This document shows positions 1 to 64,000 of a DNA stretch of 64,000 nt, in pieces. A program made the position numbers and the translations under genes. How positions within the stretch are numbered: the first letter of the stretch is position 1; every line of letters starts with the position of its first letter. This DNA comes from Granulicoccus phenolivorans DSM 17626 = NBRC 107789 = JCM 15570 (GTDB lineage Bacteria; Actinomycetota; Actinomycetes; Propionibacteriales; Propionibacteriaceae). The DNA lies in assembly GCF_000423085.1 (NCBI RefSeq), contig NZ_AUHH01000009.1, forward strand, positions 1 to 64,000. Reading direction: 5' to 3'. The notes under the pieces were generated by a model. The model made no database searches and had not been told where the DNA came from. It was given only the letters and a program-made list of their open reading frames with translations.

Positions 1-625
1 GTTCGGTGGCGCGGGTGCTGCAGGGGCCGCGGCCCGAATGTGGACCTGCGAGCAGCCAGGGGGACCCGCGGACCGTCATGGAGGCTGCGGTCGGCGCCGA
101 CTCGGGTCCGCGGGTTGAGTTCGGTTGCGCGGGTTGTGTTCGGTGGCGCGGGTTGAGCTCGGTCGCGCGGGCTATGTTCAGCGGCGCGGGTTGAGTTCGG
201 TGGCGCGGGTGCTGCAGGGGCCGCGGCCCGAATGTGGACCTGCGAGCAGCCAGGGGGACCCGCGGACCGTCATGGAGGCTGCGGTCGGCGCCGACTCGGG
301 TCCGCGGGTTGAGTTCGGTTGCGCGGGTTGTGTTCGGTGGCGCGGGTTGAGCTCGGTCGCGCGGGCTATGTTCAGCGGCGCGGGTTGAGTTCGGTGGCGC
401 GGGTGCTGCAGGGGCCGCGGCCCGAATGTGGACCTGCGAGCAGCCAGGAGGATGGAGGCTGCGGTCGGCGCCGACTCGGGTCCGCGGGTTGTGATCGGTG
501 GCGCGGGGTGAGTTCCGTGGCGCGGGTGCTGCAGGGGCCGCGGGCCGGATGTGGACCTGCGAGCGGCCAGGAGCGCCCGCGGACCCGTCGGGAAACCTGC
601 GAGCAGCCAGGAGGACCCGCGCAGC
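1..625. repeat. 194-bp tandem repeat with 19-bp sub-units
   Basis: A 194-bp unit beginning GTTCGGTGGCGCGGGTGCTG starts at positions 1, 195 and 389. Copies 1 and 2 look base-for-base identical. Copy 3 lacks an internal piece after the GCGAGCAGCCAGG segment and then degenerates towards 620. Within each unit the second half is built from roughly 19-bp sub-units of the type TTGAGTTCGGTGGCGCGGG with small variations. Several frames stay open only because the repeat has no stops, so I see no real gene. The array lies just beyond the 3' end of the LMW phosphatase gene and may extend beyond the window start. Confidence 0.9.
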
Positions 626-631
626 CTCGGA

Positions 632-1138
632 TCAGCCCACCAGGCGGGGCAGGATCAGGGTCAGGTGCCGGTCGATCAGGTCGGCGCATTGGGCCGCGGC
701 GGCCGGGCCGCGACGGTAGGGGTCGGGAATGTCACCGAGCGGGTCCGCCCGGGGCCGCATCCGATGCACCCGGTCGATCAGGTCCGGGCCGGTGGCGTCC
801 TCGACCCGTACCGCTGCCCCGGTGAACTGATCCAGGGTGAAGGTACGCCGGGCCAGCTCCGGCCAGTCCTCGATGATCCACCGGCGGTGCCGGGCGCTGG
901 CGGTGAGGATCAGATCCGGCTGGCGGGCCAGCACCGGATCGAGTTGCCGGGAGATGAACCCGTCGGGATCACCGCCGCGCCGGGTCACCTGCTCGGCCAT
1001 CTCGGGATACATCGGATCCCCGACCATGGCGTCGGTGCCGGCGCTGCTGACGGTCAGCTCGGGGGCCAACTGGGCGGCGCGGCGTTCGGCGTACGGGGAC
1101 CGGCAGATGTTTCCGGTGCACACGAACATCAGATGCAT
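632..1138 (-). CDS. Low-molecular-weight protein tyrosine phosphatase (Wzb/Ptp type)
   Basis: This 168-residue cytoplasmic phosphatase has the usual length of the family. The active-site P-loop CTGNICRS is at residues 7-14 (nucleophile Cys7, Arg13), and the general-acid DPY motif is at 139-141. In polysaccharide loci such enzymes dephosphorylate the tyrosine cluster of the Wzc-type autokinase, and one is encoded 1.2 kb away at 2326. The ATG overlaps the stop of the PqqD-like gene upstream (TGATG), so the two are translationally coupled. It is the last gene of a three-gene minus-strand operon with the nucleotidyltransferase and PqqD-like genes. Met4 is an alternative start. Confident on family; the substrate is inferred from context. 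Confidence 0.93.
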   Translation of the reverse strand: MHLMFVCTGNICRSPYAERRAAQLAPELTVSSAGTDAMVGDPMYPEMAEQVTRRGGDPDGFISRQLDPVLARQPDLILTASARHRRWIIEDWPELARRTFTLDQFTGAAVRVEDATGPDLIDRVHRMRPRADPLGDIPDPYRRGPAAAAQCADLIDRHLTLILPRLVG

Positions 1139-1410
1139 CAGGTCACCTCCAGCAGGCCGGTGCGGACGAGGTCATCGAGGAAGTGTGTCACATCTGCCGC
1201 GATCGCGTCGGGAGCCAGCCCCACCGCGCCGGCAACCTCGGCGGTCACCTCATCGGCGGTGGCGCCGTCGACGAAACAGTCCCAGATCACCCCGGCCGAA
1301 CCCACCAGACGCATCGCCGGTCCATCGGGGAGCCGGGCCACGAAGCGGTCCCCGTCGTGCTCGACATCGGCGTACGCCCGGCGGCGCAGGCGGCGTGCTG
1401 CCTCAGTCAT
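1138..1410 (-). CDS. PqqD-like (RRE-fold) small protein
   Basis: A 90-residue protein resembling PqqD/RRE peptide-recognition domains: an N-terminal beta-rich half (LRRRAYADV, a GxxxRLVGSAGVIWDCF core) followed by a helical DEVTAEV...LDDLVRTGLLEV tail. PqqD domains present a precursor peptide or protein to a modifying enzyme. Its sequence pattern is mirrored in the C-terminal domain of the HPr-kinase-like protein at 30405-31454 (RRxAYAD, LxG..R.LAG, LV..G.LE). Its ATG lies 8 bp inside the upstream nucleotidyltransferase gene, and its stop overlaps the phosphatase start. No precursor peptide gene is visible nearby. The fold assignment is from pattern recognition only; the molecular target is unknown. 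Confidence 0.8.
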   Translation of the reverse strand: MTEAARRLRRRAYADVEHDGDRFVARLPDGPAMRLVGSAGVIWDCFVDGATADEVTAEVAGAVGLAPDAIAADVTHFLDDLVRTGLLEVT

Positions 1411-2239
1411 GGCGGTGCCTCAGTTCCCGCCAGGCCCGCCGATACCGCTCCTGCCAGGCGTACGCCCGGTCGCGGCGGCTGAGCCGGTGCCCGGCGGCCA
1501 TCTGCAGATGCTCGAAATTCGGGACCAGCGCCCGCACCAGGATCCCCGCCTTGCCGAGCAGGTGGGGGTGCGCCTCGACCCGCCCGCGCAGTTCGTCCCA
1601 GCGGGTGCTGCTCGGGTCGGCGAAGGTACGCCACAGCCGGTACGCCCGGTGCTCGCGGAACTGCTCCAGATCCCCCAGGGCACTGGCCAGCGCGATTTCG
1701 GCGTCCAGCCGCTCGGCCAGCTGCCGGATCCGGGCCCGCTCGGCACTGTCGGCCTGCTCCCAGGCGATCCCGACATCCCGGGACCCGCCGGAGCGGGCGG
1801 CATGCACCAGCAGGATCAGCCGCTGCGCGGTCTGTCCGGGAACCGCGCAGGCATATCCGCCCAGGTCGACCGGATGCCGGTCGGCCCACAGCACCTCGAA
1901 GGTGTCCGGGGCCTCCAGACCGGGGAACGAGCGATGCACGTCGACGTAGCCGAAGACCTCGCTCCAGTAGGTCGCGGCGTGCTCGAAGGCCGAGCCGGTC
2001 GCGAAACGGGTCCGCAGGCTCCACTCGGTGCCGGCCAGGGCACGAATGAAACGTCGCAAATGGGCCGGCCGGACCAGCACATCGGCGTCCGAACTCGGGG
2101 GCCGTTGGGCGGCCAGTTCCGGATCCAGGGCCGGCCCCTTGATGTGCAATAAGTCGGCGCCGGATTCGTCGGCCAGGAACTGCATGGCGGCATGGGTCAT
2201 CCGGACCCGCACCGGCAGGGGCAACGACAGCTCAGGCAC
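1403..2239 (-). CDS. Putative nucleotidyltransferase (NTP_transf_5-like)
   Basis: A 278-residue protein with the hallmark of the uncharacterised nucleotidyltransferase family PF14907. Near residues 33-56 it has LLHIKGPAL followed by SSDADVLVRPAHL, the KG...D.D.LV pattern of a nucleotidyltransferase active site. No signal peptide or membrane segment is seen. The start is GTG at 2239, first gene of the operon with the PqqD-like and LMW-PTP genes, and divergent from the BY-kinase gene (86-bp gap). The same family occurs beside HPr-kinase-like and PqqD-like genes in some lasso-peptide and HPr-rel-A clusters, which is why this trio deserves attention. Substrate unknown. Confidence 0.75.
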   Translation of the reverse strand: MPELSLPLPVRVRMTHAAMQFLADESGADLLHIKGPALDPELAAQRPPSSDADVLVRPAHLRRFIRALAGTEWSLRTRFATGSAFEHAATYWSEVFGYVDVHRSFPGLEAPDTFEVLWADRHPVDLGGYACAVPGQTAQRLILLVHAARSGGSRDVGIAWEQADSAERARIRQLAERLDAEIALASALGDLEQFREHRAYRLWRTFADPSSTRWDELRGRVEAHPHLLGKAGILVRALVPNFEHLQMAAGHRLSRRDRAYAWQERYRRAWRELRHRHD

Positions 2240-2325
2240 AGGGCTGATGCTAGCTGTCAGTGCCAGTTCCGGGACATTTCCTGTTTAGAATGCAGCGACC
2301 CTGAAAAGACCGAGCGGGAGCTGGC

Positions 2326-4029
2326 GTGACCATACTCGATTTCGTACGGATGACCCGAGCACATTTGATGCTCCTTGTGGTCGCCGTACTGCTGGGCCTT
2401 GCGGGCGGATTTGTCTGGACGCAAATGCAGCCGACCCTTTATCAGAGCTCCGCGACCGGCCTGATCACCTCCGGCTCGGCCGCCTCGATGGGGGAGGCCT
2501 TCTCCAACCAGACCCTCGGGGTGCAGCGCGCGCAGACCTATGTGCCCCTGGTCACCAGCGGCATCGTGGCCGACCGGGTGGCCGAGGAACTCGGCATCCC
2601 CGAGGGTGGGGCCGCGGTACGCGACAGCGCGACGGCGGCGGTGGTCGACGGGTCGCCGATGCTCCGGATCACCGCGACCGCTTCCCAGCCGGGCCGGGCC
2701 CGGGACCTCGCCGACGCCTTCGTCCGGGCCACCGCCGAGGAGGCCGCCAAGCTGGAGACCGGCGGGAATCCCGACCGGGAACCGGTGATCAAGCTGGTCC
2801 CGCTGGAGGACGCGACCCTGCCGACGTCTCCGGTCTCGCCGAACCTGTGGGTGAACCTGGGCATCGGTGCGTTGGTCGGCCTGGTCGTGGGGTACCTGAT
2901 CGCCTTCCTGCGCAAGAGTGTCGACAACCGGATCCGGCACGTCTCCGATATCGAGGAACTGATCGGTTCCCGCGCCCTCGGCGTGATCCCGAAGGCCTCC
3001 GAGATCGGCAAACAGCGCCAGCGCGGCACCACCGACCTCGGCGTCGCCTCCGAGGCGATGCGCCAACTGCGGACCAACCTGCGCTATGTCGACGTGGACA
3101 ATCCGCCCCAGTCGATCGTGGTGACCAGCTCCCACGCCGGCGAGGGCAAATCGACCATCGCCTCCAACCTGGCCCGGGTGATGGCCGCCGCGGGCCAGCC
3201 GGTGATCCTGATCGACTGCGACCTGCGTCGCCCGATGCAGGCCCGGATCTTCAATCTCGACGGCGATGTCGGGCTGACCCAAGTGCTGGCCGGGGAGGTC
3301 GCGATCGAGGACGCCCTGGTCGCCACCGAGCGCCGGCTGCTGCAGGTGCTGCCGGCCGGTCGGATTCCGCCGAACCCGAGCGAGCTGCTCGGCTCGAAGC
3401 GGATGGCTGCGCTGATCAAGGCGCTGTCCCGGGACAATCTGGTGATCCTGGACGCCCCGCCCATCCTGCCGGTGACCGATGCCGGACTGCTCACCGCCGC
3501 CTCGGACGGGGCGCTGCTGGTGATTCGGGTCGGGCGTACGTTCAAGGAGCACGTCAAGATGGCGAACAAGGTGCTCGAGCAGGTGAACGGCCGGTTGCTC
3601 GGGACCGTACTCAACGTTGTGCCGCAGCGTCAGCTCGGATCGGTCATGTACGGGTACGGCTACCGGACCTACAAGAACGACTACTACTACCGCAACCGCA
3701 AGCATGCGATGACCGAAGAGGTCCCGATGCTGATGGTGGAGGACACCGCGGAGTTCGAGGATTCGGTGCTGCGCTCCACCCAGCCGATGCCGATGCGCGA
3801 TGACACGACGTCGGTGCTCGGTCCGGCCCGGGCCATCAGCACCGAACAGTTCACCGAGCCCGAGATCACCCGGACCCAGCCGGCCGTCCCGGCCGGGGTG
3901 GGCGTGGAGGTGGCGAGTCAGCCGGAGAACCCGCCGCGGGCCCGGGCGCCCAAGGCCTCCCAGTACAGCCGCAACGGTGACGACTCCCGCGGTGGCGGGG
4001 ACAAGGAACGCCCGCGCCGGGCGCTGTGA
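2326..4029 (+). CDS. Polysaccharide co-polymerase / BY-type tyrosine autokinase (Wzc/CpsCD-like)
   Basis: A 567-residue fusion of a Wzz chain-length domain with a cytoplasmic BY-kinase. Transmembrane segments lie at about 13-31 and 174-195, with an extracytoplasmic loop between. The kinase has Walker A GEGKST (272-277), Walker A' ILIDCDLRRP (294-303) and Walker B LVILDAPP (372-379). A tyrosine-rich stretch MYGYGYRTYKNDYYY at 441-455 is the likely autophosphorylation cluster. It is followed by a disordered, charged tail of about 110 residues, longer than usual. GTG start with GGGAG upstream; a possible -10 (TAGAAT) lies at 2286-2291. It overlaps the acyltransferase gene (GTGA). It should control polymer length together with the LMW-PTP at 632-1138. 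Confidence 0.93.
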   Translation: MTILDFVRMTRAHLMLLVVAVLLGLAGGFVWTQMQPTLYQSSATGLITSGSAASMGEAFSNQTLGVQRAQTYVPLVTSGIVADRVAEELGIPEGGAAVRDSATAAVVDGSPMLRITATASQPGRARDLADAFVRATAEEAAKLETGGNPDREPVIKLVPLEDATLPTSPVSPNLWVNLGIGALVGLVVGYLIAFLRKSVDNRIRHVSDIEELIGSRALGVIPKASEIGKQRQRGTTDLGVASEAMRQLRTNLRYVDVDNPPQSIVVTSSHAGEGKSTIASNLARVMAAAGQPVILIDCDLRRPMQARIFNLDGDVGLTQVLAGEVAIEDALVATERRLLQVLPAGRIPPNPSELLGSKRMAALIKALSRDNLVILDAPPILPVTDAGLLTAASDGALLVIRVGRTFKEHVKMANKVLEQVNGRLLGTVLNVVPQRQLGSVMYGYGYRTYKNDYYYRNRKHAMTEEVPMLMVEDTAEFEDSVLRSTQPMPMRDDTTSVLGPARAISTEQFTEPEITRTQPAVPAGVGVEVASQPENPPRARAPKASQYSRNGDDSRGGGDKERPRRAL

Positions 4030-5102
4030 CCACTCCGCCGGCGGACACTGCGCGGCGCCCCACCCAAGGGGCCACGGCGACCGGGCCGACCCGGGACCAG
4101 TCGCTGGATCTGGCCCGGGGCTGGGCGATGCTCCTGGTCGTCTTCGGCCATGTCCTGCGCGGTGTGTTCACCGCCGGGCTGGTGCCAGCGGAGCTGGCCG
4201 GCGGGCTGCGGGCGGTCGATCGGGTGGTCTATCTGACCCACCTGCCGGTGTTCGCCTGGGTGTCCGGGCTGCTGATGACCCGCCCGGTGCGGCAGCGGGG
4301 CGCTCGGGCGTACCTGCTGCCCCGACTCGCGGATTTCGCGTACCTCTATCTGCTGTGGACCTTGCTGCAGGGCGGGCTGGAGGTGGCCACGTCATCGGTG
4401 AAGAACAATCCGGTCACCTGGCTGGACGTGGTCAATATCTTCGTGCCGATCGGGCATCTGTGGTTCCTGCCGACGCTCGCCCTGGGGACCGTGCTCGGGG
4501 TTTCGGCGCTGTCGGGCCGGCCCCGGCTGGTGGCCGGGGTCAGCATCGTGGTCGGGCTGGCCGCCTGGGGACATGAGGACCAGATCATGTTCGCCGGCGG
4601 GGCGCTGCTGCCGTTCTTCGTCCTCGGCGCGCTGTGCGGGTACGAGCGCTGGGCCCGGGTGGCCGGTCGGCTCCTGGATCGTCCGGCCGTGGCCGTCGCG
4701 GTGCTCGTGGCCGCGGCCGGGTTGATCGTGGTGCTCAGTCCGTGGGCGTTGCCCCCGACCAGTACCGGTCCGGCGTACGGGCCCACGTCGGTGCTTCTCG
4801 GCGTGCTCTGTTCGGTTCTGGCTGTGCTGGTGGTGCTGCTGCTGGCCGGAGCGATCGCCCGACGGTGGCAGCTCGACTGGTTCGCCCGGCTGGGCCGCGA
4901 CTCACTCCCGATCTATCTGGCTCATATCGCTTTTGCCGCCGGGGTCCGGGTCGTGCTGCTCCGGCTGGGCGTCACCGATGTGTGGCTGCACCTGGTCGCC
5001 GGAACGGCGGCCGGGATCGGCGGCCCCCTGCTGCTGACCACCCTGCTCGGGAAGCCGTTGTGGTGGCTGTTCCGCCGGCCCCGCTGGGGGAGTGCTCAGT
5101 AG
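4026..5102 (+). CDS. Acyltransferase 3 family integral membrane protein
   Basis: A 358-residue polytopic membrane protein of the acyltransferase 3 (OatA/NodX-like) family. It has the N-terminal signature SLDLARGWAMLLVVFGHVLRG, where the His of FGH is the expected catalytic residue, and about ten hydrophobic segments to the end. These enzymes O-acetylate or otherwise acylate extracellular sugars. The GTG overlaps the last codons of the BY-kinase gene, so it is co-translated with it. The 3' end overlaps by 7 bp the convergent sugar transferase gene. Probably decorates the exported polysaccharide; the acyl donor and site cannot be read from the sequence. Confidence 0.88.
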   Translation: MTTPPADTARRPTQGATATGPTRDQSLDLARGWAMLLVVFGHVLRGVFTAGLVPAELAGGLRAVDRVVYLTHLPVFAWVSGLLMTRPVRQRGARAYLLPRLADFAYLYLLWTLLQGGLEVATSSVKNNPVTWLDVVNIFVPIGHLWFLPTLALGTVLGVSALSGRPRLVAGVSIVVGLAAWGHEDQIMFAGGALLPFFVLGALCGYERWARVAGRLLDRPAVAVAVLVAAAGLIVVLSPWALPPTSTGPAYGPTSVLLGVLCSVLAVLVVLLLAGAIARRWQLDWFARLGRDSLPIYLAHIAFAAGVRVVLLRLGVTDVWLHLVAGTAAGIGGPLLLTTLLGKPLWWLFRRPRWGSAQ

Positions 5103-6544
5103 GCGCCGCGACCGATGATGACCGCATGCAGGGTCCGGCCGAGGATGCTCAGGTCCTGCAGCATTGACCAGTTGTCCACGTAGTACAGGTCGAGACGGAC
5201 GGTGTCCTCCCAGGACAGGTCGCTGCGACCAGAGACCTGCCACAGCCCGGTCAGGCCGGGACGCACCTGCAGCCGACGCCGCATGTCCTCGTCGTAGCGG
5301 GCCACCTGGTCCGGGAGCGCCGGACGCGGCCCGATCAGGCTCATCTCGCCGCGCAGGACGTTGAACAGCTGCGGCAACTCATCCAGCGAATACCGGCGGA
5401 GGAACCGGCCGACCCGGGTGATCCGGGGATCGCCGCTCATCTTGAACAGAACTCCGGACCCCTCGTTGTGCTGCTGGAGCTCGCGGACCCGAAGATGGGC
5501 ATCCGGGACCATGGACCGGAATTTGAAACAGGAGAACAGCTTGCCCTCGCGGCCCACACGGATCTGCCGGTACAGCACCGGGCCGCCGTCGCCGAGCTTG
5601 ACCGCGATCGCCACGGCAACCAGCACCCACCATCCCAGCAGCAGGCCGAGCAGCACCACGGTCAGATCGAAGGCTCGCTTGAACCCCCGGTTGGCCGCAA
5701 CCGATCCGGGCCGCTCCACGTGCATCAGGGGCAGACCGGCAACCGGTTGGATCCGGACCCGGTCGGCGGAGATGTCGCTCAGCCCGGGGACCAGGATCAC
5801 GTCGACGTTCTTGTCCTCCAACTCCCAGACCAGGCGACGGAAGTCGGCCGATTCGGTGAAGGCTCCCTCGGTGAACAGGACCGAGTCGCAGCGCACTGCC
5901 TCGATCCCGGCGACGATGTCGTCGAGGGTCCCCGAGACCGGGACGGCCGCGTTGGTCGGTTCGGTCCGCGCCGGCAGGATCTGGGCCCGGACCTGGTAGC
6001 CGAGCCAGGACTCTCGATCCAGCACCTTGATCAGGTCGGCAACCCGCTGCGGCTGCCCGACCACGACCACCTGGTTCGCGAAAAAACCGCGCTCCCGCAG
6101 GCGATGGATCACCCGGCGGATCACCACTCGACCGACCAGCAGCAGCGGGATCCCGATCAGGAAGAGCAGCGCGAAGTAGCCGCGGGACAGCGGCACCTGG
6201 AAGAGGTACGCCCAGACGCTGAGCAGACTCGCGGTGAGCAGGCCGGCCTGGAGCACGATGGTGTACTCCTTGGTCCCGGTTCCGCGGGTGTCGGCGCGAT
6301 AGGCGCCGCGCAACAGTGAGATGAGCACCCACGTCAGCGTGACCGGAACCACCAGTTGCTCGGCCAGTTCCACCACGTTGGTGGCATTGCTCGGCCAGCG
6401 CACGCCGGTGCGCCCGTAGACGGCGGCCAGATTGGCCAGCGCGATCAGCAGCCCGTCGATGGTGAGCAGGGCCAGTGACTCCAGCCTGCCGCGGTGGTGC
6501 CGCGTGAGTCGTGGACTACCTCTGCGTGCTTGGGTGTTGCTCAT
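5096..6544 (-). CDS. Polyprenyl-phosphate sugar-1-phosphate transferase (priming, WcaJ/CpsE type)
   Basis: A 482-residue initiating transferase that would load the first sugar-phosphate onto undecaprenyl phosphate. The N-terminal half has about four membrane spans and a Rossmann-like CoA-binding-type region. Then comes the catalytic domain with KRAFDLTVVLLGL, GPVLYRQIRVG, FKFRSM, LPQLFNVLRGEMSLIGPRPALP and RPGLTGLWQVSGRS. This is the full-length family layout. ATG with a strong GGAGGGGGACC ribosome site. The start lies 29 bp inside the 3' end of the double-glycosyltransferase gene, and it is the last gene of a four-gene minus operon (10901 to 5096) with GT4, Wzy-like and GT4-GT4 genes. Confidence 0.93.
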   Translation of the reverse strand: MSNTQARRGSPRLTRHHRGRLESLALLTIDGLLIALANLAAVYGRTGVRWPSNATNVVELAEQLVVPVTLTWVLISLLRGAYRADTRGTGTKEYTIVLQAGLLTASLLSVWAYLFQVPLSRGYFALLFLIGIPLLLVGRVVIRRVIHRLRERGFFANQVVVVGQPQRVADLIKVLDRESWLGYQVRAQILPARTEPTNAAVPVSGTLDDIVAGIEAVRCDSVLFTEGAFTESADFRRLVWELEDKNVDVILVPGLSDISADRVRIQPVAGLPLMHVERPGSVAANRGFKRAFDLTVVLLGLLLGWWVLVAVAIAVKLGDGGPVLYRQIRVGREGKLFSCFKFRSMVPDAHLRVRELQQHNEGSGVLFKMSGDPRITRVGRFLRRYSLDELPQLFNVLRGEMSLIGPRPALPDQVARYDEDMRRRLQVRPGLTGLWQVSGRSDLSWEDTVRLDLYYVDNWSMLQDLSILGRTLHAVIIGRGAY

Positions 6545-8684
6545 GGTCCCCCTCCAGGAGCGCTGTCACCTGCCCGACGAAATGAGTTCGGTCGAACATG
6601 GTGGCGTGCTGTCTGATCCGCTCCGGTGACCAGTGAGTCCCCCGACTCACCTGAATGCCTCTCAGTACGGAATCAGCTGTTGCCTCGTCGCACAATACAC
6701 CAGTGCATCCGTCAATGATGGTGTCGAGAAAGCCTCCCGCACGCAACGCGATGGTGGGCCGGCCGAAGGAGGCCGCCTCCAGCGGCGTGAGTCCGTAGTC
6801 CTCGAAGCTCATCGCGATCAGCGCCTCGGCGTGCGCGTACAGCCAGCGCAGCTGCGCGTCATCGACCCGGCCGGCGAGCGTGACGTTGTCCGGCAGGTCC
6901 CGACGTAGGGTCCCTTCGTACGGGCCGGTGCCGACCACCACCAGACGCTCGGCCGGCATGGCCCGGAACGCGTCGATCACCACTTGGACGTTCTTGTACG
7001 GCAGCAGCCGGGACACCACCAGGAAGTAGCCGGGCTCGATCCCGGCGAACGGCTCCTGGGGGCCACTCGGATCGATGCTGTGCGGCGCGGGGACCACGGT
7101 CGCGCGGCGGTGATAGAACCGCTCGATCCGGTCGCGGACCACGGTGGAGTTGGCCAGGTAGGTATCGACCCGGCTCGCCGCGCGCTGGTCCCAGCGGCGC
7201 AGTCCCGGACGCAGGGCTGCCAACAGCCACCCCTTCGGGGAGCGGTGGAGCGGACCACCGAGGTATTCCTCGCTGAGATACAGGAAGCGGGCCGGGGAGT
7301 GGCAGTACGCGATCCGCCGGCCCCGGGTGGGAAACCCGTGGGACCACGCCGAGGTGGAGGCGATCACCACCTGCGCGTCGATCCGGTGGGTCGCGGCGGC
7401 CAGGCCCAGCAGCGGGAGGGCGGCGCGGTAGTTGCGTCGCAGCGCACCGAACCGGTTCAGCCAGCTGGGGCGGACGTCGATCGCGGCGAACTCCGGAAAG
7501 GTGTCGGCGGGTTCGTACAGCGTGGTGTAGAGGGGGGCACCCGGGAAGGCCTCGGCCAGGGTCAGCGCGACCCGCTCGGCCCCGCCCCGCTGAGTGAGAT
7601 AGTCGTGCGCGATGGCGATCGGCGCCGGCAGTACCCGGGGCAGCAGTTCGGCGAAGCGGGCCCGACCCGCCTCGGGGGAGTAGTGCTGTTCCCACCGGGT
7701 CCGGCCCTGCGGGGTCGGGCCCGACGCTGCGGCTGCGGTGATGGCCCGGGCCAGCGCGACCGGGTCGCCGGCCGGAACCACCCACGGATGGTCGGGGCCG
7801 GCCACCTCGGGCAGCGCCCCGGCATCGCTGATCACCACCGGCACGCCGTGGCCGAGCGCTTCGGCGACGACCAGGCCGAAGGACTCCTCGGCGCGGGACG
7901 GGACGACCAGGACGTCCACCTCGGCGAAGAAGTCCGCCGGATTCACCCAACCGAGCCGGTCCACCGGGTCGAGGTCGGCCAACTCCGCCTCGACGGTACG
8001 CCGTTGCTCCGGGTCGGTGAATCTGCTCTCGCCGCCGAGTCGGGCCAGCCACCGTCCGGGCTGGTCGCGTTGCAACTGGCGCACCGCCCGGGCGTACTCG
8101 ACGATGCCCTTCTCCACCGCCAGGCGGCCCAGGAAGCCGACCCGCACCGGGCCCGGGGGCTGCTGCCGCACCGTGGGGGCCGGGATCGGCTCGGTCCAGT
8201 TCGCCAGCACGTCCGCGCCGGGAAACCGGTCCGCCAGGAACTGGGACGGCACCACGGTCGCCCGGGCCCCGAGCCGGGCCAGCCGGGCGGCGGGCAGCTG
8301 TCGGGGGCTGGGCATTCGGTGCAGATGCACGATCCGGTCGCGGTGTCCGGCGGTGGCCAGAGCCGGGACGAGTCCGTTGCACCACAGCACCCCGCGACGC
8401 TCGGTGGCGTCCCAGCGACGCAGTCCGCGCAGGTATTGGGGCCGGGTTCGGGCGGTGATCTCGACGGTCGCGAACCCGCGGTCGAGCGCCTGCTCGACGA
8501 CCTCGCGGGGGTGACTGGGGCCGACGATGGTGACTTGATGGCCGAGCTCGCGCGCCGCCTCGGCGAGCTCGAACAGCATCACCTCGCCGCCGCCGATGTC
8601 GCCGTTGTTTGTTGCGAAGGTCAGGTTTGTGGCGAATGTCAGGTTGGTGGCGAAGGTCTGGCTCGTGGCGGAGGGGAGGCTCAC
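6516..8684 (-). CDS. Fusion of two GT4-type glycosyltransferase domains
   Basis: A 722-residue protein made of two complete GT-B glycosyltransferases. Domain 1 (about 20-350) starts NNGDIGGGEVMLFELAEAAR and carries an EESFGLVVAEALGHGVPVV acceptor/donor motif. Domain 2 (about 355-720) restarts with PIAIAHDYLTQRGGAERVAL and has SFEDYGLTPLEAASFGRPTI. Each would normally be a separate gene of about 350-380 residues. I place the start at GTG 8684 because it overlaps the upstream stop as GTGA. The first 24 residues are an 18-bp tandem repeat that copies the first beta strand (TFATN). Neighbours are Wzy-like and priming transferase genes. Probably adds two sugars in succession; specificity unknown. 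Confidence 0.88.
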   Translation of the reverse strand: MSLPSATSQTFATNLTFATNLTFATNNGDIGGGEVMLFELAEAARELGHQVTIVGPSHPREVVEQALDRGFATVEITARTRPQYLRGLRRWDATERRGVLWCNGLVPALATAGHRDRIVHLHRMPSPRQLPAARLARLGARATVVPSQFLADRFPGADVLANWTEPIPAPTVRQQPPGPVRVGFLGRLAVEKGIVEYARAVRQLQRDQPGRWLARLGGESRFTDPEQRRTVEAELADLDPVDRLGWVNPADFFAEVDVLVVPSRAEESFGLVVAEALGHGVPVVISDAGALPEVAGPDHPWVVPAGDPVALARAITAAAASGPTPQGRTRWEQHYSPEAGRARFAELLPRVLPAPIAIAHDYLTQRGGAERVALTLAEAFPGAPLYTTLYEPADTFPEFAAIDVRPSWLNRFGALRRNYRAALPLLGLAAATHRIDAQVVIASTSAWSHGFPTRGRRIAYCHSPARFLYLSEEYLGGPLHRSPKGWLLAALRPGLRRWDQRAASRVDTYLANSTVVRDRIERFYHRRATVVPAPHSIDPSGPQEPFAGIEPGYFLVVSRLLPYKNVQVVIDAFRAMPAERLVVVGTGPYEGTLRRDLPDNVTLAGRVDDAQLRWLYAHAEALIAMSFEDYGLTPLEAASFGRPTIALRAGGFLDTIIDGCTGVLCDEATADSVLRGIQVSRGTHWSPERIRQHATMFDRTHFVGQVTALLEGDHEQHPSTQR
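8611..8682 (-). repeat. 18-bp tandem repeat at the 5' end of the GT4-GT4 gene
   Basis: Four head-to-tail 18-bp units at 8611-8628, 8629-8646, 8647-8664 and 8665-8682 (plus-strand form GTGGCGAAGGTCTGGCTC and variants). The first three are close matches; the unit at the start codon has diverged. The repeat is in frame and encodes SLPSAT-SQTFAT-NLTFAT-NLTFAT, directly before NNGDIGGG. The normal first beta strand of the GT4 domain has therefore been copied several times without breaking the frame. Confidence 0.9.
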
Positions 8685-9832
8685 AGCTTTTCCCAGCGAT
8701 TGCGGTAGTGCGCCGGGATCAGGTCGGGCTCCTCGCGTTGCAGGATCAGATGCCGCATCGCGAACCCGAGCACCACCGCGGCCTGCAGGGTGAGAAGGGC
8801 CTCGCCGATGTTCGTCGCACAGGTCAGCAGCACGATGATGGCGACCTCGAGCCAGGGGGAGCGCTGCTTGCCCAGCCACAGCAGCCGCCAGAACAGGATT
8901 ACCAACAGCGCCATCAGACAGACCAGGGCGATCCAGCCGCCCTCGGCGCGCAGCGCGAGATAGCTGGAGTGGAAGAACAGGCGGACGTTCTCGCTGAGTT
9001 GGACCTTGGCGGTGCCCGGGCCGGTGCCGTACACCGGGGACTGCGCGACGATGATCTGCTCCTGGATCAGGATCCGGTCGCGCAGCAGATCGCTGCCGGT
9101 GCGTTCGGCCCAGGGTCCGATCCGGATCCAGGTGTCGGGCAGGTTTGCGATGCCGTAGATCAGCCCGCCCAGCACCCCGGTACCCAGAATCGGATGGATT
9201 CGGTGCCCCAGAATCAGCCAGGCATAGCCCAGCCCGAGGGCCAGCAGTGAGGTGCGGGAGAAGGTGGCGACCACTGCCACCACCACGATGATCTGCAGGA
9301 TCACCCGCCAGCGGCCCGGGGGAATCTGGGACAGCGCCACCGCGCCCAGGGTGGTGAAGATCAACCCGGCGGCATTGGGGTCCATGATGAAGCCCACGAG
9401 CCGGTTCGGGTAGGGGGCGGTGGTGATGAACACCAGTCCCCACACCAGGTTGATCGCCAGCCCGGCGAACAGGCCCCAGGCAGCCGACTTGAGGTGGACG
9501 CGGCCCGAGGCGATGAACATCGCGGTCAGGGCGTACAACACCAGGTGCAGCACCCGGCGCGTCCCGTCCACGTGGTTGAGGAAGCCCGAGACGGCGATGA
9601 CGCCGACCAGGCCCACCAGTAACACCGGGAAGAACAGGGGGACCTTGCGGTCCGGACGTCGGGTGAGCGCCAGCAGTGCCAACAGACCGAAGGCGATCTC
9701 GTTCAGCGGCGCGACGACCAGGGCGACCCCGTCGAACACCAGCAGCGCGAACAGGATGAAGTCCAGGCGCCGGATCTGGTTGGCCTTCTCGGTCTCCTCG
9801 CCGAGGTCCCACGCCAGGGGTGCTTTGGCCAT
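8681..9832 (-). CDS. O-antigen ligase / Wzy-like polysaccharide polymerase
   Basis: A 383-residue polytopic membrane protein with about eleven hydrophobic spans. Its Wzy_C-type periplasmic loop contains VYGTGPGTAKVQL and LFFHSSYLALRAEGG, typical of O-antigen ligase/polymerase family members. I chose ATG 9832 (MAKAPLAW), one base after the upstream stop, rather than an in-frame ATG at 9901 that lies within the upstream gene. It is co-transcribed with the GT4 gene upstream and the double GT gene downstream (GTGA overlap). In a locus with a priming transferase and a Wzc-like kinase it is best read as the polymerase. Ligase activity cannot be excluded. Confidence 0.85.
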   Translation of the reverse strand: MAKAPLAWDLGEETEKANQIRRLDFILFALLVFDGVALVVAPLNEIAFGLLALLALTRRPDRKVPLFFPVLLVGLVGVIAVSGFLNHVDGTRRVLHLVLYALTAMFIASGRVHLKSAAWGLFAGLAINLVWGLVFITTAPYPNRLVGFIMDPNAAGLIFTTLGAVALSQIPPGRWRVILQIIVVVAVVATFSRTSLLALGLGYAWLILGHRIHPILGTGVLGGLIYGIANLPDTWIRIGPWAERTGSDLLRDRILIQEQIIVAQSPVYGTGPGTAKVQLSENVRLFFHSSYLALRAEGGWIALVCLMALLVILFWRLLWLGKQRSPWLEVAIIVLLTCATNIGEALLTLQAAVVLGFAMRHLILQREEPDLIPAHYRNRWEKL

Positions 9833-9833
9833 C

Positions 9834-10901
9834 TCAGTGTGCTCCTGCGTAGCTGATGGGACCGACCGGTCGGTGCAGTACGCGGTCATAGACACCGGCA
9901 ATGTCGGCGCCCATCTCGGCGACGGTGGGCCACTCGGTCAGGACGGGACGGGCGGACAGGTCCTGTCCCTGGGTCCGGATCGCGGCGGCAACCGCGCCCG
10001 GATCGCCCGGGTCGACCGGACACCGGTCGGGCACGATCTCGGGATTCCCACCGACCGGGGAAGCAACCACCCCGACCCCGCGCACCGCGGCATCGAGCAG
10101 GGAGTACGAGCAGTTCTCCCAGACCGACAGCTGCACCAGCACATCGGTTCGGGCGAGCAGCTCGGCGGCGTCGACGTGTCCGGGCCACGCCACCTGCAGT
10201 CCGAGCTCGGCCGCCAGCGCCTTCAGTTCACCCGCCAGCGGGCCGGTGCCGGCGATGGTCAGGGTCGCGCCCGGTTCGTCGGCCAGCTGGGCGTACGCGC
10301 GCAGCAACTGGTCGATCCGCTTCTCCGGCGCCAGCCGGGCGATCGAGGCGACGCGCAGCCCGGGCTGTGGGGTGGCGGGCACCGGGTCGATTCCGTTGCG
10401 GATCAGCGTGATCGGTGTCCGCGGATGCCACTTGGCCTGCATCGCCTGCCGGGTTGCGGCCGAGACCGCGATCAGTGCGGCGAACCGGGCGGTGCGGGCC
10501 TGATGGGCCCGGGCCATCACCGTGGCCCGAGTGCGGGAGCCGTGATAGACGAGGTCGTCGGCGGCGATCCCGTGTTCGGTGCTGACCCGGACGCCGGGCG
10601 TACGCACCAGGGCGGTGACCACGTCGGCGTACGCCAGATGCGAATGCACCACGGCGGGGGCCAACGCGTCGACGGCATGCTGCAGACTCGCCCGGGACGC
10701 CCGCAGGCCGTGCTCGGGACCGAACTCGGCCTCGATCGTCGGTACCCCGAGTTCCTGAAGCTGCCCCAGCAGGGGGCCGGCCGGCGCCAGGACCGCGAGC
10801 CGATACCCGGGAATCCCGACGCGCGCCACGTCCAGCGCGTGCCGCGCGACCCCGCCCAGGGCACTGGTCGGCAGTACCCACAACGTCCATGGCTGCGCCA
10901 T
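9834..10901 (-). CDS. GT4 family glycosyltransferase
   Basis: A 355-residue GT-B glycosyltransferase with no membrane segment. The N-terminal domain starts LWVLPTSALGGVARHALDVAR and has HSHLAYADVV and STEHG. The C-terminal nucleotide-sugar domain has LIRNGIDPV, IARLAPEKRIDQLL, TIAGTGPL and, near 280-300, VLVQLSVWENCSYSLLDAAV. The glutamate region is E-N-C-S-Y-S-L-L-D, a slight departure from the usual ExFGxxxxEA. ATG at 10901 is the first codon of the four-gene minus operon, divergent from the GT2 gene at 11016. Confidence 0.88.
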   Translation of the reverse strand: MAQPWTLWVLPTSALGGVARHALDVARVGIPGYRLAVLAPAGPLLGQLQELGVPTIEAEFGPEHGLRASRASLQHAVDALAPAVVHSHLAYADVVTALVRTPGVRVSTEHGIAADDLVYHGSRTRATVMARAHQARTARFAALIAVSAATRQAMQAKWHPRTPITLIRNGIDPVPATPQPGLRVASIARLAPEKRIDQLLRAYAQLADEPGATLTIAGTGPLAGELKALAAELGLQVAWPGHVDAAELLARTDVLVQLSVWENCSYSLLDAAVRGVGVVASPVGGNPEIVPDRCPVDPGDPGAVAAAIRTQGQDLSARPVLTEWPTVAEMGADIAGVYDRVLHRPVGPISYAGAH

Positions 10902-10939
10902 GCGTACCCCCCGGCAGGTCTGTGCGACAGTAATCCTGA

Positions 10940-10956
10940 TCGGGACATTATCCCGA
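10940..10956. promoter_or_regulatory. Inverted repeat in a divergent intergenic region
   Basis: TCGGGA-CATTA-TCCCGA is a perfect 6-bp inverted repeat between two divergent glycosyltransferase genes (starts at 10901 and 11016). A related string CCGGGACATTTCC occurs at 2269-2281 between the divergent nucleotidyltransferase and BY-kinase genes. It could be an operator; there is no direct support beyond symmetry and position. Confidence 0.4.
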
Positions 10957-11015
10957 GCGCATTCGGCTCAGGAAATCAGCCGCAACAGGAACCGAAAAGG
11001 GGTGGCGGAACAGTC

Positions 11016-11999
11016 GTGCCGAAGCAACCGAAAGTATCCATCATTGTTCCGACCTTTCGCGGGGAACATCGGCTGCCGGCCCTGCTCGACGCGTTGGCTG
11101 GTCAGGAGTTCGACGGCGATTTCGAGGTCATCGTGGTGCTGGATGGGCCCTCGGAGGCGGTCGAGCGTGTCCTGGCCGGGTATGCCGATCGGCTGCCGGT
11201 ACGCCGGCTGGTGCAGGATCCGCAGCGCGGGGTGGCCGCCGCCCTGAATCGGGGGTACGCCGCGGCCGCCGGGCGGGTGCTGATCCGCTGCGACGACGAC
11301 CTCACCCCCGGGCCCGGCTGGCTGGCCGGGCATCTCGCCCAGCACACCGGGGACACCCCGGTCGGGGTGATCTCGGTCACCCGCGACGTGTTCGATCCGG
11401 TCAACCGCTATGTCGAGGTGTACGCCCGCCCGGCGAACCAGCAGTCCCGGGCCCGGGCGTACGCACTGGCCCCGGAGGAGCGCTGGACGCTGTGGGCGGC
11501 CTGCGCCTCGATCGACCGGGCGGCCTGGGCGGCGGCCGGCGGATTCGACGAGAGCTTCGGCTACGGGGAGGACTCCGAACTGGGCTACCGGCTGCACCGG
11601 GCCGGGGTCACCATGCTGGTCGACCCGGCCCTGGAGGTGGCTCACCGCGGACCGATCCACGAGGTGGCCCGGCGGGTGCCGCGGGCGTACCTGGCCGGGG
11701 AGTCCCGCCGCCGGTTCGCCGAACGCCACCCCGAGGCCGCCCGGCTGCCGCAGCGCCCGCGGACTCCCTGGGAGGTCCTGGTCGCGGTCACCGCCCGGGT
11801 GCTGTCGACCGAGGCGGCCTGCGCCCGGGCCGGGCGTGCCCTGGACCCGGTGATTCGGCGGGTGCCGGCCCCGGTGGCGCGCAAGCTGATCGCCCTGGCC
11901 GTCGAGGCGGCCGGCCGGGCGGGCGCCCGGGCCGGTGCGGTCAGCACTGGCTGGACCACGCAGAAGCTGCGGGAGATCGCCGCGGAGCAGACCCGATGA
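11016..11999 (+). CDS. GT2 family glycosyltransferase
   Basis: A 327-residue GT-A enzyme: VSIIVPTFRGEHRLPALLDAL, EVIVVLDGPSEAV and the divalent-metal motif RCDDDLTPGPGW near residues 88-99. Then comes GGFDESFGYGEDSELGYRLHRAG (190s), the ED motif expected for the catalytic base. The C-terminal 80 residues are basic and helical, possibly membrane-associated. I chose GTG 11016 (PKQPKVSIIVP) because a much longer open frame upstream is only the antisense shadow of the divergent GT4 gene. It overlaps the following membrane-protein gene by ATGA. Donor sugar unknown. Confidence 0.9.
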   Translation: MPKQPKVSIIVPTFRGEHRLPALLDALAGQEFDGDFEVIVVLDGPSEAVERVLAGYADRLPVRRLVQDPQRGVAAALNRGYAAAAGRVLIRCDDDLTPGPGWLAGHLAQHTGDTPVGVISVTRDVFDPVNRYVEVYARPANQQSRARAYALAPEERWTLWAACASIDRAAWAAAGGFDESFGYGEDSELGYRLHRAGVTMLVDPALEVAHRGPIHEVARRVPRAYLAGESRRRFAERHPEAARLPQRPRTPWEVLVAVTARVLSTEAACARAGRALDPVIRRVPAPVARKLIALAVEAAGRAGARAGAVSTGWTTQKLREIAAEQTR

Positions 12000-13090
12000 C
12001 GGTCGGGGACACCGTTGCCGCCGGGATGACGCGGCTGGGCGGCTGGCTGGAGCGCCTGCCGTTCGCGGTGTTCTGCGTCCTGGTGCTGGGGATCGGCGCG
12101 GTGCGGATCGGCCCGTCCGGGGTCGGGCCGGCCTTCCTGGTGCCGATCCGGACCGCCGGGGCCGCGTTCCCCGAACCGACCGGATCGTTCAGCTCGTCGC
12201 TCGGCTCGGTCCTGGTGGCGAAGCTGGTCGCCGACCGGCCCGATGCCCTGTGGTGGGCCCTGGGCGGGCTGGCCTGGGTAGTGGTGCTCGGCGCGCTGGT
12301 GGGACAGACCCGGGCCGCCGGCGCCTGGCGCCGGGCTGCGGTGCTGCTGATCGCCGCGTCCCCGGCGCTGGCCACCTCGCTGTCGATGCTCGGCCACTAT
12401 GACCTGTGGCTGCTCGCCGGGTCGGCGCTGCTGGTGCTGGGGCGACGGCTGTGGCCGCTGGGCATCGTGCTGGCGGTGCTCGGGAATCCGGAGCAGTGCC
12501 TGGTGGCCGCGGTGGCGCTGATCGGGGTCGGGCTGGCGCTGCGGGCGCGGGAGCTGTGGCTGCGCGGCCTGATCTGGGGCGGGGTCGCCCTGGCGGCCTG
12601 GGCCGGGCTGCAGGTCTGGCTCAGTGGCGCCGCGACCGGCGACGGGTCCCGCCTGGGGTGGCTGTCGGATCCGGCCAAGATGCTGCTGGGGGTCCGGCTG
12701 TTCCTGGGGGTGTGGCCGCTGGCGGCGTACGCCTTCCTGGGGATCTTCTGGCTGGTCCTGGTCGTGCTGATCGCCCAGCTGGCGCGGGCCGAGCGCCGGG
12801 CCTGGTGGGCGTTGGCGGCGGTGGTGCTGCTCCCGGCGGGCGCGAGCCTGCTCACCCTGGACGGCACCCGGGTCTTCGTCACCTGCTCGCTGGCCGCCCT
12901 GCTGGGCATTCTGCGGGTATGGTACGCCCGGCTCGGTCGCCACCAGGCAGCGGATCCGCGGCTGCTCGGGGTCCTCGGCGTCCTGCTGGTGCTGCTGCCG
13001 GCCGTGGTGATCCTGCCCGAGGCCGGCGGCTACTACTTGCGGCTGCCGTGGGACACCGTGCTGCAGCAGCTCGGCTGGGCCGGGCTCTAG
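11996..13090 (+). CDS. Polytopic membrane protein of unknown function
   Basis: A 364-residue protein with about nine or ten transmembrane helices (for example 22-40, 78-100, 105-125, 140-165, 240-265, 270-290, 330-350). It has no recognisable catalytic motif. The ATG overlaps the stop of the GT2 gene (ATGA), so it belongs to the polysaccharide locus. Layout and size are compatible with a GT-C-like or carrier-lipid-related membrane enzyme, but I see no conserved acidic motif to support this. It converges with and overlaps by 4 bp the minus-strand gene ending at 13087. Confidence 0.75.
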   Translation: MTVGDTVAAGMTRLGGWLERLPFAVFCVLVLGIGAVRIGPSGVGPAFLVPIRTAGAAFPEPTGSFSSSLGSVLVAKLVADRPDALWWALGGLAWVVVLGALVGQTRAAGAWRRAAVLLIAASPALATSLSMLGHYDLWLLAGSALLVLGRRLWPLGIVLAVLGNPEQCLVAAVALIGVGLALRARELWLRGLIWGGVALAAWAGLQVWLSGAATGDGSRLGWLSDPAKMLLGVRLFLGVWPLAAYAFLGIFWLVLVVLIAQLARAERRAWWALAAVVLLPAGASLLTLDGTRVFVTCSLAALLGILRVWYARLGRHQAADPRLLGVLGVLLVLLPAVVILPEAGGYYLRLPWDTVLQQLGWAGL

Positions 13091-14079
13091 GCCGTCTGGG
13101 CCCGGAGCAGGTCGGTCACGGCGGTGGCGGGCTCGGTCCCGGACGCGGTGACCGGGGACGGGGTCGGCGCGGCACCACCCCAGCGGGCCATCGCGTACCG
13201 TTCCCAGAACTCCGGCAACCAGGCCGGTGGCTCCGGGAAATGCACCCAGGCCTCACTGCCGCGGGCGGCGGCTTCGAGGACGCCGGTGGAGAACGCGGCC
13301 ACGACCGGCCCGCCGACCTCGGCCAACGGCGCGGGGGCGGAATCGATCCGCAGCCCCTGCCGCTGCCACCGCGCGTGCTGCCAGCGCGACAGCCGGTCGC
13401 GTTCCGACTGGTGCGGCCGATAGGTCGCGTCGAACTCCCGGCAGAACTCGACCGACACCCGGGCCATCGCCCGCCGATCGATCTCGGTGCCGTGCAATTG
13501 GCCCAGCCACACCGGCCGCGCCGACGGCTCCGGAGTCGGTTGCTGGGCGGCCTGCCACAACAACTGCGACCCCACGACCGCGGTGCTGACGTCGTCGCGG
13601 CCCGCGGTCCAGTACGCCGCATCCGCCGCGGTCCAGGCCAGCAGGCGTGACTCGGCCGGCAGCGGGGGAGCCCACGGCGTGAGCAGTCCGTGCTGCACCA
13701 CCCAGAATTCCGCGCCGGACCGCCGGGACCAGGCGTACGCCTCCGCGCCGAGCGGCAGGTAGTGCCCGATGGCCAGGATTCGTTCGGGGGCTACGTCAGC
13801 CAGGCCGAGGTCGCCGGCCCGAAACCCGGGGACCGCCACGCCGGTGGGAGCCAGCACCGCTGCCGAGTCCAACGACGCCAGGGGCTGGAGGACGGCCAGC
13901 CGCCCGGTGATGGAATCCGACTCGAGGATCGCCAACGTCCGCGGGTCGCTGCCCCGCACCCAGACCACGCCGGGAGCCGGTGGCCGAGGGCGCACCCGAT
14001 CCTTCACCGCCCGGACCGCCCGTAGCGGGCGCCGCTGTTCGTGCCAGCGTCGCCAGCCCGCGAGGTCCTGCGGGAACAT
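13087..14079 (-). CDS. Hypothetical protein, possible GT-B-like/TagF-like transferase
   Basis: A 330-residue cytoplasmic protein I cannot assign with certainty. It has RILAIGHYLPLGAEAY and then AEFWVVQHGLLTPWAPPLP near the middle, a Q-H-G-x-L context resembling CDP-glycerol glycerophosphotransferase-like and capsule-type GT-B proteins. A late VVAAFSTGVLEAAARGSEAWVHFP stretch is reminiscent of the S-T-G/E-A donor-site motif of those families. ATG 14079 overlaps the upstream CgeB-like gene stop by one base (TGATG). It is last in an operon with GT2 and CgeB-like genes. A role in surface polymer assembly is inferred from motif resemblance and context. Confidence 0.65.
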   Translation of the reverse strand: MFPQDLAGWRRWHEQRRPLRAVRAVKDRVRPRPPAPGVVWVRGSDPRTLAILESDSITGRLAVLQPLASLDSAAVLAPTGVAVPGFRAGDLGLADVAPERILAIGHYLPLGAEAYAWSRRSGAEFWVVQHGLLTPWAPPLPAESRLLAWTAADAAYWTAGRDDVSTAVVGSQLLWQAAQQPTPEPSARPVWLGQLHGTEIDRRAMARVSVEFCREFDATYRPHQSERDRLSRWQHARWQRQGLRIDSAPAPLAEVGGPVVAAFSTGVLEAAARGSEAWVHFPEPPAWLPEFWERYAMARWGGAAPTPSPVTASGTEPATAVTDLLRAQTA

Positions 14080-15059
14080 CACCCCCACTGCTGCTCCCAC
14101 TGGGCCATGCGATGGTCGAAGGTGTGCTCGGCCAGCGTGCGCCGGCGGCCCTGTTCCCGGATCCCGTCGGCCCACTTGGGGTCGCTGATCAGCCGGCGCG
14201 ACAGGTCCACGAGTTCCTCGTCGCTGGTGAACACCAGGCATTCGATGCCGGGTTCGTAGTGGAGCTCGATATCGGGACGGTCCACCAGATGCACCCCGCC
14301 GACTCCGGGTGCCTCGAAGGTGCGCATGGTGAATCCGTCCTGGTCCCCGTGGATGTTGATGGTGCCCTGGGAGCCGGCCATCACCGCGTACGCCTCGGCT
14401 CGGGAGATTTCGGGAGAGGCCGGGATGTCCGGTCGGGGGCGGTTCCGGGTCCGGAGCCGGTCGAGCGGGGCGTGGGACCAGTCCCGCCCGTAGGCCCGGA
14501 CCGGGATACCGGCCGCATCGAGGGCGAGCAGGGCCTGCTCCCGGCGGGGATACTTGGCGCCCACGAACGTGATCTCCGGTGATGGCTTCGGAGTGAACTC
14601 GCACCGGGTGTCGAAGGCGTCCGGCAGATGCATCGCCTCGAAGCCCTGCTCGGTCAGGGTCGTGACGTCCAGCGGTGAGTAGGACGCGATCGGCCCGACC
14701 AGTTCCAACCGCTGCGGGGTCCACTCCATCCGGCGCAGTTCGTCATAGATCCACAGGGCGCGCGGAATCCCGCGCTCGTCCAGCGTCTCCCAGAAGGCCT
14801 GGCCGATGTGGTCACCCCGAACCACCAGGACCAGGTCGGGATTCGACTGCAGGGCGTCCAGCGCCGCCTTCGTGGAGGGGTCCTGGCCGATCCGCAATCC
14901 CTCCCGGCGCAGCTTGTTGTGGACCCGACGCACGGGATTGGCGAGGCGGTCGTACTGCAACGTGGTGACCCGGTGGCCACGCGCCCGGAGGGCGTCGGCA
15001 ATCGCGCGGTGGTAGCCGTGGAAAGCGGGACTGATCAGCAGGATCCGCCGTGCGGTCAT
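14079..15059 (-). CDS. CgeB-like glycosyltransferase
   Basis: A 326-residue GT-B protein of the CgeB/glycosyltransferase-1-like family. It opens RRILLISPAFHGYHRAIADALRARGH. The middle has LVLVVRGDHIG and LWIYDELRRMEW. The C-terminal half carries SQGTINIHGDQDGFTMRTFEAPGVGGVHLVDRPDIELHYEPG, the family's conserved donor region with R-T-F-E-A. The ATG overlaps the GT2 gene stop upstream (ATGA). Such proteins transfer sugars to surface polymers; acceptor and donor are not predictable here. Confidence 0.85.
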   Translation of the reverse strand: MTARRILLISPAFHGYHRAIADALRARGHRVTTLQYDRLANPVRRVHNKLRREGLRIGQDPSTKAALDALQSNPDLVLVVRGDHIGQAFWETLDERGIPRALWIYDELRRMEWTPQRLELVGPIASYSPLDVTTLTEQGFEAMHLPDAFDTRCEFTPKPSPEITFVGAKYPRREQALLALDAAGIPVRAYGRDWSHAPLDRLRTRNRPRPDIPASPEISRAEAYAVMAGSQGTINIHGDQDGFTMRTFEAPGVGGVHLVDRPDIELHYEPGIECLVFTSDEELVDLSRRLISDPKWADGIREQGRRRTLAEHTFDHRMAQWEQQWG

Positions 15060-15946
15060 CGCCGGCCCCAGATGAGATCGAGTTCGGAGCGCAGCGTTGC
15101 GACCGGCGCCACGTCGACGCCCCGCAGCCGCCGGGTGGTATTCCAGCCGAGGTTGGCCACGCTCGCCGCGGTCAGGCCGAGTTGCAGGCGCCGCCGGCCG
15201 CCCCACTTGTTCGCGTACGTCAGCCGCGAGTCGACCAGCCAGGTACGCCGCCGACCCGGGTCGCTGGAGCCACCGGACTCGTGGGTGACACTGACCGTGC
15301 CGCAGTAGATCGAGGGGATCCCGACCCCACGCAGCCGCCGCTGCAGGTCGACCTCCTCGGAGTTCATGAAGAAGCGTTCGTCGAACCCGCCGACGTCACG
15401 GAAGACCCGGGTCGGGATCAGCAGCACGGCGCCGACCAGCCAGTCCACCGGAAGGGTCGCCCCCCGGACCGCGCGGGTGTCGTGGCCCACCGCCTCGTGC
15501 AGGGGCCGCCGGTCGCGAAAACGGGCCAGCGGGGTCAGCCACTCGGTGACCTGGTGACCCGTGGTGGGGAAGTGACGCGCGGTCGGGGCGGGATGCCCGG
15601 CCGGATCGACCATGGCGGACCCCGCGACGCAGGGTTGCCAGGGAGCGGCCGCCTCGACCAGGTCGGCAACGAACCTGGGCCCGATCTCCAGATCACTGTT
15701 CAGAATGAGCAGGTATTCCCCGGTGGCCGCGGCGGCACCGCTGTTGACGTTGGCCCCGAAGCCCCCGTTGGTCTCCCGGTGGATCACGCGGATTCCGGGC
15801 GCCGGCGGGAACGGGGTGGGGGAGTGGTCATCGCTGACGATGATCTCGACGATCGGCGAATCCTGCTGGGCCAGCAGTTGCCGGACCAATTCCTGAGTGG
15901 GTGCAGGGTCGCCGAAATGCGGAATAACCACGCTGACCGATGCCAC
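15056..15946 (-). CDS. GT2 family glycosyltransferase (rhamnosyltransferase-like)
   Basis: A 296-residue GT-A enzyme: SVVIPHFGDPAPTQELVRQLL, IVSDDHSPTP, ETNGGFGANVNSG, then LLILNSDLEIGP (the N-S-D metal motif), and VGGFDERFFMNSEEVDLQRRLRG. The NGGFGAN and NSD pattern is typical of rhamnosyltransferases. This fits the complete dTDP-rhamnose pathway at 21.6-24.9 kb but does not prove it. I chose GTG 15946, six bases after a GGGGGG ribosome site, over upstream in-frame ATGs. It leads a three-gene minus operon. Confidence 0.88.
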   Translation of the reverse strand: MASVSVVIPHFGDPAPTQELVRQLLAQQDSPIVEIIVSDDHSPTPFPPAPGIRVIHRETNGGFGANVNSGAAAATGEYLLILNSDLEIGPRFVADLVEAAAPWQPCVAGSAMVDPAGHPAPTARHFPTTGHQVTEWLTPLARFRDRRPLHEAVGHDTRAVRGATLPVDWLVGAVLLIPTRVFRDVGGFDERFFMNSEEVDLQRRLRGVGIPSIYCGTVSVTHESGGSSDPGRRRTWLVDSRLTYANKWGGRRRLQLGLTAASVANLGWNTTRRLRGVDVAPVATLRSELDLIWGRR

Positions 15947-16008
15947 AGATCCCCCCGGTTCCGACTCGGACTGGTCGCAGTCTGGCATATCTCCGCTCGA
16001 CCGAGACA

Positions 16009-16020
16009 ATCGGAGCCGAT
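16009..16020. promoter_or_regulatory. Inverted repeat shared with 30352-30367
   Basis: ATCGG-AG-CCGAT lies 71 bp upstream of the DXD glycosyltransferase gene at 16092, in the divergent region before the GT2 gene at 15946. The 14-mer ATCGGAGCCGATCC is identical upstream of the HPr-kinase-like gene (30354-30367). The shared palindrome suggests a common regulator; unproven. Confidence 0.45.
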
Positions 16021-16091
16021 CCTGGGACCGATCCAACACGGAGATTCCCGCGCTGGCAGGATTCGGTTGCACAGGGGGAAAGGGTCAAGGA

Positions 16092-16973
16092 ATGTCGGTC
16101 GGGGAAATGGCGATACACGCTGCCAAGCAGATCAAGCACCGAGGATTTGTGATCAATAAGCATGCCCGGCGCTGGACGACCGCCCGGGCCTGGGAGGTGC
16201 ACGATGCCGCGTTCACCGCGTGGGCGAAAGTGCGACCCTACCGCTTCGACCCGGCCCGCTACCCCGGGGAGTTCATCACCCAGGACCCGCCGGTGGCATC
16301 CTTGCCGAGCGAGCTGCCGCGGGTGCTGTGGTGCTGCTGGACCGGAGACAACCCACTCACCCCGAACCGGGAACGTGGGCTGGCCAGCCTGATCGAGCAG
16401 AATCCCGAACTCGAGGTACGCCTGGTCACCCGGGACACTCTCGCCGACTGGGTGCTGCCCGAAGCGCCGCTGCACCCCGCGTACGAGAATCTCTCGCTGG
16501 TGCACCGCTCGGACTACCTGCGCTGCTATCTGCTGCACCACTACGGCGGAGGCTACTGCGACATCAAACCGATCGACCGCGGTTGGCTGCCCAGCTTCGA
16601 ACTCTTGGCAGCAGAGCCGACGAAGTGGGCCCTGGGCTTTCGTGAACTGTCGTCCCGGATGGCGGCGATCCTCCCCGGCCCGGTCGGGCGGGACATCGCC
16701 CGCTACCACTCGATTCTGATCGGAACCAGTGCCGTCATCCTGCGCAGCCGGACTCCGCTGACCACCGAATGGTTCGCCGAACTGAACCGGCGGCTGGACG
16801 CCTTCGCGCCCCGCCTGGCCGAACATCCCGGCGATGCGCGCGGCGACAACCCGGGCTATCCGATCCGCTGGACCGGGATCCTGGGTGACATCTTCCAACC
16901 CCTCGGCCTCAAGTACGCCGACCGGCTGATCATCGACGAGCGGATCCGGCCCCGCTTCACCGACTACCAGTAG
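16092..16973 (+). CDS. DXD-type glycosyltransferase (GT32/capsular polysaccharide synthesis-like)
   Basis: A 293-residue protein of the Gly-transf-sug/capsular polysaccharide synthesis type. It has LPRVLWCCWTGDNPLTPNRERG, then SLVHRSDYLRCYLLHHYGGGYCDIKPIDRG near residues 133-165. There S-D-Y-L-R and the D-I-K (DXD-equivalent) after GGGYC bind the nucleotide sugar. The C-terminus IRWTGILGDIFQPLGLKYADRL is shared with a paralogue at 29445-30317. I chose ATG 16092 (MSVGEMA); the upstream open frame is antisense to the divergent GT2 gene. It stands alone and converges with the ABC transporter gene. Confidence 0.85.
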   Translation: MSVGEMAIHAAKQIKHRGFVINKHARRWTTARAWEVHDAAFTAWAKVRPYRFDPARYPGEFITQDPPVASLPSELPRVLWCCWTGDNPLTPNRERGLASLIEQNPELEVRLVTRDTLADWVLPEAPLHPAYENLSLVHRSDYLRCYLLHHYGGGYCDIKPIDRGWLPSFELLAAEPTKWALGFRELSSRMAAILPGPVGRDIARYHSILIGTSAVILRSRTPLTTEWFAELNRRLDAFAPRLAEHPGDARGDNPGYPIRWTGILGDIFQPLGLKYADRLIIDERIRPRFTDYQ

Positions 16974-16977
16974 CGGT

Positions 16978-18876
16978 TCAGCGCGGGTCGGCGACCGCAT
17001 CGCGGTCGCCCTCGACCTCGTCGATGACCTCCTGGAAGGACGCCGGCACCGGCGCCTCACCCTCCAGGCGTCCCAGCTCGACCAGGTGATTGAACTCCGC
17101 GCTCTGCTCCCGAACCTCGTCGAAGGTGCCGTACGCCTCGACCCGGCCCTCCTTGAGGAAGGCGACCCGGTCACAGTGACGCACCGTGGAGAGCCGGTGG
17201 GCGACCACGACGACGGTGATCCGGCCGCTGAGCGCCTGCACGGTCTCGGTGACCCGGCGCTCGGTCTCGTTGTCCAGCGCCGAGGTGGCCTCGTCCAGGA
17301 CGAGCAGCTTCGGGTCCCGGTACAGGGCTCGGGCGATGCCGATCCGCTGTCGCTGACCGCCGGAGAGTCGGGAGCCGCGTTCGCCGAAGTCGGTATCGAC
17401 GCCCTCGGGCTGGTCGGCGACGAAGCTCTCCAACTGGGCGCCGCGGATCGCCTCGGCCAGCCGGTCGGGGTCGATCTGCGCGCGCGGGGTGTCGAAGGAG
17501 ATGTTCTCCGCCAGCGAGACGTCGAACAGGTAGACCTCCTGCGGCACCATCGCCACATTGCGCTGCCAGCCGGCCATGTCGCCGGCGATGTCGACGCCGT
17601 CCACGCGCACCCGCCCGGAGGTCGGGTCGTGCAGTCCGAGGAGTATGTCGACCAGGGTCGATTTCCCCGCACCGGAGCCGCCGACGATCGCCAGTGAATT
17701 CCCCGCCGGGACGGTCAGGTCGATCCCGCGCAGCACCTCGGCGGTGCCGTCGTCGTACCGGAACCGGACGTGCTCGAAACGCACCTGGTCGGTGAACGGC
17801 AGCGGCGTCGCGTCCGGGTCGGGGGAGGTCGGGTACTGCTCGGCGTTGGCCAGCTCGGAGACGACCAGGTCCCAGGCCTCCTGACCGGATCGGATCATCG
17901 TCAGCGACCCCATGAACCGGGAGATGGAGGGCAGGATCCGCAGCCCGGCGGTGGCGAACAGCGCCAGGGTGGTGATCGCCTGCTGGCTCGGGGTACCGGC
18001 GAAGATGGCTGCGGTCATCACGCCGATGCCGAGGACGAACATCACCTCGAGGATGTGCTTGGGCAACTCGGTCAGAAAGGAGGCGATCCGGCCGGCGCTG
18101 GCGGAGTCCCAGCGGGCCTTCCGGTAGCGGGCCAGGAACCATTCCTGGGAATGCCGGATCTTGATCTCCTTGATCCCGCCGAGCGCGTGGAACGCGGCCA
18201 TGTAGACCTCGCGGGAGGACTCCAATACCTGCTGACCGGCCCGGTGGGCCCGCGGTCGGATGTAGAGCTGCAGCAACAGCGAGGCGACCGCGAAGTAGAC
18301 GACCGCGACCAGCGCGGGCCCCGGTGCGGCAATCAGCAGGACCACCAGCAGCGCAAGGATCGAGATCAGGTCGGCGGTGGCGCTGATGGTGGCCTGGACG
18401 GTCTGTGAATAGGCCTGCCCCACGGCGTCATTCATCGTGCGGATCAGGTCGGAGGTGCCCCGCCGGGTGTGCAACTGGTACGGAGCCCGCAGGTAATAGC
18501 GAAACAGCCGGGTCGAGGTGGCGACCTGCTGGCGGGCCATCACGCCGCTGGACCACCAGCGGATGACGATCGTGAGCAGTGCTTTGATCGCGAAGGCCAG
18601 CACCACGATCGCGGCGATGTAGATCGCCAGCCGGTCCTGCGGCGGGTTTCCGAACCAGCCCCGCAACAGGTCCAGCAGCCCGCCGGCCTGGATGCCGGTG
18701 AGCAGCTCCATCAGCGGCAGTACCGCGGCAACACCGGCAACTTCGGCGAACGCGATCAGCACCGATCCGACCAGCACCAGCAGGAACCGGATCTTGGTCG
18801 AGCGATCGAACATCAGGTTGACGCCGGCCGGGCGCGAGCGGCGTCCCGAATCGGCGGCGGGCTGGGCGTCGGTCAC
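16978..18876 (-). CDS. ABC exporter, fused membrane and ATPase domains (MsbA/PglK-like)
   Basis: A 632-residue half-transporter. Six transmembrane helices lie in about 25-330, followed by a nucleotide-binding domain with Walker A GGSGAGKST, Q-loop VPQEVYLFD, signature LSGGQRQRIGIARAL, Walker B LLVLDEATSALD and H-loop VVAHRLSTVR. It would act as a homodimer. In this locus, beside GT2 genes, it probably flips a lipid-linked saccharide as PglK does. GTG 18876 overlaps the upstream GT2 stop (GTGA). An in-frame GTG at 18885 and the internal ATG of MFDRSTK are alternative starts. Confidence 0.9.
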   Translation of the reverse strand: MTDAQPAADSGRRSRPAGVNLMFDRSTKIRFLLVLVGSVLIAFAEVAGVAAVLPLMELLTGIQAGGLLDLLRGWFGNPPQDRLAIYIAAIVVLAFAIKALLTIVIRWWSSGVMARQQVATSTRLFRYYLRAPYQLHTRRGTSDLIRTMNDAVGQAYSQTVQATISATADLISILALLVVLLIAAPGPALVAVVYFAVASLLLQLYIRPRAHRAGQQVLESSREVYMAAFHALGGIKEIKIRHSQEWFLARYRKARWDSASAGRIASFLTELPKHILEVMFVLGIGVMTAAIFAGTPSQQAITTLALFATAGLRILPSISRFMGSLTMIRSGQEAWDLVVSELANAEQYPTSPDPDATPLPFTDQVRFEHVRFRYDDGTAEVLRGIDLTVPAGNSLAIVGGSGAGKSTLVDILLGLHDPTSGRVRVDGVDIAGDMAGWQRNVAMVPQEVYLFDVSLAENISFDTPRAQIDPDRLAEAIRGAQLESFVADQPEGVDTDFGERGSRLSGGQRQRIGIARALYRDPKLLVLDEATSALDNETERRVTETVQALSGRITVVVVAHRLSTVRHCDRVAFLKEGRVEAYGTFDEVREQSAEFNHLVELGRLEGEAPVPASFQEVIDEVEGDRDAVADPR

Positions 18877-19745
18877 AACGGGCACCGTACCCGGAAATGG
18901 ATACTGCCGCGTATTCGGCCGATGCCCCACGCGACGTTCTTCACCCAGCGACCGCGCTTGTTCTCGGTGTTCAGGCCGGGAATCCGGCTTGCCAGGATCA
19001 GCCAGTTGCGGATCTCTGCTTTCAGGCTGTTGCGTTCGATGCCGTGGTCCCGCCAGGTGGCGTACAACTTCGCATAGTTCCAGCCGTACCGGTAGAACTG
19101 GCGTCGCAGTCCCTTGTAGGACTTGCGCAGTCGGTAGTTCAGGACGGCATCGGGAGCGAAACCGATTGTCGCGCCCCGCTCCAGGGCGCGCCAGCAGAAG
19201 TCGACCTCCTCCTGGCCGCCGCGGTAGGTCTCGTCGAAGCCACCCAACTCGGCGAAGAGGTCGGCATGGATCCCCATGTTTCCGCCCATGGCGTACTCGC
19301 GATGATCGAGTGCAGTGGGCAGACCGGTGGAATCGGCATAGCCGTACCATTCGACCACCTCAGGGGTGTTGACCTTGCCGAACTGCAGCTTGCCGCTGAC
19401 GATGTCGGCGGTCTGCAGCCCGTCCACCATCGCCTGGACCCAACCGGGTTCGACCTCGTCGTCGGCATCGCAGAACATCACGTAGCGACCCCGCGCCGCC
19501 AGACCGCCGGCGTTGCGCCCGGTCGAGACGCTCGCCGGGCCGCTCGCGTCGATGACGCGCAGGTTCAGCCGGTCGCCCCAGGATTCAGCGACGGTACGGG
19601 TGGCGTCGGTGGAGCCGTTGTCGGCCACCACGACCTCGAAGGGATAGTCGGTCTGCTGGACGGCCAACGCGGCGAGCTCGAGATGGAGCACATCGGCGCC
19701 ATTTCGCACCGGAATAACCACGCTCGCGATCGGACTCTCGGGCAT
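18873..19745 (-). CDS. GT2 family glycosyltransferase
   Basis: A 290-residue GT-A enzyme with a standard family core: ASVVIPVRNGADVLHLELAAL, VVVADNGSTDATR, VSTGRNAGG, and the metal motif MFCDADDEVEPGW (D-A-D-D) near residue 95. Then comes LGGFDETYRGGQEEVDFCWRALERG. The C-terminal stretch is basic. It is translationally coupled to the ABC exporter downstream. The upstream side is a 128-bp divergent region with the GT2-like gene at 19874. Confidence 0.88.
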   Translation of the reverse strand: MPESPIASVVIPVRNGADVLHLELAALAVQQTDYPFEVVVADNGSTDATRTVAESWGDRLNLRVIDASGPASVSTGRNAGGLAARGRYVMFCDADDEVEPGWVQAMVDGLQTADIVSGKLQFGKVNTPEVVEWYGYADSTGLPTALDHREYAMGGNMGIHADLFAELGGFDETYRGGQEEVDFCWRALERGATIGFAPDAVLNYRLRKSYKGLRRQFYRYGWNYAKLYATWRDHGIERNSLKAEIRNWLILASRIPGLNTENKRGRWVKNVAWGIGRIRGSIHFRVRCPL

Positions 19746-19873
19746 GGGGATTACAGTGCCATAAATTCCTCGGAACGCCTGATCCGAACCGGTGCAACGT
19801 GTCCCGGATCACGGTGAGTCTTCCCGGTAATCGCCGTTTTGGACACTCGCCGGTGATGGTATTGGATGGCCCC

Positions 19874-20875
19874 ATGTGGTGGAGTGAGCGAGTGCTGGCA
19901 GCCGCGCGGGCAACCAAACATCAGGGGCTGCTCGCCACCCGTGATCTGGGTCAACTCCGCCAGGGAATTCGCGCGCGCACCGATCCGAAACTGCGCCGCG
20001 AGCGGCAGCTGGCAGTGGCTGGATTGCACCTTCCGGAGTTGCCGGAACGCTCACGGCAGGAAGGCAGTGTGTGGGCGGTCACGATGGTTCGCAACGAGGC
20101 GGACGTCATCGGGGACACTGTGCAGCACCTGCTGGATCAAGGCGTGGCGGGCATTCTGGTGGCCGACAATGGATCGGTCGACGGCACGGCACAGGTGATT
20201 CGAGGCCTGAACGATGCGCGGGTGTATCTGGTCGACGACCGGGAGCCCGCCTTCTTCCAAGCGGCCAAGCTGACCGAACTCGCGCGTAGGGCCGCCGGTG
20301 CCGGGGCGGACTGGATCGTCCCGTTCGATGGGGACGAATTCTGGTTCGGGCTCGAGGGCAGCCTGATCGACTCGTTGCGGTCCCTCGCCAGCCCGATCGC
20401 GGTCGCGCACGTCCACAACGCGTTTCCCTCGCCGGAAGGGGGTGGCTGGCGTCTGGACACCAGCCCGGCCCGGCTGCAGAAGGTGGCTTTCCGCTGGCAT
20501 CGGTTGGCATACCTCCACCACGGAAATCATGCAGTGTTTCGGCCCGGGCGGCCGACCGAGCGGCTTCGGGTATTGCATACGCCGTGGCGGTCGTTCGAGC
20601 AGTTCGAGCGCAAGATCCGGTTGGGGGCTGCGGCGATGGATCTTGCTCGCGGGCGGCGTACGGACTCTGACACCGGCGGCGACCACTGGCGGGATCTGGC
20701 CCTGCTGGACGACGCAGACCTGCGCACGGCCTGGAGCGACCTGCTCAACGGGCGGGCGCCGGAGATCATGGAATGGATTCCCCGGGGAGAGCTCCGGGAG
20801 TGTCACTGGCGCCATGCCAGGCAGTGGGCCGAGATCTGGTCGCAGGTGAGCGACGAGGGTGCGACCCGGAAGTAG
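19874..20875 (+). CDS. GT2-like glycosyltransferase (Glyco_tranf_2_4 type)
   Basis: A 333-residue protein with VWAVTMVRNEADVIGDTVQHLLDQG, GILVADNGSVDGT and WIVPFDGDEFW (a D-x-D-E metal motif near residue 155). This is the layout of the Glyco_tranf_2_4 group, which often follows an N-terminal helical region as here (residues 1-70). I chose ATG 19874, preceded by GGATGG; ATG 19856 and 19799 are in-frame alternatives. It is single and ends 14 bp from the convergent GT gene at 20890. Confidence 0.82.
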   Translation: MWWSERVLAAARATKHQGLLATRDLGQLRQGIRARTDPKLRRERQLAVAGLHLPELPERSRQEGSVWAVTMVRNEADVIGDTVQHLLDQGVAGILVADNGSVDGTAQVIRGLNDARVYLVDDREPAFFQAAKLTELARRAAGAGADWIVPFDGDEFWFGLEGSLIDSLRSLASPIAVAHVHNAFPSPEGGGWRLDTSPARLQKVAFRWHRLAYLHHGNHAVFRPGRPTERLRVLHTPWRSFEQFERKIRLGAAAMDLARGRRTDSDTGGDHWRDLALLDDADLRTAWSDLLNGRAPEIMEWIPRGELRECHWRHARQWAEIWSQVSDEGATRK

Positions 20876-20889
20876 GGGCGCTCCTCGGA

Positions 20890-21636
20890 TCAGCGGGGCA
20901 GGTGCTGTCGGAGGCGGTGACGCGCCAGCCGGACCCCCTCGACGGCACGGACCAGGTGTTCCCACCAGCGTGTGCCTTCCAGGGGCGTCAGGATTCGGTC
21001 CGCCTCGGCCTGCTCCTCGGCGCGCAACTTCTGGATCTCGGGAGTCTGGGTGGTCGACCCCATTTCGGTCTCGAAGCGGACCCCGAGGATCGCACCCGGA
21101 GGTCGACGCTGCGCCATGATCAACCAGTCGTCGCCGCCCCAGATTCGCATCGACTCCGGGATCGGGGAGTAATCCCGGCGGCGCAGGCACATGAACACCC
21201 CGAAGCCGAATGAGGTGGTGCTGGCGCGGGCCAGCGTCACCCGTGGCGTACCGCTGACCTCGGCGAATGCCGAACGATCCGGTCCGATGACGCCGAAGAG
21301 GCCGCGGGACAGCGCCTTTCCCACCACGTCGAAAGCTGCGGCATCGAACAGTACGTCGTCGTTCACGATCGCCAGGTATTCCCCGCGCGCTTCGCGAGCG
21401 CCGAGATTCCAGGCCGGATTGACGAAGATGTTTCGTTCCTGCTGCAGCACGCGCACCTTGGGGGAATCCCAGTGCAGCGGGTCGGGCGCATTGTTGATGA
21501 CGAGCACTTCGAGAACACGAGGATGTCCCGCGCAGGTATCGACGACCTGAGGCAGGTGTTCCGAGCGCTGCAGGGTGGGAATGAGCACCGAGAACCGTCC
21601 GGTTGTCGTCTCGTCGATCCTCATTTCGTCAGCCAT
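20890..21636 (-). CDS. GT2-like glycosyltransferase
   Basis: A short (248-residue) GT-A protein: RFSVLIPTLQRSEHLPQVV, VLVINNAPDPLH, NPAWNLGARE, LAIVNDDVLFD (N-D-D in place of DXD, near residue 95), and a late IWGGDDWLIMAQRR (G-G-D-D) motif. It lacks a C-terminal extension. The ATG sits 8 bp inside the end of the rmlC-rmlD fusion gene, so it is translated together with the dTDP-rhamnose enzymes. A rhamnosyltransferase role is inferred from that coupling. Confidence 0.82.
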   Translation of the reverse strand: MADEMRIDETTTGRFSVLIPTLQRSEHLPQVVDTCAGHPRVLEVLVINNAPDPLHWDSPKVRVLQQERNIFVNPAWNLGAREARGEYLAIVNDDVLFDAAAFDVVGKALSRGLFGVIGPDRSAFAEVSGTPRVTLARASTTSFGFGVFMCLRRRDYSPIPESMRIWGGDDWLIMAQRRPPGAILGVRFETEMGSTTQTPEIQKLRAEEQAEADRILTPLEGTRWWEHLVRAVEGVRLARHRLRQHLPR

Positions 21637-22968
21637 GGTGACGAAATCCGGTCGCGCCCAACTTCGCCAGGCTGAGCGTGGAGTGCCGCGGCCGAGCGGC
21701 CATCGCCTTGCCCCGGGCGTACTCCTCGGTGCTGGTCGGCGAAACCATGGCGGGGTCGACGCCGGCCTCGGCGTACACCCGGCGAGCAATAGCGAACCAG
21801 GTCTCGGTCGGGCCGTCGTCGGTGACGTTGTAGGTGCCGTACGCCGCCTCGGTGTCCAGCAGATGCTTGATCGCCCCGGCCAGGGTCGAGGTGTGGGTGA
21901 GTCGGCCGTGCTGATCGTCGACCACCGACGGGGCAATCCCACGCGCGGCCAGGCTCTGCATCGTGGCGACGAAGTTCGCGCCATCGCCGACCACCCAGGA
22001 GGTGCGCACCAGGTAGTGCTGCGGCCAGGTCATCACCAGTTCGTCGGCGGCGGCCTTGGTCACCCCGTAGAACCCGAGGGGGGAGAACGGCTCGTCCTCG
22101 GTGTGCTCGGGCTGGGTTCCGTCGAAGACGTAGTCGCTGGACACGTGCACCAGCCGGGCCCGGTGCTCCCGGGCGATCCCGACCAGCTTGCGGACCGCGG
22201 TCACGTTGCTCGCCCAACTCGCGGCTCGTTCGGTCTCGGCCCGATCCACGGCGGTGTACGCCGCGGCGTTGATGATCGTGCCGACCCCGGTGAAGTCGTG
22301 GGTGTCGGGGTGCTGCAGGTCGAAGTCGGGCCGGGCCAGCAGGGTCGCGTCGGGGAACAGCGGCTGCAGAGCTTTGCCGAGCTGTCCGTTCGCGCCGATG
22401 ATGACGGTACGCCGGGGCGCGAACGGGGTGACTTCGGCCAGCCGCGGATGGGCCCGGTCGGCCTCGGACAGGATGGCCTGCTCCAGCGGGATCGGCCAGG
22501 CGATCGCGGCGGTCTCGTCGGCCAGGTTCAGGAAGGTGTAGGACGCTTTCGCCGCGGCACTCCAGTGGTCGTTGACCAGGTAGGCGTACCCGGTGCCCGG
22601 CTCGAGGGTCTGGTACGCGTTCCCGACCCCGCGCGGCACGAACACCGCGGTCTCCGGCCCCAGCTCCACCGTCACGGTCTGCCCGAAGGAGTCCCCGGCG
22701 CGCAGGTCGACCCAGGCGCCGAAGATCCGCCCGTTGGTGACCGAGACGAACTTGTCCCACGGCTCGGCATGGATGCCGCGGGTGACCCCGACCTGTTCGT
22801 TGTGCGCGACGTTCTGCTGCACGGGGGCGAAGTCGGGCAGGCCGAGCGCGGTCATCTTGGCCCGCTGCCAGTTCTCCTTGAACCAGCCGCGCGCGTCGCC
22901 GTGGACCGGCAGGTCCACGATCAACAGCCCGGGAATCGCGGTCTCGCGGACCGCCAGGGCGCCGGCCA

Positions 22969-22969
<1 letters not shown>
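21629..22969 (-). CDS. rmlCD: Bifunctional dTDP-4-dehydrorhamnose 3,5-epimerase / reductase (RmlC-RmlD fusion)
   Basis: A 446-residue fusion for the last two steps of dTDP-L-rhamnose synthesis. Residues about 1-183 are an RmlC cupin (GDARGWFKENWQ, VTRGIHAEPWDKFVSV with the catalytic His, VPRGVGNAYQ, YLVNDHW). From about 185 on is RmlD, an extended SDR with IIGANGQLG, INAAAYTAVDRAE, VSSDYVFDG and FYGVTKAAAD (Y-x-x-x-K near 300). The fusion is known in some Actinobacteria. The ATG overlaps the rmlB stop by one base. It forms a minus operon rmlB, rmlCD, GT2. Confidence 0.95.
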
Positions 22970-24900
<1,931 letters not shown>

Positions 24901-24908
<8 letters not shown>

Positions 24909-26115
24909 GCGTCCCGGCGTGGTGGTGCTGTCGGCGGTGCTGCCGCACCCCAGGATGGACAATGCGGGCGGCAACTACGTGTACCACGTGGTGACCTCGC
25001 TGGCCGCGGAGGCCGAGGTGACGGTCCTGGTCCCCAATGATCCGACCAATCGGGCGGCCCGCGAGCAGCCGGGCGTGGTGCCGGGGCGGTTGCTCGACAC
25101 CTCCGCCCGGGCCGTGCCGGTGCGCGCGATTTCCTGGCTGCTGTTCCACCTCCGTCGGCTGGTCGGTCGGGTCAATGCGAGTCCGCCCCCGCTGGTGTTC
25201 GGCTGGGCGTTGCTGACCGATCGGGCGGCTCGGGCCGAACTGCGGCGGGCTCGCGTGGTGGATCTGCAATGGAGCGAGTTCATCGGCCTGGCCCCGCTGG
25301 TGCGCCGGCTCGCCCCGCAGGCGCGGCTGGTGGGAACCTTCCATGATGTGCTCTCCCAGCGGTATCAGCGGTACGCCGAGGCGGGGGAACGCTCGCTGCC
25401 CCGGTGGGCGTGGCGCAGCAGCGCCCGGTTCATGCGCGCCGCCGAGCGTCGGGCGCTGCGACGGCTCGATCTGGCGATCACGCTGAGCGAGAAGGATCGC
25501 GCGCTGCTTCCGGGCGGGCGGGCCCGTACCGCCGTGATCACGCCGCCGATCCCGGCGCCGGAGTCGGAGCAGCCGCGGTCCGCGCGGCCCACGGTGCTGT
25601 TCGTGGGAAATCTGGGCCGCGACGACAACATCGATGCGGTGGAATGGCTGGTCGCCGAGATCTGGCCGCTGGTGCGCGAGCGCTTCCCGGACGCCGAACT
25701 GCACCTGGTCGGGGCGCGGGCTCCGGAGCGGGTCCGGGCGGTGGCCGAAGCGGCTGCCGGGGTCGTGCTGGACGGGTTCGTCGATGATCTGGGGGCCGCG
25801 TACGCCCGGGCCTGGGCGGTGGTGGTGCCGTTGCGACTGGGTGCGGGGATCAAGTTCAAGACCATCGAGGCGCTGCTCGGTGGCGTACCGCTGGTCACCA
25901 CGCCGGTCGGGCTCGAGGGGATCGACGCCGCCGATCTGGTCGAAGCGGTGAGTACCGTTCCGCGGGAGTTGGCCGATGCGCTCACCCGGGTCCTGGCCGA
26001 TCCGGCCGCCGCTCGGGACCGGGCCCGAGCCGCGCAGGCCCGGGCCGGGCAGCAATTCGGCCCGGGCGCGTTCGAGTCGAGTCTGCAGGCAGCGTACGCA
26101 CCGGAGCTTCGATGA
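24901..26115 (+). CDS. GT4 family glycosyltransferase
   Basis: A 404-residue GT-B enzyme. The N-terminal domain begins [26 protein letters not shown], with QWSEFIGL and [13 protein letters not shown]. The C-terminal domain has [32 protein letters not shown], and [27 protein letters not shown] near 315-340, the donor motif of GT4 enzymes related to WsaF-like rhamnosyltransferases. I prefer GTG 24901, about 8 bases after GGAAC; GTG 24895 is also in frame. Both lie inside rmlA. It overlaps the next GT gene by ATGA. Confidence 0.88.
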
Positions 26116-27191
26116 TCTGGTTCATGGCCCCTGACCTGCCGACCGCCAGCGGCGGGCTGATGATGATGTACGCCATCGCCGAAGCCCTCGACGCGGGCGG
26201 GCTGCCGGCCACGGTCTGGCACGGGACCCCCGGGCTGCGCTACGACACCTTCGACTCCGCCGCGCCGGTCTTCCACGGGCTTGAGGCCGAGCTGCGGCCC
26301 GGCGACCTGCTGGTGCTGGCCGAGACCGGGGGGCCGAAGTGGCAGTTCCTGGCCGCCGGGGCGCCGGTGGTCATGCTGTGTCAGGGATACACCTTCGCCT
26401 ACCAGTTCCTGACGCCGCAGACTCCGGTCGAGCCGGGCTATCCGGGCTGGCCGAACGTTCGCGCGGTGGTCGCCACGAGCGACTACATCGCCGCGGTGGT
26501 TGGTCGGTTGTCCGGGGATCTGCCGGTGCACCGAGTGCCGGTGCTGGTCGATGACACCGTGTTTCGGCCGGCGGCCAAGCAGCGGGTCGTGGCGTACATG
26601 CCCCGGCGCCGGCGTACCGACATCGAGGGGGCGCTGCAACTGCTGCGCCGGACCGGAACGCCGGCCGGCTGGGAGTTCGTCGCCATCGAGGGGGCAACCC
26701 GTGCGGAGGTGGCCGAGATCCTGGGTCGGGCCGCGATCTACCTCAGCGGCGCCGAACGCGACGGCTTCGGGTTGCCCGGGGCCGAGGCGATGGCGGCCGG
26801 ATGCCATGTCGTCGGCTTCACCGGAACCGGCGGCGCGGAGTACCTGCGGGCGGACACGGCGAGTGTGGTCCATGATGACGACGTGCTGGCCCTGGCCGAC
26901 GCGCTCGACGCGGCGATCCGGGCGTACGACTCCGGCGCGGACTGGTTCGCCGAGCGGACGGCACGTGGTCGGGACCTGGTGCGGAACCGCTACGCCCCCG
27001 AGGTCTTCGCCCGCGAGGTCCGGGCGAGCTTCGGCACGCTGCTCGCCCCCGACTCGGCCGCGGTGCTCACCGAACCGATCCGGGTCCAGCACTACCAGGC
27101 ACACGCTCCGGCAACCGGCTGGTGGCCCACCGCCTACCGCGGCGCTCGTCGGCTGGCCCGCCGCACTCTCACCGCGCTGCGTCGCCCCTGA
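26112..27191 (+). CDS. GT4-like glycosyltransferase
   Basis: A 359-residue protein starting [25 protein letters not shown], then LVLAETGGPKW and VMLCQGYTFAYQF. The donor half has PRRRRTDIEGALQLL and AAIYLSGAERDGFGLPGAEAMAAGCHVVGFTG near 215-245, the E-R-D-G-F-G-L-P-G-A-E-A version of the GT4 donor motif. No membrane segment. The ATG overlaps the previous GT gene (ATGA). The last 23 bp overlap the convergent PIG-L gene. Third gene of an rmlA-led operon. Confidence 0.86.
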   Translation: MIWFMAPDLPTASGGLMMMYAIAEALDAGGLPATVWHGTPGLRYDTFDSAAPVFHGLEAELRPGDLLVLAETGGPKWQFLAAGAPVVMLCQGYTFAYQFLTPQTPVEPGYPGWPNVRAVVATSDYIAAVVGRLSGDLPVHRVPVLVDDTVFRPAAKQRVVAYMPRRRRTDIEGALQLLRRTGTPAGWEFVAIEGATRAEVAEILGRAAIYLSGAERDGFGLPGAEAMAAGCHVVGFTGTGGAEYLRADTASVVHDDDVLALADALDAAIRAYDSGADWFAERTARGRDLVRNRYAPEVFAREVRASFGTLLAPDSAAVLTEPIRVQHYQAHAPATGWWPTAYRGARRLARRTLTALRRP

Positions 27192-28074
27192 CCGCGTGGG
27201 AGCCGGGGTCGACCGGCCGGAACACCTCGCGGTCCAGGAACGGCGCCAGCCAGTTGTCGGGGAAGGGCACCCAGGACGACTCCCCGGTGTAGCTGGTGGT
27301 CTGCGTCCGGTACGCCGCAAAGGCCTGCCGCTTCAGGTCGGGATCGCTGACCGGCACTGACCACCAACCGGGCGCGACCGGCTCGCGCCGGGCCCGACGC
27401 AGTTCCCGGAGTTGCGTCGGGAGTGGAGCGAACGGGGCGGTCCGCATCGGGCCGTCGGTCCACTGCCACACCGGGTACGCCGAGACCGGCCCGGAGAAGC
27501 CGACCCGGCGCAGGGCGGCGAGGCCGAGGTGATGGACCAGCCGGTGCTCCTCGGGCCACTCCTCGGCGGAGATGAGCAGCACCTCCTGGGGATCGACGTC
27601 GGTCAGCACCGGGCAGAGTCGGTCGATGATGGCGTCGGTTCCGGTGCGCAGCTCGTCGGCATCGGCGCCGAGGAAGTGCACCCGCGCCGCCGGTACGCCG
27701 AGCACTCCGGCGGCGGCGACCGATTCCTCGCGGCGCAGCTCGGCCAGTTCGCTCGGGGAGATTCGCTCCGAGCGGTGGGAATCGCCGCCGTCGCTGACCA
27801 CCACGATGTCGACCCGCTGCCCGGCGGCGACCCGCTGGGCGATCGTGGCGGCGCACCCGATGGTTTCGTCGTCGGGGTGCGGGGCCAGCACGAGCAGTGA
27901 CCGGGCGGGGGCCGCGGCGGGGGTTGCGGCAGCCAGCACGGCGGTCCGCCACTCGGCATTGAGCCGGCGACGCCGGGGCTCCAGCCAGGGCCTGGCTAGA
28001 CTCAGCACGGCGAAGCGGGCCCGCCTCCGGGCAGCCCCCAGCACGACACGAACACGGGGTGGGATCGTCGGCAC
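27169..28074 (-). CDS. PIG-L family deacetylase
   Basis: A 301-residue LmbE/PIG-L-type zinc-dependent N-deacetylase. It has the metal-binding LLVLAPHPDDETIGCAATI at about 60-78 (H-P-D-D-E) and a later EEHRLVHHLGLAAL supplying the third histidine. Such enzymes deacetylate N-acetyl sugars (as MshB and GPI PIG-L do). In this position it may deacetylate an amino sugar of the polymer or its precursor. GTG 28074 is 36 bp from the divergent GT4 gene; longer upstream frames are antisense. A basic N-terminal 45 residues precede the domain. Confidence 0.88.
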   Translation of the reverse strand: MPTIPPRVRVVLGAARRRARFAVLSLARPWLEPRRRRLNAEWRTAVLAAATPAAAPARSLLVLAPHPDDETIGCAATIAQRVAAGQRVDIVVVSDGGDSHRSERISPSELAELRREESVAAAGVLGVPAARVHFLGADADELRTGTDAIIDRLCPVLTDVDPQEVLLISAEEWPEEHRLVHHLGLAALRRVGFSGPVSAYPVWQWTDGPMRTAPFAPLPTQLRELRRARREPVAPGWWSVPVSDPDLKRQAFAAYRTQTTSYTGESSWVPFPDNWLAPFLDREVFRPVDPGSHAVRGDAAR

Positions 28075-28110
28075 GCGCCCAGCGTACGTCGATTCGGGGA
28101 AGGGGTCGCG

Positions 28111-29178
28111 GTGGAGAAGTGGTTGGTGCTCTCGGAGCACGACGTGGGCGCCTGGCGCCGGGCCTATCAGCGGGGCGAGCGCCCGGCGGCGCTGCCGTAC
28201 GGGGTGGATGCGCTGCTCGGGCTCGGGGTGGATCTGGCCGCCCCCGACCCGTTGCCGGACCGGCCCTGGCTGCAGAAGGCGGCCACGGCCGCGCATCACC
28301 GGCTCGGGTACCCGGTCCATCGGCTCCTGTCGGCCCGGCGGCTGCTGCCGGAAGCGGATGTCGTGCTGGCGCTGATGGAGGCCGAGGGGGCGGCCGCGGC
28401 GCAGGCTCGGTATCGCCGCGTCGGGGTTTTTGCCGATACTGCGGTGGTGATCTTCGGGTGCTGGTTGGCCGATGATCTCACCCGGGCCACCCCGGCGGGG
28501 CGAGCAGCGTTGCTGCGGCGCTATCGGGGCGCCGATCTGATCACCCATTTCACCCACCAGGAAACGGCGGTCCTGGTGGAGGCCGGGTTCGCGCCGGAGC
28601 AGTTGCTCCGGGTCACTTCCGGGTTCAGCCATCGCTACTACGTGCCGGATCCGACCGTGGCCAAGGACATCGACATCCTCTCGGTCGGGCAGGACCGGGG
28701 CCGGGACTACGCCACCCTGTTCGCGGCGGTGGAGGGCACCGATCTGCGGGTGGACGTGGTGTGCAAGCCGCAGAATCTGGCGGGACTGACCGTGCCGGAC
28801 AACGTCACGCTCCATGGGACCGTCGATCTGCCGACCTACCGCCGGATGCTGCAGCGGGCCAGGGTGGTTGTGGTGCCGACCCACGTGATGATGTATCCCA
28901 CCGGGTCCAGCGTGGCGCTGGAAGCGGCGGCGACCGGGGCCTGCGTGGTGGTCTCCGATACCCCGGGGATGCGGGAGCTTTTCATCAATGGGCAGACCGC
29001 GCTGATGCCGGCCAGCGGAGATCCGGATGCGCTCCGCGATGCCCTGGTGATGGCCGATGGCGATCCGGATCTCCGGGCCCGGCTGGGTCGAGCGGCCCGG
29101 GCCGCGGTGGAGCGGACCTACAATGCGGACAATCTGTGGCGCGAGGTGTACGAGCACTGGACCGCGCTGGCCCGCTGA
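28111..29178 (+). CDS. GT4-like glycosyltransferase
   Basis: A 355-residue protein opening EKWLVLSEHDVGAWRRAY, a divergent N-terminal domain, followed by a GT4-type donor half: KDIDILSVGQDRGRDYATLFAAVEG, VVCKPQNLAGL, PDNVTLHG and MYPTGSSVALEAAATGACVVVSDTPGMRE near 265-295. GTG start with GGGGAAGGGG upstream. It is the last gene before tRNA-Ser. Substrate unknown. Confidence 0.85.
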   Translation: MEKWLVLSEHDVGAWRRAYQRGERPAALPYGVDALLGLGVDLAAPDPLPDRPWLQKAATAAHHRLGYPVHRLLSARRLLPEADVVLALMEAEGAAAAQARYRRVGVFADTAVVIFGCWLADDLTRATPAGRAALLRRYRGADLITHFTHQETAVLVEAGFAPEQLLRVTSGFSHRYYVPDPTVAKDIDILSVGQDRGRDYATLFAAVEGTDLRVDVVCKPQNLAGLTVPDNVTLHGTVDLPTYRRMLQRARVVVVPTHVMMYPTGSSVALEAAATGACVVVSDTPGMRELFINGQTALMPASGDPDALRDALVMADGDPDLRARLGRAARAAVERTYNADNLWREVYEHWTALAR

Positions 29179-29187
29179 CCCTTCGGT

Positions 29188-29217
29188 TTGCCGGGTGAGC
29201 AGCGTGCCGGGTAAGCT
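29188..29217 (+). promoter_or_regulatory. Promoter of tRNA-Ser
   Basis: TTGCCG (29188-29193), an 18-bp spacer and TAAGCT (29212-29217), ending 11 bp before the mature tRNA. Spacing and hexamers fit a housekeeping sigma-70-type promoter. Confidence 0.55.
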
Positions 29218-29228
29218 GTCACAGGTTT

Positions 29229-29319
29229 GGAGGCGTCGCCTAGTCCGGTCTATGGCGCCCGCCTGCTAAGCGGGTTTGGGACTTAAATCCCATCGCGGGT
29301 TCAAATCCCGCCGCCTCCG
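29229..29319 (+). tRNA. tRNA-Ser (GCT anticodon)
   Basis: A 91-nt type II tRNA. The acceptor stem GGAGGCG pairs with CGCCTCC (29312-29318), and the discriminator is G29319. The anticodon stem is CCCGC/GCGGG around loop CTGCTAA, giving GCT for AGC/AGU serine codons. The long variable arm and GGGTTCAAATCCC T-arm are intact. CCA is not encoded. It lies between glycosyltransferase genes, followed directly by a strong terminator. Confidence 0.96.
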
Positions 29320-29326
29320 CCCTTGT

Positions 29327-29374
29327 CCTGGGCTGCGAGATCGCGCACGCGGTGTCGCAGCCCAGGATTTTTTT
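29327..29374 (+). terminator. Rho-independent terminator after tRNA-Ser
   Basis: A 12-bp perfect stem CCTGGGCTGCGA/TCGCAGCCCAGG with a 16-nt loop is followed by A and seven T (29368-29374). This is the clearest terminator in the window. Confidence 0.93.
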
Positions 29375-29444
29375 GTCGTTCCGTGGTGACTGCCGCTGGA
29401 CCGTGCGGCGTACCAAGCTGAGTGATCCTCGCTAGGGTTCGCCC

Positions 29445-30317
29445 ATGCGCGCACTCGACTGGGCCAGGACCGCGAAGCACCGGGCCTTCATCGTCACCAA
29501 GAAGGCTCGATGGACGATGAGAGATTGGAAGATTCGCGTGGCCGACACCCACTGGGCGGCGCGTTCTCGTGGCGGCACATTCGGGTACCACCCCGAGCAA
29601 TTCGGTGCCACATTCCTGACCCGCCTCCCGGTGCGCGAAGTGACCCAGGAAAGCGCGGTCCCGAATATCCTGTGGGCATTCTGGCTGGGCCCGGCCGAGC
29701 CCAATGCGCGAAGGAATCAAGCGATCGCCAACCTGCGCCGGCAGCCACGGGTGGAGGTGCGGATCGTGACCGATCCGGCCGAGGTCGAACTCCCTGACCA
29801 CCCGTTCCATCCCGCGTTCATCGATTTGAACCCGATGCACAAGTCGGACTATCTGCGGGCCTATGTGATGCATCACCACGGTGGTGCGTACGCCGACATC
29901 AAGCAGCTGGAATGCCCGGTGGCGGATGTCATCGACGAGCTCAACTCCTCGCCGGAACTCTGGCTGGCCGGGTATCGCGAGGTGACCTCTCGCCATGTGC
30001 CGGATCTTCCCCGGGAGCTGGGTTGGTACCTCAAGCACGAGTACCGTCGCGTGATCGGTCCCTCGGGCTTTGTGTTTCGTCCGGGTACCGCCTTCACCGG
30101 GGAATGGGTGCGGGAAATGCACGCCCGGCTGGACTACTTTCGCGAGCCGTTGCGGGAAGCGGGCTGGGGCGAGGGGTCGCCGTATGACAAGCCGCTGCAC
30201 TACCCGATTCGGTGGAGTGAAATATTGGGCGACATTGTGCAGCCGCTGTGTCTGAAGTATCAGGACCGCATTCTGTTCACCGATGCCGTTCGGCCCCTGC
30301 TGCGCGACTACAGATAG
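29445..30317 (+). CDS. DXD-type glycosyltransferase (GT32/capsular polysaccharide synthesis-like)
   Basis: A 290-residue paralogue of the enzyme at 16092. It has VPNILWAFWLGPAEPNARRNQ, then DLNPMHKSDYLRAYVMHHHGGAYADIKQLE (S-D-Y-L-R and the D-I-K metal/sugar motif near 125-150). The C-terminus IRWSEILGDIVQPLCLKYQDRI closely matches the paralogue. The N-terminus AFIVTKKARWTM also parallels it (GFVINKHARRWTT). The ATG follows the tRNA terminator by 70 bp, so it has its own promoter. Acceptor unknown. Confidence 0.86.
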   Translation: MRALDWARTAKHRAFIVTKKARWTMRDWKIRVADTHWAARSRGGTFGYHPEQFGATFLTRLPVREVTQESAVPNILWAFWLGPAEPNARRNQAIANLRRQPRVEVRIVTDPAEVELPDHPFHPAFIDLNPMHKSDYLRAYVMHHHGGAYADIKQLECPVADVIDELNSSPELWLAGYREVTSRHVPDLPRELGWYLKHEYRRVIGPSGFVFRPGTAFTGEWVREMHARLDYFREPLREAGWGEGSPYDKPLHYPIRWSEILGDIVQPLCLKYQDRILFTDAVRPLLRDYR

Positions 30318-30351
30318 CGCGCCGATTTTTGGTTTGGGAGCCGACGCGGGA

Positions 30352-30367
30352 GGATCGGAGCCGATCC
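30352..30367. promoter_or_regulatory. Perfect inverted repeat GGATCGG-AG-CCGATCC
   Basis: A 7-bp inverted repeat with a 2-nt centre, 37 bp before the GTG of the HPr-kinase-like gene. It shares a 14-bp core with 16009-16022 upstream of the other DXD glycosyltransferase. Candidate operator. Confidence 0.5.
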
Positions 30368-30404
30368 CGGAACGGGGTTCCGGACTCTGGGGGGAGAGTA
30401 CGCA

Positions 30405-31454
30405 GTGAGCCAGGATGCGCCACGGGTGAAGATTCTGCGGGAGGTTTTCGAACTGCCCGATCCGGACTGGGCCGACTCCTGGTCGCGCTGCCGGACCGAG
30501 GATCCGGTCACCGCGGAACTGCCGGAGTCCGCCCGGGCGTACTCCTGGACCTCGGCGGCCACGATCGACGCGATCACCGAGGCGGCCGGCGACCTGTTGA
30601 TGTTCCACGCCGCCGGGGTGAGCGATGCCGAGGGCCGAGTGGCGGCCCTGGTCGCGCCCAGCGGAACCGGGAAGAGCACCGCTTCGATCGCGCTGTGCAC
30701 CGACCGGTACGGGTATGTCACCGACGAGACGGTGGCGGTCAATCCGGACGGGAGCGTCCTGCCGTTCCCCAAGCCGATCGCGCTGCACCAGAGCAGCACC
30801 GATTCCCAGGAGTTCAAGGATCACCTCAGCCCCGATGCGCTGGGCCTGCGCCATGCCCCGGCCCGGCTGCGGTTGGCCGGCCTGATCGTGCTGAAACGGC
30901 GGACCGAGCCCGGACCGGTGCAGGTGGAATTGCTGAGCACGGCGTACGGGGTGGGCGCGGTGATCGAGAACATGTCGGCGGTCAGCCAACTCACCGATCC
31001 GCTGGCGCACCTGGTGACCACCATCCAGGCCTGCGGCGGCGTCCACGAGGTCAGCTACAGCGATGCCGCCGACCTGGCCGGGCCGGTGCAGCAGGCACTC
31101 CAGGCGGCTCCGCAGTCGATCGCCTGGGTGCACCATCCGGGGACCGCATCGCCGCAGCCCGATGCGGGCGACCCTGAGGCGGGGAAGTGGCGGCGCAGCG
31201 CGTACGCCGACGCGATCGAGACCGAGGACACGCTGTTGTTGCTGCAGGGCCAGCAGTTCCGGGCGTTGGCCGGGATCGCGGCGACGTTGTGGCTGGCCGC
31301 GGGCGCGCCCCGCACCGAATCCGAACTTGTCACCGCCCTGGTCGAGGCGCACGGTCCGCACCCCGATGCGGCGGAGCTGACCCGCTCGGTGTTGGTCGAA
31401 CTCGTCGCCGCCGGCGTCCTGGAGACGCTGCCCTCCGAAGTGCGGGCATTGTAG
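30405..31454 (+). CDS. HPr-kinase-like P-loop protein with C-terminal PqqD-like domain
   Basis: A 349-residue protein in two parts. Residues about 1-255 resemble HPr kinase/phosphorylase-like proteins: LLMFHAAGV, Walker A VAPSGTGKSTAS (about 82-93), GYVTDETVAV (the catalytic-Asp region of HprK) and PFPKPIALHQ. Residues about 262-349 (WRRSAYADAIETEDTLLLL to LVAAGVLETL) follow the same pattern as the stand-alone PqqD-like protein at 1138-1410. HprK-like kinases with PqqD and NTP_transf_5 partners are known from lasso-peptide tailoring and HPr-rel-A systems; no HPr is needed there. GTG start with GGGGGGAGAG upstream. The phosphorylated target is unknown. Confidence 0.78.
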   Translation: MSQDAPRVKILREVFELPDPDWADSWSRCRTEDPVTAELPESARAYSWTSAATIDAITEAAGDLLMFHAAGVSDAEGRVAALVAPSGTGKSTASIALCTDRYGYVTDETVAVNPDGSVLPFPKPIALHQSSTDSQEFKDHLSPDALGLRHAPARLRLAGLIVLKRRTEPGPVQVELLSTAYGVGAVIENMSAVSQLTDPLAHLVTTIQACGGVHEVSYSDAADLAGPVQQALQAAPQSIAWVHHPGTASPQPDAGDPEAGKWRRSAYADAIETEDTLLLLQGQQFRALAGIAATLWLAAGAPRTESELVTALVEAHGPHPDAAELTRSVLVELVAAGVLETLPSEVRAL

Positions 31455-31535
31455 CGCTCGGTTTGACCTTCGCAGGAAATCCACGAAAACTCTAGGCCCG
31501 GTGCGCCAAGGTGGTGCCCCAGAACAGGAAAGACT

Positions 31536-32315
31536 GTGACACATCCCCTTCACGCTCGCCTGTGGGCAGAGTTTCTCGGAACCTTCTGGCTCGTTTTCGG
31601 CGGCTGCGGCAGTGCGGTACTGGCCGCGACCGTCGTCACCGACTCCCAATTCCCGGCCGGTATCGGCTACCTCGGGGTTGCGCTTGCGTTCGGCCTGACC
31701 GTGCTGACCGGCGCGTACGCCCTGGGCCACATCTCCGGTGGCCATTTCAACCCGGCGGTCACCATCGGCCTGTGGGTCGCCGGTCGCATCGAGGCCAAGG
31801 CCGTCCCCTTCTACATCATCGTGCAGGTGATCGGTGGCATCGCCGCCGGCGGCCTGCTGTACGGCATCGCCAGTGGCAAGTCCGGCTTCAAGATCGACGC
31901 CGGCAGCCCGGGCGCATTCGCGACCAACGGATACGGTGACCTGTCCCCGCACGGCTACTCGCTGGTCTCGGCGCTGCTGATCGAGATCGTGCTGACCGCG
32001 GTGTTCATCTGGGTCATCCTCGGTGCCACTGACAAGCGGGCCCCGCAGGGCTTCGGTCCGATCGCGATCGGCCTGGCGCTGACCCTGATCCACCTGATCT
32101 CGATCCCGGTCACCAACACCTCGGTCAACCCGGCCCGTTCGCTGGGTGTGGCGGTCTACAACCCGGCCGCGCTGGGCCAGGTGTGGCTGTTCTGGGTCGC
32201 CCCGATCGTGGGCGCCCTGATCGCCGGTGTGACCTATTCGATCCTGACCGCCGAGAAGCGGATGGACCCGGCGCAGATCGAGGACACCCAGGAAGCCCTT
32301 ACCCCGGTCTCCTGA
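31536..32315 (+). CDS. aqpZ: Aquaporin (AqpZ-like water channel)
   Basis: A 259-residue MIP-family channel with six membrane helices and both pore motifs, HFNPAVT (near residue 70) and VNPARSLG (near 195), plus the N-terminal [21 protein letters not shown] signature of AqpZ. It carries a short charged C-terminal tail. GTG start. A TTGACC hexamer at 31463-31468 may be part of its promoter, but no good -10 follows. It is followed after one base by a VanZ-like gene, probably co-transcribed. Confidence 0.94.
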
Positions 32316-32316
32316 C

Positions 32317-32730
32317 ATGTCGCGAAGCCGACGGATCGCGGCGGCGCTGGGGCTGGTCTCCGGCGCCGCCGTTGCGTTCGTCCTGCTGTTTCCCGACGGC
32401 TGGGCGATCAACCGGTTCTATGTGAGCGTCTACCTGATCGGGCTGCACACGTTCGGGATCCCGCCCTCGGTGACGCCGGAGTGGTACGCCGCACTCGGGA
32501 ATCTGCTGCTGTTCATCCCGCTGACCGCGTGTGCGGCGATCGTGTGGCCGAAGGTCCGCTGGTGGATCTGGCCGGTCGGGGTGCTGGTGCTGAGTGGCAC
32601 GTTCGAAGTGGTGCAGTCCTTCATCGGGCGGGAACCGTCGCTGGGTGATGTGGCGCTGAACACCGGTGGGGCACTGGTCGGGGCCGCGGTGGTCGGGATT
32701 CGCCGGGCCCGGCGTACCAGCGAGGGGTGA
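32317..32730 (+). CDS. VanZ-like family membrane protein
   Basis: A 137-residue protein with about four hydrophobic segments and the VanZ-type features LGNLLLFIPLTACA and SGTFEVVQSFIGREPSLGDVALNTGGALVGAA. The conserved acidic E-V-x-Q and N-T-x-G motifs of the VanZ/phosphotransbutyrylase-like family are present. Family function is poorly defined (teicoplanin resistance in one member). The ATG follows the aquaporin stop by one base. Beyond it begins a repeat-rich region. Confidence 0.88.
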   Translation: MSRSRRIAAALGLVSGAAVAFVLLFPDGWAINRFYVSVYLIGLHTFGIPPSVTPEWYAALGNLLLFIPLTACAAIVWPKVRWWIWPVGVLVLSGTFEVVQSFIGREPSLGDVALNTGGALVGAAVVGIRRARRTSEG

Positions 32731-32754
32731 GGGTGGCCCGGCAGGGGTTTGTGC

Positions 32755-32945
32755 CGGGGGAGCGAGGGGTTGTGCCCAAGCAGCGAAGGGTGTTGTCCAG
32801 GTAGCGAAGGCCGGTGTCGGGGTGGCGAAGGGTGGTGTCCGGGTGGCGAAGGAACGTGACCAGCAGCGAGGGTTCGGCCCGGGCAGCGAGTACTGGTGAC
32901 CTCGCTCGGTGAGGTTTTGCTTCGCTGTTCAACCGCTGGCCGGGG
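32755..32945. repeat. Array of AGCGARGG motifs
   Basis: Between the VanZ-like stop and the 26-bp array the DNA repeats (A/G)GCGA(A/G)GG about every 18-22 bp, separated by G/T-rich GTGTCCGGGTG-like spacers. It then switches to the reverse form CTCGCT/CTTCGCT near 32901-32935. No gene is supported in the roughly 315 bp before 33046. The same motif recurs at 34154-35160 on the far side of the AbiEi-like gene. Confidence 0.7.
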
Positions 32946-32967
32946 GGCTCCGACCTTGGTGGAATCC

Positions 32968-33063
32968 TCAGCCGGCCGAGCGTCCCGAACTTCTCAGCCG
33001 GCCCGGCGTCCCGAACTTCTCAGCCGGCCCGGCGTCCCGAACTCCTCAACCGGCCCGGCGTCC
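32968..33063. repeat. 26-bp tandem repeat at the 3' end of the AbiEi-like gene
   Basis: Units at 32968-32993, 32994-33019 and 33020-33045, with a partial fourth at 33046-33063 (plus-strand core GCCGGCCCGGCGTCCCGAAC). The fourth unit contains the stop codon and last codons of the gene at 33046-34002, so the array seems to have grown from the gene's 3' end. Confidence 0.9.
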
Positions 33064-34002
33064 GGAGGTCCGTTGGAATGCCTGCTGCAGCCGAGCGCGC
33101 AGACGCCCCAGATCGGCCAGGTCGGTATGAATGAAGCGGACCATGTCCCAGCCCAGTTCGCGGATCCGGTCCTCGCGTCGTTTCTCGTCCCACAGGGCTG
33201 AGCCGGCGCCGTCCCCGCGATACTTGACCATCCCGTCGTACTCGCCCACCAACGGAAGCCCGGGCCAGCGGAAGTCGGTCCGCGCGACGAACTCACCCTC
33301 GGCGTTCGTGATCTCGAACTGCAGCTCCGGGATCGGCAGCCCGGCCAACTCGAACGCGGCCCGGCAGCGGGACTCGCCCGGCGACTCCGCCCGCGAGTCG
33401 GCGAACAGGACCGCCCGTCGAGCGGCGGCGTTGCCGCTTTGTCGGTGGGCCAGCTGCGCCAGGAGGGTGGACCGCAACAGGTCCGGGGACGGTGCCGCAT
33501 GCAGGGCGGCATCGACGACCGGTACCGCGTCGGCGAAAGGCAGCGTCCGCGCCACATCGATGACGGTACGCGGCAACGACGTGGCCGGGATTCCTCCGAT
33601 CTCGACGATGTCGGAGGCCGGCAGGGCTGCCCGGCGCAGTTGCCGCGTACTGGTGCAGGTGCCCTGACCCGACCCCGGACGCAGCATGCTCACCTTCCCG
33701 AGGATGCGGTTCGGCATCGGGAGTCCGTGCAGAATCGCCGCGCTGTGGTGGCTGGCCACGGTACCGGGGGCGAAGGGAAGGGCGGCGCGGAGGAGGTAGC
33801 GGTGCCGGAGTTCGGCCTCGCCGTCGGGCCATTGCGGGATCGGAAGGGTGTCGCTGGGACGGGCCCGGCGATAGCGGCCCCGGCGCAGCCGGACGAGGGT
33901 TCCCTTGGCGACCGCCCGGCGGATCGCGGCATGGGTGTAGCCCCGGGTGAAGAGGTCCTGGGTTGTCAGTATCTGCTGGTCCACACCCCCAGCAGACCGC
34001 AT
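33046..34002 (-). CDS. AbiEi-like N-terminal domain with DUF559/Vsr-like C-terminal domain
   Basis: A 318-residue protein common in Actinobacteria as an 'AbiEi antitoxin domain' protein. The N-terminus has a winged-helix-like LTTQDLFTRGYTHAAIRRAVAKGTLVRLRRGRY. The middle has SHHSAAILHGLPMP and TSLPRTVIDVARTLPF, matching AbiEi_4-type proteins. The C-terminus (about 225-318) looks like a DUF559/very-short-patch-repair-like fold: RTDFRWPGLPLVGEYDGMVKY, EKRREDRIRELGWDMVRF. The D...E.DG.xKY residues fit a nuclease core. No AbiEii-type toxin gene is adjacent, so an antitoxin role is doubtful. ATG 34002 is preferred over a longer Pro-rich extension. Repeats flank it on both sides. Confidence 0.75.
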   Translation of the reverse strand: MRSAGGVDQQILTTQDLFTRGYTHAAIRRAVAKGTLVRLRRGRYRRARPSDTLPIPQWPDGEAELRHRYLLRAALPFAPGTVASHHSAAILHGLPMPNRILGKVSMLRPGSGQGTCTSTRQLRRAALPASDIVEIGGIPATSLPRTVIDVARTLPFADAVPVVDAALHAAPSPDLLRSTLLAQLAHRQSGNAAARRAVLFADSRAESPGESRCRAAFELAGLPIPELQFEITNAEGEFVARTDFRWPGLPLVGEYDGMVKYRGDGAGSALWDEKRREDRIRELGWDMVRFIHTDLADLGRLRARLQQAFQRTSGRRAG

Positions 34003-34153
34003 CGGGGCCTCGGTGCGTAGGTCCGGAGCGGGGTTGTCCACAGGGAAACTTCTTTCGTGCCGGGTTTGTGACGGTGGAGGCGAGTGTGGGTGGTGTTCTG
34101 GGGGGCGGGGTGTGGGTTTGGGGGCTCGGGCTGAGGGGGCTCGGGCTGAGGGC

Positions 34154-35107
34154 GGCAAGCAGCGAAGGAAGGTCTCCGGGAGCGAGGCCAGCAGTCTTCG
34201 CTGTTCGGGGTGGGGCTTCGCTGCTCGGAAGTCGGCCTCGCTGGTCCGGCGGTCTGGCTCGCTGCGTGGGTGCTCGGGCTCGCTGCCTGTCGGGTGGGGC
34301 TTCGCTGCTCGGAAGTCGGGTTCGCTGGTCTGGGGGGTGTCGCTCGCTGCGTGGGTGATCGGGCTCGCTGCGTGAGTGCTCAGGCTCGCTGCTCGGGGAG
34401 TGGGGATCGCGCCTGCGGGGGTGGGCTCGCCCGACGGAAGCGGGGCCTCGCTGCCTGCGGCTGGGGGCCCGCGAGGGCTGGCGTCGGACCGCTGACCGCC
34501 GCCTGGCCTCGCTGGTACGTCGTCACGGGGACTCGCCCGCGGGCCGCCACCGGTAGCTGGGCCTGCGTGGGATGCCGGGTGGCATGCAGCGAAGGAAGGT
34601 CTCCGGGAGCGAGGTCAGCAGCCTTCGCTGTCTGGGGTGGGGCTTCGCTGTTCGGAAGTCGGCCTCGCTGGTCTGGGGGTGTGGCTCGCTGCGTGGGTGC
34701 TCGGGCTCGCTGGTCCGGCGGTGTGGCTCGCTGCTTGGGCACTCCTGCTCGCTGCGTGGGTGCTCAGGCTCGCTGCTCGGGGAGTGGGGATCGCGCCTGC
34801 GGGGGTGGGCTCGCCCGATGGAAGCGGAGCCTCGCTGCCTCTGGCTGGGGCCCGCGAGGGCTGGCGCCGGATCGCCGACTGTCGCTGTTCGGCCGCCTGG
34901 CCTCGCTGGTACGTCGCCATCGGGACTCGCCCGCGGGCCGCCACCGGTGACTGGGCATGCGTGGGATGCCGGGTGGCAAGCAGCGAAGGAAGGTCTCCGG
35001 GAGCGAGGTCAGCAGCCTTCGCTGTCCGGGGTGGGGCTTCGCTGCTCGGAAGTCGGGCTCGCTGGTCCGGCGGTCTGGCTCGCTGCGTGGGTGCTCGGGC
35101 TCGCCCG
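34154..35107. repeat. Three long direct repeats (about 400 bp each)
   Basis: Units begin at the GCAGCGAAGGAAGGTCTCCG anchor near 34154, 34581 and 34975 (spacings 427 and 394 bp). Copies 1 and 2 are near-complete and highly similar over their length; copy 3 stops near 35107. Inside each, CTCGCTG- and TTCGCTG-headed blocks of about 20 bp repeat. Long open frames here arise only from the lack of stops. I see no gene between 34003 and 35230. Confidence 0.88.
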
Positions 35108-35157
35108 ACGGAAACCAAGCCTCGCCGGAACGCCACGAACCCTCGCTCGGACGCAAC

Positions 35158-35184
35158 GAGGCCCCCGGGAATCCCGGGGGCCTC
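35158..35184. terminator. Hairpin downstream of pckG
   Basis: GAGGCCCCCGGGA/TCCCGGGGGCCTC with a one-base loop, 46 bp beyond the pckG stop. It is very stable but has no T-tract on either side, so it may be an actinobacterial tail-less terminator. Confidence 0.6.
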
Positions 35185-35230
35185 GTACCAGGCCGCTGAT
35201 CAGCGCCAACGGCCAATGATCACCAACGAA

Positions 35231-37039
35231 TCACGCCTCGACGGACTGCTTCAGCTTCGCCAACTCGTCCTTGACCGGCTGCGGGATGGTCTCCAGCTTG
35301 TCGAACCACTCCTCGATCAGCGGAACCTCGGCGCGCCACTCCTCCTTGTCGACCTTGACCGCCGCATCGAGGTCGGCCTGGGTGATGTCCAGACCCTCCA
35401 CATCCAGCGAACCCGGGGCCGGAACCAGACCGGCCGGGGTGTCGACGGCCTCGGACTTGCCCTCGAGGCGCTCCACGATCCACTTCAGCACGCGGCTGTT
35501 GTCGCCGAAGCCCGGCCACAGGAACTTGCCGTCGGCGCTCTTGCGGAACCAGTTCACGAAGAAGATGGCCGGCATCTTGTCCCCGCCCTTGGCACCCATG
35601 TCCAGCCAGTGCTGGGTGTAGTCACCGGCGTTGTAGCCCATGAACGGCAGCATCGCGAACGGGTCGCGGCGTACGACACCGACCGCACCGGCGGCGGCGG
35701 CGGTGGTCTCCGACGCACAGGTCGAACCCATGAACACCCCGTGCTGCCAGTCGCGCGCCTGCGCCACCAGCGGGACGGTGGTCGCCCGACGGCCACCGAA
35801 CAGGATCACGTCGACCGGTACGCCGTTGGGGGAGTGGAACTCCTCGGCCAGGGTCGGGCACTGGGCGATCGGGGTGGTGAACCGGCTGTTCGGGTGTGCG
35901 GCCTTGGTGCCGTCCTCGGAGGTCCAGGAGTTGCCCTGCCAGTCGGTCAGGTGCTGCGGCTTGACCTCGGTCATGCCCTCCCACCAGACGTCCCCGTGAT
36001 CGGTCAGCGCCACGTTGGTGAACAGCGAGTTGCCACGCTCGATGGTGCGCATCGCATTCGGGTTGGTGCCATAGCCGGTGCCCGGCGCGACGCCGAAGAA
36101 GCCGTTCTCCGGGTTCACCGCGTACAGGCGACCGTCGGGCCCGAACCGCATCCAGGCGATGTCGTCACCGATGGTCTCGGCCTTCCAGCCCGGCAGGGTC
36201 GGCTCGATCATGGCCAGGTTGGTCTTGCCACAGGCCGACGGGAACGCGCCGGCGATGGTGTAGCTCTTGCCCTCCGGCGAGGTCAGCTTGAGGATCAGCA
36301 TGTGCTCGGCCATCCAGCCCTCGTCGCGGGCGATCACCGAGGCGATCCGCAGCGCGTAGCACTTCTTGCCCAGCAGCGCGTTGCCGCCGTACCCCGACCC
36401 GTAGGACCAGATCTCGCGGGTCTCGGGGAAGTGGGAGATGTACTTGGTCTCGTTGCACGGCCACGGGACGTCTTCCTCGCCCTCGGCCAGCGGAGCGCCG
36501 ACCGAGTGCAGGCACTTCACGAAGGGCTTGTCGGTGCCCATCGCCTCCAGCGCCTCGGTGCCCATCCGGGTCATGATCTTCATCGAGATGACCACGTACT
36601 CCGAGTCGGTCAGCTCGACCCCGAACTTCGGATCGTCGGCGTCCACATGGCCCATGCAGAAGGGCACCACGAACATGGTGCGGCCCTTCATGCAGCCGTC
36701 GTAGAGCTTCGACATGGTCTGCTTCATCTCCGCCGGGGCGGCCCAGTTGTTGGTCGGGCCGGCAGCTTGCTTGGTCTCGGAGCAGATGAAGGTGCGATCC
36801 TCGACCCGGGCGACATCGGCCGGGTCACTGCGGAAGTAGAACGAGTTCTCCTTGGCCTCCGAATTGAGCCGCGTCGCGACCCCGCGTTCCACCAGATGGT
36901 CGGTGAGCTCGGTCCATTCGGCGTCCGACCCGTCGCACCAGCGGATGGCGTCGGGCTTGGTCAGCGCCGCGATCTCCTCCACCCAGGCGAGCAGCTCTTG
37001 GTGCTTGGTTGGGATTTTCTGACCTTCGATGGCAGTCAC
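35231..37039 (-). CDS. pckG: Phosphoenolpyruvate carboxykinase (GTP)
   Basis: A 602-residue cytoplasmic enzyme converting oxaloacetate and GTP to PEP, CO2 and GDP. Length and motifs fit the GTP class: NWAAPAEMK, the PEPCK P-loop [14 protein letters not shown] with the reactive Cys, [31 protein letters not shown], and [15 protein letters not shown] start, AGGAG nine bases upstream. It is a single gene with a 147-bp upstream gap and a tail-less hairpin downstream. A 1,685-codon frame on the other strand is its antisense shadow. Confidence 0.97.
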
Positions 37040-37186
37040 TTCGTCGTACTCCTGCGGTTAGCGGTCCATGGCAACTCTTGGCCACATTATCCCTGTCCCC
37101 CTGCCGGTTCGGTACGGTGTGAGGCCCCCAGTGGTGTGAGTCTGCTCACCCGGCCCGCCCGGATCGACCGGAATCCGCCCGCGGAG

Positions 37187-39109
37187 TCAGGCCCGCAGAC
37201 CGGCCAGAAAGCCCTCGTGGATCGCATCGGCGGCACTGCCCAGATCCCGGCAATCGCCGATCACCTCGACCTTGCTGCGGTCCTCCAGCGATTCGGGAAG
37301 GACCCGGTCCGGGACGATTCCGAACGCCAGGACGACCGAGTCGCAGGCCAACTGCTCGCTCCCGGCCGCGGACCGAATCGTCACCGCATCCGGCCCGATC
37401 GAACAGACCTGGGCGCCGGTACGCACCTCGACACCCGCCTCGGCCAGCCGGCTCAACAACGCGTTCCGGTTGATCTCCAGCAGCCCCCGCGCCAGCCGGT
37501 CCCCGGCCTCCACAATGGTCACCTGCTTACCGGCCGTCGCCATCTCCAGCGCCGCATCACAGCCGGACCACCCACCGCCGCAGACCACCACCCGCTCGGC
37601 CACCGCAGCCCCGGCATGGAAGTCGAGCACCTCGACCACATTCGGCCCGTCGATCCCGGGAATGTTCGGCCACACCGGGAGCGAGCCGATCGCCACGATC
37701 ACCCGGTCGGCCTCGGCCAACTCCGGGGAGTCCTCGGTGATCTCGTGGGACAGGTGAATGCTGACACCGAGGAAGGCGAGTTGATTGGTCCACCAATCCA
37801 CCATCCGATGCAACTGCTGTTTGAACGCCACCCCGTCGGAGGCGACCTCCAGCAGGCCGCCGATCGCGCCGGTCCGCTCGTACAGGTCGACCCGATGACC
37901 GCGCCAGGCGGCCACCCGGGCCGCCTCCAGCCCGGCCGGTCCGGCCCCGACCACCACCACATGCTGCGGCCGGTCGGTCGGGACGACCCGACGATCGGGG
38001 TAGCCCACCTGCGGGTTGACCGCGCACTTGATCGGGTCCAGGGCCAGCGCATTCCCGACACACATCTCGTTGCACCGGATGCAGGGCCGAATCAGATGGG
38101 CATTGTCCTCGGCGACATGCCGGGGCAGCTCGGGGTCGGCGATCAGCGGGCGGGCCAGGCCGATGAAGTCACAGCGGCGCTCGCGCAGCAGCTGGTCGCC
38201 CACTTCCACGGTGAGGTTCCCGGTCGCCGCGAGCGGAATGCTGAGCGAGTCGCGCACCACATCGATGTCGGTCAGGAACGGGGCATCCTCCAGGTAGTAC
38301 GGCGGGAACATGTACTCCGGGCGCTCCAGGGTGCCGCCGTCGATGATCAGGACGTCGATCCCGGCCCCCTGCAGCGCCTGGGCGATGTCGATGAACTCCT
38401 GCGTGGTCCGGTCCTGCTCGATGAAATGCCGCGCGGTCAGTCGGAAACTGATCGGGAAGTCCGCCCCCGCCCCGCGCCGGATCGCCGCGACGATCTCCCG
38501 GGCGAACCGCATCCGGTTGTCGAAGCTCCCGCCCCAGGCGTCGGTGCGCCGGTTCCACACCGGGGTGAGGAACTGGTCGATCAGATTGCCCTGGTTGCCG
38601 TGCACGTCGATGGCGTCGAACCCGGCCTCGCGTACGCGCAGGGCCGCCGGCTCGAACCCGGCGATCAGGGCCTCGATCTGATCGGGGTCGAGCTCGCGGC
38701 AGAGCTCGTCGGGCCGGCGCAGCATCGGGGTGGCCGAGGCGGACCAGGCCGGCCCGCCGTCCGGGGCTCCCCGGCCGAGCCGACCGGTGCCCGCCGACAG
38801 CTGGATCGCCGCGCGTGCCCCGCCGGTGTGGATCGCGTCGGCGGTCTCCTTGAGCTGGCTCACCTGCTCCGCGCCCAGGGCGCTGTCGAAGTCGGTGGTC
38901 AGCGCCGCATCGGCGAAGGAGACGTCCAGATCAGCGGTGGTGGCGACCGCTTCGGTGATGATCAGCCCGATGCCACCACGGGCCCTCTCGGCAAAGAAGG
39001 CACGATTGGCCGCCGCGTCATAACGCGTGGTGATCGAGGCCATGAACATCCGGTTGGCGACCGGCAGCGGCCCCCACTGTCCCGGTTCCAGCAGACAATC
39101 CAAGGTCAT
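37187..39109 (-). CDS. Old-Yellow-Enzyme-family Fe-S flavoprotein (FadH/2,4-dienoyl-CoA reductase-like)
   Basis: A 640-residue NADH:flavin oxidoreductase. Residues about 1-325 are an FMN-binding TIM barrel (ANRMFMASITTRY, VHGNQGNLIDQFLTP, GLARPLIADPEL). CIRCNEMC (about 340) plus a fourth Cys 12 residues on supply a [4Fe-4S] cluster. From about 385 a Rossmann domain VVVVGAGPAGLEAARVAAWRG binds FAD, and a second GCDAALEMA region binds NAD(P). It reduces enone-type C=C bonds; the substrate could be a dienoyl-CoA or a xenobiotic. ATG with GAGGAACGA. It diverges from the flavodoxin-like gene. Confidence 0.9.
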   Translation of the reverse strand: MTLDCLLEPGQWGPLPVANRMFMASITTRYDAAANRAFFAERARGGIGLIITEAVATTADLDVSFADAALTTDFDSALGAEQVSQLKETADAIHTGGARAAIQLSAGTGRLGRGAPDGGPAWSASATPMLRRPDELCRELDPDQIEALIAGFEPAALRVREAGFDAIDVHGNQGNLIDQFLTPVWNRRTDAWGGSFDNRMRFAREIVAAIRRGAGADFPISFRLTARHFIEQDRTTQEFIDIAQALQGAGIDVLIIDGGTLERPEYMFPPYYLEDAPFLTDIDVVRDSLSIPLAATGNLTVEVGDQLLRERRCDFIGLARPLIADPELPRHVAEDNAHLIRPCIRCNEMCVGNALALDPIKCAVNPQVGYPDRRVVPTDRPQHVVVVGAGPAGLEAARVAAWRGHRVDLYERTGAIGGLLEVASDGVAFKQQLHRMVDWWTNQLAFLGVSIHLSHEITEDSPELAEADRVIVAIGSLPVWPNIPGIDGPNVVEVLDFHAGAAVAERVVVCGGGWSGCDAALEMATAGKQVTIVEAGDRLARGLLEINRNALLSRLAEAGVEVRTGAQVCSIGPDAVTIRSAAGSEQLACDSVVLAFGIVPDRVLPESLEDRSKVEVIGDCRDLGSAADAIHEGFLAGLRA

Positions 39110-39119
39110 CTTCGTTCCT

Positions 39120-39137
39120 CACTCTGCTTGGTGAGTG
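39120..39137. promoter_or_regulatory. Inverted repeat near the OYE start
   Basis: CACTC-TGCTTGGT-GAGTG lies 10-28 bp before the ATG of the OYE-like gene in the divergent region with the flavodoxin-like gene. Short arms; it resembles a TetR-type operator only in layout. Confidence 0.3.
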
Positions 39138-39248
39138 TAGCGAGCGGGTTGTTTCGGTGGCGTAACCATGACCGGCAGGTGGGCAAAAGGTGTCCGGATC
39201 GGGCCGCGTACGCTCAACAGAACGCACTTTCGGCCGCAAGGGGCACTC

Positions 39249-39761
39249 ATGGGAACACTGTTGGTGATCCACCACTCGCCGACCCGCTCGATGCAGGAGC
39301 TCACCCGGGCGGCCCTGGCCGGGACGCGCGATCCCGAGCTCACCGAACTGGGCCGGGTGGACGTACGCGACCTCCCCGCCCTGGCCTTCGCCCGCGGCGA
39401 GGCCGATCATCGCGATCTGCTGGCCGCCGATGCCTATCTGCTGCTGACGCCGGCCAACTTCGGCTACATGTCCGGGGCCCTCAAGCACGTGTTCGACTCC
39501 ACCTTTCTGCAGATCGGCGGAGCGCTGGCCCCGGACGGTTCGGCCGCCGACGGGGCGGCCGGGACGGCCGGGCGGGCGTACGGGCTGCTGGTGCACGGAC
39601 GCTACGACCCGGAGGGGGCAGTGCGCTCGGTGGAGTCGATCGTCGGGGCCCTGCGCTGGAAGGCGGTCTCCCCGGCGGTTCGGGTGATGGGTGATATCGA
39701 CGGGGCCGCGCGGGCGGCGGCGTACGAATTGGGCGGGACGCTGGCCGCGCTGCTGCTGTGA
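39249..39761 (+). CDS. Flavodoxin/NAD(P)H-dependent FMN reductase-like protein
   Basis: A 170-residue protein with a flavodoxin-like fold. It has LLVIHHSPTRSMQELTRAAL (phosphate-binding-loop position), then YLLLTPANFGYMSGALKHVFDSTF, matching the T-P-x-x-x-x-x-x-x-x-K-x-x-x-D FMN-site motif of NAD(P)H-dependent reductases. ATG with AAGGGG eight bases upstream. It is divergent from the OYE-family gene, so both may belong to one redox response, which is inference only. Confidence 0.82.
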   Translation: MGTLLVIHHSPTRSMQELTRAALAGTRDPELTELGRVDVRDLPALAFARGEADHRDLLAADAYLLLTPANFGYMSGALKHVFDSTFLQIGGALAPDGSAADGAAGTAGRAYGLLVHGRYDPEGAVRSVESIVGALRWKAVSPAVRVMGDIDGAARAAAYELGGTLAALLL

Positions 39762-39848
39762 AATCCCAGCAAACGTGAAGGGTAAAGTTCCCGGTCGGAA
39801 TTGCGGTTCCGACGAAACGGAAACTTCCGGAATGCGGCAATCACCCCG

Positions 39849-39894
39849 GAAAAATGCCGCAGGGGCCCGCGATGAACATCGCGAGCCCCTGCGG
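39849..39894 (-). terminator. Rho-independent terminator of the LAKTG protein gene
   Basis: Minus-strand CCGCAGGGGCTCGCGATG/CATCGCGGGCCCCTGCGG stem (39857-39894) followed by CATTTTT. It sits 23 bp after the stop of the gene at 39917. Confidence 0.9.
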
Positions 39895-39916
39895 GGCGGA
39901 TCGAAAATCCGAGGAA

Positions 39917-40642
39917 TCAGGCGCCGGTCTTGGCGAGCTTGCCGCCGGAGGTGGCCTTCTTGTCGGCACCCTTCTGGTCGGTCGCCTTGCTGGTCGACTT
40001 GGTCGCGGTCGGCTTGCTGCTCGACTTGGTCGCGGTCGGCTTGGTGGTGGCCGACTTGGTCGCGGTCGGCGAGGTGGTCGGGTCGATACCGATGGTGTAG
40101 CCACCCTGCTCGCCCACGAAAGCGAAGCCGGCGCTGTCGGCGGACAGCTTCACGTCCGACTTGAAGCGGCCCTGCTTGTTGTAGGTGCAGTTGATGGTGA
40201 AGGAGCCGGTCTCCTTGTCGGAGAAGGTGATCTTGCCACCGTTCACGGTGCCGTTGGTCGAGGTGGCCGAGCAGGTGGCGGTGCCGCCGGCCGGGCTGGT
40301 CTCGAAGGTGACGCTGAAGTTGGAGGCCTTGGCCTTGAGGATGCCCTCCTTGCCGTCCAAGGTGGCAAGGGTGACGCTCTTGGCCTCGCCCTGGATCGTG
40401 TACTTGTCACCCGGGCGGACCGAGGACGGGGTGATGTCGAACTTGGTCCACACCACGGCGTCGCGCTGGGCCGACGGGGCGGCGGCGCCGGGGGTGGTGG
40501 CGTGCGGGGTGACCGTCTTGGTGCTGGCCTTCGAGTCCGCGGCAGGGGTCGGGGTCGGGGTGGCGGCCAGGGCGGTACCGGCACCGGCGGCGGTGAGGGC
40601 AACGCCCAAAGCCGCGGTGATGGCCAGGCGAGAAGCTCGCAT
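39917..40642 (-). CDS. Secreted protein with C-terminal LAKTG motif (paralogue 1)
   Basis: A 241-residue protein with a signal peptide (ITAALGVALTAAGAGTALA, cleavage after ALA-A). A Ser/Thr/Pro linker precedes an Ig-like or beta-sandwich domain (about 60-185) with a likely disulfide between TATCSAT and TINCTY. A Lys/Ser/Thr-rich repetitive stretch (TKPTATKSSSKPTATKS) follows, and the protein ends GGKLAKTGA. LAxTG is a class E sortase signal, but here the protein stops one residue later with no hydrophobic anchor. I chose ATG 40642, seven bases after AAGGA, matching the MR starts of its paralogues. It has its own promoter at 40732-40760. Confidence 0.85.
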   Translation of the reverse strand: MRASRLAITAALGVALTAAGAGTALAATPTPTPAADSKASTKTVTPHATTPGAAAPSAQRDAVVWTKFDITPSSVRPGDKYTIQGEAKSVTLATLDGKEGILKAKASNFSVTFETSPAGGTATCSATSTNGTVNGGKITFSDKETGSFTINCTYNKQGRFKSDVKLSADSAGFAFVGEQGGYTIGIDPTTSPTATKSATTKPTATKSSSKPTATKSTSKATDQKGADKKATSGGKLAKTGA

Positions 40643-40731
40643 TGTCATTCCTTCTTTCGTCTTCGGGGGTGGCCCTGGCTGGGGTACCGATGGCTACCGG
40701 CTGCCGTCAGGTCAAGGTCCAACTGCGCCGG

Positions 40732-40760
40732 ACTCTATTTTGATCTGCGAAGCAGCGCAA
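40732..40760 (-). promoter_or_regulatory. Promoter of LAKTG paralogue 1
   Basis: On the minus strand: TTGCGC (40755-40760), 17 bp, TAGAGT (40732-40737), giving a leader of about 85 nt. The spacer and flanks align with the promoter of paralogue 3 at 42109-42137 (CTATTT, GCGAAGCAGCGCAAAC against GCAAAGAAGTGCAAAC on the plus strand). Confidence 0.75.
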
Positions 40761-40850
40761 ACCTGAAACGGGGATTACGCAACTGAGGATTTGCTCATTC
40801 AATCTCAGGGGATTCTGACCCCAAAGTCCGGTTCGGCACCCCCATGCGCC

Positions 40851-41441
40851 TCAACTGCCGGTCTTGGCGAGCTTGCCGCCGGGGATGGAGCGCTTGCCCA
40901 GGAAGGTCAGCACCGCGTCGTTCGTCGTCGCGGTACGCAACGACCAGCCGGTCGATTCGCCGACGGTCGAGTGCTCGCTGTGGGCAGCCAACGTCAGATA
41001 GTGGACGGCTTGCACGCGCTCGGTGTTCATCCGGCAGGTGACGGTGAAGTCGGCGGATTCCTTCTGGATGAACCTGATGTGGGCCCCGGTCACCTCGCCG
41101 TCGGGCGACTGTGCGGTGCAGGTGACGTCACGCTGCTCGGCGGAGCGGAACCAGATCCTGAACTCCGACGCCTTGGGGGTGGCCTGGACGACCTGGCGGT
41201 TGCGTACGACTGCGGACGCGCTCTTCGCGGTGCCGGTGATCGTGAAGGTGTCGCCCTTGCCAAGGAGCGTGCCAGGCCCCTTGTCCGGCACGATGTCGAG
41301 GTTGTCCCAGTAGATGACATTCCTGGGCCGGTCCGCGGAGGCGCTGCCGGTCTCCGGGGTGACGGCCAGGGCTGTGCCGAGGCCGGTGGCAGTGAGGGTG
41401 AGGCCGAGCGCGGCGATCAGGGCGGGGCGGGCGATGCGCAT
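40851..41441 (-). CDS. Secreted protein with C-terminal LAKTG motif (paralogue 2)
   Basis: A 196-residue protein: signal peptide ALIAALGLTLTATGLGTALA, a beta-rich domain with VIYWDNLDIVPDKGPGT, TITGTAKSAS, and a Cys pair in DVTCTAQSPDGE and FTVTCRM. The tail is GGKLAKTGS and then stop. It lacks the Lys/Thr repeat linker of paralogue 1. ATG with GAGAGGAATCCACCC upstream. It follows paralogue 3 by 28 bp and is presumably co-transcribed. Function unknown; exported. Confidence 0.85.
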   Translation of the reverse strand: MRIARPALIAALGLTLTATGLGTALAVTPETGSASADRPRNVIYWDNLDIVPDKGPGTLLGKGDTFTITGTAKSASAVVRNRQVVQATPKASEFRIWFRSAEQRDVTCTAQSPDGEVTGAHIRFIQKESADFTVTCRMNTERVQAVHYLTLAAHSEHSTVGESTGWSLRTATTNDAVLTFLGKRSIPGGKLAKTGS

Positions 41442-41469
41442 GGGTGGATTCCTCTCCGGGTTCGGTGGG

Positions 41470-42051
41470 TCACAGGCCGGTCTTGGCGAGCTTGCCGCCG
41501 GAGCCGGCGCGCCGACCTTCGACGATCAGGGTGGTCCGGTCCTTCCCCACCGTGATGATCCGGTAGCCCGCGTCCTGGCCGATGAACGTGTGACTGCTGT
41601 GGCTGCTCAGGCTCAGTCCCTGGACGATCCGGGGCGCCCGGGTGAGGGTGCAGTGCACCGTGAAGCTGCCCGACTCCTTGCCGGTGAACGTGATCGTGCC
41701 CCCCTTCGCCTCGCCGTCGGGGGACTGGGCGGTGCAGTCCATCTCCGGGTTCGAGCTGCTGTGGAAGGAGAGGGTGAAGTTGGACGCCTTCGGGGTCGGG
41801 TCCACCGGCCGGCGGTCCTTGACCTTGGCGGTGGCACTCTTCGCCGTTCCGGTGACAGTGAAGGAGTCGCCCACCCAGAGTTGCGTACCGGGGCCCTTGT
41901 CGGGCTTGACGTCGAACTCCTCCCAGTAGAGGACGTCGATCGGCTCGGCACTGTTCGCGAGGACCGGGGTGACGGCCAGGGCGGTGCCGGTACCGGCAGC
42001 AGCGAAGGCGAGGCTTGCGATTGCAATCATGGCGGGTCGGATGGGGCGCAT
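41470..42051 (-). CDS. Secreted protein with C-terminal LAKTG motif (paralogue 3)
   Basis: A 193-residue protein closely related to paralogue 2 (VLYWEEFDVKPDKGPGT, TVTGTAKSATAKVKDR, CTAQSPDGEAKGGTITF, FTVHCTL). It has signal peptide IAIASLAFAAAGTGTALA and ends GGKLAKTGL. The DNA for the tail (CCGGTCTTGGCGAGCTTGCC on the plus strand) is identical in all three genes. ATG 42051 with GAGAGGAA six bases upstream is preferred over 42099. First gene of a two-gene operon with paralogue 2. Confidence 0.85.
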   Translation of the reverse strand: MRPIRPAMIAIASLAFAAAGTGTALAVTPVLANSAEPIDVLYWEEFDVKPDKGPGTQLWVGDSFTVTGTAKSATAKVKDRRPVDPTPKASNFTLSFHSSSNPEMDCTAQSPDGEAKGGTITFTGKESGSFTVHCTLTRAPRIVQGLSLSSHSSHTFIGQDAGYRIITVGKDRTTLIVEGRRAGSGGKLAKTGL

Positions 42052-42108
42052 GGTGGATTCCTCTCGTACGGGCCGGGGGCGGTGGTGCCCGCCGGGCAAC
42101 TGACACAG

Positions 42109-42137
42109 ACACTATTTCAAACTGCAAAGAAGTGCAA
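42109..42137 (-). promoter_or_regulatory. Promoter of LAKTG paralogues 3 and 2
   Basis: On the minus strand: TTGCAC (42132-42137), 17 bp, TAGTGT (42109-42114), about 50 nt before the ATG. The sequence TTTGCACTTCTTTGCAG contains a repeated TTTGCA that could also bind a regulator. Confidence 0.75.
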
Positions 42138-42215
42138 ACACTTCGAAAGGCTTGATCGCTGAGAATCTCCTCACCCTCCCGGCGGGCGCCGGCCGGGCGC
42201 GTGGGACGAGCGCGA

Positions 42216-43082
42216 TCACTCGGCGCTGCTCGGGGCCGGCCACTGGGTGCCGATCACCCGAAGCAGTTCCAGCGCCTCGGCCTCGCGGGTGCCGGGGGCT
42301 GCGGAGTAGACAATCAGCTGCTGGTCGTCGTCAGGGATCTCCAGGGTGTCGCATTCGAGCCGCAGCGGACCGAGCTCGGGATGGATGACCGTCTTGGCGT
42401 GACTGCGCATGAAGCCGGCGAACGTCGATTCCCACAGGCCAGCGAACCGCACCGACCCGGCCAGCAGCTCGGCGATCAGGGACCTGAGGGCGGGATCGTC
42501 GGGGTATCGGGCGGCCGCCGCCCGCAGGCTGGCTACGACCAGGGCGTCGGCGTCGGCTGCCTCCGCGGGGCTCGCGCCGACGCTGCTGCGCGCTTCGGGC
42601 GTCGGCTCGGGCAGGAAGCGCAACCGTAGCAGGTTCCGTCGCGCCGGCGCCAGCGCGGCCCAATCGCCGTGCAGCGCGGACGACATCGCGTTCCAGGCGA
42701 GCACGTCGCCTTTGGCGCTCAGCACGATCACCGGCAGATCGTGGAAGCGATCGAGCAGGCGCAACACACTGGGCCGCACCTGCATCCGGATCGAGCCGGG
42801 TCCCGGGGGTGACATGCCGGCCAGATAGAACAGGGCATCGTGCTCGGCGGGCTCCAGGCGCAGCGCGCGAGCGAGCGCGCCGATCACCGAGGCGGACGGG
42901 GCCGGGCCGCGTCCCTGCTCGAGCCGCACGACATAGTCGACGCTGATGCCCGCCAGCAGGGCGACCTCTTCGCGTCGCAGACCCGGCGTACGCCGCCGCG
43001 AACCTGCCGTCAGCCCGACCTGCTCCGGGCGTACTCGTTCGCGGCTGCGCCGCAGGAAGGCCGCCAGCTCCCCGCGATTCAT
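42216..43082 (-). CDS. XRE-family regulator with MmyB-like sensor domain
   Basis: A 288-residue transcription factor. The N-terminal helix-turn-helix has LAAFLRRSRERVRPEQVG, RTPGLRREEVALLAGISVDYVVRLEQGR and SVIGALARALRL (about 5-75). The C-terminal MmyB-like ligand-binding domain has PVIVLSAKGDVLAWNAMSSAL. ATG 43082 has GGAGGGG eight bases upstream. It is divergent from a short-chain dehydrogenase gene, the usual arrangement for this regulator type, which normally controls the neighbour and itself. A short inverted repeat lies between them at 43125-43137. Confidence 0.9.
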   Translation of the reverse strand: MNRGELAAFLRRSRERVRPEQVGLTAGSRRRTPGLRREEVALLAGISVDYVVRLEQGRGPAPSASVIGALARALRLEPAEHDALFYLAGMSPPGPGSIRMQVRPSVLRLLDRFHDLPVIVLSAKGDVLAWNAMSSALHGDWAALAPARRNLLRLRFLPEPTPEARSSVGASPAEAADADALVVASLRAAAARYPDDPALRSLIAELLAGSVRFAGLWESTFAGFMRSHAKTVIHPELGPLRLECDTLEIPDDDQQLIVYSAAPGTREAEALELLRVIGTQWPAPSSAE

Positions 43083-43124
43083 GCTCACCCCTCCAGCATG
43101 CATCCGGTGGCCGGCATTCGGGGA

Positions 43125-43137
43125 GGACTGCGAGTCC
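43125..43137. promoter_or_regulatory. Inverted repeat between regulator and dehydrogenase
   Basis: GGACT-GCG-AGTCC in the 107-bp divergent region. A candidate operator for the XRE regulator, based only on symmetry and place. Confidence 0.35.
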
Positions 43138-43189
43138 CACGATCAGCCGGTCCTGTTGCCGGTCGGGAAGCGGCGGCAGTGTGGTTGCC

Positions 43190-43900
43190 ATGACTACTGC
43201 ACTCATCACCGGCGCAACCCGTGGCCTCGGCCGCGAGACCGCCCGCCGGTTGGCCGCGCTCGGCTGGACCGTGTGGCTCGGCGCCCGCGACCCCGAGGCC
43301 GGCGACACCGTCGCCATCGAACTGACCCACGCGTACCCGGCCGCCGACCTGCGCGTGGTCCCCCTCGACGTCACCGACGACACCTCCGTCACCGCAGCGG
43401 TGCGTACGGTGGCCGAGGCCGACACCGGGCTGGACGCCCTGATCAACAACGCCGGGATTGGTGGCCGGCCGGTCCCGCCACGCGAATGCACCCCGGCCGA
43501 TTTCATCGCGGTGTACGGGGTCAATGTGCTCGGCCCGGTCCGGGTGACCTCGGCGTTCCTGCCCCTGCTCGACCGGTCCGCGGCTCCGCGCCTGGTCATG
43601 GTCTCCAGCGGTGTCGGGTCGCTGACCCACGCCAATGACGCGGCCCACGTGTATTACGCGCTGGACGGGCTGGCGTACCCCTCGTCGAAGACCGCGCTCA
43701 ACATGATCACCACGCAGTATGCCAAGGCGCTGCCCCATATCCGCGTCTGTGCGGTCGATCCCGGCTGGACCGCGACCGACTTCACCGATCACCGCGGTAC
43801 GCAGACGGTCCAGCAGGGCACCGACGCGATCGTGCAGGCGGTCACCGCCGACAGCATCCCGGGCATGTTCTTCGGCCGGGACGGGAACGTGCCCTGGTGA
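43190..43900 (+). CDS. Short-chain dehydrogenase/reductase
   Basis: A 236-residue classical SDR. It has the NAD(P) motif TGATRGLGRETARRL at the N-terminus, NNAGIGG (about 85-91), a Ser in VMVSSGVGS, and YPSSKTALN (Y-x-x-x-K, about 162-166). Arg after the first glycine motif suggests NADP. ATG 43190 is preferred to 43181. The substrate is not predictable; regulation by the divergent XRE protein is likely. Confidence 0.9.
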   Translation: MTTALITGATRGLGRETARRLAALGWTVWLGARDPEAGDTVAIELTHAYPAADLRVVPLDVTDDTSVTAAVRTVAEADTGLDALINNAGIGGRPVPPRECTPADFIAVYGVNVLGPVRVTSAFLPLLDRSAAPRLVMVSSGVGSLTHANDAAHVYYALDGLAYPSSKTALNMITTQYAKALPHIRVCAVDPGWTATDFTDHRGTQTVQQGTDAIVQAVTADSIPGMFFGRDGNVPW

Positions 43901-43953
43901 GGACAAACTAGGCTGGCCGCAATTGCCCACCCACCTCAGGACCGGAGAGCCGC

Positions 43954-44943
43954 GTGACCACACCCACCGTCAGCATCGTGATGACCGCGTACAACGCGGA
44001 GGACACCATCGAACGGGCGGTACGCAGCGTGTTTGCCCAGGACCGGGCCGACTGGGAGTTGATCGTGGTCGATGACGGCTCGACCGATGAGACGCTGCAG
44101 ATCCTGCAGGACCTGGAATCCGAACTGGCTGATCCGCGGCTGCGGATCCTGACCGGCGCGAACGTCGGCCTGCCCCGGGCCCGCAACAAGGGGATGGACG
44201 TGGCGACGGGGGAGTGGTTCTCCTTCCTGGATTCCGATGACGAGTACACCCCCGACCGGCTCTCCAAGATGCTTGCGGCGGTGACCGACGACGAGATCGA
44301 CCTGGTGGTCTGTCGCCACACGATGATCGCCTCCGACGGCACGACCCGGGTCCGGGGCGCCGACGGCACGGATCCGATCGGCGGCTGGGATGCCGCGGTC
44401 TTCGCGCTGGAGGACCGGATCCCGCCGTACGCCTGGGACAAACTGTTCCGGGCGAGCACGGTCGGCGACCTGCGCTACCAGCCGGTGCACCGCGCCGAGG
44501 ACAAGGTCTTCGTGCTCGCCCACCTGATCAAATCGCGGGTCGTGGTCTGCATTCCGGATTCGCTGGTGCGCTACTACATCACCGGCACCTCGCTGACCTG
44601 GGGCCGGGTGGCGACGGTGGCCGAGACCGAGGAACTGCTGGCTGCCCTGACCGAGGCCGCCGGACTGCTCGGTGATTCCGCCCGGGGCCGCGACGCGCTG
44701 GCGGTGGCGTCCACCTCGGCGTACCTGTCGGCGGCCCATCAGGGGATCGCGAAGCTGCCCGAGGCTGAGGTGGTGCCGTTCGCGAAGGCCTGCGCGAAAC
44801 GGATCTCCGCGGCCGACCTGCGCGCCACCACGAAGGCGCGGCCGACCTTCGGGGCGGCGGCGTCGCTGCTGAAGGCGGCCCCGGCGGCGTACGCCCGCCT
44901 CTACCGGGCGTACGTGAACAAGAGGTACGCCATCACCGCGTGA
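43954..44943 (+). CDS. GT2 family glycosyltransferase
   Basis: A 329-residue GT-A enzyme: VSIVMTAYNAEDTIERAVRSVFAQ, LIVVDDGSTDETLQIL, GLPRARNKGMD and the metal motif FLDSDDEYTPD (about 92-102). The C-terminal 120 residues are helical and basic at the end. GTG with GGAGAG upstream. It opens the second polysaccharide block and converges with the flippase gene at 44950. Donor and acceptor unknown. Confidence 0.9.
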   Translation: MTTPTVSIVMTAYNAEDTIERAVRSVFAQDRADWELIVVDDGSTDETLQILQDLESELADPRLRILTGANVGLPRARNKGMDVATGEWFSFLDSDDEYTPDRLSKMLAAVTDDEIDLVVCRHTMIASDGTTRVRGADGTDPIGGWDAAVFALEDRIPPYAWDKLFRASTVGDLRYQPVHRAEDKVFVLAHLIKSRVVVCIPDSLVRYYITGTSLTWGRVATVAETEELLAALTEAAGLLGDSARGRDALAVASTSAYLSAAHQGIAKLPEAEVVPFAKACAKRISAADLRATTKARPTFGAAASLLKAAPAAYARLYRAYVNKRYAITA

Positions 44944-44949
44944 CCGGCC

Positions 44950-46248
44950 TCAGGGGGTCGGCTGGGTCAGCAGCCGGCGGTCGATCGCGGCGATCGCGAT
45001 CAGGTGGGTGATCACGCCCAGCGTCGGCCCCACGATCAGCGCGACGATCGAGCGGACCTCCACCGACAGCGGGAGGAACAGCAGGCCCAGCGACACCACC
45101 GCCGCCAACGCCCAGCCGCCGGCGTACGCCCGATGCGCACTCAACGCGATCGTCGCGGTTCCGGTCAGGGTCAGCCAGGCGATCGCGACCGCGGCCAGCA
45201 TCAGGCCGCCGAAGGTCCACCAGGTGATCTGGTACGCCGGCCCCCAGATCAGGGCCAGCAGCCAGGGGCCGAGCAGGGCGGCCAGGATCGCCCCGACCAG
45301 GCCGATGGCGCCGAGCAGCGCCAGCGGCTTGGCCAGCGCCTTCAGCCGGTTGCCGCGGGCCTCGGTGAACGCGGACACCGCGACCCCCTGGAAGGCCTGC
45401 AGCGGAATCATGATCGGGGAGCGGGTCAGCGAGATCGCCAGGATGGTGCCGGCCAGCAACGGGGCCGGCGCATCCGGGCTGGTCAGCCGCAGCAGCGCCG
45501 GGAACCCGGTCAGCAGCGCCGCCGCCGAGGCCGAGGTGACCAGGGCCATCGCGTTGTTGCGCAGCAGTTGGGCCAGGCCGACGTCGGCCCGGGCCGCGGC
45601 CGCCTGCCGGACCCCCGGGGAGGCCGCCAGGAACACCAGCCACAGCGCGAACGGAATGACCACCGCGATCTCCAGCGGCCACAGCCCGCCCAGCGCCAGC
45701 CCGGCCACGAGGACCAGCACCAGCCGGAAGATCGCCTCCCCGCCGAGCATCCCCGCGAACGGGCCCCAGATCTTCAGCCCGGCCAGCGCCCCGGCGATAT
45801 TGGTGTGTGCGGCGTACGAGATGGCCGAGACCGCGATCACCAGCACGATCAGCGGACTGGTGGTGGGCACCAGCCGCCCGCCCCACCAGATCGCCGAGAC
45901 CACCACCAGCACCGCGACGACGAAGCCGATCACCAGCCCGCCCTGCAGGATCCGGGCGCCCTGGGTCGCGGCGGCACCGGCCTGCCGGCTCACGCTCACC
46001 GCCCGCGTGGCCTCGTTCTGCATCCCGGTGATCAGGCCGATCACCGCGAAGGTGACCGACCAGAACACCAGGAACTCGGCGTTGCCGACCGGATCCAGCG
46101 TCCGTGCCGCGACGATGGTGATGGCGAACGTCGAGACCGCCGCGGCGATCGAGGCGAGCACGATTCCGGAGGCGCGACCCTTCGAAATGGTCCCACCCGA
46201 CTCGTTCCCGGAGGGGGCGGTCGGCTCGGCTGCGCTCTGCTCACTCAC
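44950..46248 (-). CDS. Wzx-like oligosaccharide flippase / polysaccharide biosynthesis membrane protein
   Basis: A 432-residue protein with about twelve transmembrane helices in the polysaccharide-transporter (MOP) layout: TISKGRASGIVLASIAAAVSTFAITIVAARTL at helix 1, ISYAAHTNIAGAL, and SLTRSPIMIPLQAFQGVAVSAFTEARG in the second half. It probably flips lipid-linked repeat units and would complement, or serve a different glycan from, the ABC exporter at 16978. GTG 46248 (VSEQSAAEP) is preferred; longer frames run into the divergent promoter region. Confidence 0.85.
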   Translation of the reverse strand: MSEQSAAEPTAPSGNESGGTISKGRASGIVLASIAAAVSTFAITIVAARTLDPVGNAEFLVFWSVTFAVIGLITGMQNEATRAVSVSRQAGAAATQGARILQGGLVIGFVVAVLVVVSAIWWGGRLVPTTSPLIVLVIAVSAISYAAHTNIAGALAGLKIWGPFAGMLGGEAIFRLVLVLVAGLALGGLWPLEIAVVIPFALWLVFLAASPGVRQAAAARADVGLAQLLRNNAMALVTSASAAALLTGFPALLRLTSPDAPAPLLAGTILAISLTRSPIMIPLQAFQGVAVSAFTEARGNRLKALAKPLALLGAIGLVGAILAALLGPWLLALIWGPAYQITWWTFGGLMLAAVAIAWLTLTGTATIALSAHRAYAGGWALAAVVSLGLLFLPLSVEVRSIVALIVGPTLGVITHLIAIAAIDRRLLTQPTP

Positions 46249-46350
46249 CCGGCTGAGTCTAGGCGGGTCTGAGCCCCCGGGCGCTCTCGTGGCTATGATG
46301 ACCACGCCCATGGACCCGTCCGGCCGATCCCCACTGGATAAGGAATGACG

Positions 46351-47232
46351 ATGACCGTCGACGTACTGTTTCCCTACTACGGGGATGTCGCCCTGATGAA
46401 GCTCGCCGTCCACAGCGTGCTGAAGCAGGAATACACCGATTTCCGGCTGGTGGTGGTCGATGACGGCTACCCCGACGACTCGATCCCGGGCTGGTTCGCC
46501 TCACTGAACGACCCGCGCGTGTCCTACCAGCGCAATGAGAAGAACCTCGGTGCGAACGGCAACTATCGCAAGGCGCTCAGCCTGGTCGAGAACGAACTTG
46601 TGATCGTGATGGGCGCCGACGACGTGATGATGCCGAACTACCTGCAGTGGCTGGTGGACCGGGCCGCGGAGTTCCCCGAGGCGCAGATCTTCCAGCCCGG
46701 GGTGTTCGTGATCGACCAGCACGGCGCGCCGGCGCACGGCCTGGTCGAGCAGATCAAGGACCGCGCCCGCCCCAAGGGCCACGGCCCGCGGCTGCTGTCG
46801 GGGGAGAAGCTGGCCGCGTCCCTGCTCGGGTCGAACTGGCTCTACTTCCCCTCGATCGCGTGGCGCGCCGAGGCGATCACCAAGCACAACTTCCGCCCCG
46901 AATACAACGTGGTGCAGGACCTGGCGCTCGCGCTGGACATCATCATGGACGGCGGCTCGCTGCTGCTGGACGACTACGCCTGCTTCCAGTACCGCCGCCA
47001 CTCCGGCTCGGACTCCTCGGTCAAGGCCCTGGAGGGCACCCGGTTCGCCGAGGAGCGCGCCTTCTTCACCCAGATGGCCAAGGAAATGGACGCCAAGGGC
47101 TGGAAGCGGGCCGCGGCGGTGGCCCGGGCCCACCTGTCCTCCCGGCTGCACGCCGGGTTCCTGCTGCCGCGCGCCGCGCTGAACAAGAAGTGGAGTGGTG
47201 TGAAGAATCTCGCCACCCACGTGGTCCGCTGA
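46351..47232 (+). CDS. GT2 family glycosyltransferase
   Basis: A 293-residue GT-A enzyme: VDVLFPYYGDVALMKLAVHSVLKQ, LVVVDDGYPDD, NEKNLGANGNYRKAL and VIVMGADDVMMPNYL (G-A-D-D metal motif, about 88-98), with NVVQDLALALDII later. I prefer ATG 46351, six bases after AAGGA, over ATG 46345 that abuts it. It lies between the flippase (divergent) and UDP-galactopyranose mutase genes, so it may be a galactofuranosyl- or related transferase; this is inference. Confidence 0.87.
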   Translation: MTVDVLFPYYGDVALMKLAVHSVLKQEYTDFRLVVVDDGYPDDSIPGWFASLNDPRVSYQRNEKNLGANGNYRKALSLVENELVIVMGADDVMMPNYLQWLVDRAAEFPEAQIFQPGVFVIDQHGAPAHGLVEQIKDRARPKGHGPRLLSGEKLAASLLGSNWLYFPSIAWRAEAITKHNFRPEYNVVQDLALALDIIMDGGSLLLDDYACFQYRRHSGSDSSVKALEGTRFAEERAFFTQMAKEMDAKGWKRAAAVARAHLSSRLHAGFLLPRAALNKKWSGVKNLATHVVR

Positions 47233-47348
47233 CCGGCCCGAATTCGCTGCGCGGAACGAATCCGCGGCCCCGGCCGGGTGAGCAGCGCGGTCGGGGCGCA
47301 TCTCGGGTACGTTGGCGACACCGGGCGTACGCGCGGTGGAACTGGTGA

Positions 47349-48554
<1,206 letters not shown>

Positions 48555-48586
48555 GCCGCTCGGCGACACCGGGGACCTGACTCAGG

Positions 48587-48616
48587 TTCGTACACAGCCG
48601 CCGGGACGGGTAGAGT
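48587..48616 (+). promoter_or_regulatory. Possible promoter of the DPM-like GT2 operon
   Basis: TTCGTA (48587-48592), 18 bp, TAGAGT (48611-48616), ending 41 bp before the GTG at 48658. The -35 is weak; the -10 matches those of the other promoters found here. Confidence 0.4.
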
Positions 48617-48657
48617 TTCGGCTTGGCGCAATCGACGTCGACAGTTGGGAGTAGCGA

Positions 48658-49392
48658 GTGACCACCGTCAGTGTCGTAATGCCTGCATACAACGAGGCCA
48701 ACGGCATTCCGGAGTTCCTCGCCGAGATCACCAACGCCTTCACCGGCCTCGACACGCGCATCTTCGTGGTCGATGACCAGTCCTCCGACGACACCGCCCA
48801 GGTGGTCGAGGACTGGTCGGCCGCCCACGGCGGCGTGGTGACGCTGATCCGCTCCACCCCCAACGCCGGGCACGGGCCGACCACAGTCAAGGCCCTGCGA
48901 GCCGGCCTGGGGGCCGATCCGCAGGTCGTGGTCGCCGTCGACGGGGACGGCCAGTTCTACGGTGCGGATCTGCGCCGGGTGGCCGATCTCGCCCTGACCG
49001 GGACCGTGGACATCGTCGAGGGCGTACGGACCCATCGGGGTGATCCGCTGTTCCGCCAGATCGCCTCCTTCGCCACCCGGACGCTGGTGCAGGCCCGCGC
49101 CGGCGTACGCCCGAGCGACGCGAACACCCCGCTGCGGGGTTACCGGGCCGAAGTCCTGGCCCCCCTGCTGGATCTGGTTCCGGCCGACGCGTACACCCCG
49201 AACCTGATCATCTCCGCGGCCAGCCGCCGGCGCGGGCTGCGGGTGATCGAACTTCCCGTGGAGTCGCTGGATCGTCGGGGCGGGGAGGCCGCCGGATCCA
49301 CCTGGGGGCAGCGCCGCCGTTCGCTGCCGACCAAGCGCTTCCTGACCTTCTGTGTGAACGCCACCAAGCAGTGGTTCGGCGCCGGACGGTGA
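48658..49392 (+). CDS. GT2 glycosyltransferase, dolichyl/polyprenyl-phosphate sugar synthase-like
   Basis: A 244-residue DPM1/GtrB-like enzyme: VSVVMPAYNEANGIPEFLAEI, IFVVDDQSSDDT, NAGHGPTTVKALRAGL, VVAVDGDGQFYGADL (D-G-D) and GVRTHRGDPLFRQI. It lacks membrane helices. Such enzymes load a sugar onto polyprenyl phosphate. The next two genes encode a GtrA-like protein and a GT39/GT-C membrane transferase, together a plausible carrier-loading, flipping and transfer set. It overlaps the gtrA-like gene (GTGA). Confidence 0.9.
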   Translation: MTTVSVVMPAYNEANGIPEFLAEITNAFTGLDTRIFVVDDQSSDDTAQVVEDWSAAHGGVVTLIRSTPNAGHGPTTVKALRAGLGADPQVVVAVDGDGQFYGADLRRVADLALTGTVDIVEGVRTHRGDPLFRQIASFATRTLVQARAGVRPSDANTPLRGYRAEVLAPLLDLVPADAYTPNLIISAASRRRGLRVIELPVESLDRRGGEAAGSTWGQRRRSLPTKRFLTFCVNATKQWFGAGR

Positions 49393-49976
49393 CGCCGGTG
49401 GCAGCGCATTCCACCAGGTCCTTCCTCGGCAAGCCGCTGAGCAAGTGGCTTCGGTTCACTCGGCAGATCATCAGCTACGGCATCTTCGGCAGCCTGGGCG
49501 CGTTGTCCGATCTGGGCGTCTACACGCTGCTGGTCCACCAGGCGCATCTGGCGCCCCTGCCCAGCAACATCATTTCGGTGCCGGTCGGCATCCTGGTCTC
49601 GTTCACCTTCAACTCCCGGATCACTTTCCGGCGCAGTGACCGGACCCTGCAGCGCGCGCTGCGCTTCTTCGCCGTCGGATTGACCGGGTTGGCGTTGTCC
49701 ACCGGGCTGCTCGCGGTGTTCACCCACTACCTGGCGGTGCCCCCGGTCTGGGCCAAGGCCTTCACGCTGCCGCCGGTGGTGCTGCTGCAGTTCCTGGCGA
49801 ACCGCTACTGGACCTTCCGCGATCTGGACAAGGGGGAGCCGGATCAGGGCGCTCCGGATGGGGGCGATGCGGTCGGGGAACCGACGGAGGACCGGCCGGG
49901 CCTGTCCCCGAGCGGCCCCGAGGCGGCCGACTCCGCGGACCGGGTCGAGGGCCACCCCGAGCGGGGCCAGGAATGA
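49389..49976 (+). CDS. GtrA-like family membrane protein
   Basis: A 195-residue protein with four hydrophobic helices (about 22-45, 50-70, 85-110, 120-140) and the GtrA-type motifs QIISYGIFGSLGALSDLGVYTLL and NSRITFRRSD...FLANRYWTF. GtrA proteins are thought to move polyprenyl-linked sugars across the membrane. The last 50 residues are acidic, Pro/Gly-rich and probably disordered, longer than usual. GTG overlaps the GT2 stop; the end overlaps the next ATG (ATGA). Confidence 0.9.
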   Translation: MTPVAAHSTRSFLGKPLSKWLRFTRQIISYGIFGSLGALSDLGVYTLLVHQAHLAPLPSNIISVPVGILVSFTFNSRITFRRSDRTLQRALRFFAVGLTGLALSTGLLAVFTHYLAVPPVWAKAFTLPPVVLLQFLANRYWTFRDLDKGEPDQGAPDGGDAVGEPTEDRPGLSPSGPEAADSADRVEGHPERGQE

Positions 49977-51559
49977 CGGCCGTCGCGAGCACCGACTCCC
50001 GCGGCACCGAGCGGCCCCGGCGCACCCTGTTCGGCTGGCTGCCCGAGCGCGCGAGCAACACCGATCTGGCCTGGGGGCTGACCCTGCTGGTGATCGTCGC
50101 CGCGTACGCGCTGCTGTATGTCAACCAACTCGGGGCCGGGCTGGAGTTCGATGAGGCGTACAACCTGGAGGTCTCGCGCAACCTGGCCCTGGGCCACGGG
50201 TATGCCACCGAGGGGACCATGTTCGGGGTCGACAAGAAATTGTTCGACCCCTACATCACCACCGGCCCGACCATGCTGTTGCCGGCCGGGCTGCTGTGGT
50301 GGATCTCCGGGGGTGCGCTGTGGGCGGTACGCCTGGTCCCGCTGGCGCTGTTCACCGGTTTCCTGATCGTGCTCTACCGGATCGGGGCGCAGGTCCTGGG
50401 GCGCTGGGGCGGCCTGGTGCTGGCGGCCTGCCCGCTGCTGCTGCACGTGGGCAGCCGGGACCTGGTGACCGATTCCCTGGTGCCCGGGCGGATGATCGGC
50501 GAGTTCGTCGGCGTCGGCCTGCTCTACATCTGTTTCTGGTGGCTGATGCGGGACCGGCCGCTGCTGGCGGGGCTGGCCGCGGGGCTGGCGGTGCAGACCA
50601 AATCGAACCTGGTGCTGGCCGGCGGGATTCTGCTGCTGACCTGGTTCGTCACCACCTGGATCCAGCGGCGCCGCTTCCCGGTGCGCGGACTGTGGGCGGC
50701 CGCGGGGGCGGTGCTGCCGACCATCGCCTTCGAGATCTATCGGCTGATCAGTTTCGGCGGCTCGATCACGCTGTGGCAGGCCAGCGTCACCGAACTGCAG
50801 CAGTTCGTCGATGCGCAGACCACCAATGTGGTCGATCCGTGGGCGCGGCTGACACCGTTCGCGCAACTGGTCTCGGTCGGCGGCTATGTGCTCGCGGCGG
50901 TGGCGGTGCTGGCCGCGGTTCATGCGGTGTGGCGCCGGGCCCGGAGGCACGCCGCGGGGTCGTCGACCGCGTCGACCGGGCGTACGGATCGGCAGCGGGA
51001 GCACCTGATGACCGCACTGATGCTGGCCCTGGCCGTCGGTGCGGTGGTGCTGCTGGCGACCTGGATCTTCCAGTCCAAGCAGGACAGCGTGCGCCAGGGA
51101 CTGCCGACCGTGCTGATCCTGGTGCCGCTGCTGGGACTCGCGGTGCTCCGGGAACTGCGCCATGTCCGGCCGCTGCGGGTGCACGGGCACTCGGTCCGGC
51201 TCCTGGTTCCGGCGTTGGCGATGGCGATCGGCGCCTTCGGGGCGGTGCAGACGGTGCTGGTGTTCCTGGATCCCAGCGCCCGGGAGATGCGTACCCAACA
51301 GCAGGCCGGGGTGCTGGCGCTGCAGCGGTCGGGCACGCCCTCGCTGCCGATCAATGACTGGTTCCACAATCCGGAGATGCTGATCCTCACCGGGATTCCG
51401 GCGCAGAGCAGGCCCGGGGTCGGCGCCCCGACGGTGAAGGTGTACACGTCCCTGAACGCCCTGGTCGTCGAGGGGTTCCCCGACGCCCGCTTCATGGTGC
51501 ACCGGTGCTACGGCCAGATCCTGTACGCCGAGCGCGATCTGCTCATCTGTCGGGTCTGA
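49973..51559 (+). CDS. GT39/GT-C-type membrane glycosyltransferase
   Basis: A 528-residue polytopic protein with about eleven transmembrane helices. The first outside loop has GLEFDEAYNLEVSRNLALGHGYA, where D-E-A-Y is the catalytic acidic motif of ArnT/PMT-like GT-C enzymes, then YITTGPTMLLPAGLLWW. It would use a polyprenyl-phosphate sugar (made by the GT2 at 48658) as donor on the outer face. C-terminal soluble region about 430-528. Last gene of a three-gene operon. Confidence 0.87.
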   Translation: MTAVASTDSRGTERPRRTLFGWLPERASNTDLAWGLTLLVIVAAYALLYVNQLGAGLEFDEAYNLEVSRNLALGHGYATEGTMFGVDKKLFDPYITTGPTMLLPAGLLWWISGGALWAVRLVPLALFTGFLIVLYRIGAQVLGRWGGLVLAACPLLLHVGSRDLVTDSLVPGRMIGEFVGVGLLYICFWWLMRDRPLLAGLAAGLAVQTKSNLVLAGGILLLTWFVTTWIQRRRFPVRGLWAAAGAVLPTIAFEIYRLISFGGSITLWQASVTELQQFVDAQTTNVVDPWARLTPFAQLVSVGGYVLAAVAVLAAVHAVWRRARRHAAGSSTASTGRTDRQREHLMTALMLALAVGAVVLLATWIFQSKQDSVRQGLPTVLILVPLLGLAVLRELRHVRPLRVHGHSVRLLVPALAMAIGAFGAVQTVLVFLDPSAREMRTQQQAGVLALQRSGTPSLPINDWFHNPEMLILTGIPAQSRPGVGAPTVKVYTSLNALVVEGFPDARFMVHRCYGQILYAERDLLICRV

Positions 51560-51569
51560 GGCACTCGAT

Positions 51570-51598
51570 TTGCCCTCGCGGGCAGTTGTGCGTAGAGT
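51570..51598 (+). promoter_or_regulatory. Promoter of tRNA-Arg
   Basis: TTGCCC (51570-51575), 17 bp, TAGAGT (51593-51598), 37 bp before the mature tRNA. Confidence 0.75.
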
Positions 51599-51635
51599 AA
51601 TCACTCGGTTCAGGGAGCAGTTTTCCCGGGGCTGA

Positions 51636-51708
51636 GCACCCGTAGCTTAACGGATAGAGCATCTGACTACGGATCAGAAGGTTGGGGGTTCGAATCCCTC
51701 CGGGTGCG
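51636..51708 (+). tRNA. tRNA-Arg (ACG anticodon)
   Basis: A 73-nt tRNA. The acceptor stem GCACCCG pairs with CGGGTGC (51701-51707), with discriminator G. The anticodon arm TCTGA-CTACGGA-TCAGA gives ACG, presumably edited to ICG for CGU/CGC/CGA. The T-arm GGGGGTTCGAATCCCTC is intact. The CA that follows at 51709-51710 is not a full encoded CCA. Confidence 0.96.
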
Positions 51709-51720
51709 CAAGATCCTCTC

Positions 51721-51754
51721 CCTCCGGCCCATCGGGTCGGAGGAATTTTTGTTT
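51721..51754 (+). terminator. Rho-independent terminator after tRNA-Arg
   Basis: CCTCCGGCCC-ATC-GGGTCGGAGG stem-loop followed by AATTTTTGTTT. Confidence 0.85.
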
Positions 51755-51826
51755 CCCGAACTGCGACCGGGCCGGCTGAGCGCCGTCGAACCAGGACCCA
51801 TGTCGCGCCCCCGCTTCGGACGGTGC

Positions 51827-53167
51827 TCAGGGCCGGGGACGGGTTTGCACACTCTCTACGAAGGTGCGCAGATCATCGGAACCGGAAAACCTTCGGCCGT
51901 TGGTCGGGGGATTTTCCCCTCTGTCGCTCAGTTCGCACAGCCGCAGGGCGGCCTGACACTCCGCGGACCGGTGGGCCAGCTGGTAGCCGAGAATCCGTTC
52001 GATCCGTTGCAGCCGATCCCGCAGCGTATTGCGATGCAGGTACAGGGTTTCCGCGGCGGGGGCGATCCGCATCTGCGCCCCGAAGTAGGTCCGCAGCGTG
52101 TGCCGCAACTCCGCCATTTCCGGGGTGTCCTCGGCGAGCTCGCCCAACTCGTTGTGCACGAACCATTGGGCCCGTTCGGCGTCCTGGCTGAGCAGGGCGG
52201 CCAGGCCCTCGTCGCGATACTGGTGGGTCCGCATGCGCTGGCGGCACAGCAGCCCGATCCGCAGGGCATCGGCGGCCTCCAGATGCGTACGCCGGAAGCC
52301 GGTGATGCCCTGATGCGGTTCGCCGATGCCGGCAGTCAGCGGGGACTGCAGCCGCAGGTCGGCTCCGGTGGGGAAGCGGCGCGCCCGGAAGCCGCTGGCC
52401 CACAGCCAGACCTGCCCCTCGCTGGTCTCGTGGCGCAGCAGGGGATCGCCGCCGGACAGCTCGGCGAAGGCCGTGACCGCAGCGTCCACCTCACCCCGGG
52501 CCACCTCGGCGCCGGGTGGGGCGTGCAGGACGCAGCCCAGGTGCCAGCCCCCGATCGGGATCCCGAGCGTGTCGGTCGCAACTCGTTCGTCCAGGAGTTG
52601 GCCGGCCACCATTGCCTCGATCATGTGCCGGATCTGGGCCCGGCCCCGCTGCAGCACCAGCCGGCGCTCGGCCAGCACCGCGGCGTTGAGCCGGTCCGCC
52701 GCCCGGTCCACCACGCGCGTCACCGTTTGCACCAGGGCGGGCACCGTGGATCCGCCGTCGGGAACCCGCAGCGCGGCCTCGACCAGCGTGGAGATCCACA
52801 GATTCTGCAGTACCCGTAGCGAGTACACCACCTTGGTCATGTCGACGTCGCGGCTCACCAGGTCTTCCACCAGGCCGGGGTCGGGGTCGGGGTCCGCAAC
52901 CGGGGCAGCCCCGAGCAGGTCCAGCAGCACCTGCGCCGCCATCCCGTGCGCCAGCACCCGGATCTTGGCCCAGGGCGCCAACATGTCGGGATGCTCACCG
53001 TGCTTCAGCTCCCGGAAGGCCGCCTCCACGGTTCCGACCATCCAGCGCACCGCCCCGTCGCCCAGGTCTGCCTGGATCAGCCGGGTCTGCTCATCCATCG
53101 GCGGGGTGGTGGGTCCGTCCCAGTCCAGCTGGCGCAGAATCCGGCGGATGGTGGCAACCTCGCTCAT
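51827..53167 (-). CDS. PucR-type transcriptional regulator
   Basis: A 446-residue regulator. The C-terminus carries the PucR/CdaR helix-turn-helix: LRHTLRTYFGAQMRIAPAAETLYLHRNTLRDRLQRIERILG at about 355-400. The centre (about 190-310) has the GGDEF-like non-catalytic fold of the family, and the N-terminal half is a sensor-like helical region without known motif. I chose ATG 53167 (MSEVATIRR) over 53188. It is divergent from the DUF1269-EIIC genes, with a palindrome at 53191-53207, so it likely controls them or itself. The inducer is unknown. Confidence 0.85.
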   Translation of the reverse strand: MSEVATIRRILRQLDWDGPTTPPMDEQTRLIQADLGDGAVRWMVGTVEAAFRELKHGEHPDMLAPWAKIRVLAHGMAAQVLLDLLGAAPVADPDPDPGLVEDLVSRDVDMTKVVYSLRVLQNLWISTLVEAALRVPDGGSTVPALVQTVTRVVDRAADRLNAAVLAERRLVLQRGRAQIRHMIEAMVAGQLLDERVATDTLGIPIGGWHLGCVLHAPPGAEVARGEVDAAVTAFAELSGGDPLLRHETSEGQVWLWASGFRARRFPTGADLRLQSPLTAGIGEPHQGITGFRRTHLEAADALRIGLLCRQRMRTHQYRDEGLAALLSQDAERAQWFVHNELGELAEDTPEMAELRHTLRTYFGAQMRIAPAAETLYLHRNTLRDRLQRIERILGYQLAHRSAECQAALRLCELSDRGENPPTNGRRFSGSDDLRTFVESVQTRPRP

Positions 53168-53190
53168 GGCCACATCGTACGCAACCACCC

Positions 53191-53207
53191 CTGTGCAGTG
53201 TGCACAG
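53191..53207. promoter_or_regulatory. Palindromic operator candidate CTGTGCA-GTG-TGCACAG
   Basis: A perfect 7-bp inverted repeat with 3-nt centre, 24 bp before the PucR-type regulator start and 110 bp before the DUF1269 gene. Position suits autoregulation and control of the divergent operon. Confidence 0.55.
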
Positions 53208-53316
53208 CGATGCCGGCGGGAAGGGGTCGCTCAGACGGTGCACACCCCACGAGGCTGCTGGAAGACTGAGGAAGTGGGGACCGCATGCCTCCCCGCCCCG
53301 TATTGAAAGGACTTCC

Positions 53317-53922
53317 ATGACCGACCACAATGCGATCGTTGTCTCCTTCGCCGACAGCTCGAACGCCTACCAGGCGTTCAGCACCCTGAAGAATCTGGCT
53401 GCTGACGAGAGGATCGTGCTCGTTGGTGCTCATCTGGTAACGCGCGACCAGAACGGCCGCCTCAGCATTCCCGAAGGTTTCGACACCGAAGGAGACTCCG
53501 GCCTGGTCGGCGGCGGCCTGATCGGTCTGCTGATCGGCATCCTCGGCGGCCCGATCGGCATGCTGTTCGGGTGGACCGCCGGCATGCTCATCGGTGGCGG
53601 CTCCGACGTGCAGCGCCAGGACCGCACCGCCGGCCTGCTGACCGACCTGAGCAACTCGATCCCGCCCGGCGGGACCGCGATCGTCGCCGAGGTCGAGGAG
53701 TTCACCCCCGAGGTCCTCAACGAGGCGATGGGTGCTCTGGGTGGGGTCATCCTGCGCCGCCCGGCTGAACAGGTGCTCGCCGAACTCGAGGTCACCGAGG
53801 AAGCCTACGAGCAGGCCCGCAAGGAGGCCGAGAAGAAGGCCAAGGAAGAGCGCAAGGCCGAGCGCAAGGAGAACTGGGACCAGCGTGTGACGAGCCTCAA
53901 GGAGAAGCTCGGCATCAAGTGA
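53317..53922 (+). CDS. DUF1269 family protein
   Basis: A 201-residue protein with the DUF1269 layout. The N-terminal alpha/beta part (AIVVSFADSSNAYQAFSTLKNL) is followed by a Gly-rich hydrophobic hairpin GLVGGGLIGLLIGILGGPIGMLFGWTAGMLIGG (about 68-100). Then come a soluble TAIVAEVEEFTPEVLNEAM region and a highly charged coiled-coil-like Lys/Glu C-terminus (about 165-200). Function unknown; membrane-associated. ATG with GAAAGG upstream. It precedes the EIIC gene by 15 bp, so the two are one transcript. Confidence 0.85.
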   Translation: MTDHNAIVVSFADSSNAYQAFSTLKNLAADERIVLVGAHLVTRDQNGRLSIPEGFDTEGDSGLVGGGLIGLLIGILGGPIGMLFGWTAGMLIGGGSDVQRQDRTAGLLTDLSNSIPPGGTAIVAEVEEFTPEVLNEAMGALGGVILRRPAEQVLAELEVTEEAYEQARKEAEKKAKEERKAERKENWDQRVTSLKEKLGIK

Positions 53923-53937
53923 TTCGGAGGAACGACA

Positions 53938-55101
53938 GTGAGTGAGCAGGAGACTCCCGAGACGGAGCAAGAGACCGGGACGGCGCCGGCGAAGAAGCGC
54001 CGGGGCTTCGGCGATGTGATGAGCGACATCTTCCTGCCGATGCTGCCGGCGCTGATCGCCGCCGGCATCCTGCAGGGCATCGTGTCGATCCTGGTGGCCT
54101 TCGGTGTCCTGCATGAGGGGATGCCGACGCACACCGTGCTGAGCACGATCTCCACGGCGATCTTCTACTTCCTGCCGTTCCTTATCGGCGCCTCCACCGC
54201 GAAAGCCTTCAATACCTCGCCGTATCTGGCGATCGCGGTGGTGGCGTTCTTCCTGTATCCCGACATGGTCGACGCGATGGCCTCGGACGCGCCGCTGTCG
54301 CTGTTCGGCATCCCGATCGTGAAGACCACCTACACCTCGTCGGTGATCCCGATCATCCTGATGATCTGGGGTATGTCCTACATCCATCGCTGGGTGCAGA
54401 AGATCATCCCGAAGCTTCTCGCGACCGTCCTGGTGCCCACCATCACCGTCGCCCTGAGCACGATGTTGGGCCTTCTGGTGATGGGGCCGATCGGCGCCGC
54501 CCTGACCAAGGTGATCACCTGGGTGGTGACCACCGCCCAGAATGGTGCCCCCTGGCTGGTCCCGCTGCTGGTCGGCATGTTCGGCGCGCTGCTGATCTCG
54601 GTCGGGATGTCGTTCGCGCTCTTCCCGATCGCGGTGGCGGGCTTCACCGCGCAGGGTTTCGACACGGTGTACGGCCCGGGGATGTTGGCCAGCAATATGG
54701 CCCTGGCCGGGATGGCTCTGGCGGTGGCTCTCAAATCGAAGAACACCTCGTACAAGTCGTACAGCCTGACCGCCAGCGCGACGGCCCTGCTCGGCGTCGC
54801 GCAACCGGCGCTCTACGGGGTCGCGATCCCGCTGCGGCGCCCCTTCCTGGCCGTGATGAGCGGCGGTGCCGCAGGTGGCCTGGTGGCCGGCCTGACCGGC
54901 TTCAAGGTGTACGGGATGGCACCGGCCGGCCTCACCTCGATCACCCTCTACGTCGGTGATCAGGGGTGGGGCAACCTGCTGTCCAGCCTGGTGGTGATCG
55001 TCATCGCCTTCGGGGTCGCGTTCCTGGTGGCCTGGTTCATCCGCTACGAACCGCTCACCGACGAGCAGATCGCGGAGATCACCGACAGCAACAGCGAGTG
55101 A
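53938..55101 (+). CDS. Stand-alone PTS EIIC component (glucose/glucoside-type)
   Basis: A 387-residue membrane protein with about ten helices and EIIC signatures of the beta-glucoside/sucrose group: DVMSDIFLPMLPALIAAGILQGIVSIL, FYFLPFLIGASTAKAFNTSPYLAIAV, and TATALLGVAQPALYGVAIPLRRPFL (the A-x-P-A-L/I-Y-G-V motif near 285-300). Glucoside permeases normally carry fused IIB and often IIA domains; both are absent and no IIB gene is nearby. It may use a IIB encoded elsewhere, or be a non-PTS transporter. GTG start; the N-terminal 20 residues are acidic. Confidence 0.85.
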   Translation: MSEQETPETEQETGTAPAKKRRGFGDVMSDIFLPMLPALIAAGILQGIVSILVAFGVLHEGMPTHTVLSTISTAIFYFLPFLIGASTAKAFNTSPYLAIAVVAFFLYPDMVDAMASDAPLSLFGIPIVKTTYTSSVIPIILMIWGMSYIHRWVQKIIPKLLATVLVPTITVALSTMLGLLVMGPIGAALTKVITWVVTTAQNGAPWLVPLLVGMFGALLISVGMSFALFPIAVAGFTAQGFDTVYGPGMLASNMALAGMALAVALKSKNTSYKSYSLTASATALLGVAQPALYGVAIPLRRPFLAVMSGGAAGGLVAGLTGFKVYGMAPAGLTSITLYVGDQGWGNLLSSLVVIVIAFGVAFLVAWFIRYEPLTDEQIAEITDSNSE

Positions 55102-55162
55102 GGGGCGGCGGCCGGGCCGCGACGAATAGGTCCGCCCCCGCACCCCGGGTAGGCTCGGCGCC

Positions 55163-56092
55163 GTGCTCCCCCTGGTGCTGACCCATCCCAACTTCGATCC
55201 GGTCGCGATCCGGCTCGGACCGTTGCAGATCCACTGGTACGCGCTGATGTACCTGCTCGGATTCGCGGTCGGGTACGTGCTGCTGCGGGTCCGGATCCGG
55301 CACCAGCCGTACGCCCGGATCACCCGGCCGCGCAAATGGACCCCCGATGACATCGACGAGATCATCGTCGCGATCATCGTGGGCGTGATCGTCGGGGGCC
55401 GGCTGGGCTACTGCCTGTTCTACGAGCCGGCGAAATACCTGGCCAACCCGGTGGAGATCCTCTTCGTCTGGCAGGGCGGGATGAGCTTCCACGGCGGCGT
55501 CCTCGGCGTGGTGGTTGCCCTCGCGGTGTACGCCTGGCGCCGCAAGCGTCCCTTCCTCGAGGTCACCGACCTGATGGTGCCCGCGATCCCGCCGGGACTG
55601 GCCTTCGGCCGCTTCGGCAACTTCATCAACGGGGAACTGTGGGGGCGTCCGGCCGACCCGAGTCTGCCGTGGGCAATGGTCTTCCAGACCGGGGGACCGA
55701 CCCCGCGGCACCCCTCGCAGCTGTACGAGATGCTGCTCGAGGGCGTCCTGCTGTTCATCCTGCTGTGGGCGTACGCCCGCCGGGAACGCGCTCAGGGACA
55801 GGTGTCGGCAGCCTTCCTGATCGGCTACGGCACACTGCGCTTCCTCGCGGAATTCTTCCGGGAGCCCGACGGCTTCCTGGGGCTGCTGGGCTTCGGCCTG
55901 TCGATGGGGCAATGGCTGTCGCTGCCGATGATCGTGCTCGGGGTGATCGGATGGATCTGGGCCCGGCGACGCAATGTGCATCCGCCCCGGGCGGAAGCGG
56001 CTCCGGTGGCGGCGAAGGGGGCGGCCGGCCGGAGGGGGAGTGGTGGAAGCACCGCGCACAAGCCCCAGACCGACGCCGATTCCGCGGACTGA
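55163..56092 (+). CDS. lgt: Prolipoprotein diacylglyceryl transferase
   Basis: A 309-residue seven-helix enzyme adding diacylglycerol to the lipobox Cys of lipoprotein precursors. It has [16 protein letters not shown] at the start, [15 protein letters not shown], and the Lgt signature [21 protein letters not shown] near 145-165, then [13 protein letters not shown]. The C-terminal 40 residues are charged and disordered as in other actinobacterial Lgt. GTG or ATG choice aside, the reading frame is clear. Confidence 0.96.
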
Positions 56093-56155
56093 ACCCCAAA
56101 GACGCGACACCGCACAGTTCTTCGTCGGGCACCCCGGCGTGGCACCATTGCCGCT

Positions 56156-57802
56156 ATGAGTCTCGACCTGCCCTACGTGCTGGCCGGCCGCTACGAATTG
56201 CTCGAGCGGCTCGGCGGCGGTGGCATGGGCGACGTCTATCGGGCCCGGGACCAGGTGCTCGAGCGGATCGTCGCGGTCAAGACCACCCGCAGCACGAGCC
56301 AGGATCCCACCGACAAAGCCCGCTTCCGGCGCGAAGCAATCGCTACCGCCGGACTGTCCGATCCGCACGTGGTGTCGGTCTACGACGCGGGCTACGACGG
56401 TGATCTGGCGTTCCTGGTGATGGAACTGCTGACCGGGCCGAGCCTGCAGCAGGCGCTCAAGGAGAACGGTCCTGCTCCGCTGGAGGAGGGGGTCCGGGTC
56501 CTCGATGCGGTCACCCGGGGCCTGATGGCCGCCCACGCGGTCGGCGTGGTGCACCGCGACATCAAGCCCGGCAACATCATGTACCACGAGAACCAGATCA
56601 AGATCGTGGACTTCGGGATCGCCCAGTTGGCCGACGGCGAGCATCTCACCGCGACGCACACCACGATGGGGACCGCGGCGTACATGTCACCGGAGCAGGC
56701 CTCGGGCCGGGGCGTCACTGCCGCGTCCGACATGTACGCCCTGGGCTGCGTGATGATGACGATGTTCACCGGGCAGCCGCCGTTCCAGGGTGATGCGATC
56801 ACCGTCGCCACCCAGCAGATCACCGCGGACCCGCCGCGGCTGGCCGATCGCCGGCCCGACCTGCCGCCGGCGTTGAGCGCGCTGATCGACGGCCTGCTCC
56901 GCAAGGATCCCGATCAGCGCCCGACCGCAGATCAGCTGCTGGAGGCATGCCGTCAGCTCAGCCGCGATCCGTACTCCGCGACCGCGATGGATGCGGTCAC
57001 CACCGCGCTGCCGGCCACCTCGGCCGCCCCCACCGCGACGGCCGCGACCCAGTTGCTGCCGCCGCAGCAGCCGGTGCATCAGCCGACGCCGATCGACGCT
57101 CCGGCCGGCCCGTACCAGCAGGCTCCGGTGGCGTCGGGGGCGTACGGGGACCAGGCCGTTGAGCAGGATCGGAAGAAGGGCCGCGGGGCGCTGTGGGCGG
57201 TCGCGATCGTGATCGGGTTGCTGGCGCTGGGCGGGGGCGCCTGGCTGCTGCTCGGGATGCCCGGCACCGGTTCCGGCGGGGCGTCGGTAACGCCGCCGGC
57301 CACCCCGACGCCCACGGCCGCCCGGTCGACCGAGCCGAGCACGGCCACCACCACGACGCGGCCGCCGACCACGCGGCCGCCGACCAGCAAGGCCGCTCCG
57401 ACCACGCAGGCGCCCACCCGCAGCCAGACCACGCAGACCACCCAGCCGGAGACCACGACCAGCCAGCCGACCCCGCCGACGCAGCCCTCGACCCCGGCCG
57501 GGGAGACCACCGGCGGGACCTCCGGGAACGGCAACTCCGGCACTGGGAATTCCGGCAACGGCACCAGTGGTGACGGCAACGCGAACTACTCCGAGAAGGT
57601 GACCCAGGCCCGTACGGCGCTGGGTCAGGTCAATGACCCCACGACCCGGACCGTGCTGCAGCAGACCTTCGAGACCGGCCTGCAGACCGGGTCCCCGGAC
57701 AGTGCCGCGAGGGACACCCTGACCGTGGCCAAGGGGATGCGTCAGGTCGGGGCGCTCAGCAAGGACGAGTACAAGAGTCTGTCCGCCGCCCTGAACAGCT
57801 GA
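56156..57802 (+). CDS. PknB-like Ser/Thr protein kinase, membrane-anchored
   Basis: A 548-residue kinase. The catalytic domain (1-275) has the Gly loop LGGGGMGDVYRARD, VAVKTTR (Lys), VVHRDIKPGNIM, KIVDFGIAQ and GTAAYMSPEQASG. A flexible Ala/Pro juxtamembrane region runs to about 340. One transmembrane helix GALWAVAIVIGLLALGGGAWLLL (about 343-365) follows, then an extracellular Thr/Pro-rich stalk and Gly/Asn/Ser run to about 478. A compact C-terminal domain (YSEKVTQARTALGQV...LSKDEYKSLSAALNS) ends the protein. There are no PASTA repeats, so the ligand is not peptidoglycan by this route. Confidence 0.94.
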   Translation: MSLDLPYVLAGRYELLERLGGGGMGDVYRARDQVLERIVAVKTTRSTSQDPTDKARFRREAIATAGLSDPHVVSVYDAGYDGDLAFLVMELLTGPSLQQALKENGPAPLEEGVRVLDAVTRGLMAAHAVGVVHRDIKPGNIMYHENQIKIVDFGIAQLADGEHLTATHTTMGTAAYMSPEQASGRGVTAASDMYALGCVMMTMFTGQPPFQGDAITVATQQITADPPRLADRRPDLPPALSALIDGLLRKDPDQRPTADQLLEACRQLSRDPYSATAMDAVTTALPATSAAPTATAATQLLPPQQPVHQPTPIDAPAGPYQQAPVASGAYGDQAVEQDRKKGRGALWAVAIVIGLLALGGGAWLLLGMPGTGSGGASVTPPATPTPTAARSTEPSTATTTTRPPTTRPPTSKAAPTTQAPTRSQTTQTTQPETTTSQPTPPTQPSTPAGETTGGTSGNGNSGTGNSGNGTSGDGNANYSEKVTQARTALGQVNDPTTRTVLQQTFETGLQTGSPDSAARDTLTVAKGMRQVGALSKDEYKSLSAALNS

Positions 57803-57860
57803 GCCGCCGGCGCGCCGCCGCGGTCGCGCAGCGGGCGCGTACCGCACCGAATTGAACCGA

Positions 57861-57888
57861 GCCGGGCACACCGATCGGTGTACCCGGC
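57861..57888. terminator. Bidirectional hairpin between kinase and protease genes
   Basis: GCCGGGCACACCG-AT-CGGTGTACCCGGC lies between the convergent kinase (ends 57802) and M48 protease (ends 57907). A long stem with one mismatch and no T-tract. Confidence 0.6.
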
Positions 57889-57906
57889 CCGACTGCGTGG
57901 TGGGGC

Positions 57907-59115
57907 TCAGCCCTGCGGCGGGCTCGGCGGCTGGTCATCCCCGCCGCCCGGGCGCGGATCCTGCGGATCATCGGGTCCGGAATCGCTGCGCCGGGGCCAG
58001 TCACTGCCCGGATCGGTCGGGTCCGACGCGCCCGGCGTACCGGGGCCGCCGGGCGTACCCGGACCACCCTTCGTACCCGAACCGGTTCCGGTCGCCTGCT
58101 GGAACTTGTCGCCCAGCCAGGCGGTGAGGTCGCTGATCCCCTCGCCGAGATCGCGCAGCAGTTTCGCGGCGGAGTCCTGGCTGTTGCGGATCGCGGTGGT
58201 GTACGAGTCGGCCGCGGCGGCCGCCTCCTGGGACAGCTTCGCAGAGGCGTCCTCGGAGCGCCGCGGATACTCCCCGGCCAGGATGTTCGCGTACTCCCCG
58301 GAGTCCACCCACTTGCGCAGTTCCCAGGCCCGGACCACGTTGAACGGGTGGGTGGTGTCCTCGACCAGCATGAACTTCAGCAGCGAGTCGTAGATGTTCT
58401 CGGTCGCGTCGTGCTCGCGCGCCTGATCGAGGAAGGCCTCCTCGTCCAGATCGGCCAGGTGGCCGCCGGAGGCGAGCTTCATTTCGACCCGGATCGCCGC
58501 CTGCGGATCCTGCGAGGCCAGCAGGCCCGCCCGGTCCCCGGACAGCTCCGCCTTGCGCGCCCACTCCATCAGCAGCGCCTGGATCGCGCGGATCCCGATC
58601 ATGCCGATCCGGAACGGCATCAGCACCGAACCGAAGGTGATCAGGTAGGCGAGCAGGGTGCGATACAGGGCGTGCCCGCTCATCGCATGGCCCAGCTCGT
58701 GGCCCAGCACGCAGCGCATCTCCTCATCGTCGAGCAGGTCGACCAGGGCGGAGTTGAGCAGGATCCGCGGCTCGTCCATGCCGATGCACATCGCGTTGAA
58801 CGTGGGGCTGGCCTGCACGAACAGTTCCGGCAACTGCGGGCAGTCCAGTGCCTCCCCGGCCTCCTGATACAGCTGGTGGATCCGCGGGAACTGCTTCTCC
58901 GAAACCCGGACGGTATTGCCGACCAGGAGGAACTTCACGGTGCGTTCGTTGATCAGGCCGGACAGCTTGCGAACCACCATGTCGAAGCCGCGCAGCTTGC
59001 GCAGGGCCACCAGGGCACCGCGATCGGCGGGATGCTCCCAGGCCCGGGAGGAGATGTCGGTGAGTTTCACCCGGGTGCGCGTCGGGTGGGTTTCGGGGTG
59101 CTCTGAATCAGTCAC
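57907..59115 (-). CDS. M48 family zinc metallopeptidase
   Basis: A 402-residue protease with the zinc motif GHELGHAMSGHALY (H-E-L-G-H, near 140) and a downstream Glu ligand region (RKAELSGDRAGLLASQD). A hydrophobic stretch after HALYRTLLAYLITFGSVL suggests membrane association. The last 60 residues are a Gly/Pro/Asp-rich tail (GGPGTPGGPGTPG) unlike HtpX. GTG 59115 overlaps the dinB stop (GTGA), so it is translated after dinB. Substrate unknown; quality control is the usual role. Confidence 0.9.
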   Translation of the reverse strand: MTDSEHPETHPTRTRVKLTDISSRAWEHPADRGALVALRKLRGFDMVVRKLSGLINERTVKFLLVGNTVRVSEKQFPRIHQLYQEAGEALDCPQLPELFVQASPTFNAMCIGMDEPRILLNSALVDLLDDEEMRCVLGHELGHAMSGHALYRTLLAYLITFGSVLMPFRIGMIGIRAIQALLMEWARKAELSGDRAGLLASQDPQAAIRVEMKLASGGHLADLDEEAFLDQAREHDATENIYDSLLKFMLVEDTTHPFNVVRAWELRKWVDSGEYANILAGEYPRRSEDASAKLSQEAAAAADSYTTAIRNSQDSAAKLLRDLGEGISDLTAWLGDKFQQATGTGSGTKGGPGTPGGPGTPGASDPTDPGSDWPRRSDSGPDDPQDPRPGGGDDQPPSPPQG

Positions 59116-60470
59116 TCGTCCAGTGTGCCTGCCCCTGGGTCAGCGAGTCGGAGGTGGGGATCATCGAGGGCGAAGGTACGCACCTTGCCCGGGCCGGTCT
59201 CGGCGGTCTCGAAGCGGACGGTGACCCGCCCACGGCCCGCGCCCCACACCCAGCCCGGCCCGTACTCGTCGTGGTGGACGTCGGCGCCGGGCAGCCACGG
59301 CGTGGGCCGCCGCAACCGGGACGGGCCCGGGTGCGGCTGCGGCGCGGGGCTTGCGGTCGGCGGGTTCACGGTCGGCGGGGTCGGGTCGGACGGCGCCCGG
59401 TCGAACAGCACATCCTGGCCGACCCCGGTCAGGCCGCTGACGCCGACGCCGAGCAGGCGTACGCCGGCCCCCAGGTCGATCCCGCTGGTCGCCAGCAGTT
59501 CCTGAGCGGCGGCGGCGATCGTGTCGGTGCGATCGGTAGCACCGTCGAAGGTGCGCGAGCGGGTGTGCTGGCTGAAGTCGGCGAGTTTGACCTTGATGGT
59601 GATCGTGCGGGCGAACAGTTGCGCGGTACGCAACCGGCGGGCGACCTCCTCGGCATGCCGATCCACCTCCGCGGCCAGGTCCACCGGGCTGGTCAGGTCG
59701 GTGACGAAGGTGTCCTCCACCGAGATGGATTTCGCCTCGCGCTCGGCCTCGACCCGGCGGTCGTCGCGGGCGTACGCCAGGGCGTGCAGGTTGGTGCCGG
59801 CCGCGCGGCCGAGTTCGCGGATCAGTTCGGCCTCGGAGACCTGCTGGAGGTCGGCGACGGTGCGTACGCCCAGGCGGGCCAGCCGTTCCCGGGTCACCGG
59901 TCCGACCCCCGGGATGATCCCGACCGCCATCGGCGCGATGGTGGCGACCTCCGAACCCGGCGCGATCACGGTCACCCCGTCGGGCTTGTTCAGTTCGGTG
60001 GCGACCTTGGCGATGAACTTGCTCGAGCCGACCCCGACCGAGCAGGTCAGGCCGCCGGTGACCTCGTACACCCGATCCTTCAGGGCATGCACCAGGTCGG
60101 TCAGCCGGTCGGGGTCCACCGGTTCGGCGGCGGCGGTCAGGTCGACGAACGCCTCGTCCAGCGAGAGCGGTTCGACCAGCGGGGACAGCGCCCGCAACTG
60201 CGTCATCACCAGCCGGCTGGCCGCCCGGTAGGCCCCGAACCGGACGGCCAGAAAGGCGGCGTGCGGGCAGCGCCGCCGGGCCTCGTGGGTCGGCATGGCG
60301 CTGCGTACCCCGAACACCCGGGCCTCGTAGGACGCGGTGGACACCACCCCGCGGCCACCGATCCCGGCGACGATCACCGGCTTGCCGCGCAGCGACGGCT
60401 TGTCGCGTTGCTCGACGGAGGCGAAAAAGGCATCCATGTCCAGGTGGAGGATGGAAGCCGTCGAACGCAC
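59112..60470 (-). CDS. dinB: DNA polymerase IV
   Basis: A 452-residue Y-family polymerase: HLDMDAFFASVEQRDKP (catalytic Asp), SYEARVFGVRSAMP, SLDEAFVDLTA (catalytic D-E), then IPGVGPVTRERLARLG and the little-finger domain. It extends about 70 residues past the usual end into GADVHHDEYGPGWVWGAGRGRVTVRFE, a small Tudor-like beta module known in other actinobacterial DinB proteins. The beta-clamp-binding motif is probably near SGLTGVGQDVLF. GTG start; followed by the M48 protease gene. Confidence 0.94.
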   Translation of the reverse strand: MRSTASILHLDMDAFFASVEQRDKPSLRGKPVIVAGIGGRGVVSTASYEARVFGVRSAMPTHEARRRCPHAAFLAVRFGAYRAASRLVMTQLRALSPLVEPLSLDEAFVDLTAAAEPVDPDRLTDLVHALKDRVYEVTGGLTCSVGVGSSKFIAKVATELNKPDGVTVIAPGSEVATIAPMAVGIIPGVGPVTRERLARLGVRTVADLQQVSEAELIRELGRAAGTNLHALAYARDDRRVEAEREAKSISVEDTFVTDLTSPVDLAAEVDRHAEEVARRLRTAQLFARTITIKVKLADFSQHTRSRTFDGATDRTDTIAAAAQELLATSGIDLGAGVRLLGVGVSGLTGVGQDVLFDRAPSDPTPPTVNPPTASPAPQPHPGPSRLRRPTPWLPGADVHHDEYGPGWVWGAGRGRVTVRFETAETGPGKVRTFALDDPHLRLADPGAGTLDE

Positions 60471-60509
60471 ATCCCATTCTTACCCCCGCGGATGCATACC
60501 GTGGGCCGG

Positions 60510-61463
60510 CTACGCGCCGTGGTCGGGGCCGGACGCCGACCGGCTCACCGTGGTCGTCACGTCGATCCGGGTCAGCTTGTGCGGGTTGCGGACCGCGAAG
60601 ATCCGGCTGATCCGGTCGGCCTCGAAGGTGAAGCCGATCGCGGTGTCGTGCCCGTCGGGCAGATCCAGCAGCAGGGCGCCGGGCCCCCCGTTCAACCGCA
60701 TCGGCACCAGCCGGGCCGCCGGGGCGACCCGGACGAACCCGCTGAGCAGGCGAGCCACCTTGGTCGCACCGAGGACCGGGTGGAAGACCGCCTGGGCGAT
60801 GCCGCCGCCGTCGGCCACGAGGACGACATCGGGGGCAAGCACGTCGAGCAGACCCTGCAGGTCGCCGCCGCCGACCGCGGCCAGGAATCGTTCGACCACC
60901 CGCTCCTGCTGGGCACTGTCGACGTTCATCCGCGGTCGCCGGGCCGCCACGTGGGCGCGGGCCCGGTGGCCGATCTGGCGTACCGCCGCGTCGGATTTGT
61001 CGACAGCCTCGGCGATCTCGGCGTACGGAACGTCGAAGACCTCCCGCAGCACGAACACCGCCCGCTCGGTCGGCGTCAGTGTCTCCAGCACGGTCAACAT
61101 GGCGAAGGACACGCTCTCGGCGAGCTCGACGTCATCGGCCACGTCCGCGGTCGTGTGCAGCGGTTCGGGCAGCCACTCCCCGACGTACGCCTCCCGCCGC
61201 CGGGCATTGGCGCGGATCTGGTCCAGCGCCTTGCGGGTCACCATCCGGACCAGGAAGGCGCGGGGATCGCGGACCTCCGCCCGGGCCGGGGCACCGATCG
61301 CGTCCCACCGCAGCCAGGTCTCCTGCACCACGTCCTCGGCATCGGCGGCCGAGCCGAGCATCTCGTAGGCGACGGTGAACAGCAGACCGCGGTGGGTGAG
61401 GAACGGATCGGTGCCCAACGGGTCCGTGCCCAACGGGTCCGTGCCCAACGGGTCAGGGGTCAC
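60510..61463 (-). CDS. ECF41-type RNA polymerase sigma factor (SigJ-like)
   Basis: A 317-residue ECF sigma factor. Sigma region 2 (LLFTVAYEMLGSAADAEDVVQETWLRW) and region 4 (LTPTERAVFVLREVFDVPYAEIAEAV) are followed by a SnoaL-like C-terminal extension (about 185-300), the regulatory domain of ECF41. The N-terminus has a DPLGT triple repeat from a 15-bp tandem repeat. GTG 61463 overlaps the stop of the CMD-like gene upstream (GTGA). ECF41 factors are typically encoded beside a carboxymuconolactone decarboxylase, oxidoreductase or epimerase and switch on that gene; here the promoter at 62081-62107 fits that rule. Confidence 0.93.
   Translation of the reverse strand: MTPDPLGTDPLGTDPLGTDPFLTHRGLLFTVAYEMLGSAADAEDVVQETWLRWDAIGAPARAEVRDPRAFLVRMVTRKALDQIRANARRREAYVGEWLPEPLHTTADVADDVELAESVSFAMLTVLETLTPTERAVFVLREVFDVPYAEIAEAVDKSDAAVRQIGHRARAHVAARRPRMNVDSAQQERVVERFLAAVGGGDLQGLLDVLAPDVVLVADGGGIAQAVFHPVLGATKVARLLSGFVRVAPAARLVPMRLNGGPGALLLDLPDGHDTAIGFTFEADRISRIFAVRNPHKLTRIDVTTTVSRSASGPDHGA
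61411..61455 (-). repeat. 15-bp triple tandem repeat in the sigma factor N-terminus
   Basis: GTGCCCAACGGGTCC at 61411-61425, 61426-61440 and (last base changed) 61441-61455 on the plus strand, encoding DPLGT three times. In-frame copy-number change would lengthen the flexible N-terminus without breaking the frame. Confidence 0.92.
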
Positions 61464-62047
61464 GATCCCGACCCTACGCCGGTGCGCTGGGCCAGCGGCT
61501 TGAGCCCGCAGGCCGCGGCGAACCCGTCGGACTCGATTCCGAGCGCGACATTCGCGCGGGTGGTGAAGTTGGCGAAGGCGATGATGCCGGTCAGCTCGAC
61601 CAGGGCCGCGTCCCCGATCCGGGCGCGCAGGGATGCCACCATCTCGTCGGTCACCGTGGGCTCGGTCTCGGTCATCGCCGCGGCGTACGCCAGAACCTCA
61701 CGCTCGAGTGGGCTGAAGGCCGCGGACTCGCGCCAGCGCGGGATCTCGCGGGCCTTGTCCATGTCGAGATTCTTGTTGTGCGCCTCGAAATAGTTGAAGT
61801 CGAGGCACCAGGAGCAGCCGACCTGGGAGGCCACCGCCATGTGCGCGAAAGACTTGAGCTGCTGATCGCAGGCGTCCCATTTCTGTATCTTGCCGCCGAC
61901 GCCGAACATGGACATCATCACCTTCTGGTTGTGCCAGTAGACCCCGACGGAGCTGGGGACCTGGCCCAGGGTCTTCTTGGCGGCGCGCTGGATGAGCGCG
62001 CCCTTGAGGCCGGTGATCGGGGCCGGGGGGATCCGGGTTTCGGACAT
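61460..62047 (-). CDS. Carboxymuconolactone decarboxylase-like (AhpD-fold) protein
   Basis: A 195-residue helical AhpD-like protein with the redox C-x-x-C in VGCSWCLDFNYFEAH (about 79-93) and the usual HMAVASQ helix before it. The ATG 62047 has AGGAGG upstream and is preferred over 62080. First gene of the operon with the ECF41 sigma factor. Members linked to ECF41 are thought to act in a redox or detoxification step. The operon promoter matches the ECF41 consensus. Confidence 0.92.
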   Translation of the reverse strand: MSETRIPPAPITGLKGALIQRAAKKTLGQVPSSVGVYWHNQKVMMSMFGVGGKIQKWDACDQQLKSFAHMAVASQVGCSWCLDFNYFEAHNKNLDMDKAREIPRWRESAAFSPLEREVLAYAAAMTETEPTVTDEMVASLRARIGDAALVELTGIIAFANFTTRANVALGIESDGFAAACGLKPLAQRTGVGSGS

Positions 62048-62080
62048 GACATCCTCCTGAGGAGTGGGTTTTGCCATCAA

Positions 62081-62107
62081 GACGCCGCCGGGCGTCGAAA
62101 TGTGACA
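62081..62107 (-). promoter_or_regulatory. ECF41-type promoter (TGTCACA-N16-CGTC)
   Basis: On the minus strand: TGTCACA (62101-62107), exactly 16 bp, CGTC (62081-62084), 34 bp before the CMD-like ATG. This is the consensus described for ECF41 sigma factors, upstream of the operon that encodes one. Strong support for autoregulation. Confidence 0.85.
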
Positions 62108-62151
62108 GCTGAGCGGCCCCGGGCGGCGGCCGGGCCGGTTACGGTTACCCG

Positions 62152-63081
62152 GTGAGCGAACAGACCTTTCCCGACCCGGCCCAGTGGCAGCCCGTCCCGG
62201 GCTTCGAGTTCACCGACATCACCTATCACCGGGCGATCGACGTGCCCGCGGTACGCATCGCGTTCGACCGGCCGGAGGTACGCAATGCGTTCCGGCCGCA
62301 CACCGTCGATGAGCTGTACACCGCGCTGGATCATGCCCGGATGAGCTCCGATGTCGGCTGCATCCTGCTGACCGGGAACGGACCCTCGGCCAAGGACGGC
62401 GGCTGGGCGTTCTGTTCCGGCGGCGACCAGCGGATCCGTGGTCGCTCGGGCTATCAGTACGCCGTGGCCGACGAGGCGGGGCGGCCGGCGTTGGGGGAGA
62501 CCGTCGAGACGGTGGATCCGGCGCGGGCCGGGCGGTTGCACATCCTGGAGGTGCAGCGGCTGATCCGGTTCATGCCGAAGGTGGTGATCGCGCTGGTCAA
62601 CGGCTGGGCCGCCGGGGGCGGGCATTCGCTGCATGTGGTCTGCGACCTGACTCTGGCCAGCCAGGAGCATGCCCGGTTCAAGCAGACCGATGCCGATGTC
62701 GGTTCGTTCGACGGCGGATACGGCTCGGCGTACCTCGCGCGACAGGTGGGGCAGAAGTTCGCCCGGGAGATCTTCTTCCTCGGCGACACCTACGACGCCG
62801 AGGACGGCTACCGGATGGGGATGGTGAACAAGGTCGTGCCGCACGCCGACCTGGAGAACGTCGGGCTGGAATGGGCGGCCAAGATCTGCGGGAAGTCCCC
62901 GACGGCGCAGCGGATGCTGAAGTATTCGTTCAACCTGATCGACGACGGCCTGGTCGGGCAGCAGGTGTTCGCCGGGGAGACGACGCGGCTGGCGTACATG
63001 ACCGACGAAGCGGTCGAGGGACGTGACTCGTTCCTGGAGAAGCGGGATCCGGACTGGTCCAAGTTCCCCTACTACTACTGA
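62152..63081 (+). CDS. menB: 1,4-dihydroxy-2-naphthoyl-CoA synthase
   Basis: A 309-residue crotonase-fold enzyme closing the naphthoate ring in menaquinone synthesis. It has VRIAFDRPEVRNAFRPHTVDEL, WAFCSGGDQRIRG (the oxyanion and GGDQ signature of MenB), VIALVNGWAAGGGHSLHVVCDLTLAS, DADVGSFDGGYGSAYLARQVG, and the C-terminal FLEKRDPDWSKFPYYY. Length is typical of the actinobacterial form. GTG start, divergent from the CMD-like gene. Confidence 0.96.
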   Translation: MSEQTFPDPAQWQPVPGFEFTDITYHRAIDVPAVRIAFDRPEVRNAFRPHTVDELYTALDHARMSSDVGCILLTGNGPSAKDGGWAFCSGGDQRIRGRSGYQYAVADEAGRPALGETVETVDPARAGRLHILEVQRLIRFMPKVVIALVNGWAAGGGHSLHVVCDLTLASQEHARFKQTDADVGSFDGGYGSAYLARQVGQKFAREIFFLGDTYDAEDGYRMGMVNKVVPHADLENVGLEWAAKICGKSPTAQRMLKYSFNLIDDGLVGQQVFAGETTRLAYMTDEAVEGRDSFLEKRDPDWSKFPYYY

Positions 63082-63161
63082 GGCAGCGGCCGCCGAATAC
63101 TCACTCAAGACCCACTTCCCCGGGTGAGTGTGCATTTAGGGCACCCCGTAAAGTGACACTC

Positions 63162-64000
63162 GTGGTGAGTTCAGCAGATCAAGCGTCCTTTCAGCCGGGG
63201 GCCGAATTGCTGACGCAGCGTGCCCGGATCAGTGCGGCTGTGGAGGCGTGCCTTCAACAACTGCGTTCTGGAGTGTTACCCGATGCGGCAGAGCGGCAGA
63301 ACGTCGACATCAAGGAGGAGGCTGGTCGTCGGGGCGCAGGGGGCCGGCTGCTTCCCGGGACGGCGGAGAACACCAAGGCTGCGGATCAGCTGGCTGATGA
63401 AGTGGCGTACATGGCCAACACGCCGGGTGGTGGCGCGCTGATCGTTGGCGTGGAGAACAGGACAGGCGACCTTCTGGGGACGGATTTGGATCCCGAATGG
63501 TTGCGTCAGCAGATTTACCGCAGGGTCGATGTTGCCCCTGAGGTTGAAGTGCGGTGGGAAAGAGGCATAAGGCTACTCATCATCCTGGTGGCAGAGGCCC
63601 GCGAGCCGGTCGAGGACACCGGAGATCGGTTGCGCTGGCGGGTTGGTGCGGCCTCAGTTCCGGTGGACCGCGGAGAGTGGTGGCTTCACCGCCAGGGCCG
63701 CGCCGGTTGGGATCAGATGTCACGGCCCAGCCAATTCCGGATTGATCATGTGACCCCAGGGGCGGTCGTCGTGGCTCGCGAGTATCTGGGCCGTCGGGAC
63801 CAGTCGGCTGACGCGATGGCGGACCTTGCCGTTGCTCCCACCGCAGACCTGCTTCGGCAACTCGGACTGCTCACGGTGGATGGATTTCTCACCGAGGCAG
63901 GCGCCCTCTTGTTCTGCCCAGCGCCTCGCCCCTGGTTGAGCTGGACCCGGGTCGACGTCGAGGGGGGTGACATCCTCGCGCGTGAAGAGTCCTATGTCGG
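63162..64000 (+). CDS. AlbA_2/Schlafen-type putative ATP/DNA-binding protein (partial)
   Basis: An open frame from GTG 63162 (VVSSADQASFQPG) runs past the window end, at least 279 residues. It has the AlbA_2 pattern: NVDIKEEAG near residue 50, AENTKAADQLADEVAYMANTPGGGALIVGVENRTGDLLG at about 73-111, and RQQIYRRV with RLLIILVAEAREP. Such proteins are RecG-like regulators or Schlafen-related defence proteins. TAAAGT at 63149-63154 is a good -10 only eight bases before the GTG, suggesting a leaderless transcript. No C-terminal domain is visible, so its class is open. Confidence 0.8.
   Translation, partial: MVSSADQASFQPGAELLTQRARISAAVEACLQQLRSGVLPDAAERQNVDIKEEAGRRGAGGRLLPGTAENTKAADQLADEVAYMANTPGGGALIVGVENRTGDLLGTDLDPEWLRQQIYRRVDVAPEVEVRWERGIRLLIILVAEAREPVEDTGDRLRWRVGAASVPVDRGEWWLHRQGRAGWDQMSRPSQFRIDHVTPGAVVVAREYLGRRDQSADAMADLAVAPTADLLRQLGLLTVDGFLTEAGALLFCPAPRPWLSWTRVDVEGGDILAREESYV

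Follow-up and report, generated by a model that had tools for sequence, protein, structure and literature searches.

Among the closest described counterparts of the locus analysed here are the enzymes that tailor lasso peptides, where the same families recur: an HprK-like kinase, an NTP_transf_5 nucleotidyltransferase (NTase), and a PqqD/RRE protein. According to a review that covers paeninodin (PadeK) and pseudomycoidin (PsmK/PsmN), the lasso kinase targets a Ser of a ribosomal precursor; in pseudomycoidin, PsmK acts on the C-terminal Ser, and the resulting phosphoserine receives a hexose from PsmN, annotated as a nucleotidyltransferase (PMC9266682).

In sortase/LPXTG and exosortase/PEP-CTERM sorting, as in the present case, many unrelated surface proteins bear one short signal, and this signal tracks a dedicated enzyme set across genomes. 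Polysaccharide is also joined to an exported protein by LCP-mediated glycosylation in Actinobacteria (Actinomyces GspA). To our knowledge, no signal motif, kinase, or NTase is known for LCP-mediated protein glycosylation.

Three Enzymes Encoded beside a Polysaccharide Locus

The DNA under study, called the window below, is a stretch of 64,000 nucleotides from Granulicoccus phenolivorans DSM 17626 (GCF_000423085.1, contig NZ_AUHH01000009.1, positions 1-64,000). An earlier note on this DNA had pointed out a stand-alone PqqD-like protein, an NTP_transf_5-like NTase, and an HprK-like P-loop protein. All three open reading frames are present at the positions given there, with domain matches by HMM search (PF05402, PF14907, and TIGR04352; Table 1), but the C-terminal PqqD domain of the kinase itself had been overlooked. 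The Tyr phosphatase gene, which shares an operon with the PqqD-NTase pair, has a 1-base overlap with the PqqD gene.

Table 1. Coordinates of the features identified in the window.
Feature	Position	Strand	Evidence or remark
Low-molecular-weight Tyr phosphatase (Wzb-like)	632-1138	-	PF01451, E 4e-19
Stand-alone PqqD/RRE protein, NTase partner	1138-1410	-	PF05402, E 7e-8, above cut-off
NTP_transf_5 nucleotidyltransferase	1403-2239	-	PF14907, 37.6 bits (cut-off 31.2)
Wzz/BY-kinase (CpsD-type) chain-length regulator	2326-4029	+	CbiA/AAA_31 domains
Polysaccharide locus core	5096-24908	.	Pfam
Undecaprenyl-phosphate sugar transferase	5096-6544		Pfam; within the core
O-antigen-ligase-like	8681-9832		Pfam; within the core
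ABC exporter	16978-18876		Pfam; within the core
rmlA-D	21629-24908		Pfam; within the core
Kinase, whole open reading frame	30405-31454	+	
HprK-like kinase domain	30405-31139	+	TIGR04352, E 7e-10; predicted PEPCK/HprK fold
Kinase C-terminal PqqD/RRE domain (about residues 261-345)	31185-31439	+	Profile comparison, PF05402, PDB matches

The TIGR04352 (HprK_rel_A) match of the kinase spans residues 57-133. Its catalytic-type residues are invariant columns in 51 homologues (H68, G89-K90 of the P-loop, D107-E108, and K123-P124), and Ser kinase activity on protein is predicted. With the AlphaFold2 model (mean pLDDT 93.5), the best Foldseek matches in the PDB were PEPCKs (probability ~1.0, E 4e-5), at a TM-score over the query of only 0.3-0.35. 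Together with the HprK_rel_A profile, the modelled fold places the enzyme among the P-loop kinases of the HprK/PEPCK superfamily, in agreement with the fold that the note had assigned to it.

The C-terminal domain of the kinase corresponds to the stand-alone PqqD family (97.8% in profile-profile comparison). PF05402 was matched by 13/19 kinase homologues, and in the PDB the C-terminal part of the kinase profile matched a PqqD-family protein (9x8z) as well as TbiB1. The homologue profile of the stand-alone PqqD similarly matches TbiB1 (E 3e-12) and TfuB1, which bind lasso leaders; a protein of the PqqD/RRE leader-binding type is thus present here as in lasso clusters. For the NTase, homologue comparison showed the acidic metal-binding triad to be intact (D51, D53, and D100 are invariant), and the fold matches of its AlphaFold2 model (pLDDT 88) are NTases including LnuA, ANT(2''), and FKRP.

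Unlike that of lasso tailoring, the kinase belongs to a distinct subfamily, fused to PqqD. The note had also seen neither a B2 protease nor a lasso cyclase. Indeed, no B2 transglutaminase-like leader peptidase (PF13471) was found in the whole genome, and no Asn-synthetase-like cyclase among the scanned window genes (632-35219). Regarding the HPr-rel-A system, TIGR04352 is the best NCBIfam match of the kinase, and the PqqD matches include TIGR04353, but the scores are 38.6 bits against an equivalog cut-off of 200 and 16.1 bits against a cut-off of 35, respectively.

A Tat-Type Signal Common to Otherwise Unrelated Proteins

No precursor peptide had been seen at the locus, and we likewise found no small lasso-type precursor in the window; the candidate client proteins are encoded elsewhere in the genome and are larger, predicted to be Tat-exported, and marked by an N-terminal motif. 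Two clients of G. phenolivorans (C53:6633-7370 and C7:111755-113473) were located by pattern and profile search. In contrast to lasso precursors, clients are 150-600 aa long and numerous, with up to 37 per genome, and their mature domains are unrelated. They include choice-of-anchor G and TQXA/thioester-domain proteins.

The motif common to the client class is RRxxxxxAAW[STA]xP...P..[A/S]AS. Across 130 unique signals, no gaps occur from RR to Ser; the residue at position 17 after the Trp (+17) is Ser in 121 and Thr in 4, and conservation ends there. With a twin Arg, a hydrophobic stretch, and an AxA cut, the signals are of the Tat type and export is predicted. A generic Tat signal was rejected as an explanation because 283/297 genomes give no match to the signal profile. 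None of the Pfam and NCBIfam models in the scans made covers the signal. Our literature search, which covered few subscription papers, found nothing relevant on the system or the signal, and an earlier description is possible.

The signal is all that 68 clients have in common (mean column identity 9%), their mature domains sharing no conserved residue. A C-terminal TM segment is found in 0/39 clients and an LPxTG motif in 1/41. In contrast to sortase and exosortase substrates, the signal is N-terminal and Tat-type, without a C-terminal tripartite signal, and the accompanying enzymes are a kinase and an NTase, with no transpeptidase.

The AWxP signal might be recognised while another target or chemistry is involved: a residue of the mature domain could be modified, or a nucleotide or lipid-type phosphodiester installed, with the conserved Ser serving cleavage. 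Signal peptidase I genes are indeed present in 19 loci, 12 of them within 300 bp of the kinase, and the NTase fold matches include both nucleotidyltransferases and FKRP ribitol-phosphate transferases. However, the mature domains offer no common residue, and Ser at +17 is retained in 7/8 signals in which the Pro has shifted and the cut site has therefore probably moved. We regard this explanation as unlikely.

Co-Occurrence and Adjacency across Genomes

As the system idea of the earlier note required, the kinase, NTase, and PqqD co-occur in related genomes far beyond chance. Treating all PF14907 matches as a single set was rejected, given that those in G005, G015, and G029 resemble other nucleotidyltransferases in sequence and context, while those in G024 and G038 lie in what appear by eye to be lasso-type clusters, each containing B2-like and PqqD genes of its own.

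In 58 related genomes, the signal profile was matched in 7/7 kinase genomes and 0/51 others (Fisher 3e-9); for 297 genomes of the same class, the figures were 12/13 versus 2/284 (1.5e-18). The 13th kinase genome has a variant signal beside the kinase gene, with Ser at +17, and two genomes encode one signal protein each without a kinase. Within a single genus (g32), the signal was present in 7/7 kinase-positive and 0/8 kinase-negative genomes. Many signal matches are also close to the kinase gene (32/69 within 1 kb and 44/69 within 2 kb). As a test of the prediction that kinase genomes encode clients, those with no client near the kinase (27 genomes) were searched further: 23 encode clients elsewhere, up to 37 of them, and no client was detectable in the other 4. 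Similarly, 27 of the 30 kinase genomes without a nearby NTase have one elsewhere, and the 3 genomes lacking it all belong to the 4 in which no client was detectable.

Classical HprK enzymes act as regulatory kinases. As the signals are Tat-type and the enzymes presumably cytoplasmic, phosphorylation of the signal could time the export of folded clients, as a quality control or licensing step that leaves no lasting modification. Such a step would not need the NTase, yet this enzyme accompanies the kinase almost without exception, and the predicted modified Ser would remain on the mature protein. We consider export licensing very improbable.

Polysaccharide Genes as Frequent Neighbours

The polysaccharide locus core also encodes glycosyltransferases (Pfam), and the Wzz/BY-kinase gene is divergent from the NTase operon. 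Among 80 named loci, 55 have a member of the BY-kinase family no more than 10 kb from HprK, at a distance of at most 300 bp in 31 cases, and 29 have a Tyr phosphatase homologue within 10 kb. This arrangement favours polymer control, the reading of the earlier note, here in the form that the kinase and NTase would modify Wzz/BY-kinase or a glycosyltransferase, the Tat proteins being co-inherited matrix proteins. However, no polysaccharide genes surround the unit in loci L102, a four-gene client-kinase-NTase-PqqD unit, or L079 and L130, which consist of a client and a kinase alone. Polymer control also leaves unexplained both the tracking of the kinase by the signal within a genus and the fixed Ser at the signal end, and appears to us quite unlikely. 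The suggestion that the enzymes phosphorylate or nucleotidylate a protein fits our data; the likely substrates, however, are Tat-exported surface proteins, mostly encoded away from the polysaccharide locus.

Polysaccharide genes are frequent but non-obligatory neighbours. The BY-kinase was also rejected as an obligatory partner, because units without it exist. As a point of likeness to LCP glycosylation, an LCP-like family was found in 11 loci; in one genome (G023, locus L033), an LCP gene overlaps the kinase gene.

Proposed Mechanism

Beside the strong association by co-occurrence and adjacency stand the conserved signal, the folds, and the intact catalytic residues. We propose that the PqqD-fused kinase, the NTase with its PqqD partner, and the Tat-exported clients form one protein-modification and sorting system, which, with the following chemistry, we hold to be rather probable. 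The PqqD domains would bind the N-terminal motif as a leader peptide, the kinase would phosphorylate the nearly invariant Ser at +17, and the NTase would add a sugar-type group (hexose or sugar-phosphate) onto the phosphoserine. The folded client would then exit via Tat and be cut at AxA, thus placing the decorated Ser at about +2 of the mature protein, and the decoration would hold clients to the envelope polysaccharide.

We infer the leader role of the signal and, from its conservation, the acceptor role of Ser+17; lying near the Tat cut, this Ser could instead serve signal peptidase. The sugar step is suggested by analogy with one lasso precedent, which the review cited above (PMC9266682) treats as open. 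Since the system lies in or beside polysaccharide loci and the clients have no other anchor, the decoration probably tethers them to polysaccharide, a reading taken from the gene neighbourhood, although certain units lie away from any polysaccharide genes. Tentatively, and with some doubt, we further suggest a new kind of N-terminal sorting, in which cytoplasmic phosphorylation and then glycosylation of the signal Ser would create a phosphosugar as the polysaccharide attachment point, clients being anchored by an N-terminal phosphodiester-linked glycan.

HprK-related kinases, NTP_transf_5 proteins, and stand-alone PqqD proteins are widely annotated without a function outside lasso peptides, and the clients provide a testable candidate substrate for these families. 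Their signal is an export tag for which we found no earlier description, and it points to an unrecognised chemical marking of proteins before export in some soil-type bacteria. If the proposed chemistry is true, many Actinobacteria (Arthrobacter, Agromyces, Rathayibacter, Nocardioidaceae, Propionibacteriaceae, and others) would use an undescribed surface-protein modification, with as many as tens of proteins modified in each cell.

The enzymes and their genomic setting

The window covers the opening 64 kb of contig 7 (171,779 bases) in a source genome of 4.1 Mb and 74 contigs. All three reading frames claimed by the earlier note were found at their coordinates (Table). The stand-alone PqqD gene (P0001) overlaps both the nucleotidyltransferase (NTase, P0002) gene and a Tyr-phosphatase gene, and this operon diverges from the Wzz/BY-kinase gene of a polysaccharide locus containing a sugar transferase, glycosyltransferases, an ABC exporter and rml genes. 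The repeat array directly downstream of the phosphatase gene is probably the cause of the assembly break at the contig end. Elsewhere in the window, the three paralogs ending in a sortase-like LAXTG motif lack the usual transmembrane tail.

Features of the window, clients and related proteins (C, contig; L, kinase locus)
Feature	Location	Strand	Description
Tandem repeat array	1-527		194-base unit, 2.8 copies, inner 19-base repeat
P0001, PqqD protein	1138-1410	-	PF05402, E 7e-8
P0002, NTP_transf_5	1403-2239	-	PF14907, 37.6 bits (cut-off 31.2)
Wzz/BY-kinase gene	2326-4029		Head of polysaccharide locus
P0003, HprK-like kinase	30405-31454	+	HprK_rel_A, E 7e-10, 38.6 bits (equivalog cut-off 200)
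Secreted proteins	39917-42051	-	Three tandem paralogs, each ending exactly GGKLAKTG[A/S/L]
Second sugar-related cluster	43954-51559		By sequence look: glycosyltransferases, flippase-like, UDP-galactopyranose-mutase-like, GtrA-like, large membrane protein
Own-genome client 1	C53:6633-7370		245 aa; pattern and profile search
Own-genome client 2	C7:111755-113473		Choice-of-anchor G, E 8e-35; pattern and profile search
PhoX-like Tat protein	L104:11844-13859		~670 aa
PhoX-like Tat protein	L127:11312-13336		~670 aa

P0003 matches the HprK_rel_A profile, though at a score far below the equivalog cut-off. The protein's own terminal PqqD domain had been overlooked. This C-terminal domain matches the stand-alone PqqD family with 97.8% probability by profile comparison, and 13 of 19 homologous kinase C-termini match PF05402. 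In sequence-only comparison, most matches of the kinase profile are to ABC transporter P-loops, but its C-terminus matches a PqqD-family protein and the lasso leader-binding protein TbiB1. The AlphaFold2 model (pLDDT 93.5, pTM 0.90) finds phosphoenolpyruvate carboxykinases in the PDB (best E 4e-5, query TM-scores 0.3-0.35), a superfamily that also includes HprK. Across 51 kinase homologs, H68, G89-K90, D107-E108 and K123-P124 show no or almost no variation. The P0002 model (pLDDT 88.0) resembles the nucleotidyltransferases MenT1, LnuA and ANT(2''), as well as FKRP, a ribitol-phosphate transferase, and K34-G35, D51, D53, D100 and H102 are invariant in the NTase alignment. The stand-alone PqqD profile matches TbiB1 (E 3e-12) and TfuB1, also a lasso leader-binding protein.

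Co-occurrence of the enzymes

The proposed co-occurrence of the three families was borne out across 58 relatives, 297 class genomes and 80 loci. The kinase is present in seven of the 58 relatives (G000, G008, G022, G023, G033, G044 and G047), all with NTP_transf_5. In the class sample, 13 genomes have a strong kinase match and 12 a strong NTase match (E < 1e-40), with 11 in common (Fisher 3e-17); the remaining two kinase genomes have weaker NTase matches. A scan of named genomes gave 141 kinase loci, of which 80 were kept, essentially all actinobacterial, with one metagenome-bin contig labeled Armatimonadota. Within 10 kb of the kinase, these 80 encode a BY-kinase (55), stand-alone PqqD (44), NTase (31), Tyr phosphatase (29), signal peptidase I (19, 12 of them within 300 bp) and sugar transferase (18), all lower bounds because the simple gene caller is incomplete for lower-GC loci. 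When no NTase is nearby, one is found elsewhere in the genome in 27/30 cases (E < 1e-49). In G022, two separate polysaccharide loci (L043-L044 and L045) both carry an NTase-PqqD pair and a BY-kinase of their own, with the kinase-PqqD seen at only one. The signal peptidase I close to the kinase in L074, L085, L137 and 16 other loci is perhaps dedicated to the secreted proteins described below.

A Tat signal beside the kinase

Clustering of neighboring genes revealed small secreted proteins whose twin-arginine signal contains AAW[STA]xP (clients). A six-frame scan of the 80 loci gave 69 signal matches in 47 loci, a handful being evident false matches; 32 of the 69 lie no more than 1 kb from the kinase and 44 no more than 2 kb. 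When neighbors are ranked by gene order, signal proteins account for 9.6% of those directly adjacent vs. ~2% from the third gene outward (P 4e-5). In Intrasporangium oryzae (L102), client, kinase-PqqD, NTase and PqqD form a single compact unit amid housekeeping genes, while L130 and L079 have only client and kinase-PqqD in a conserved housekeeping neighborhood. The large PhoX-like proteins close to the kinase gene in L104 and L127 have a long signal with TAW[ST]xP, spaced differently from the RR.

No gap is needed to align the 130 unique signals between RR and the terminal Ser. Numbering from Trp = 0, R-9, R-8, W0 and P+3 are essentially invariant, most being demanded by the search pattern, and A-1 occurs in 94%. 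P+12 is found in 122 signals and Ser+17 in 121 (Thr in four); the regular expression included neither, the profile that retrieved more distant clients contained the Ser column, a mild bias. When Pro is displaced from +12 (eight signals), Ser is still at +17 in seven. Information is 3.8 bits at +17 and drops to 1.1 bits at the next position, +18. AxA at +13 to +15 predicts a cut immediately before A16-S17.

Past the signal, mean column identity among 68 clients is 9%. Recognizable domains are choice-of-anchor G (3), RCC1-like (5) and thioester/TQXA (1). A C-terminal transmembrane stretch was found in 0/39 clients searched, and an LPxTG-like motif in 1/41. Own-genome client 1 belongs to the same family as kinase-adjacent clients in Agromyces, Knoellia and Intrasporangium.

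The signal tracks the kinase across genomes

The 42-column signal profile A2 matched exactly the 7/7 kinase genomes and 0/51 others among the 58 relatives (P 3e-9); four of the seven had supplied rows for it, the other three and the negatives none. In the class sample, it matched 12/13 kinase genomes vs. 2/284 others (P 1.5e-18). In the unmatched kinase genome (G268), a variant signal adjoins the kinase gene and ends ...AAWVAPAIAVATAAPALAVS, with Ser at +17; of the two matched genomes without the kinase, one has a signal without the Ser. Within genus g32, the signal is in 7/7 kinase-positive and 0/8 kinase-negative genomes, which speaks against mere shared ancestry.

A signal dependent on the enzymes predicts that kinase genomes lacking an adjacent client encode clients elsewhere; 23/27 do, with 1 to 37 copies each. 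Three of the four clientless genomes (G345, G346 and G370, the three covered by the NTase search) also lack the NTase, so that signal and NTase covary within the kinase-positive set. Enzymes and signal almost certainly belong together. L061 and L063 (Brooklawnia/Propionibacterium MAGs) and L137 keep the kinase-PqqD, with NTase and AWxP proteins both undetectable genome-wide. The Microbacteriaceae genome of L101 (G359) encodes 37 AWxP-signal proteins, several in tandem groups.

Proposed mechanism

In RiPP systems, PqqD domains serve as binders of leader peptides, and Tat is able to export folded, modified proteins. The AWxP signal would be held by PqqD while the kinase phosphorylates Ser+17, which we favor as the acceptor. 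The NTase would then add a sugar-type group, a plausible if rather less secure assignment. Both this binding and the chemistry would follow the lasso-peptide precedent, in which the HprK-like kinases PadeK/PsmK phosphorylate the C-terminal Ser of the precursor and PsmN, the cluster's annotated nucleotidyltransferase, attaches one or two hexoses to the resulting phosphoserine, although a host glycosyltransferase could still be responsible for the hexose addition (PMC9266682). After export, the exposed phosphosugar might be extended or joined to polysaccharide, e.g., by LCP enzymes; such anchoring of clients is the most tentative step. An LCP-like family is present in 11 loci, and in G023 (L033) an LCP gene overlaps the kinase gene. 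Whereas the association, the adjacency, the conservation and the folds are observed, the signal binding, Ser+17 as acceptor, the chemistry and the anchoring are inferred.

What the earlier note found is real and points to something larger than it proposed, which, allowing for a possible earlier description in the literature, we regard as a new kind of system for protein sorting or modification.

Follow-up and report, generated by a model that had tools for sequence, protein, structure and literature searches.

The exopolysaccharide (EPS) clusters of many actinobacteria probably carry an RRE-guided protein-modification module, and the fused protein described here, an HprK-like kinase with a PqqD-like C-terminal domain (PqqD2), would be its kinase. 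The module co-occurs, genome by genome and almost perfectly, with exported proteins that share an N-terminal motif, which points to an undescribed chemical tagging of secreted proteins. The window, that is, the whole stretch of 64,000 nucleotides analysed, belongs to a genome placed in the Propionibacteriales, Propionibacteriaceae. Its features are listed in Table 1.

The window holds an EPS cluster of about 31 kb, containing Wzz/CpsD, a Bac_transf sugar transferase, glycosyltransferases, an ABC exporter and rmlABCD. The genes of the kinase and of the stand-alone RRE-like protein PqqD1 are positioned at its two ends, on opposite strands and with 29 kb between them, and codon-position composition marks both reading frames as genuine coding sequences. 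The PqqD1 gene overlaps the NTP_transf_5 nucleotidyltransferase gene, and the phosphatase gene overlaps the PqqD1 stop codon. The original prediction placed two recognition domains in one locus. They do belong to the same system, which recurs across actinobacteria, but since the genes are so far apart and opposite-facing, the locus has to be understood as the two ends of one EPS cluster. Two glycosyltransferase-like genes at separate sites of this cluster (16092-16973 and 29445-30317) are 37% identical. The stretches 1-620 and 34200-35200 of the window are GC-rich, with short phrases repeated in the translations of several frames, and are probably gene-free tandem repeats.

Table 1. Features of the window and WxxP-start proteins encoded elsewhere in its genome.
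Feature	Position	Strand	Details
Low-molecular-weight phosphotyrosine phosphatase, CTGNICRS motif	632..1138	-	PF01451 E=4e-19
PqqD1, stand-alone RRE-like protein	1138..1410	-	90 aa; PF05402 E=7e-8, over cut-off
Nucleotidyltransferase, PF14907 (NTP_transf_5)	1403..2239	-	E=2e-9, over cut-off
Wzz/CpsD-like chain-length protein, BY-kinase-type ATPase, Tyr-rich tail	2326..4029	+	CbiA/AAA_31; sequence
EPS initiating sugar transferase	5096..6544	-	Bac_transf E=4e-67
ABC exporter, membrane and ATPase domains fused, within EPS cluster	16978..18930	-	ABC_tran E=9e-31, ABC_membrane E=2e-11
dTDP-rhamnose genes, whole block	21629..24908	both	
rmlC/D fusion	21629-23023	-	
rmlB	22969-24006	-	
rmlA	24036-24908	+	
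Glycosyltransferase directly upstream of kinase	29445..30317	+	Gly_transf_sug, below cut-off
HprK-like kinase fused to PqqD2	30405..31454	+	ORF, GTG start, 349 aa
Kinase domain, residues about 62-236	30588..31112	+	H68, K90 (P-loop APSGTGKST), D107, E108
PqqD2, RRE-like C-terminal domain, residues 262-341	31188..31427	+	hhalign, AF2
Choice-of-anchor G family protein, WxxP start	C7:111725-113473		582 aa; 121 bits, cut-off 45
Second WxxP-start protein of the window's genome	C53:6597-7370		257 aa

Residues 262-341 of the kinase were confirmed to form a domain of the PqqD/RRE type. Single-sequence evidence is weak, as the Pfam PqqD model reaches 14.4 bits (E=0.05) on residues 282-339, below the cut-off of 23.4, and BLASTP of the kinase against the stand-alone PqqD gives E=0.013 (35% over 55 aa); it is the profiles that settle the likeness. 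Aligned by hhalign, the fused C-termini match the stand-alone PqqDs with a probability of 96.2%, E=2e-9 and a score of 54, far above the controls (at most 18 when columns were shuffled 100 times, 11 when reversed). PqqD2 against PqqD1 with all sequences gives 97.5% (E=9e-12), and the fused C-terminus against PqqD2 genes that are split from the kinase gives 99.2% (E=1e-19). AlphaFold2 (AF2) predicts the C-terminal domain with pLDDT 94-98 as four strands, three helices and a last strand, an order of elements that matches the stand-alone PqqD (beta-beta-beta-alpha-alpha-alpha fold), PqqD2 being compared by element order only. The original prediction of a recognition domain fused to the kinase is thus borne out by the profile alignment and by the models of both regions. 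As for the ordered residue pattern proposed to be common to the two, the string RRxAYAD is no family feature, and the rest of the pattern is the core of the PqqD fold: R264 is found in 30/44 and D269 in 41/44 members of the PqqD2 family, and P0002 position 15 in the PqqD1 family is mostly W (18 sequences), D being rare.

The C-terminal domain could alternatively be a generic winged-helix domain for dimerisation that never had a part in peptide recognition, as the PqqD2-only profile matches the RREs in the PDB at E=0.01-0.03, behind the false match PilJ. This search is for that reason discounted as proof, and the fold search with the whole kinase model listed the kinase fold alone. We regard this alternative as very improbable, because the profile match to PqqD1 comes with its shuffle control, the split PqqD2 of locus L083 exceeds the Pfam PqqD cut-off with 26.3 bits, and profile A3, built from fused and split kinases, matches the lasso PqqD chaperone 9x90_B over residues 239-341 (E=1.5e-4).

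The stand-alone PqqD1 is recognised directly, with 33.1 bits against PF05402 (cut-off 23.4). Its best match among PDB sequences is TbiB1 (E=3e-12), a lasso RRE that was solved with its leader peptide bound, and PqqD 3g2b follows at E=8e-9. The AF2 model (pLDDT 82) likewise finds TbiB1 with leader (5v1v) as its best Foldseek match (TM 0.78, E 3.5e-3). The leader-pocket residues of PbaB1 and LppB (Asp or Gln and an aromatic divider), known from solved RRE complexes (PMC13381572), were carried over through the HMM alignment, the chains 9x90_B and 9x8z_B being identified as PbaB1 and LppB by residue positions, with no stated entry code. In the PqqD1 family, D73, which corresponds to LppB D70, is present in 19/31 sequences, and an aromatic residue (F/Y) occupies position 77, the aromatic divider, in 22/31; in PqqD2, A/L and A/V take their place. 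Since the pocket residues are retained in most PqqD1 sequences and not in PqqD2, PqqD1 is the better candidate for a reader of the WxxP motif described below, and PqqD2 appears a better candidate for a kinase-docking or second-site domain.

In a tree of 86 domains, all 44 PqqD2 are separated from all 42 PqqD1 with a support of 100/99, and PqqD2 is therefore an ancient partner of the kinase rather than derived from the stand-alone gene. At least three switches between the fused and separate states are seen in this tree. The idea that the stand-alone PqqD was recently duplicated into the kinase was considered and rejected, as the same split stands against it and the forced pairing costs 26 log-likelihood units; the AU test does not outright reject the two window domains as sisters (p=0.15). 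The ligand that the two domains were once suggested to share is doubtful, given this old split, their different partners and the lack of the canonical pocket residues in PqqD2, which leaves the suggestion only partly supported. Both could still serve one substrate protein, acting on it at different steps.

The predicted fold of the kinase domain is that of HprK/PEPCK. The AF2 model of the HprK-like kinase (pLDDT 85) aligns with Lactobacillus casei HprK/P 1kkl at a VIA-align Z of 10.1 (135 residues at 3.9 A) and with PEPCK at Z 10-11. In the set of His, P-loop Lys and Asp-Asp, the residues H68, K90 and D107 stand in conserved alignment columns, and so does Glu108, in the place of the second Asp. 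The curated cut-offs of the HPr-rel-A models TIGR04352 and TIGR04353 are not reached, with 38.6 bits where 200 are required (HprK_rel_A) and 16.1 where 35 are. Relatives of the kinase are found at E<=0.001 in 39/147 Propionibacteriales genomes, 30 of them as strong matches. One fused relative (L071:9765-10916) is probably catalytically dead, because Arg replaces both the conserved His and the P-loop Lys. Between the kinase and PqqD2, residues 242-247 of the linker, as in fused relatives, are predicted as a strand, often of the form W-x-H-x-P-G or like it (AWVHHPG, EWTHIPG, AWEHVPG), and this linker might be a built-in pseudo-leader that docks in a groove.

The association of kinase and PqqD2 is general. 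In the window and 51 actinobacterial relatives, tallied by hand after a careful six-frame check, kinase and PqqD2 occur together in 52/52 loci, fused in 25 and as the next gene in 27. Where the kinase is short, the separate gene of about 86-119 aa mostly overlaps the kinase stop by 4 bases. In neighbourhoods predicted with a simple composition-based gene caller, PqqD1 commonly adjoins the nucleotidyltransferase and the phosphatase. Several of these genes are also fused to each other, namely PqqD1 with the phosphatase (L088, L089), the nucleotidyltransferase with PqqD1 (L100), the phosphatase with the kinase (L102, L104) and PqqD2 with a nucleotidyltransferase (L070). Among the 147 Propionibacteriales genomes, 30 have a strong kinase match, 27 a PqqD1 match and 24 both. 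The commonest kinase neighbours outside the module are RmlB, RmlC and RmlD; an exporter like the ABC exporter of the window is not beside the module in most relatives. In Mesorhizobium and its relatives (L115-L124), a PqqD-like gene, a lasso B2-type transglutaminase, an HprK-like kinase and NTP_transf_5 are found near a Wzz-like gene, and the B2 of L119, the locus checked in detail, reaches 67.5 bits where the cut-off is 33. Another locus (L126, Lachnospiraceae), suspected from its kinase to be a lasso locus, was not one on checking.

A search for small genes common to these loci revealed secreted proteins beside the module that have a common start and unrelated bodies. A signal profile was made from the first 40 residues of these proteins and searched in the 147 Propionibacteriales genomes. 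Signal proteins at E<1e-5 are present in 29/30 genomes with the kinase and in 1/117 without it (Fisher p=2e-28), and in 25/26 when the four genomes that contributed profile rows are left out; as the genomes are kin, Fisher values overstate the evidence, and the agreement within genera is a better guide. In the five genera of the family that include both states (g3, g4, g6, g7, g8), kinase and signal are present or absent together in all listed genomes. The thirtieth kinase genome (G055) encodes a divergent signal protein at a distance of 1 kb from the kinase. When 345 genomes were drawn from the whole class, signal proteins were present in 15/18 kinase genomes and 2/327 others. The exceptions include G106, with one strong signal protein and no kinase, and G431 and G438, with the kinase and no signal at E<1e-7.

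Most of these proteins are not linked to the kinase gene. About 74% of the signal matches (86/117) are at least 50 kb from the kinase or on another contig, and in 14 genomes this applies to every match; 13/117 are less than 10 kb away, which is above chance (p=4e-11, under a rough assumption of genome size). The window's genome encodes two signal proteins, both outside the window. Within it, three successive small secreted-protein genes on the minus strand (39917-42051) have signal-peptide-like starts that resemble each other and lack the WxxP start. In Demequina (L102:10025-12542), a phosphatase-kinase fusion and PqqD2 are followed downstream by four tandem genes for WxxP exported proteins. 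Neither LPxTG nor a C-terminal membrane stretch was found in any of 48 WxxP-start proteins, and Pfam and NCBIfam models gave no convincing match to the start in the 10 proteins scanned.

The common start has the consensus RR-x(7)-W-x-x-P-x-[VI]-x(6)-P-x-x-A-x-[S/T]. In 60 matches read without a motif filter, the counts for which also take in some short secondary segments from these rows, no variation is seen at the twin Arg (first 59/59, second 60/60), at Trp15 or at Pro18; V/I is found at position 20 in 60/61, Pro27 in 62/62, Ala30 in 61/62 and Ser/Thr at position 32 in 62/62. The spacing from Trp to Ser has almost no length variation. The twin Arg, a hydrophobic stretch and an AxA cleavage site, with Ala at -1 in 61/62, are Tat features. 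Ordinary signal peptides, too, frequently have Ser directly behind AxA. Judged from these starts, cleavage would follow AxA at position 30 and would put the Trp at -16 and the Ser/Thr at +2. In known systems, discrete lasso RREs bind the motif [Y/W]xxPx[L/V/I/F/A], lasso and LPP RREs bind the leader motif [W/Y]xxPx[V/L/I], and RRE specificity in the LPP and paeninodin systems is set by WxxP versus YxxP; LppA has Tyr at -16 and phospho-Ser at +3, and PbaA has Trp-15 (PMC13381572).

These regularities bear on a regulatory explanation, in which the kinase and the phosphatase control the BY-kinase or a glycosyltransferase, the PqqD-like domains are adaptors without a leader-like peptide, and the WxxP proteins are mere cargo of the same surface lifestyle. 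The module does sit in EPS clusters near Wzz/CpsD and rhamnose genes, PqqD2 has lost the canonical pocket residues, and low-molecular-weight phosphatases are the usual partners of BY-kinases. However, regulation of this kind predicts neither an invariant RRE-type motif nor a fixed Ser/Thr in exported proteins, nor the presence and absence of unlinked genes within genera, and we consider it unlikely. The phosphatase may nevertheless serve the BY-kinase instead of the module.

A classical RiPP cluster, whose product would be a small modified peptide of the LPP or lasso kind and whose short precursor gene would lie near the kinase, appears less likely again. It would fit the capsule loci of Bacillota, which hold the same set of RRE, HprK-like kinase, NTP transferase and ABC exporter, and candidate proteins directly adjoin the module in several genomes (for example L093, L096, L106, L114). 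Yet the candidates are mostly 100-500 residues long and dispersed over the genome, and no widely conserved small gene was found near the module apart from the WxxP exported proteins, none of 20-90 aa being conserved in three or more independent loci. Searches for the LPP motif YxxPxVLxHQxIxFETxxS, relaxed versions included, turned up nothing credible as a precursor, either in the window or in the actinobacterial loci. An archaeal-type signal peptidase is absent from the window cluster, and in the 30 genomes one weak S26 match lies near the kinase, in a single relative (G077:C53:8084-8275, about 360 bases away). A lasso B2 homologue was not found in the actinobacterial loci with a model derived from Mesorhizobium, and no lasso cyclase or precursor was seen, judging from neighbourhood tallies only.

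The guided modification of exported proteins is the reading that we prefer. In the proposed sequence of events, the leader groove of PqqD1 would hold the WxxP segment of the signal peptide before export, and the kinase, placed by PqqD2, would phosphorylate the Ser/Thr destined for about +2 after signal cleavage. PqqD2 would probably dock the kinase onto the complex of PqqD1 and substrate, or bind another segment. The nucleotidyltransferase may then put a nucleotide or sugar on that phosphate, as reported for PsmN, which we take to be a member of PF14907. In pseudomycoidin, PsmK phosphorylates Ser, and the addition of hexoses to that phosphate requires PsmN, whose annotation is nucleotidyltransferase (PMC9266682). 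Export would then release a mature protein whose modified N-terminus may be what attaches it to the polysaccharide or the surface. In its full form, this becomes N-terminal tagging and anchoring: RREs derived from RiPP systems would read WxxPxV in the Tat-like signal peptides of many unlinked proteins, and a phosphate-linked sugar or nucleotide, installed by the kinase and the nucleotidyltransferase on the new N-terminal Ser/Thr, would join the protein to the polysaccharide of the cluster. We put forward this extended version tentatively, as plausible rather than probable.

The known role of RREs is to guide the making of small peptide natural products. The co-occurrence suggests that actinobacteria, Cutibacterium among them, use this toolkit to mark entire exported proteins, and gives a testable function to a set of kinase, nucleotidyltransferase and PqqD that was unexplained in EPS clusters. 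As the tag is readable, substrates could be predicted from sequence alone. It is also a possible answer to the question of how choice-of-anchor proteins without LPXTG are held and, if true, would be an alternative to LPXTG or PEP-CTERM anchoring.

Among described systems, the LPP RiPPs of Bacillota (PMC13381572, 2026) are similar in combining an RRE, an HprK-like kinase, an NTP transferase and an ABC exporter in a capsule/polysaccharide locus. Their leader motif [Y/W]xxPx[V], with the aromatic residue at -16, resembles the WxxP starts, and, as proposed here, a Ser near the mature N-terminus is phosphorylated and a signal peptidase cleaves. The atypical loci first noticed in that study (PMC13381572) also have two RREs. 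In the present system, by contrast, the candidate substrates are exported proteins of larger size, with Tat-like starts and genes at dispersed sites; no kinase comes without a second RRE-like domain of its own, and a phosphatase often belongs to the set. Another similar system is paeninodin-type tailoring (PadeK, PsmK, PsmN), which also uses an HprK-like kinase, a PqqD-like B1 and a nucleotidyltransferase (PMC9266682). The His-Lys-Asp-Asp of that kinase type corresponds to H68, K90, D107 and E108 here, and paeninodin-like precursors have a WxxP leader like the exported-protein starts, whereas the kinase described here is fused to an RRE-like domain. The HPr-rel-A system (NCBIfam TIGR04352, TIGR04353) pairs an HprK-related kinase with a PqqD-family protein as well. 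It differs in that the scores here are far under the curated cut-offs and that two PqqD types are present. The exosortase/PEP-CTERM and sortase/LPXTG systems likewise combine EPS-locus machinery with dispersed exported proteins that carry a short invariant tag and include choice-of-anchor cargo. In contrast to these, the tag described here is N-terminal, within the signal peptide, and the proposed chemistry is phosphorylation with nucleotidyl or sugar transfer instead of transpeptidation.

Follow-up and report, generated by a model that had tools for sequence, protein, structure and literature searches.

Sortase substrates are recognised by a sorting motif followed by a membrane helix and a basic tail, the helix being thought to hold the substrate at the enzyme, and the PEP-CTERM and GlyGly-CTERM signals likewise include a membrane helix. 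In keeping with this scheme, the published criteria for sortase substrates demand both a helix and basic residues (PMC13251363), and CD3392 of C. difficile was reported to need its hydrophobic region and charged tail in order to associate with the membrane and so be sorted (PMC5569036). Sorting can also proceed without a helix, as is known for one substrate: AbpA of oral streptococci ends in LPKTS-AVK and lacks a hydrophobic domain, yet the neighbouring SrtB anchors it; its short C-terminal tails suffice when fused to GFP, and part of the AbpA is released (PMC4974636). Soluble substrates are also accepted in other settings. SrtE1 cuts an LAETG peptide (PMC5148588), a class E sortase acts in vitro on YNLPETGA and on ubiquitin ending in LPNTGG (PMC9773336), and an LPETG-amide peptide with no anchor enters the S. 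aureus wall in an SrtA-dependent manner (PMC3929722).

The locus described here lies within a stretch of 64,000 nucleotides of Granulicoccus phenolivorans DNA (the window), in which the first-pass annotation had noticed three tandem secreted paralogues ending in GGKLAKTG, one further residue (A, S or L) and a stop. Both the ORF coordinates and the tails were verified, and the features of the locus are as follows.

39917-40648, minus strand: ORF1, secreted protein of 243 aa, with signal peptide, beta domain with two conserved Cys, T/K/S-rich linker and the end GGKLAKTGA
40851-41441, minus strand: ORF2, secreted paralogue of 196 aa with the end GGKLAKTGS, from reading of the sequence
41470-42051, minus strand: ORF3, secreted paralogue of 193 aa from its ATG with the end GGKLAKTGL, from reading of the sequence
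39920-39946, minus strand: C-terminal tag of ORF1, GGKLAKTG-A, with the stop at 39917-39919
40854-40880, minus strand: C-terminal tag of ORF2, GGKLAKTG-S, with the stop at 40851-40853
41473-41499, minus strand: C-terminal tag of ORF3, GGKLAKTG-L, with the stop at 41470-41472
40565-40648, minus strand: predicted signal peptide of ORF1, 28 aa ending in ALA, from sequence and a simple hydropathy check
41364-41441, minus strand: predicted signal peptide of ORF2, 26 aa ending in ALA, from sequence and a simple hydropathy check
41974-42051, minus strand: predicted signal peptide of ORF3, 26 aa ending in ALA, from sequence and a simple hydropathy check
39857-39894, minus strand: intrinsic terminator 3' of ORF1, with a stem of 17 pairs, a loop of 4 and a T-run
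39979-40070, minus strand: 27-bp repeats coding for the T/K/S-rich, putative linker of ORF1

Judged by hydropathy only, all three ORFs have a predicted Sec-type signal peptide with a positive N-terminus, a hydrophobic core and ALA at the cut, and they have in common a middle domain carrying two invariant Cys residues, to which ORF1 adds the repeat-coded T/K/S-rich linker; ORF2 and ORF3 are 49% identical. The common domain has no Pfam or NCBIfam match above cut-off and no convincing solved structural relative. The AlphaFold2 model is all-beta with a mean pLDDT of 64 and finds no structural match at E<=0.001, the best being a fibrillar-adhesin domain (TM 0.31/0.44), and it was therefore set aside in the interpretation.

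The stop codon directly after each tag is TGA, and the 3' DNA up to the final codon (CCGGCGGCAAGCTCGCCAAGACCGGC) is identical in the three ORFs over 26 bp, so that the identity pointed out earlier is real and its length slightly above the approximately 23 bp then given. Downstream of the stops, the terminator after ORF1 and a short gap, of 28 bp, between the ORF3 stop and ORF2 were both found as described. A helix with a basic tail was sought by translation and hydropathy in three frames over 180 bp past each stop, and none was present; in fact, the sole strongly hydrophobic stretch 3' of ORF3 is the signal peptide of ORF2 itself. No frameshift therefore conceals an anchor after any of the three stops, in agreement with the first-pass annotation, and a hidden frameshifted anchor is ruled out.

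Compared with a canonical LPxTG or LAxTG signal, the pentapeptide is present (LAKTG or LARTG in all seven tagged proteins of this genome), but the transmembrane segment and the basic C-terminal tail are absent. The LAxTG core, the Sec signal peptide and the presence of a class E sortase in the genome recall the class E signals of the Streptomyces chaplins ChpA-C (PMC5148588) and of CwpA/CwpB of Actinoplanes (PMC13251363). AbpA, whose anchoring by a sortase was demonstrated experimentally, is similar: it too is secreted, has its motif at the very C-terminal end with only a few residues behind it, and lacks a hydrophobic helix. In contrast to the single LPKTS-AVK substrate and the adjacent, dedicated sortase B of the AbpA system, the motif here is LAxTG, the substrates number in the dozens, no sortase is adjacent, and mostly one residue trails the motif instead of AVK (PMC4974636). 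The man-made tags YNLPETGA and Ub-LPNTGG (PMC9773336) and LPETG-amide (PMC3929722) are also soluble, with at most one residue or an amide after the motif, whereas here the tag is borne by native proteins and has apparently evolved. With PEP-CTERM and GlyGly-CTERM (PMC1569441, PMC3237569) the resemblance is one of organisation, a single short C-terminal signal on many unrelated proteins with a matched processing enzyme, but the minimal tag lacks their membrane helix.

Within the 4.1-Mb genome the pattern GGxLAxTGx followed by a stop has exactly seven matches, each of which ends a long secreted ORF. The pattern YTNGCNNNNACNGGNNNNTRR has twelve, of which seven fall at the end of a long secreted ORF, and the reversed control pattern has four; when the stop is not required, LAxTG has 326 sites. 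The tagged ends are far beyond chance. Besides the three in the window there are four elsewhere, and all seven conform to GGKLA[KR]TGx. The protein at C13:73354 has the domain of the window paralogues behind an unrelated N-terminal part, that at C13:73535, on the opposite strand, is an unrelated protein, that at C4:6520 is an M15 peptidase ending in GGKLARTGH, and that at C39:19287 is a GsmA-like glucosaminidase. Pairwise comparison of the tag codons of a window copy with those of the other four loci gives 42 synonymous and 6 non-synonymous differences, the latter all K/R. Because the codons have diverged synonymously with the residues kept, and because the carriers are unrelated, the tag is not the gene-conversion relic that had been suggested earlier as one possibility; its residues are, by this codon comparison, under selection. 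No convincing full-length sorting signal was found within the approximately 260 kb of this genome that were examined. This genome also has a convergent pair of tagged genes, placed end to end (L039:1765-3372, plus strand, and L039:3539-4855, minus strand), and in one of them the domain of the window paralogues is fused to an N-terminal domain that also occurs in tagged proteins of a second genus, g15 (L193, L212).

In that genus, which belongs to the same family, GGLAxTG plus one residue ends 36 proteins in four genomes (14 in G014, 13 in G056, 6 in G119 and 3 in G038), and no tagged protein was found in the fifth, less complete genome (G133). In all, 43 proteins from many families carry the tag, in five genomes and two genera, a recurrence that supports the earlier suggestion of a minimal C-terminal tag. 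Elsewhere in the family, 10 of 194 genomes have a single match each, and in a sample of 395 genomes of the class no genome exceeds two matches for the G form; the tag is specific to the two genera, with background elsewhere in family and class. A proteome search for ends of the type KLAKTGx had been proposed; the K form (GGKLA..) is borne by the four further proteins of this genome and had no actinobacterial match among 84,980 species genomes, a collection from which the present genome is perhaps absent. A truncation confined to this strain is ruled out by the occurrence of the tag in a second genus.

The residue before the Leu is K in 7 of 7 copies here and G in 36 of 36 copies in g15, several of the carriers being homologous between the genera, and such a coordinated difference at many loci is expected if one trans-acting factor reads all of them. 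Tail length is sharply confined to one residue for most of the g15 sites with up to five trailing residues: none at +0, 36 at +1, none at +2, four at +3, two at +4 and one at +5. The last residue of the tail varies freely (V in 17, A in 4, R in 3, S in 3, and others), and upstream of the GG the g15 tags have a loose K/P-E/D-S/H-T/S context in common. The tails of +3 to +5 residues, which have no helix, end seven proteins (L162, L165, L169, L187, L190, L195 and L202), a 5'-nucleotidase, a phospholipase C and a PhoD phosphatase among them. Small secreted paralogues with the tag also lie side by side in this genus, in groups of two or three, and belong to a family other than that of the window trio (L214:987-3627, minus strand, in G014; L218, at G056:C7:72000-80000; L219, at G119:C1:314500-322000).

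Clustering of the 50 short-tailed proteins (43 with one trailing residue and seven with three to five) gives 22 sequence groups, and for nearly all 50 a simple hydropathy check indicates a signal peptide, a few ORFs being clipped at the ends of the fetched stretches. Pfam assigns Glucosaminidase, Peptidase_M15_4, Peptidase_M23 and PhoX domains to proteins with the +1 tail, and Big_8, 5_nucleotid_C, phospholipase C and PhoD to those with +3 or +4. Attachment to the wall would make sense for peptidoglycan enzymes and surface hydrolases. Some of their homologues carry a textbook sorting signal at the same place. The M15 peptidase of G056 ends in GGLADTGGPDDALPLLLGGIGLIGAGVWVIRRGWMGKR, that is, GGLADTG followed by a hydrophobic helix and a basic tail; its homologue in G014, 60% identical to it, ends in GGLASTGV, and the M15 peptidase of the present genome (GGKLARTGH) is 49% identical to it. 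The glucosaminidase homologues have the minimal tag here and in the four g15 genomes (GGLARTGC, GGLAKTGN, GGLASTGV and GGLASTGA) and LPRTGG with a helix and a basic tail in g23, and a G056 amidase has ESSGGLASTG and then a helix. The linkers diverge between homologues and the tags are invariant. By these comparisons the minimal tag and a full sorting signal can stand in for each other on homologous proteins, and this exchange, on proteins of like kind, is the strongest indirect argument that the two do the same job. The first-pass annotation would have taken full signals on homologues elsewhere, with this strain alone lacking them, as a sign of local truncation; such homologues do exist, as the M15 peptidase of G056 and the glucosaminidase of g23 illustrate, but the anchorless form is common to two genera.

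Two sortases are encoded in this genome, a class E enzyme at C21 and a class F-like enzyme at C5; there is none in the window, near the cluster. The presence of a class E sortase had been put forward as a check, and the enzyme is intact: it matches NF033747 with 208 bits against a cut-off of 160, and its alignment has the catalytic His, Cys and Arg (AGHRVTHG, TLTTCQ, DRS) and the Tyr of the beta3/beta4 loop (GWYESS) in place. The class F-like protein is above cut-off for PF04203, and its best NCBIfam match, NF033748, is at 64 bits, under the cut-off of 166. Class E is also intact in G014 and G056. In G119 and G038, by contrast with the retained tags, the class E homologues read AGYRTTHG and TLTTSQ, a His to Tyr and a Cys to Ser change, and the homologous tagged proteins of both species keep the tag regardless. 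The two loci are the following.

L286:3694-4632, plus strand: full-length class E homologue without the catalytic His and Cys, in G119
L279:1589-2533, plus strand: full-length class E homologue without the catalytic His and Cys, in G038

The motif does fit class E, as had been noted at the outset, but class E is not established as the reader, being catalytically dead in two tagged species. Since the tags are kept there, a single reader for all five genomes would be the class F-like protein, or else the reader has changed; of the sortases found, a class F-like orthologue alone is intact, with its His, Cys and Arg, in each of the five tagged genomes, and G012, which has no tags, encodes a class F relative as well. 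Full-length class E homologues lacking the catalytic His and/or Cys also occur at L246, L247 and L234; several genera of the family have such proteins. By their sequences they are possible pseudo-sortases, and a literature search on catalytically dead sortases returned nothing relevant.

Taken together, the comparisons suggest that GGKLA(K/R)TG-x, or GGLAxTG-x in g15, is probably a minimal sortase substrate, soluble and complete in itself, which serves as a natural 'sortag' in place of the full signal. A tagged protein would be exported by the Sec route with a cleavable signal peptide and, since no C-terminal helix is encoded, would not be retained in the membrane by one. A membrane-bound, wall-facing sortase might then grip the exposed pentapeptide at the flexible end of the protein during its exit, cut the T/G bond, free the dipeptide G-x and join the Thr to a peptidoglycan precursor. 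By sortase chemistry the enzyme would need its Gly in an amide linkage, and the +1 residue is probably kept for no further purpose than to provide a peptide bond in place of a free carboxylate; the class E substrates used in vitro, LPETG-A and LPNTG-G, are built alike. Loss of the anchor probably lowers efficiency, and a fraction of each protein may reach the medium, as with AbpA. The helix requirement reported for CD3392 (PMC5569036) counts against sorting without a helix.

As to the enzyme, a covalent transpeptidase of class E or F is favoured over non-covalent binding. That the reader is class F specifically, with class E redundant or devoted to other substrates and free to decay in G119 and G038, is a tentative reading that seems somewhat unlikely. 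The class F-like protein is the sole intact sortase in 5 of 5 tagged genomes, and the tag on homologous proteins has outlived the His to Tyr and Cys to Ser changes; however, Ala at the second motif position is a hallmark of class E substrates (PMC5148588), most tags are found in the three genomes with intact class E (14, 13 and 7 versus 6 and 3), and the class F relative is not confined to tagged genomes. It is quite unlikely that the tag is instead held non-covalently by a sortase-fold protein, with the dead class E of G119 and G038, and an intact SrtE in other genomes, serving as a membrane receptor or assembly factor. The dead homologues are full-length, retain the Tyr of the loop proposed to read the Ala (PMC5148588) and have similar counterparts in other genera, but three genera with such counterparts (g17, g28 and g4) are at background for the tag, class E is intact in the present genome, and an exact +1 residue fits catalysis better. 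A broader proposal, in which soluble, anchorless substrates have taken over much of the sortase-anchored surface proteome of the whole clade, dead class E proteins may bind the tag in some members, and sorting is by class F or by non-covalent hold of a pseudo-sortase, is unlikely.

Two further explanations dispense with a sortase altogether. The tag could be a C-terminal signal for another process, such as processing by a C-terminal protease, passage through an export route or direct binding of the peptide to the wall, and resemble a sortase motif only outwardly; the sortase role is a putative one, and some of the tagged enzymes could bind the wall unaided. Systems that read the C-terminal residue differ, however, from a tag with an invariant L-A-x-T-G core and a free last residue, and homologues carry a real sorting signal in its place, which makes this explanation very unlikely. 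The least probable account, and a far-fetched one, is that the tag is a functionless remnant of full signals truncated by stops, the motif having been passed on by duplication or gene conversion. Truncation is plausible as an origin in view of the longer signals with the same GGLA[SD]TG core in G056 (L160, L164), and the window trio has 26 identical bp in common, but dozens of genes truncated independently at precisely the first residue after the motif, and never at +0 or +2, are not drift, and neither the synonymous divergence with conserved residues nor the invariance of the tags beside diverging linkers is in keeping with a loss of function.

If the tag is indeed a soluble sortase substrate, the helix would be dispensable in nature and would have been dropped by a clade on dozens of substrates. 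Because the published criteria demand a helix and basic residues, every protein with the minimal tag is missed by them, and predictions of surface proteomes by the standard criteria would overlook substrates. The short natural tags and their matching class E or F sortases would be of use for protein ligation and surface display, and the tag makes it possible to test what anchoring really gains from a sorting signal that retains its protein. New relative to AbpA are the many substrates, the lack of a neighbouring sortase and the mostly exact single trailing residue; no report of an anchorless sorting signal with many substrates was found in a literature search, most subscription papers lying outside its reach. 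Similar ends are found in a distant group: SpaA-repeat surface proteins of Clostridia end in GGKLPKTGY and then a stop, one residue past LPxTG and with no helix, in five copies on contigs of three genomes of uncultured Eubacteriaceae/Clostridia (L085:3177-8000, minus strand; L083, L090, L071 and L079), apparently an independent occurrence in Firmicutes.
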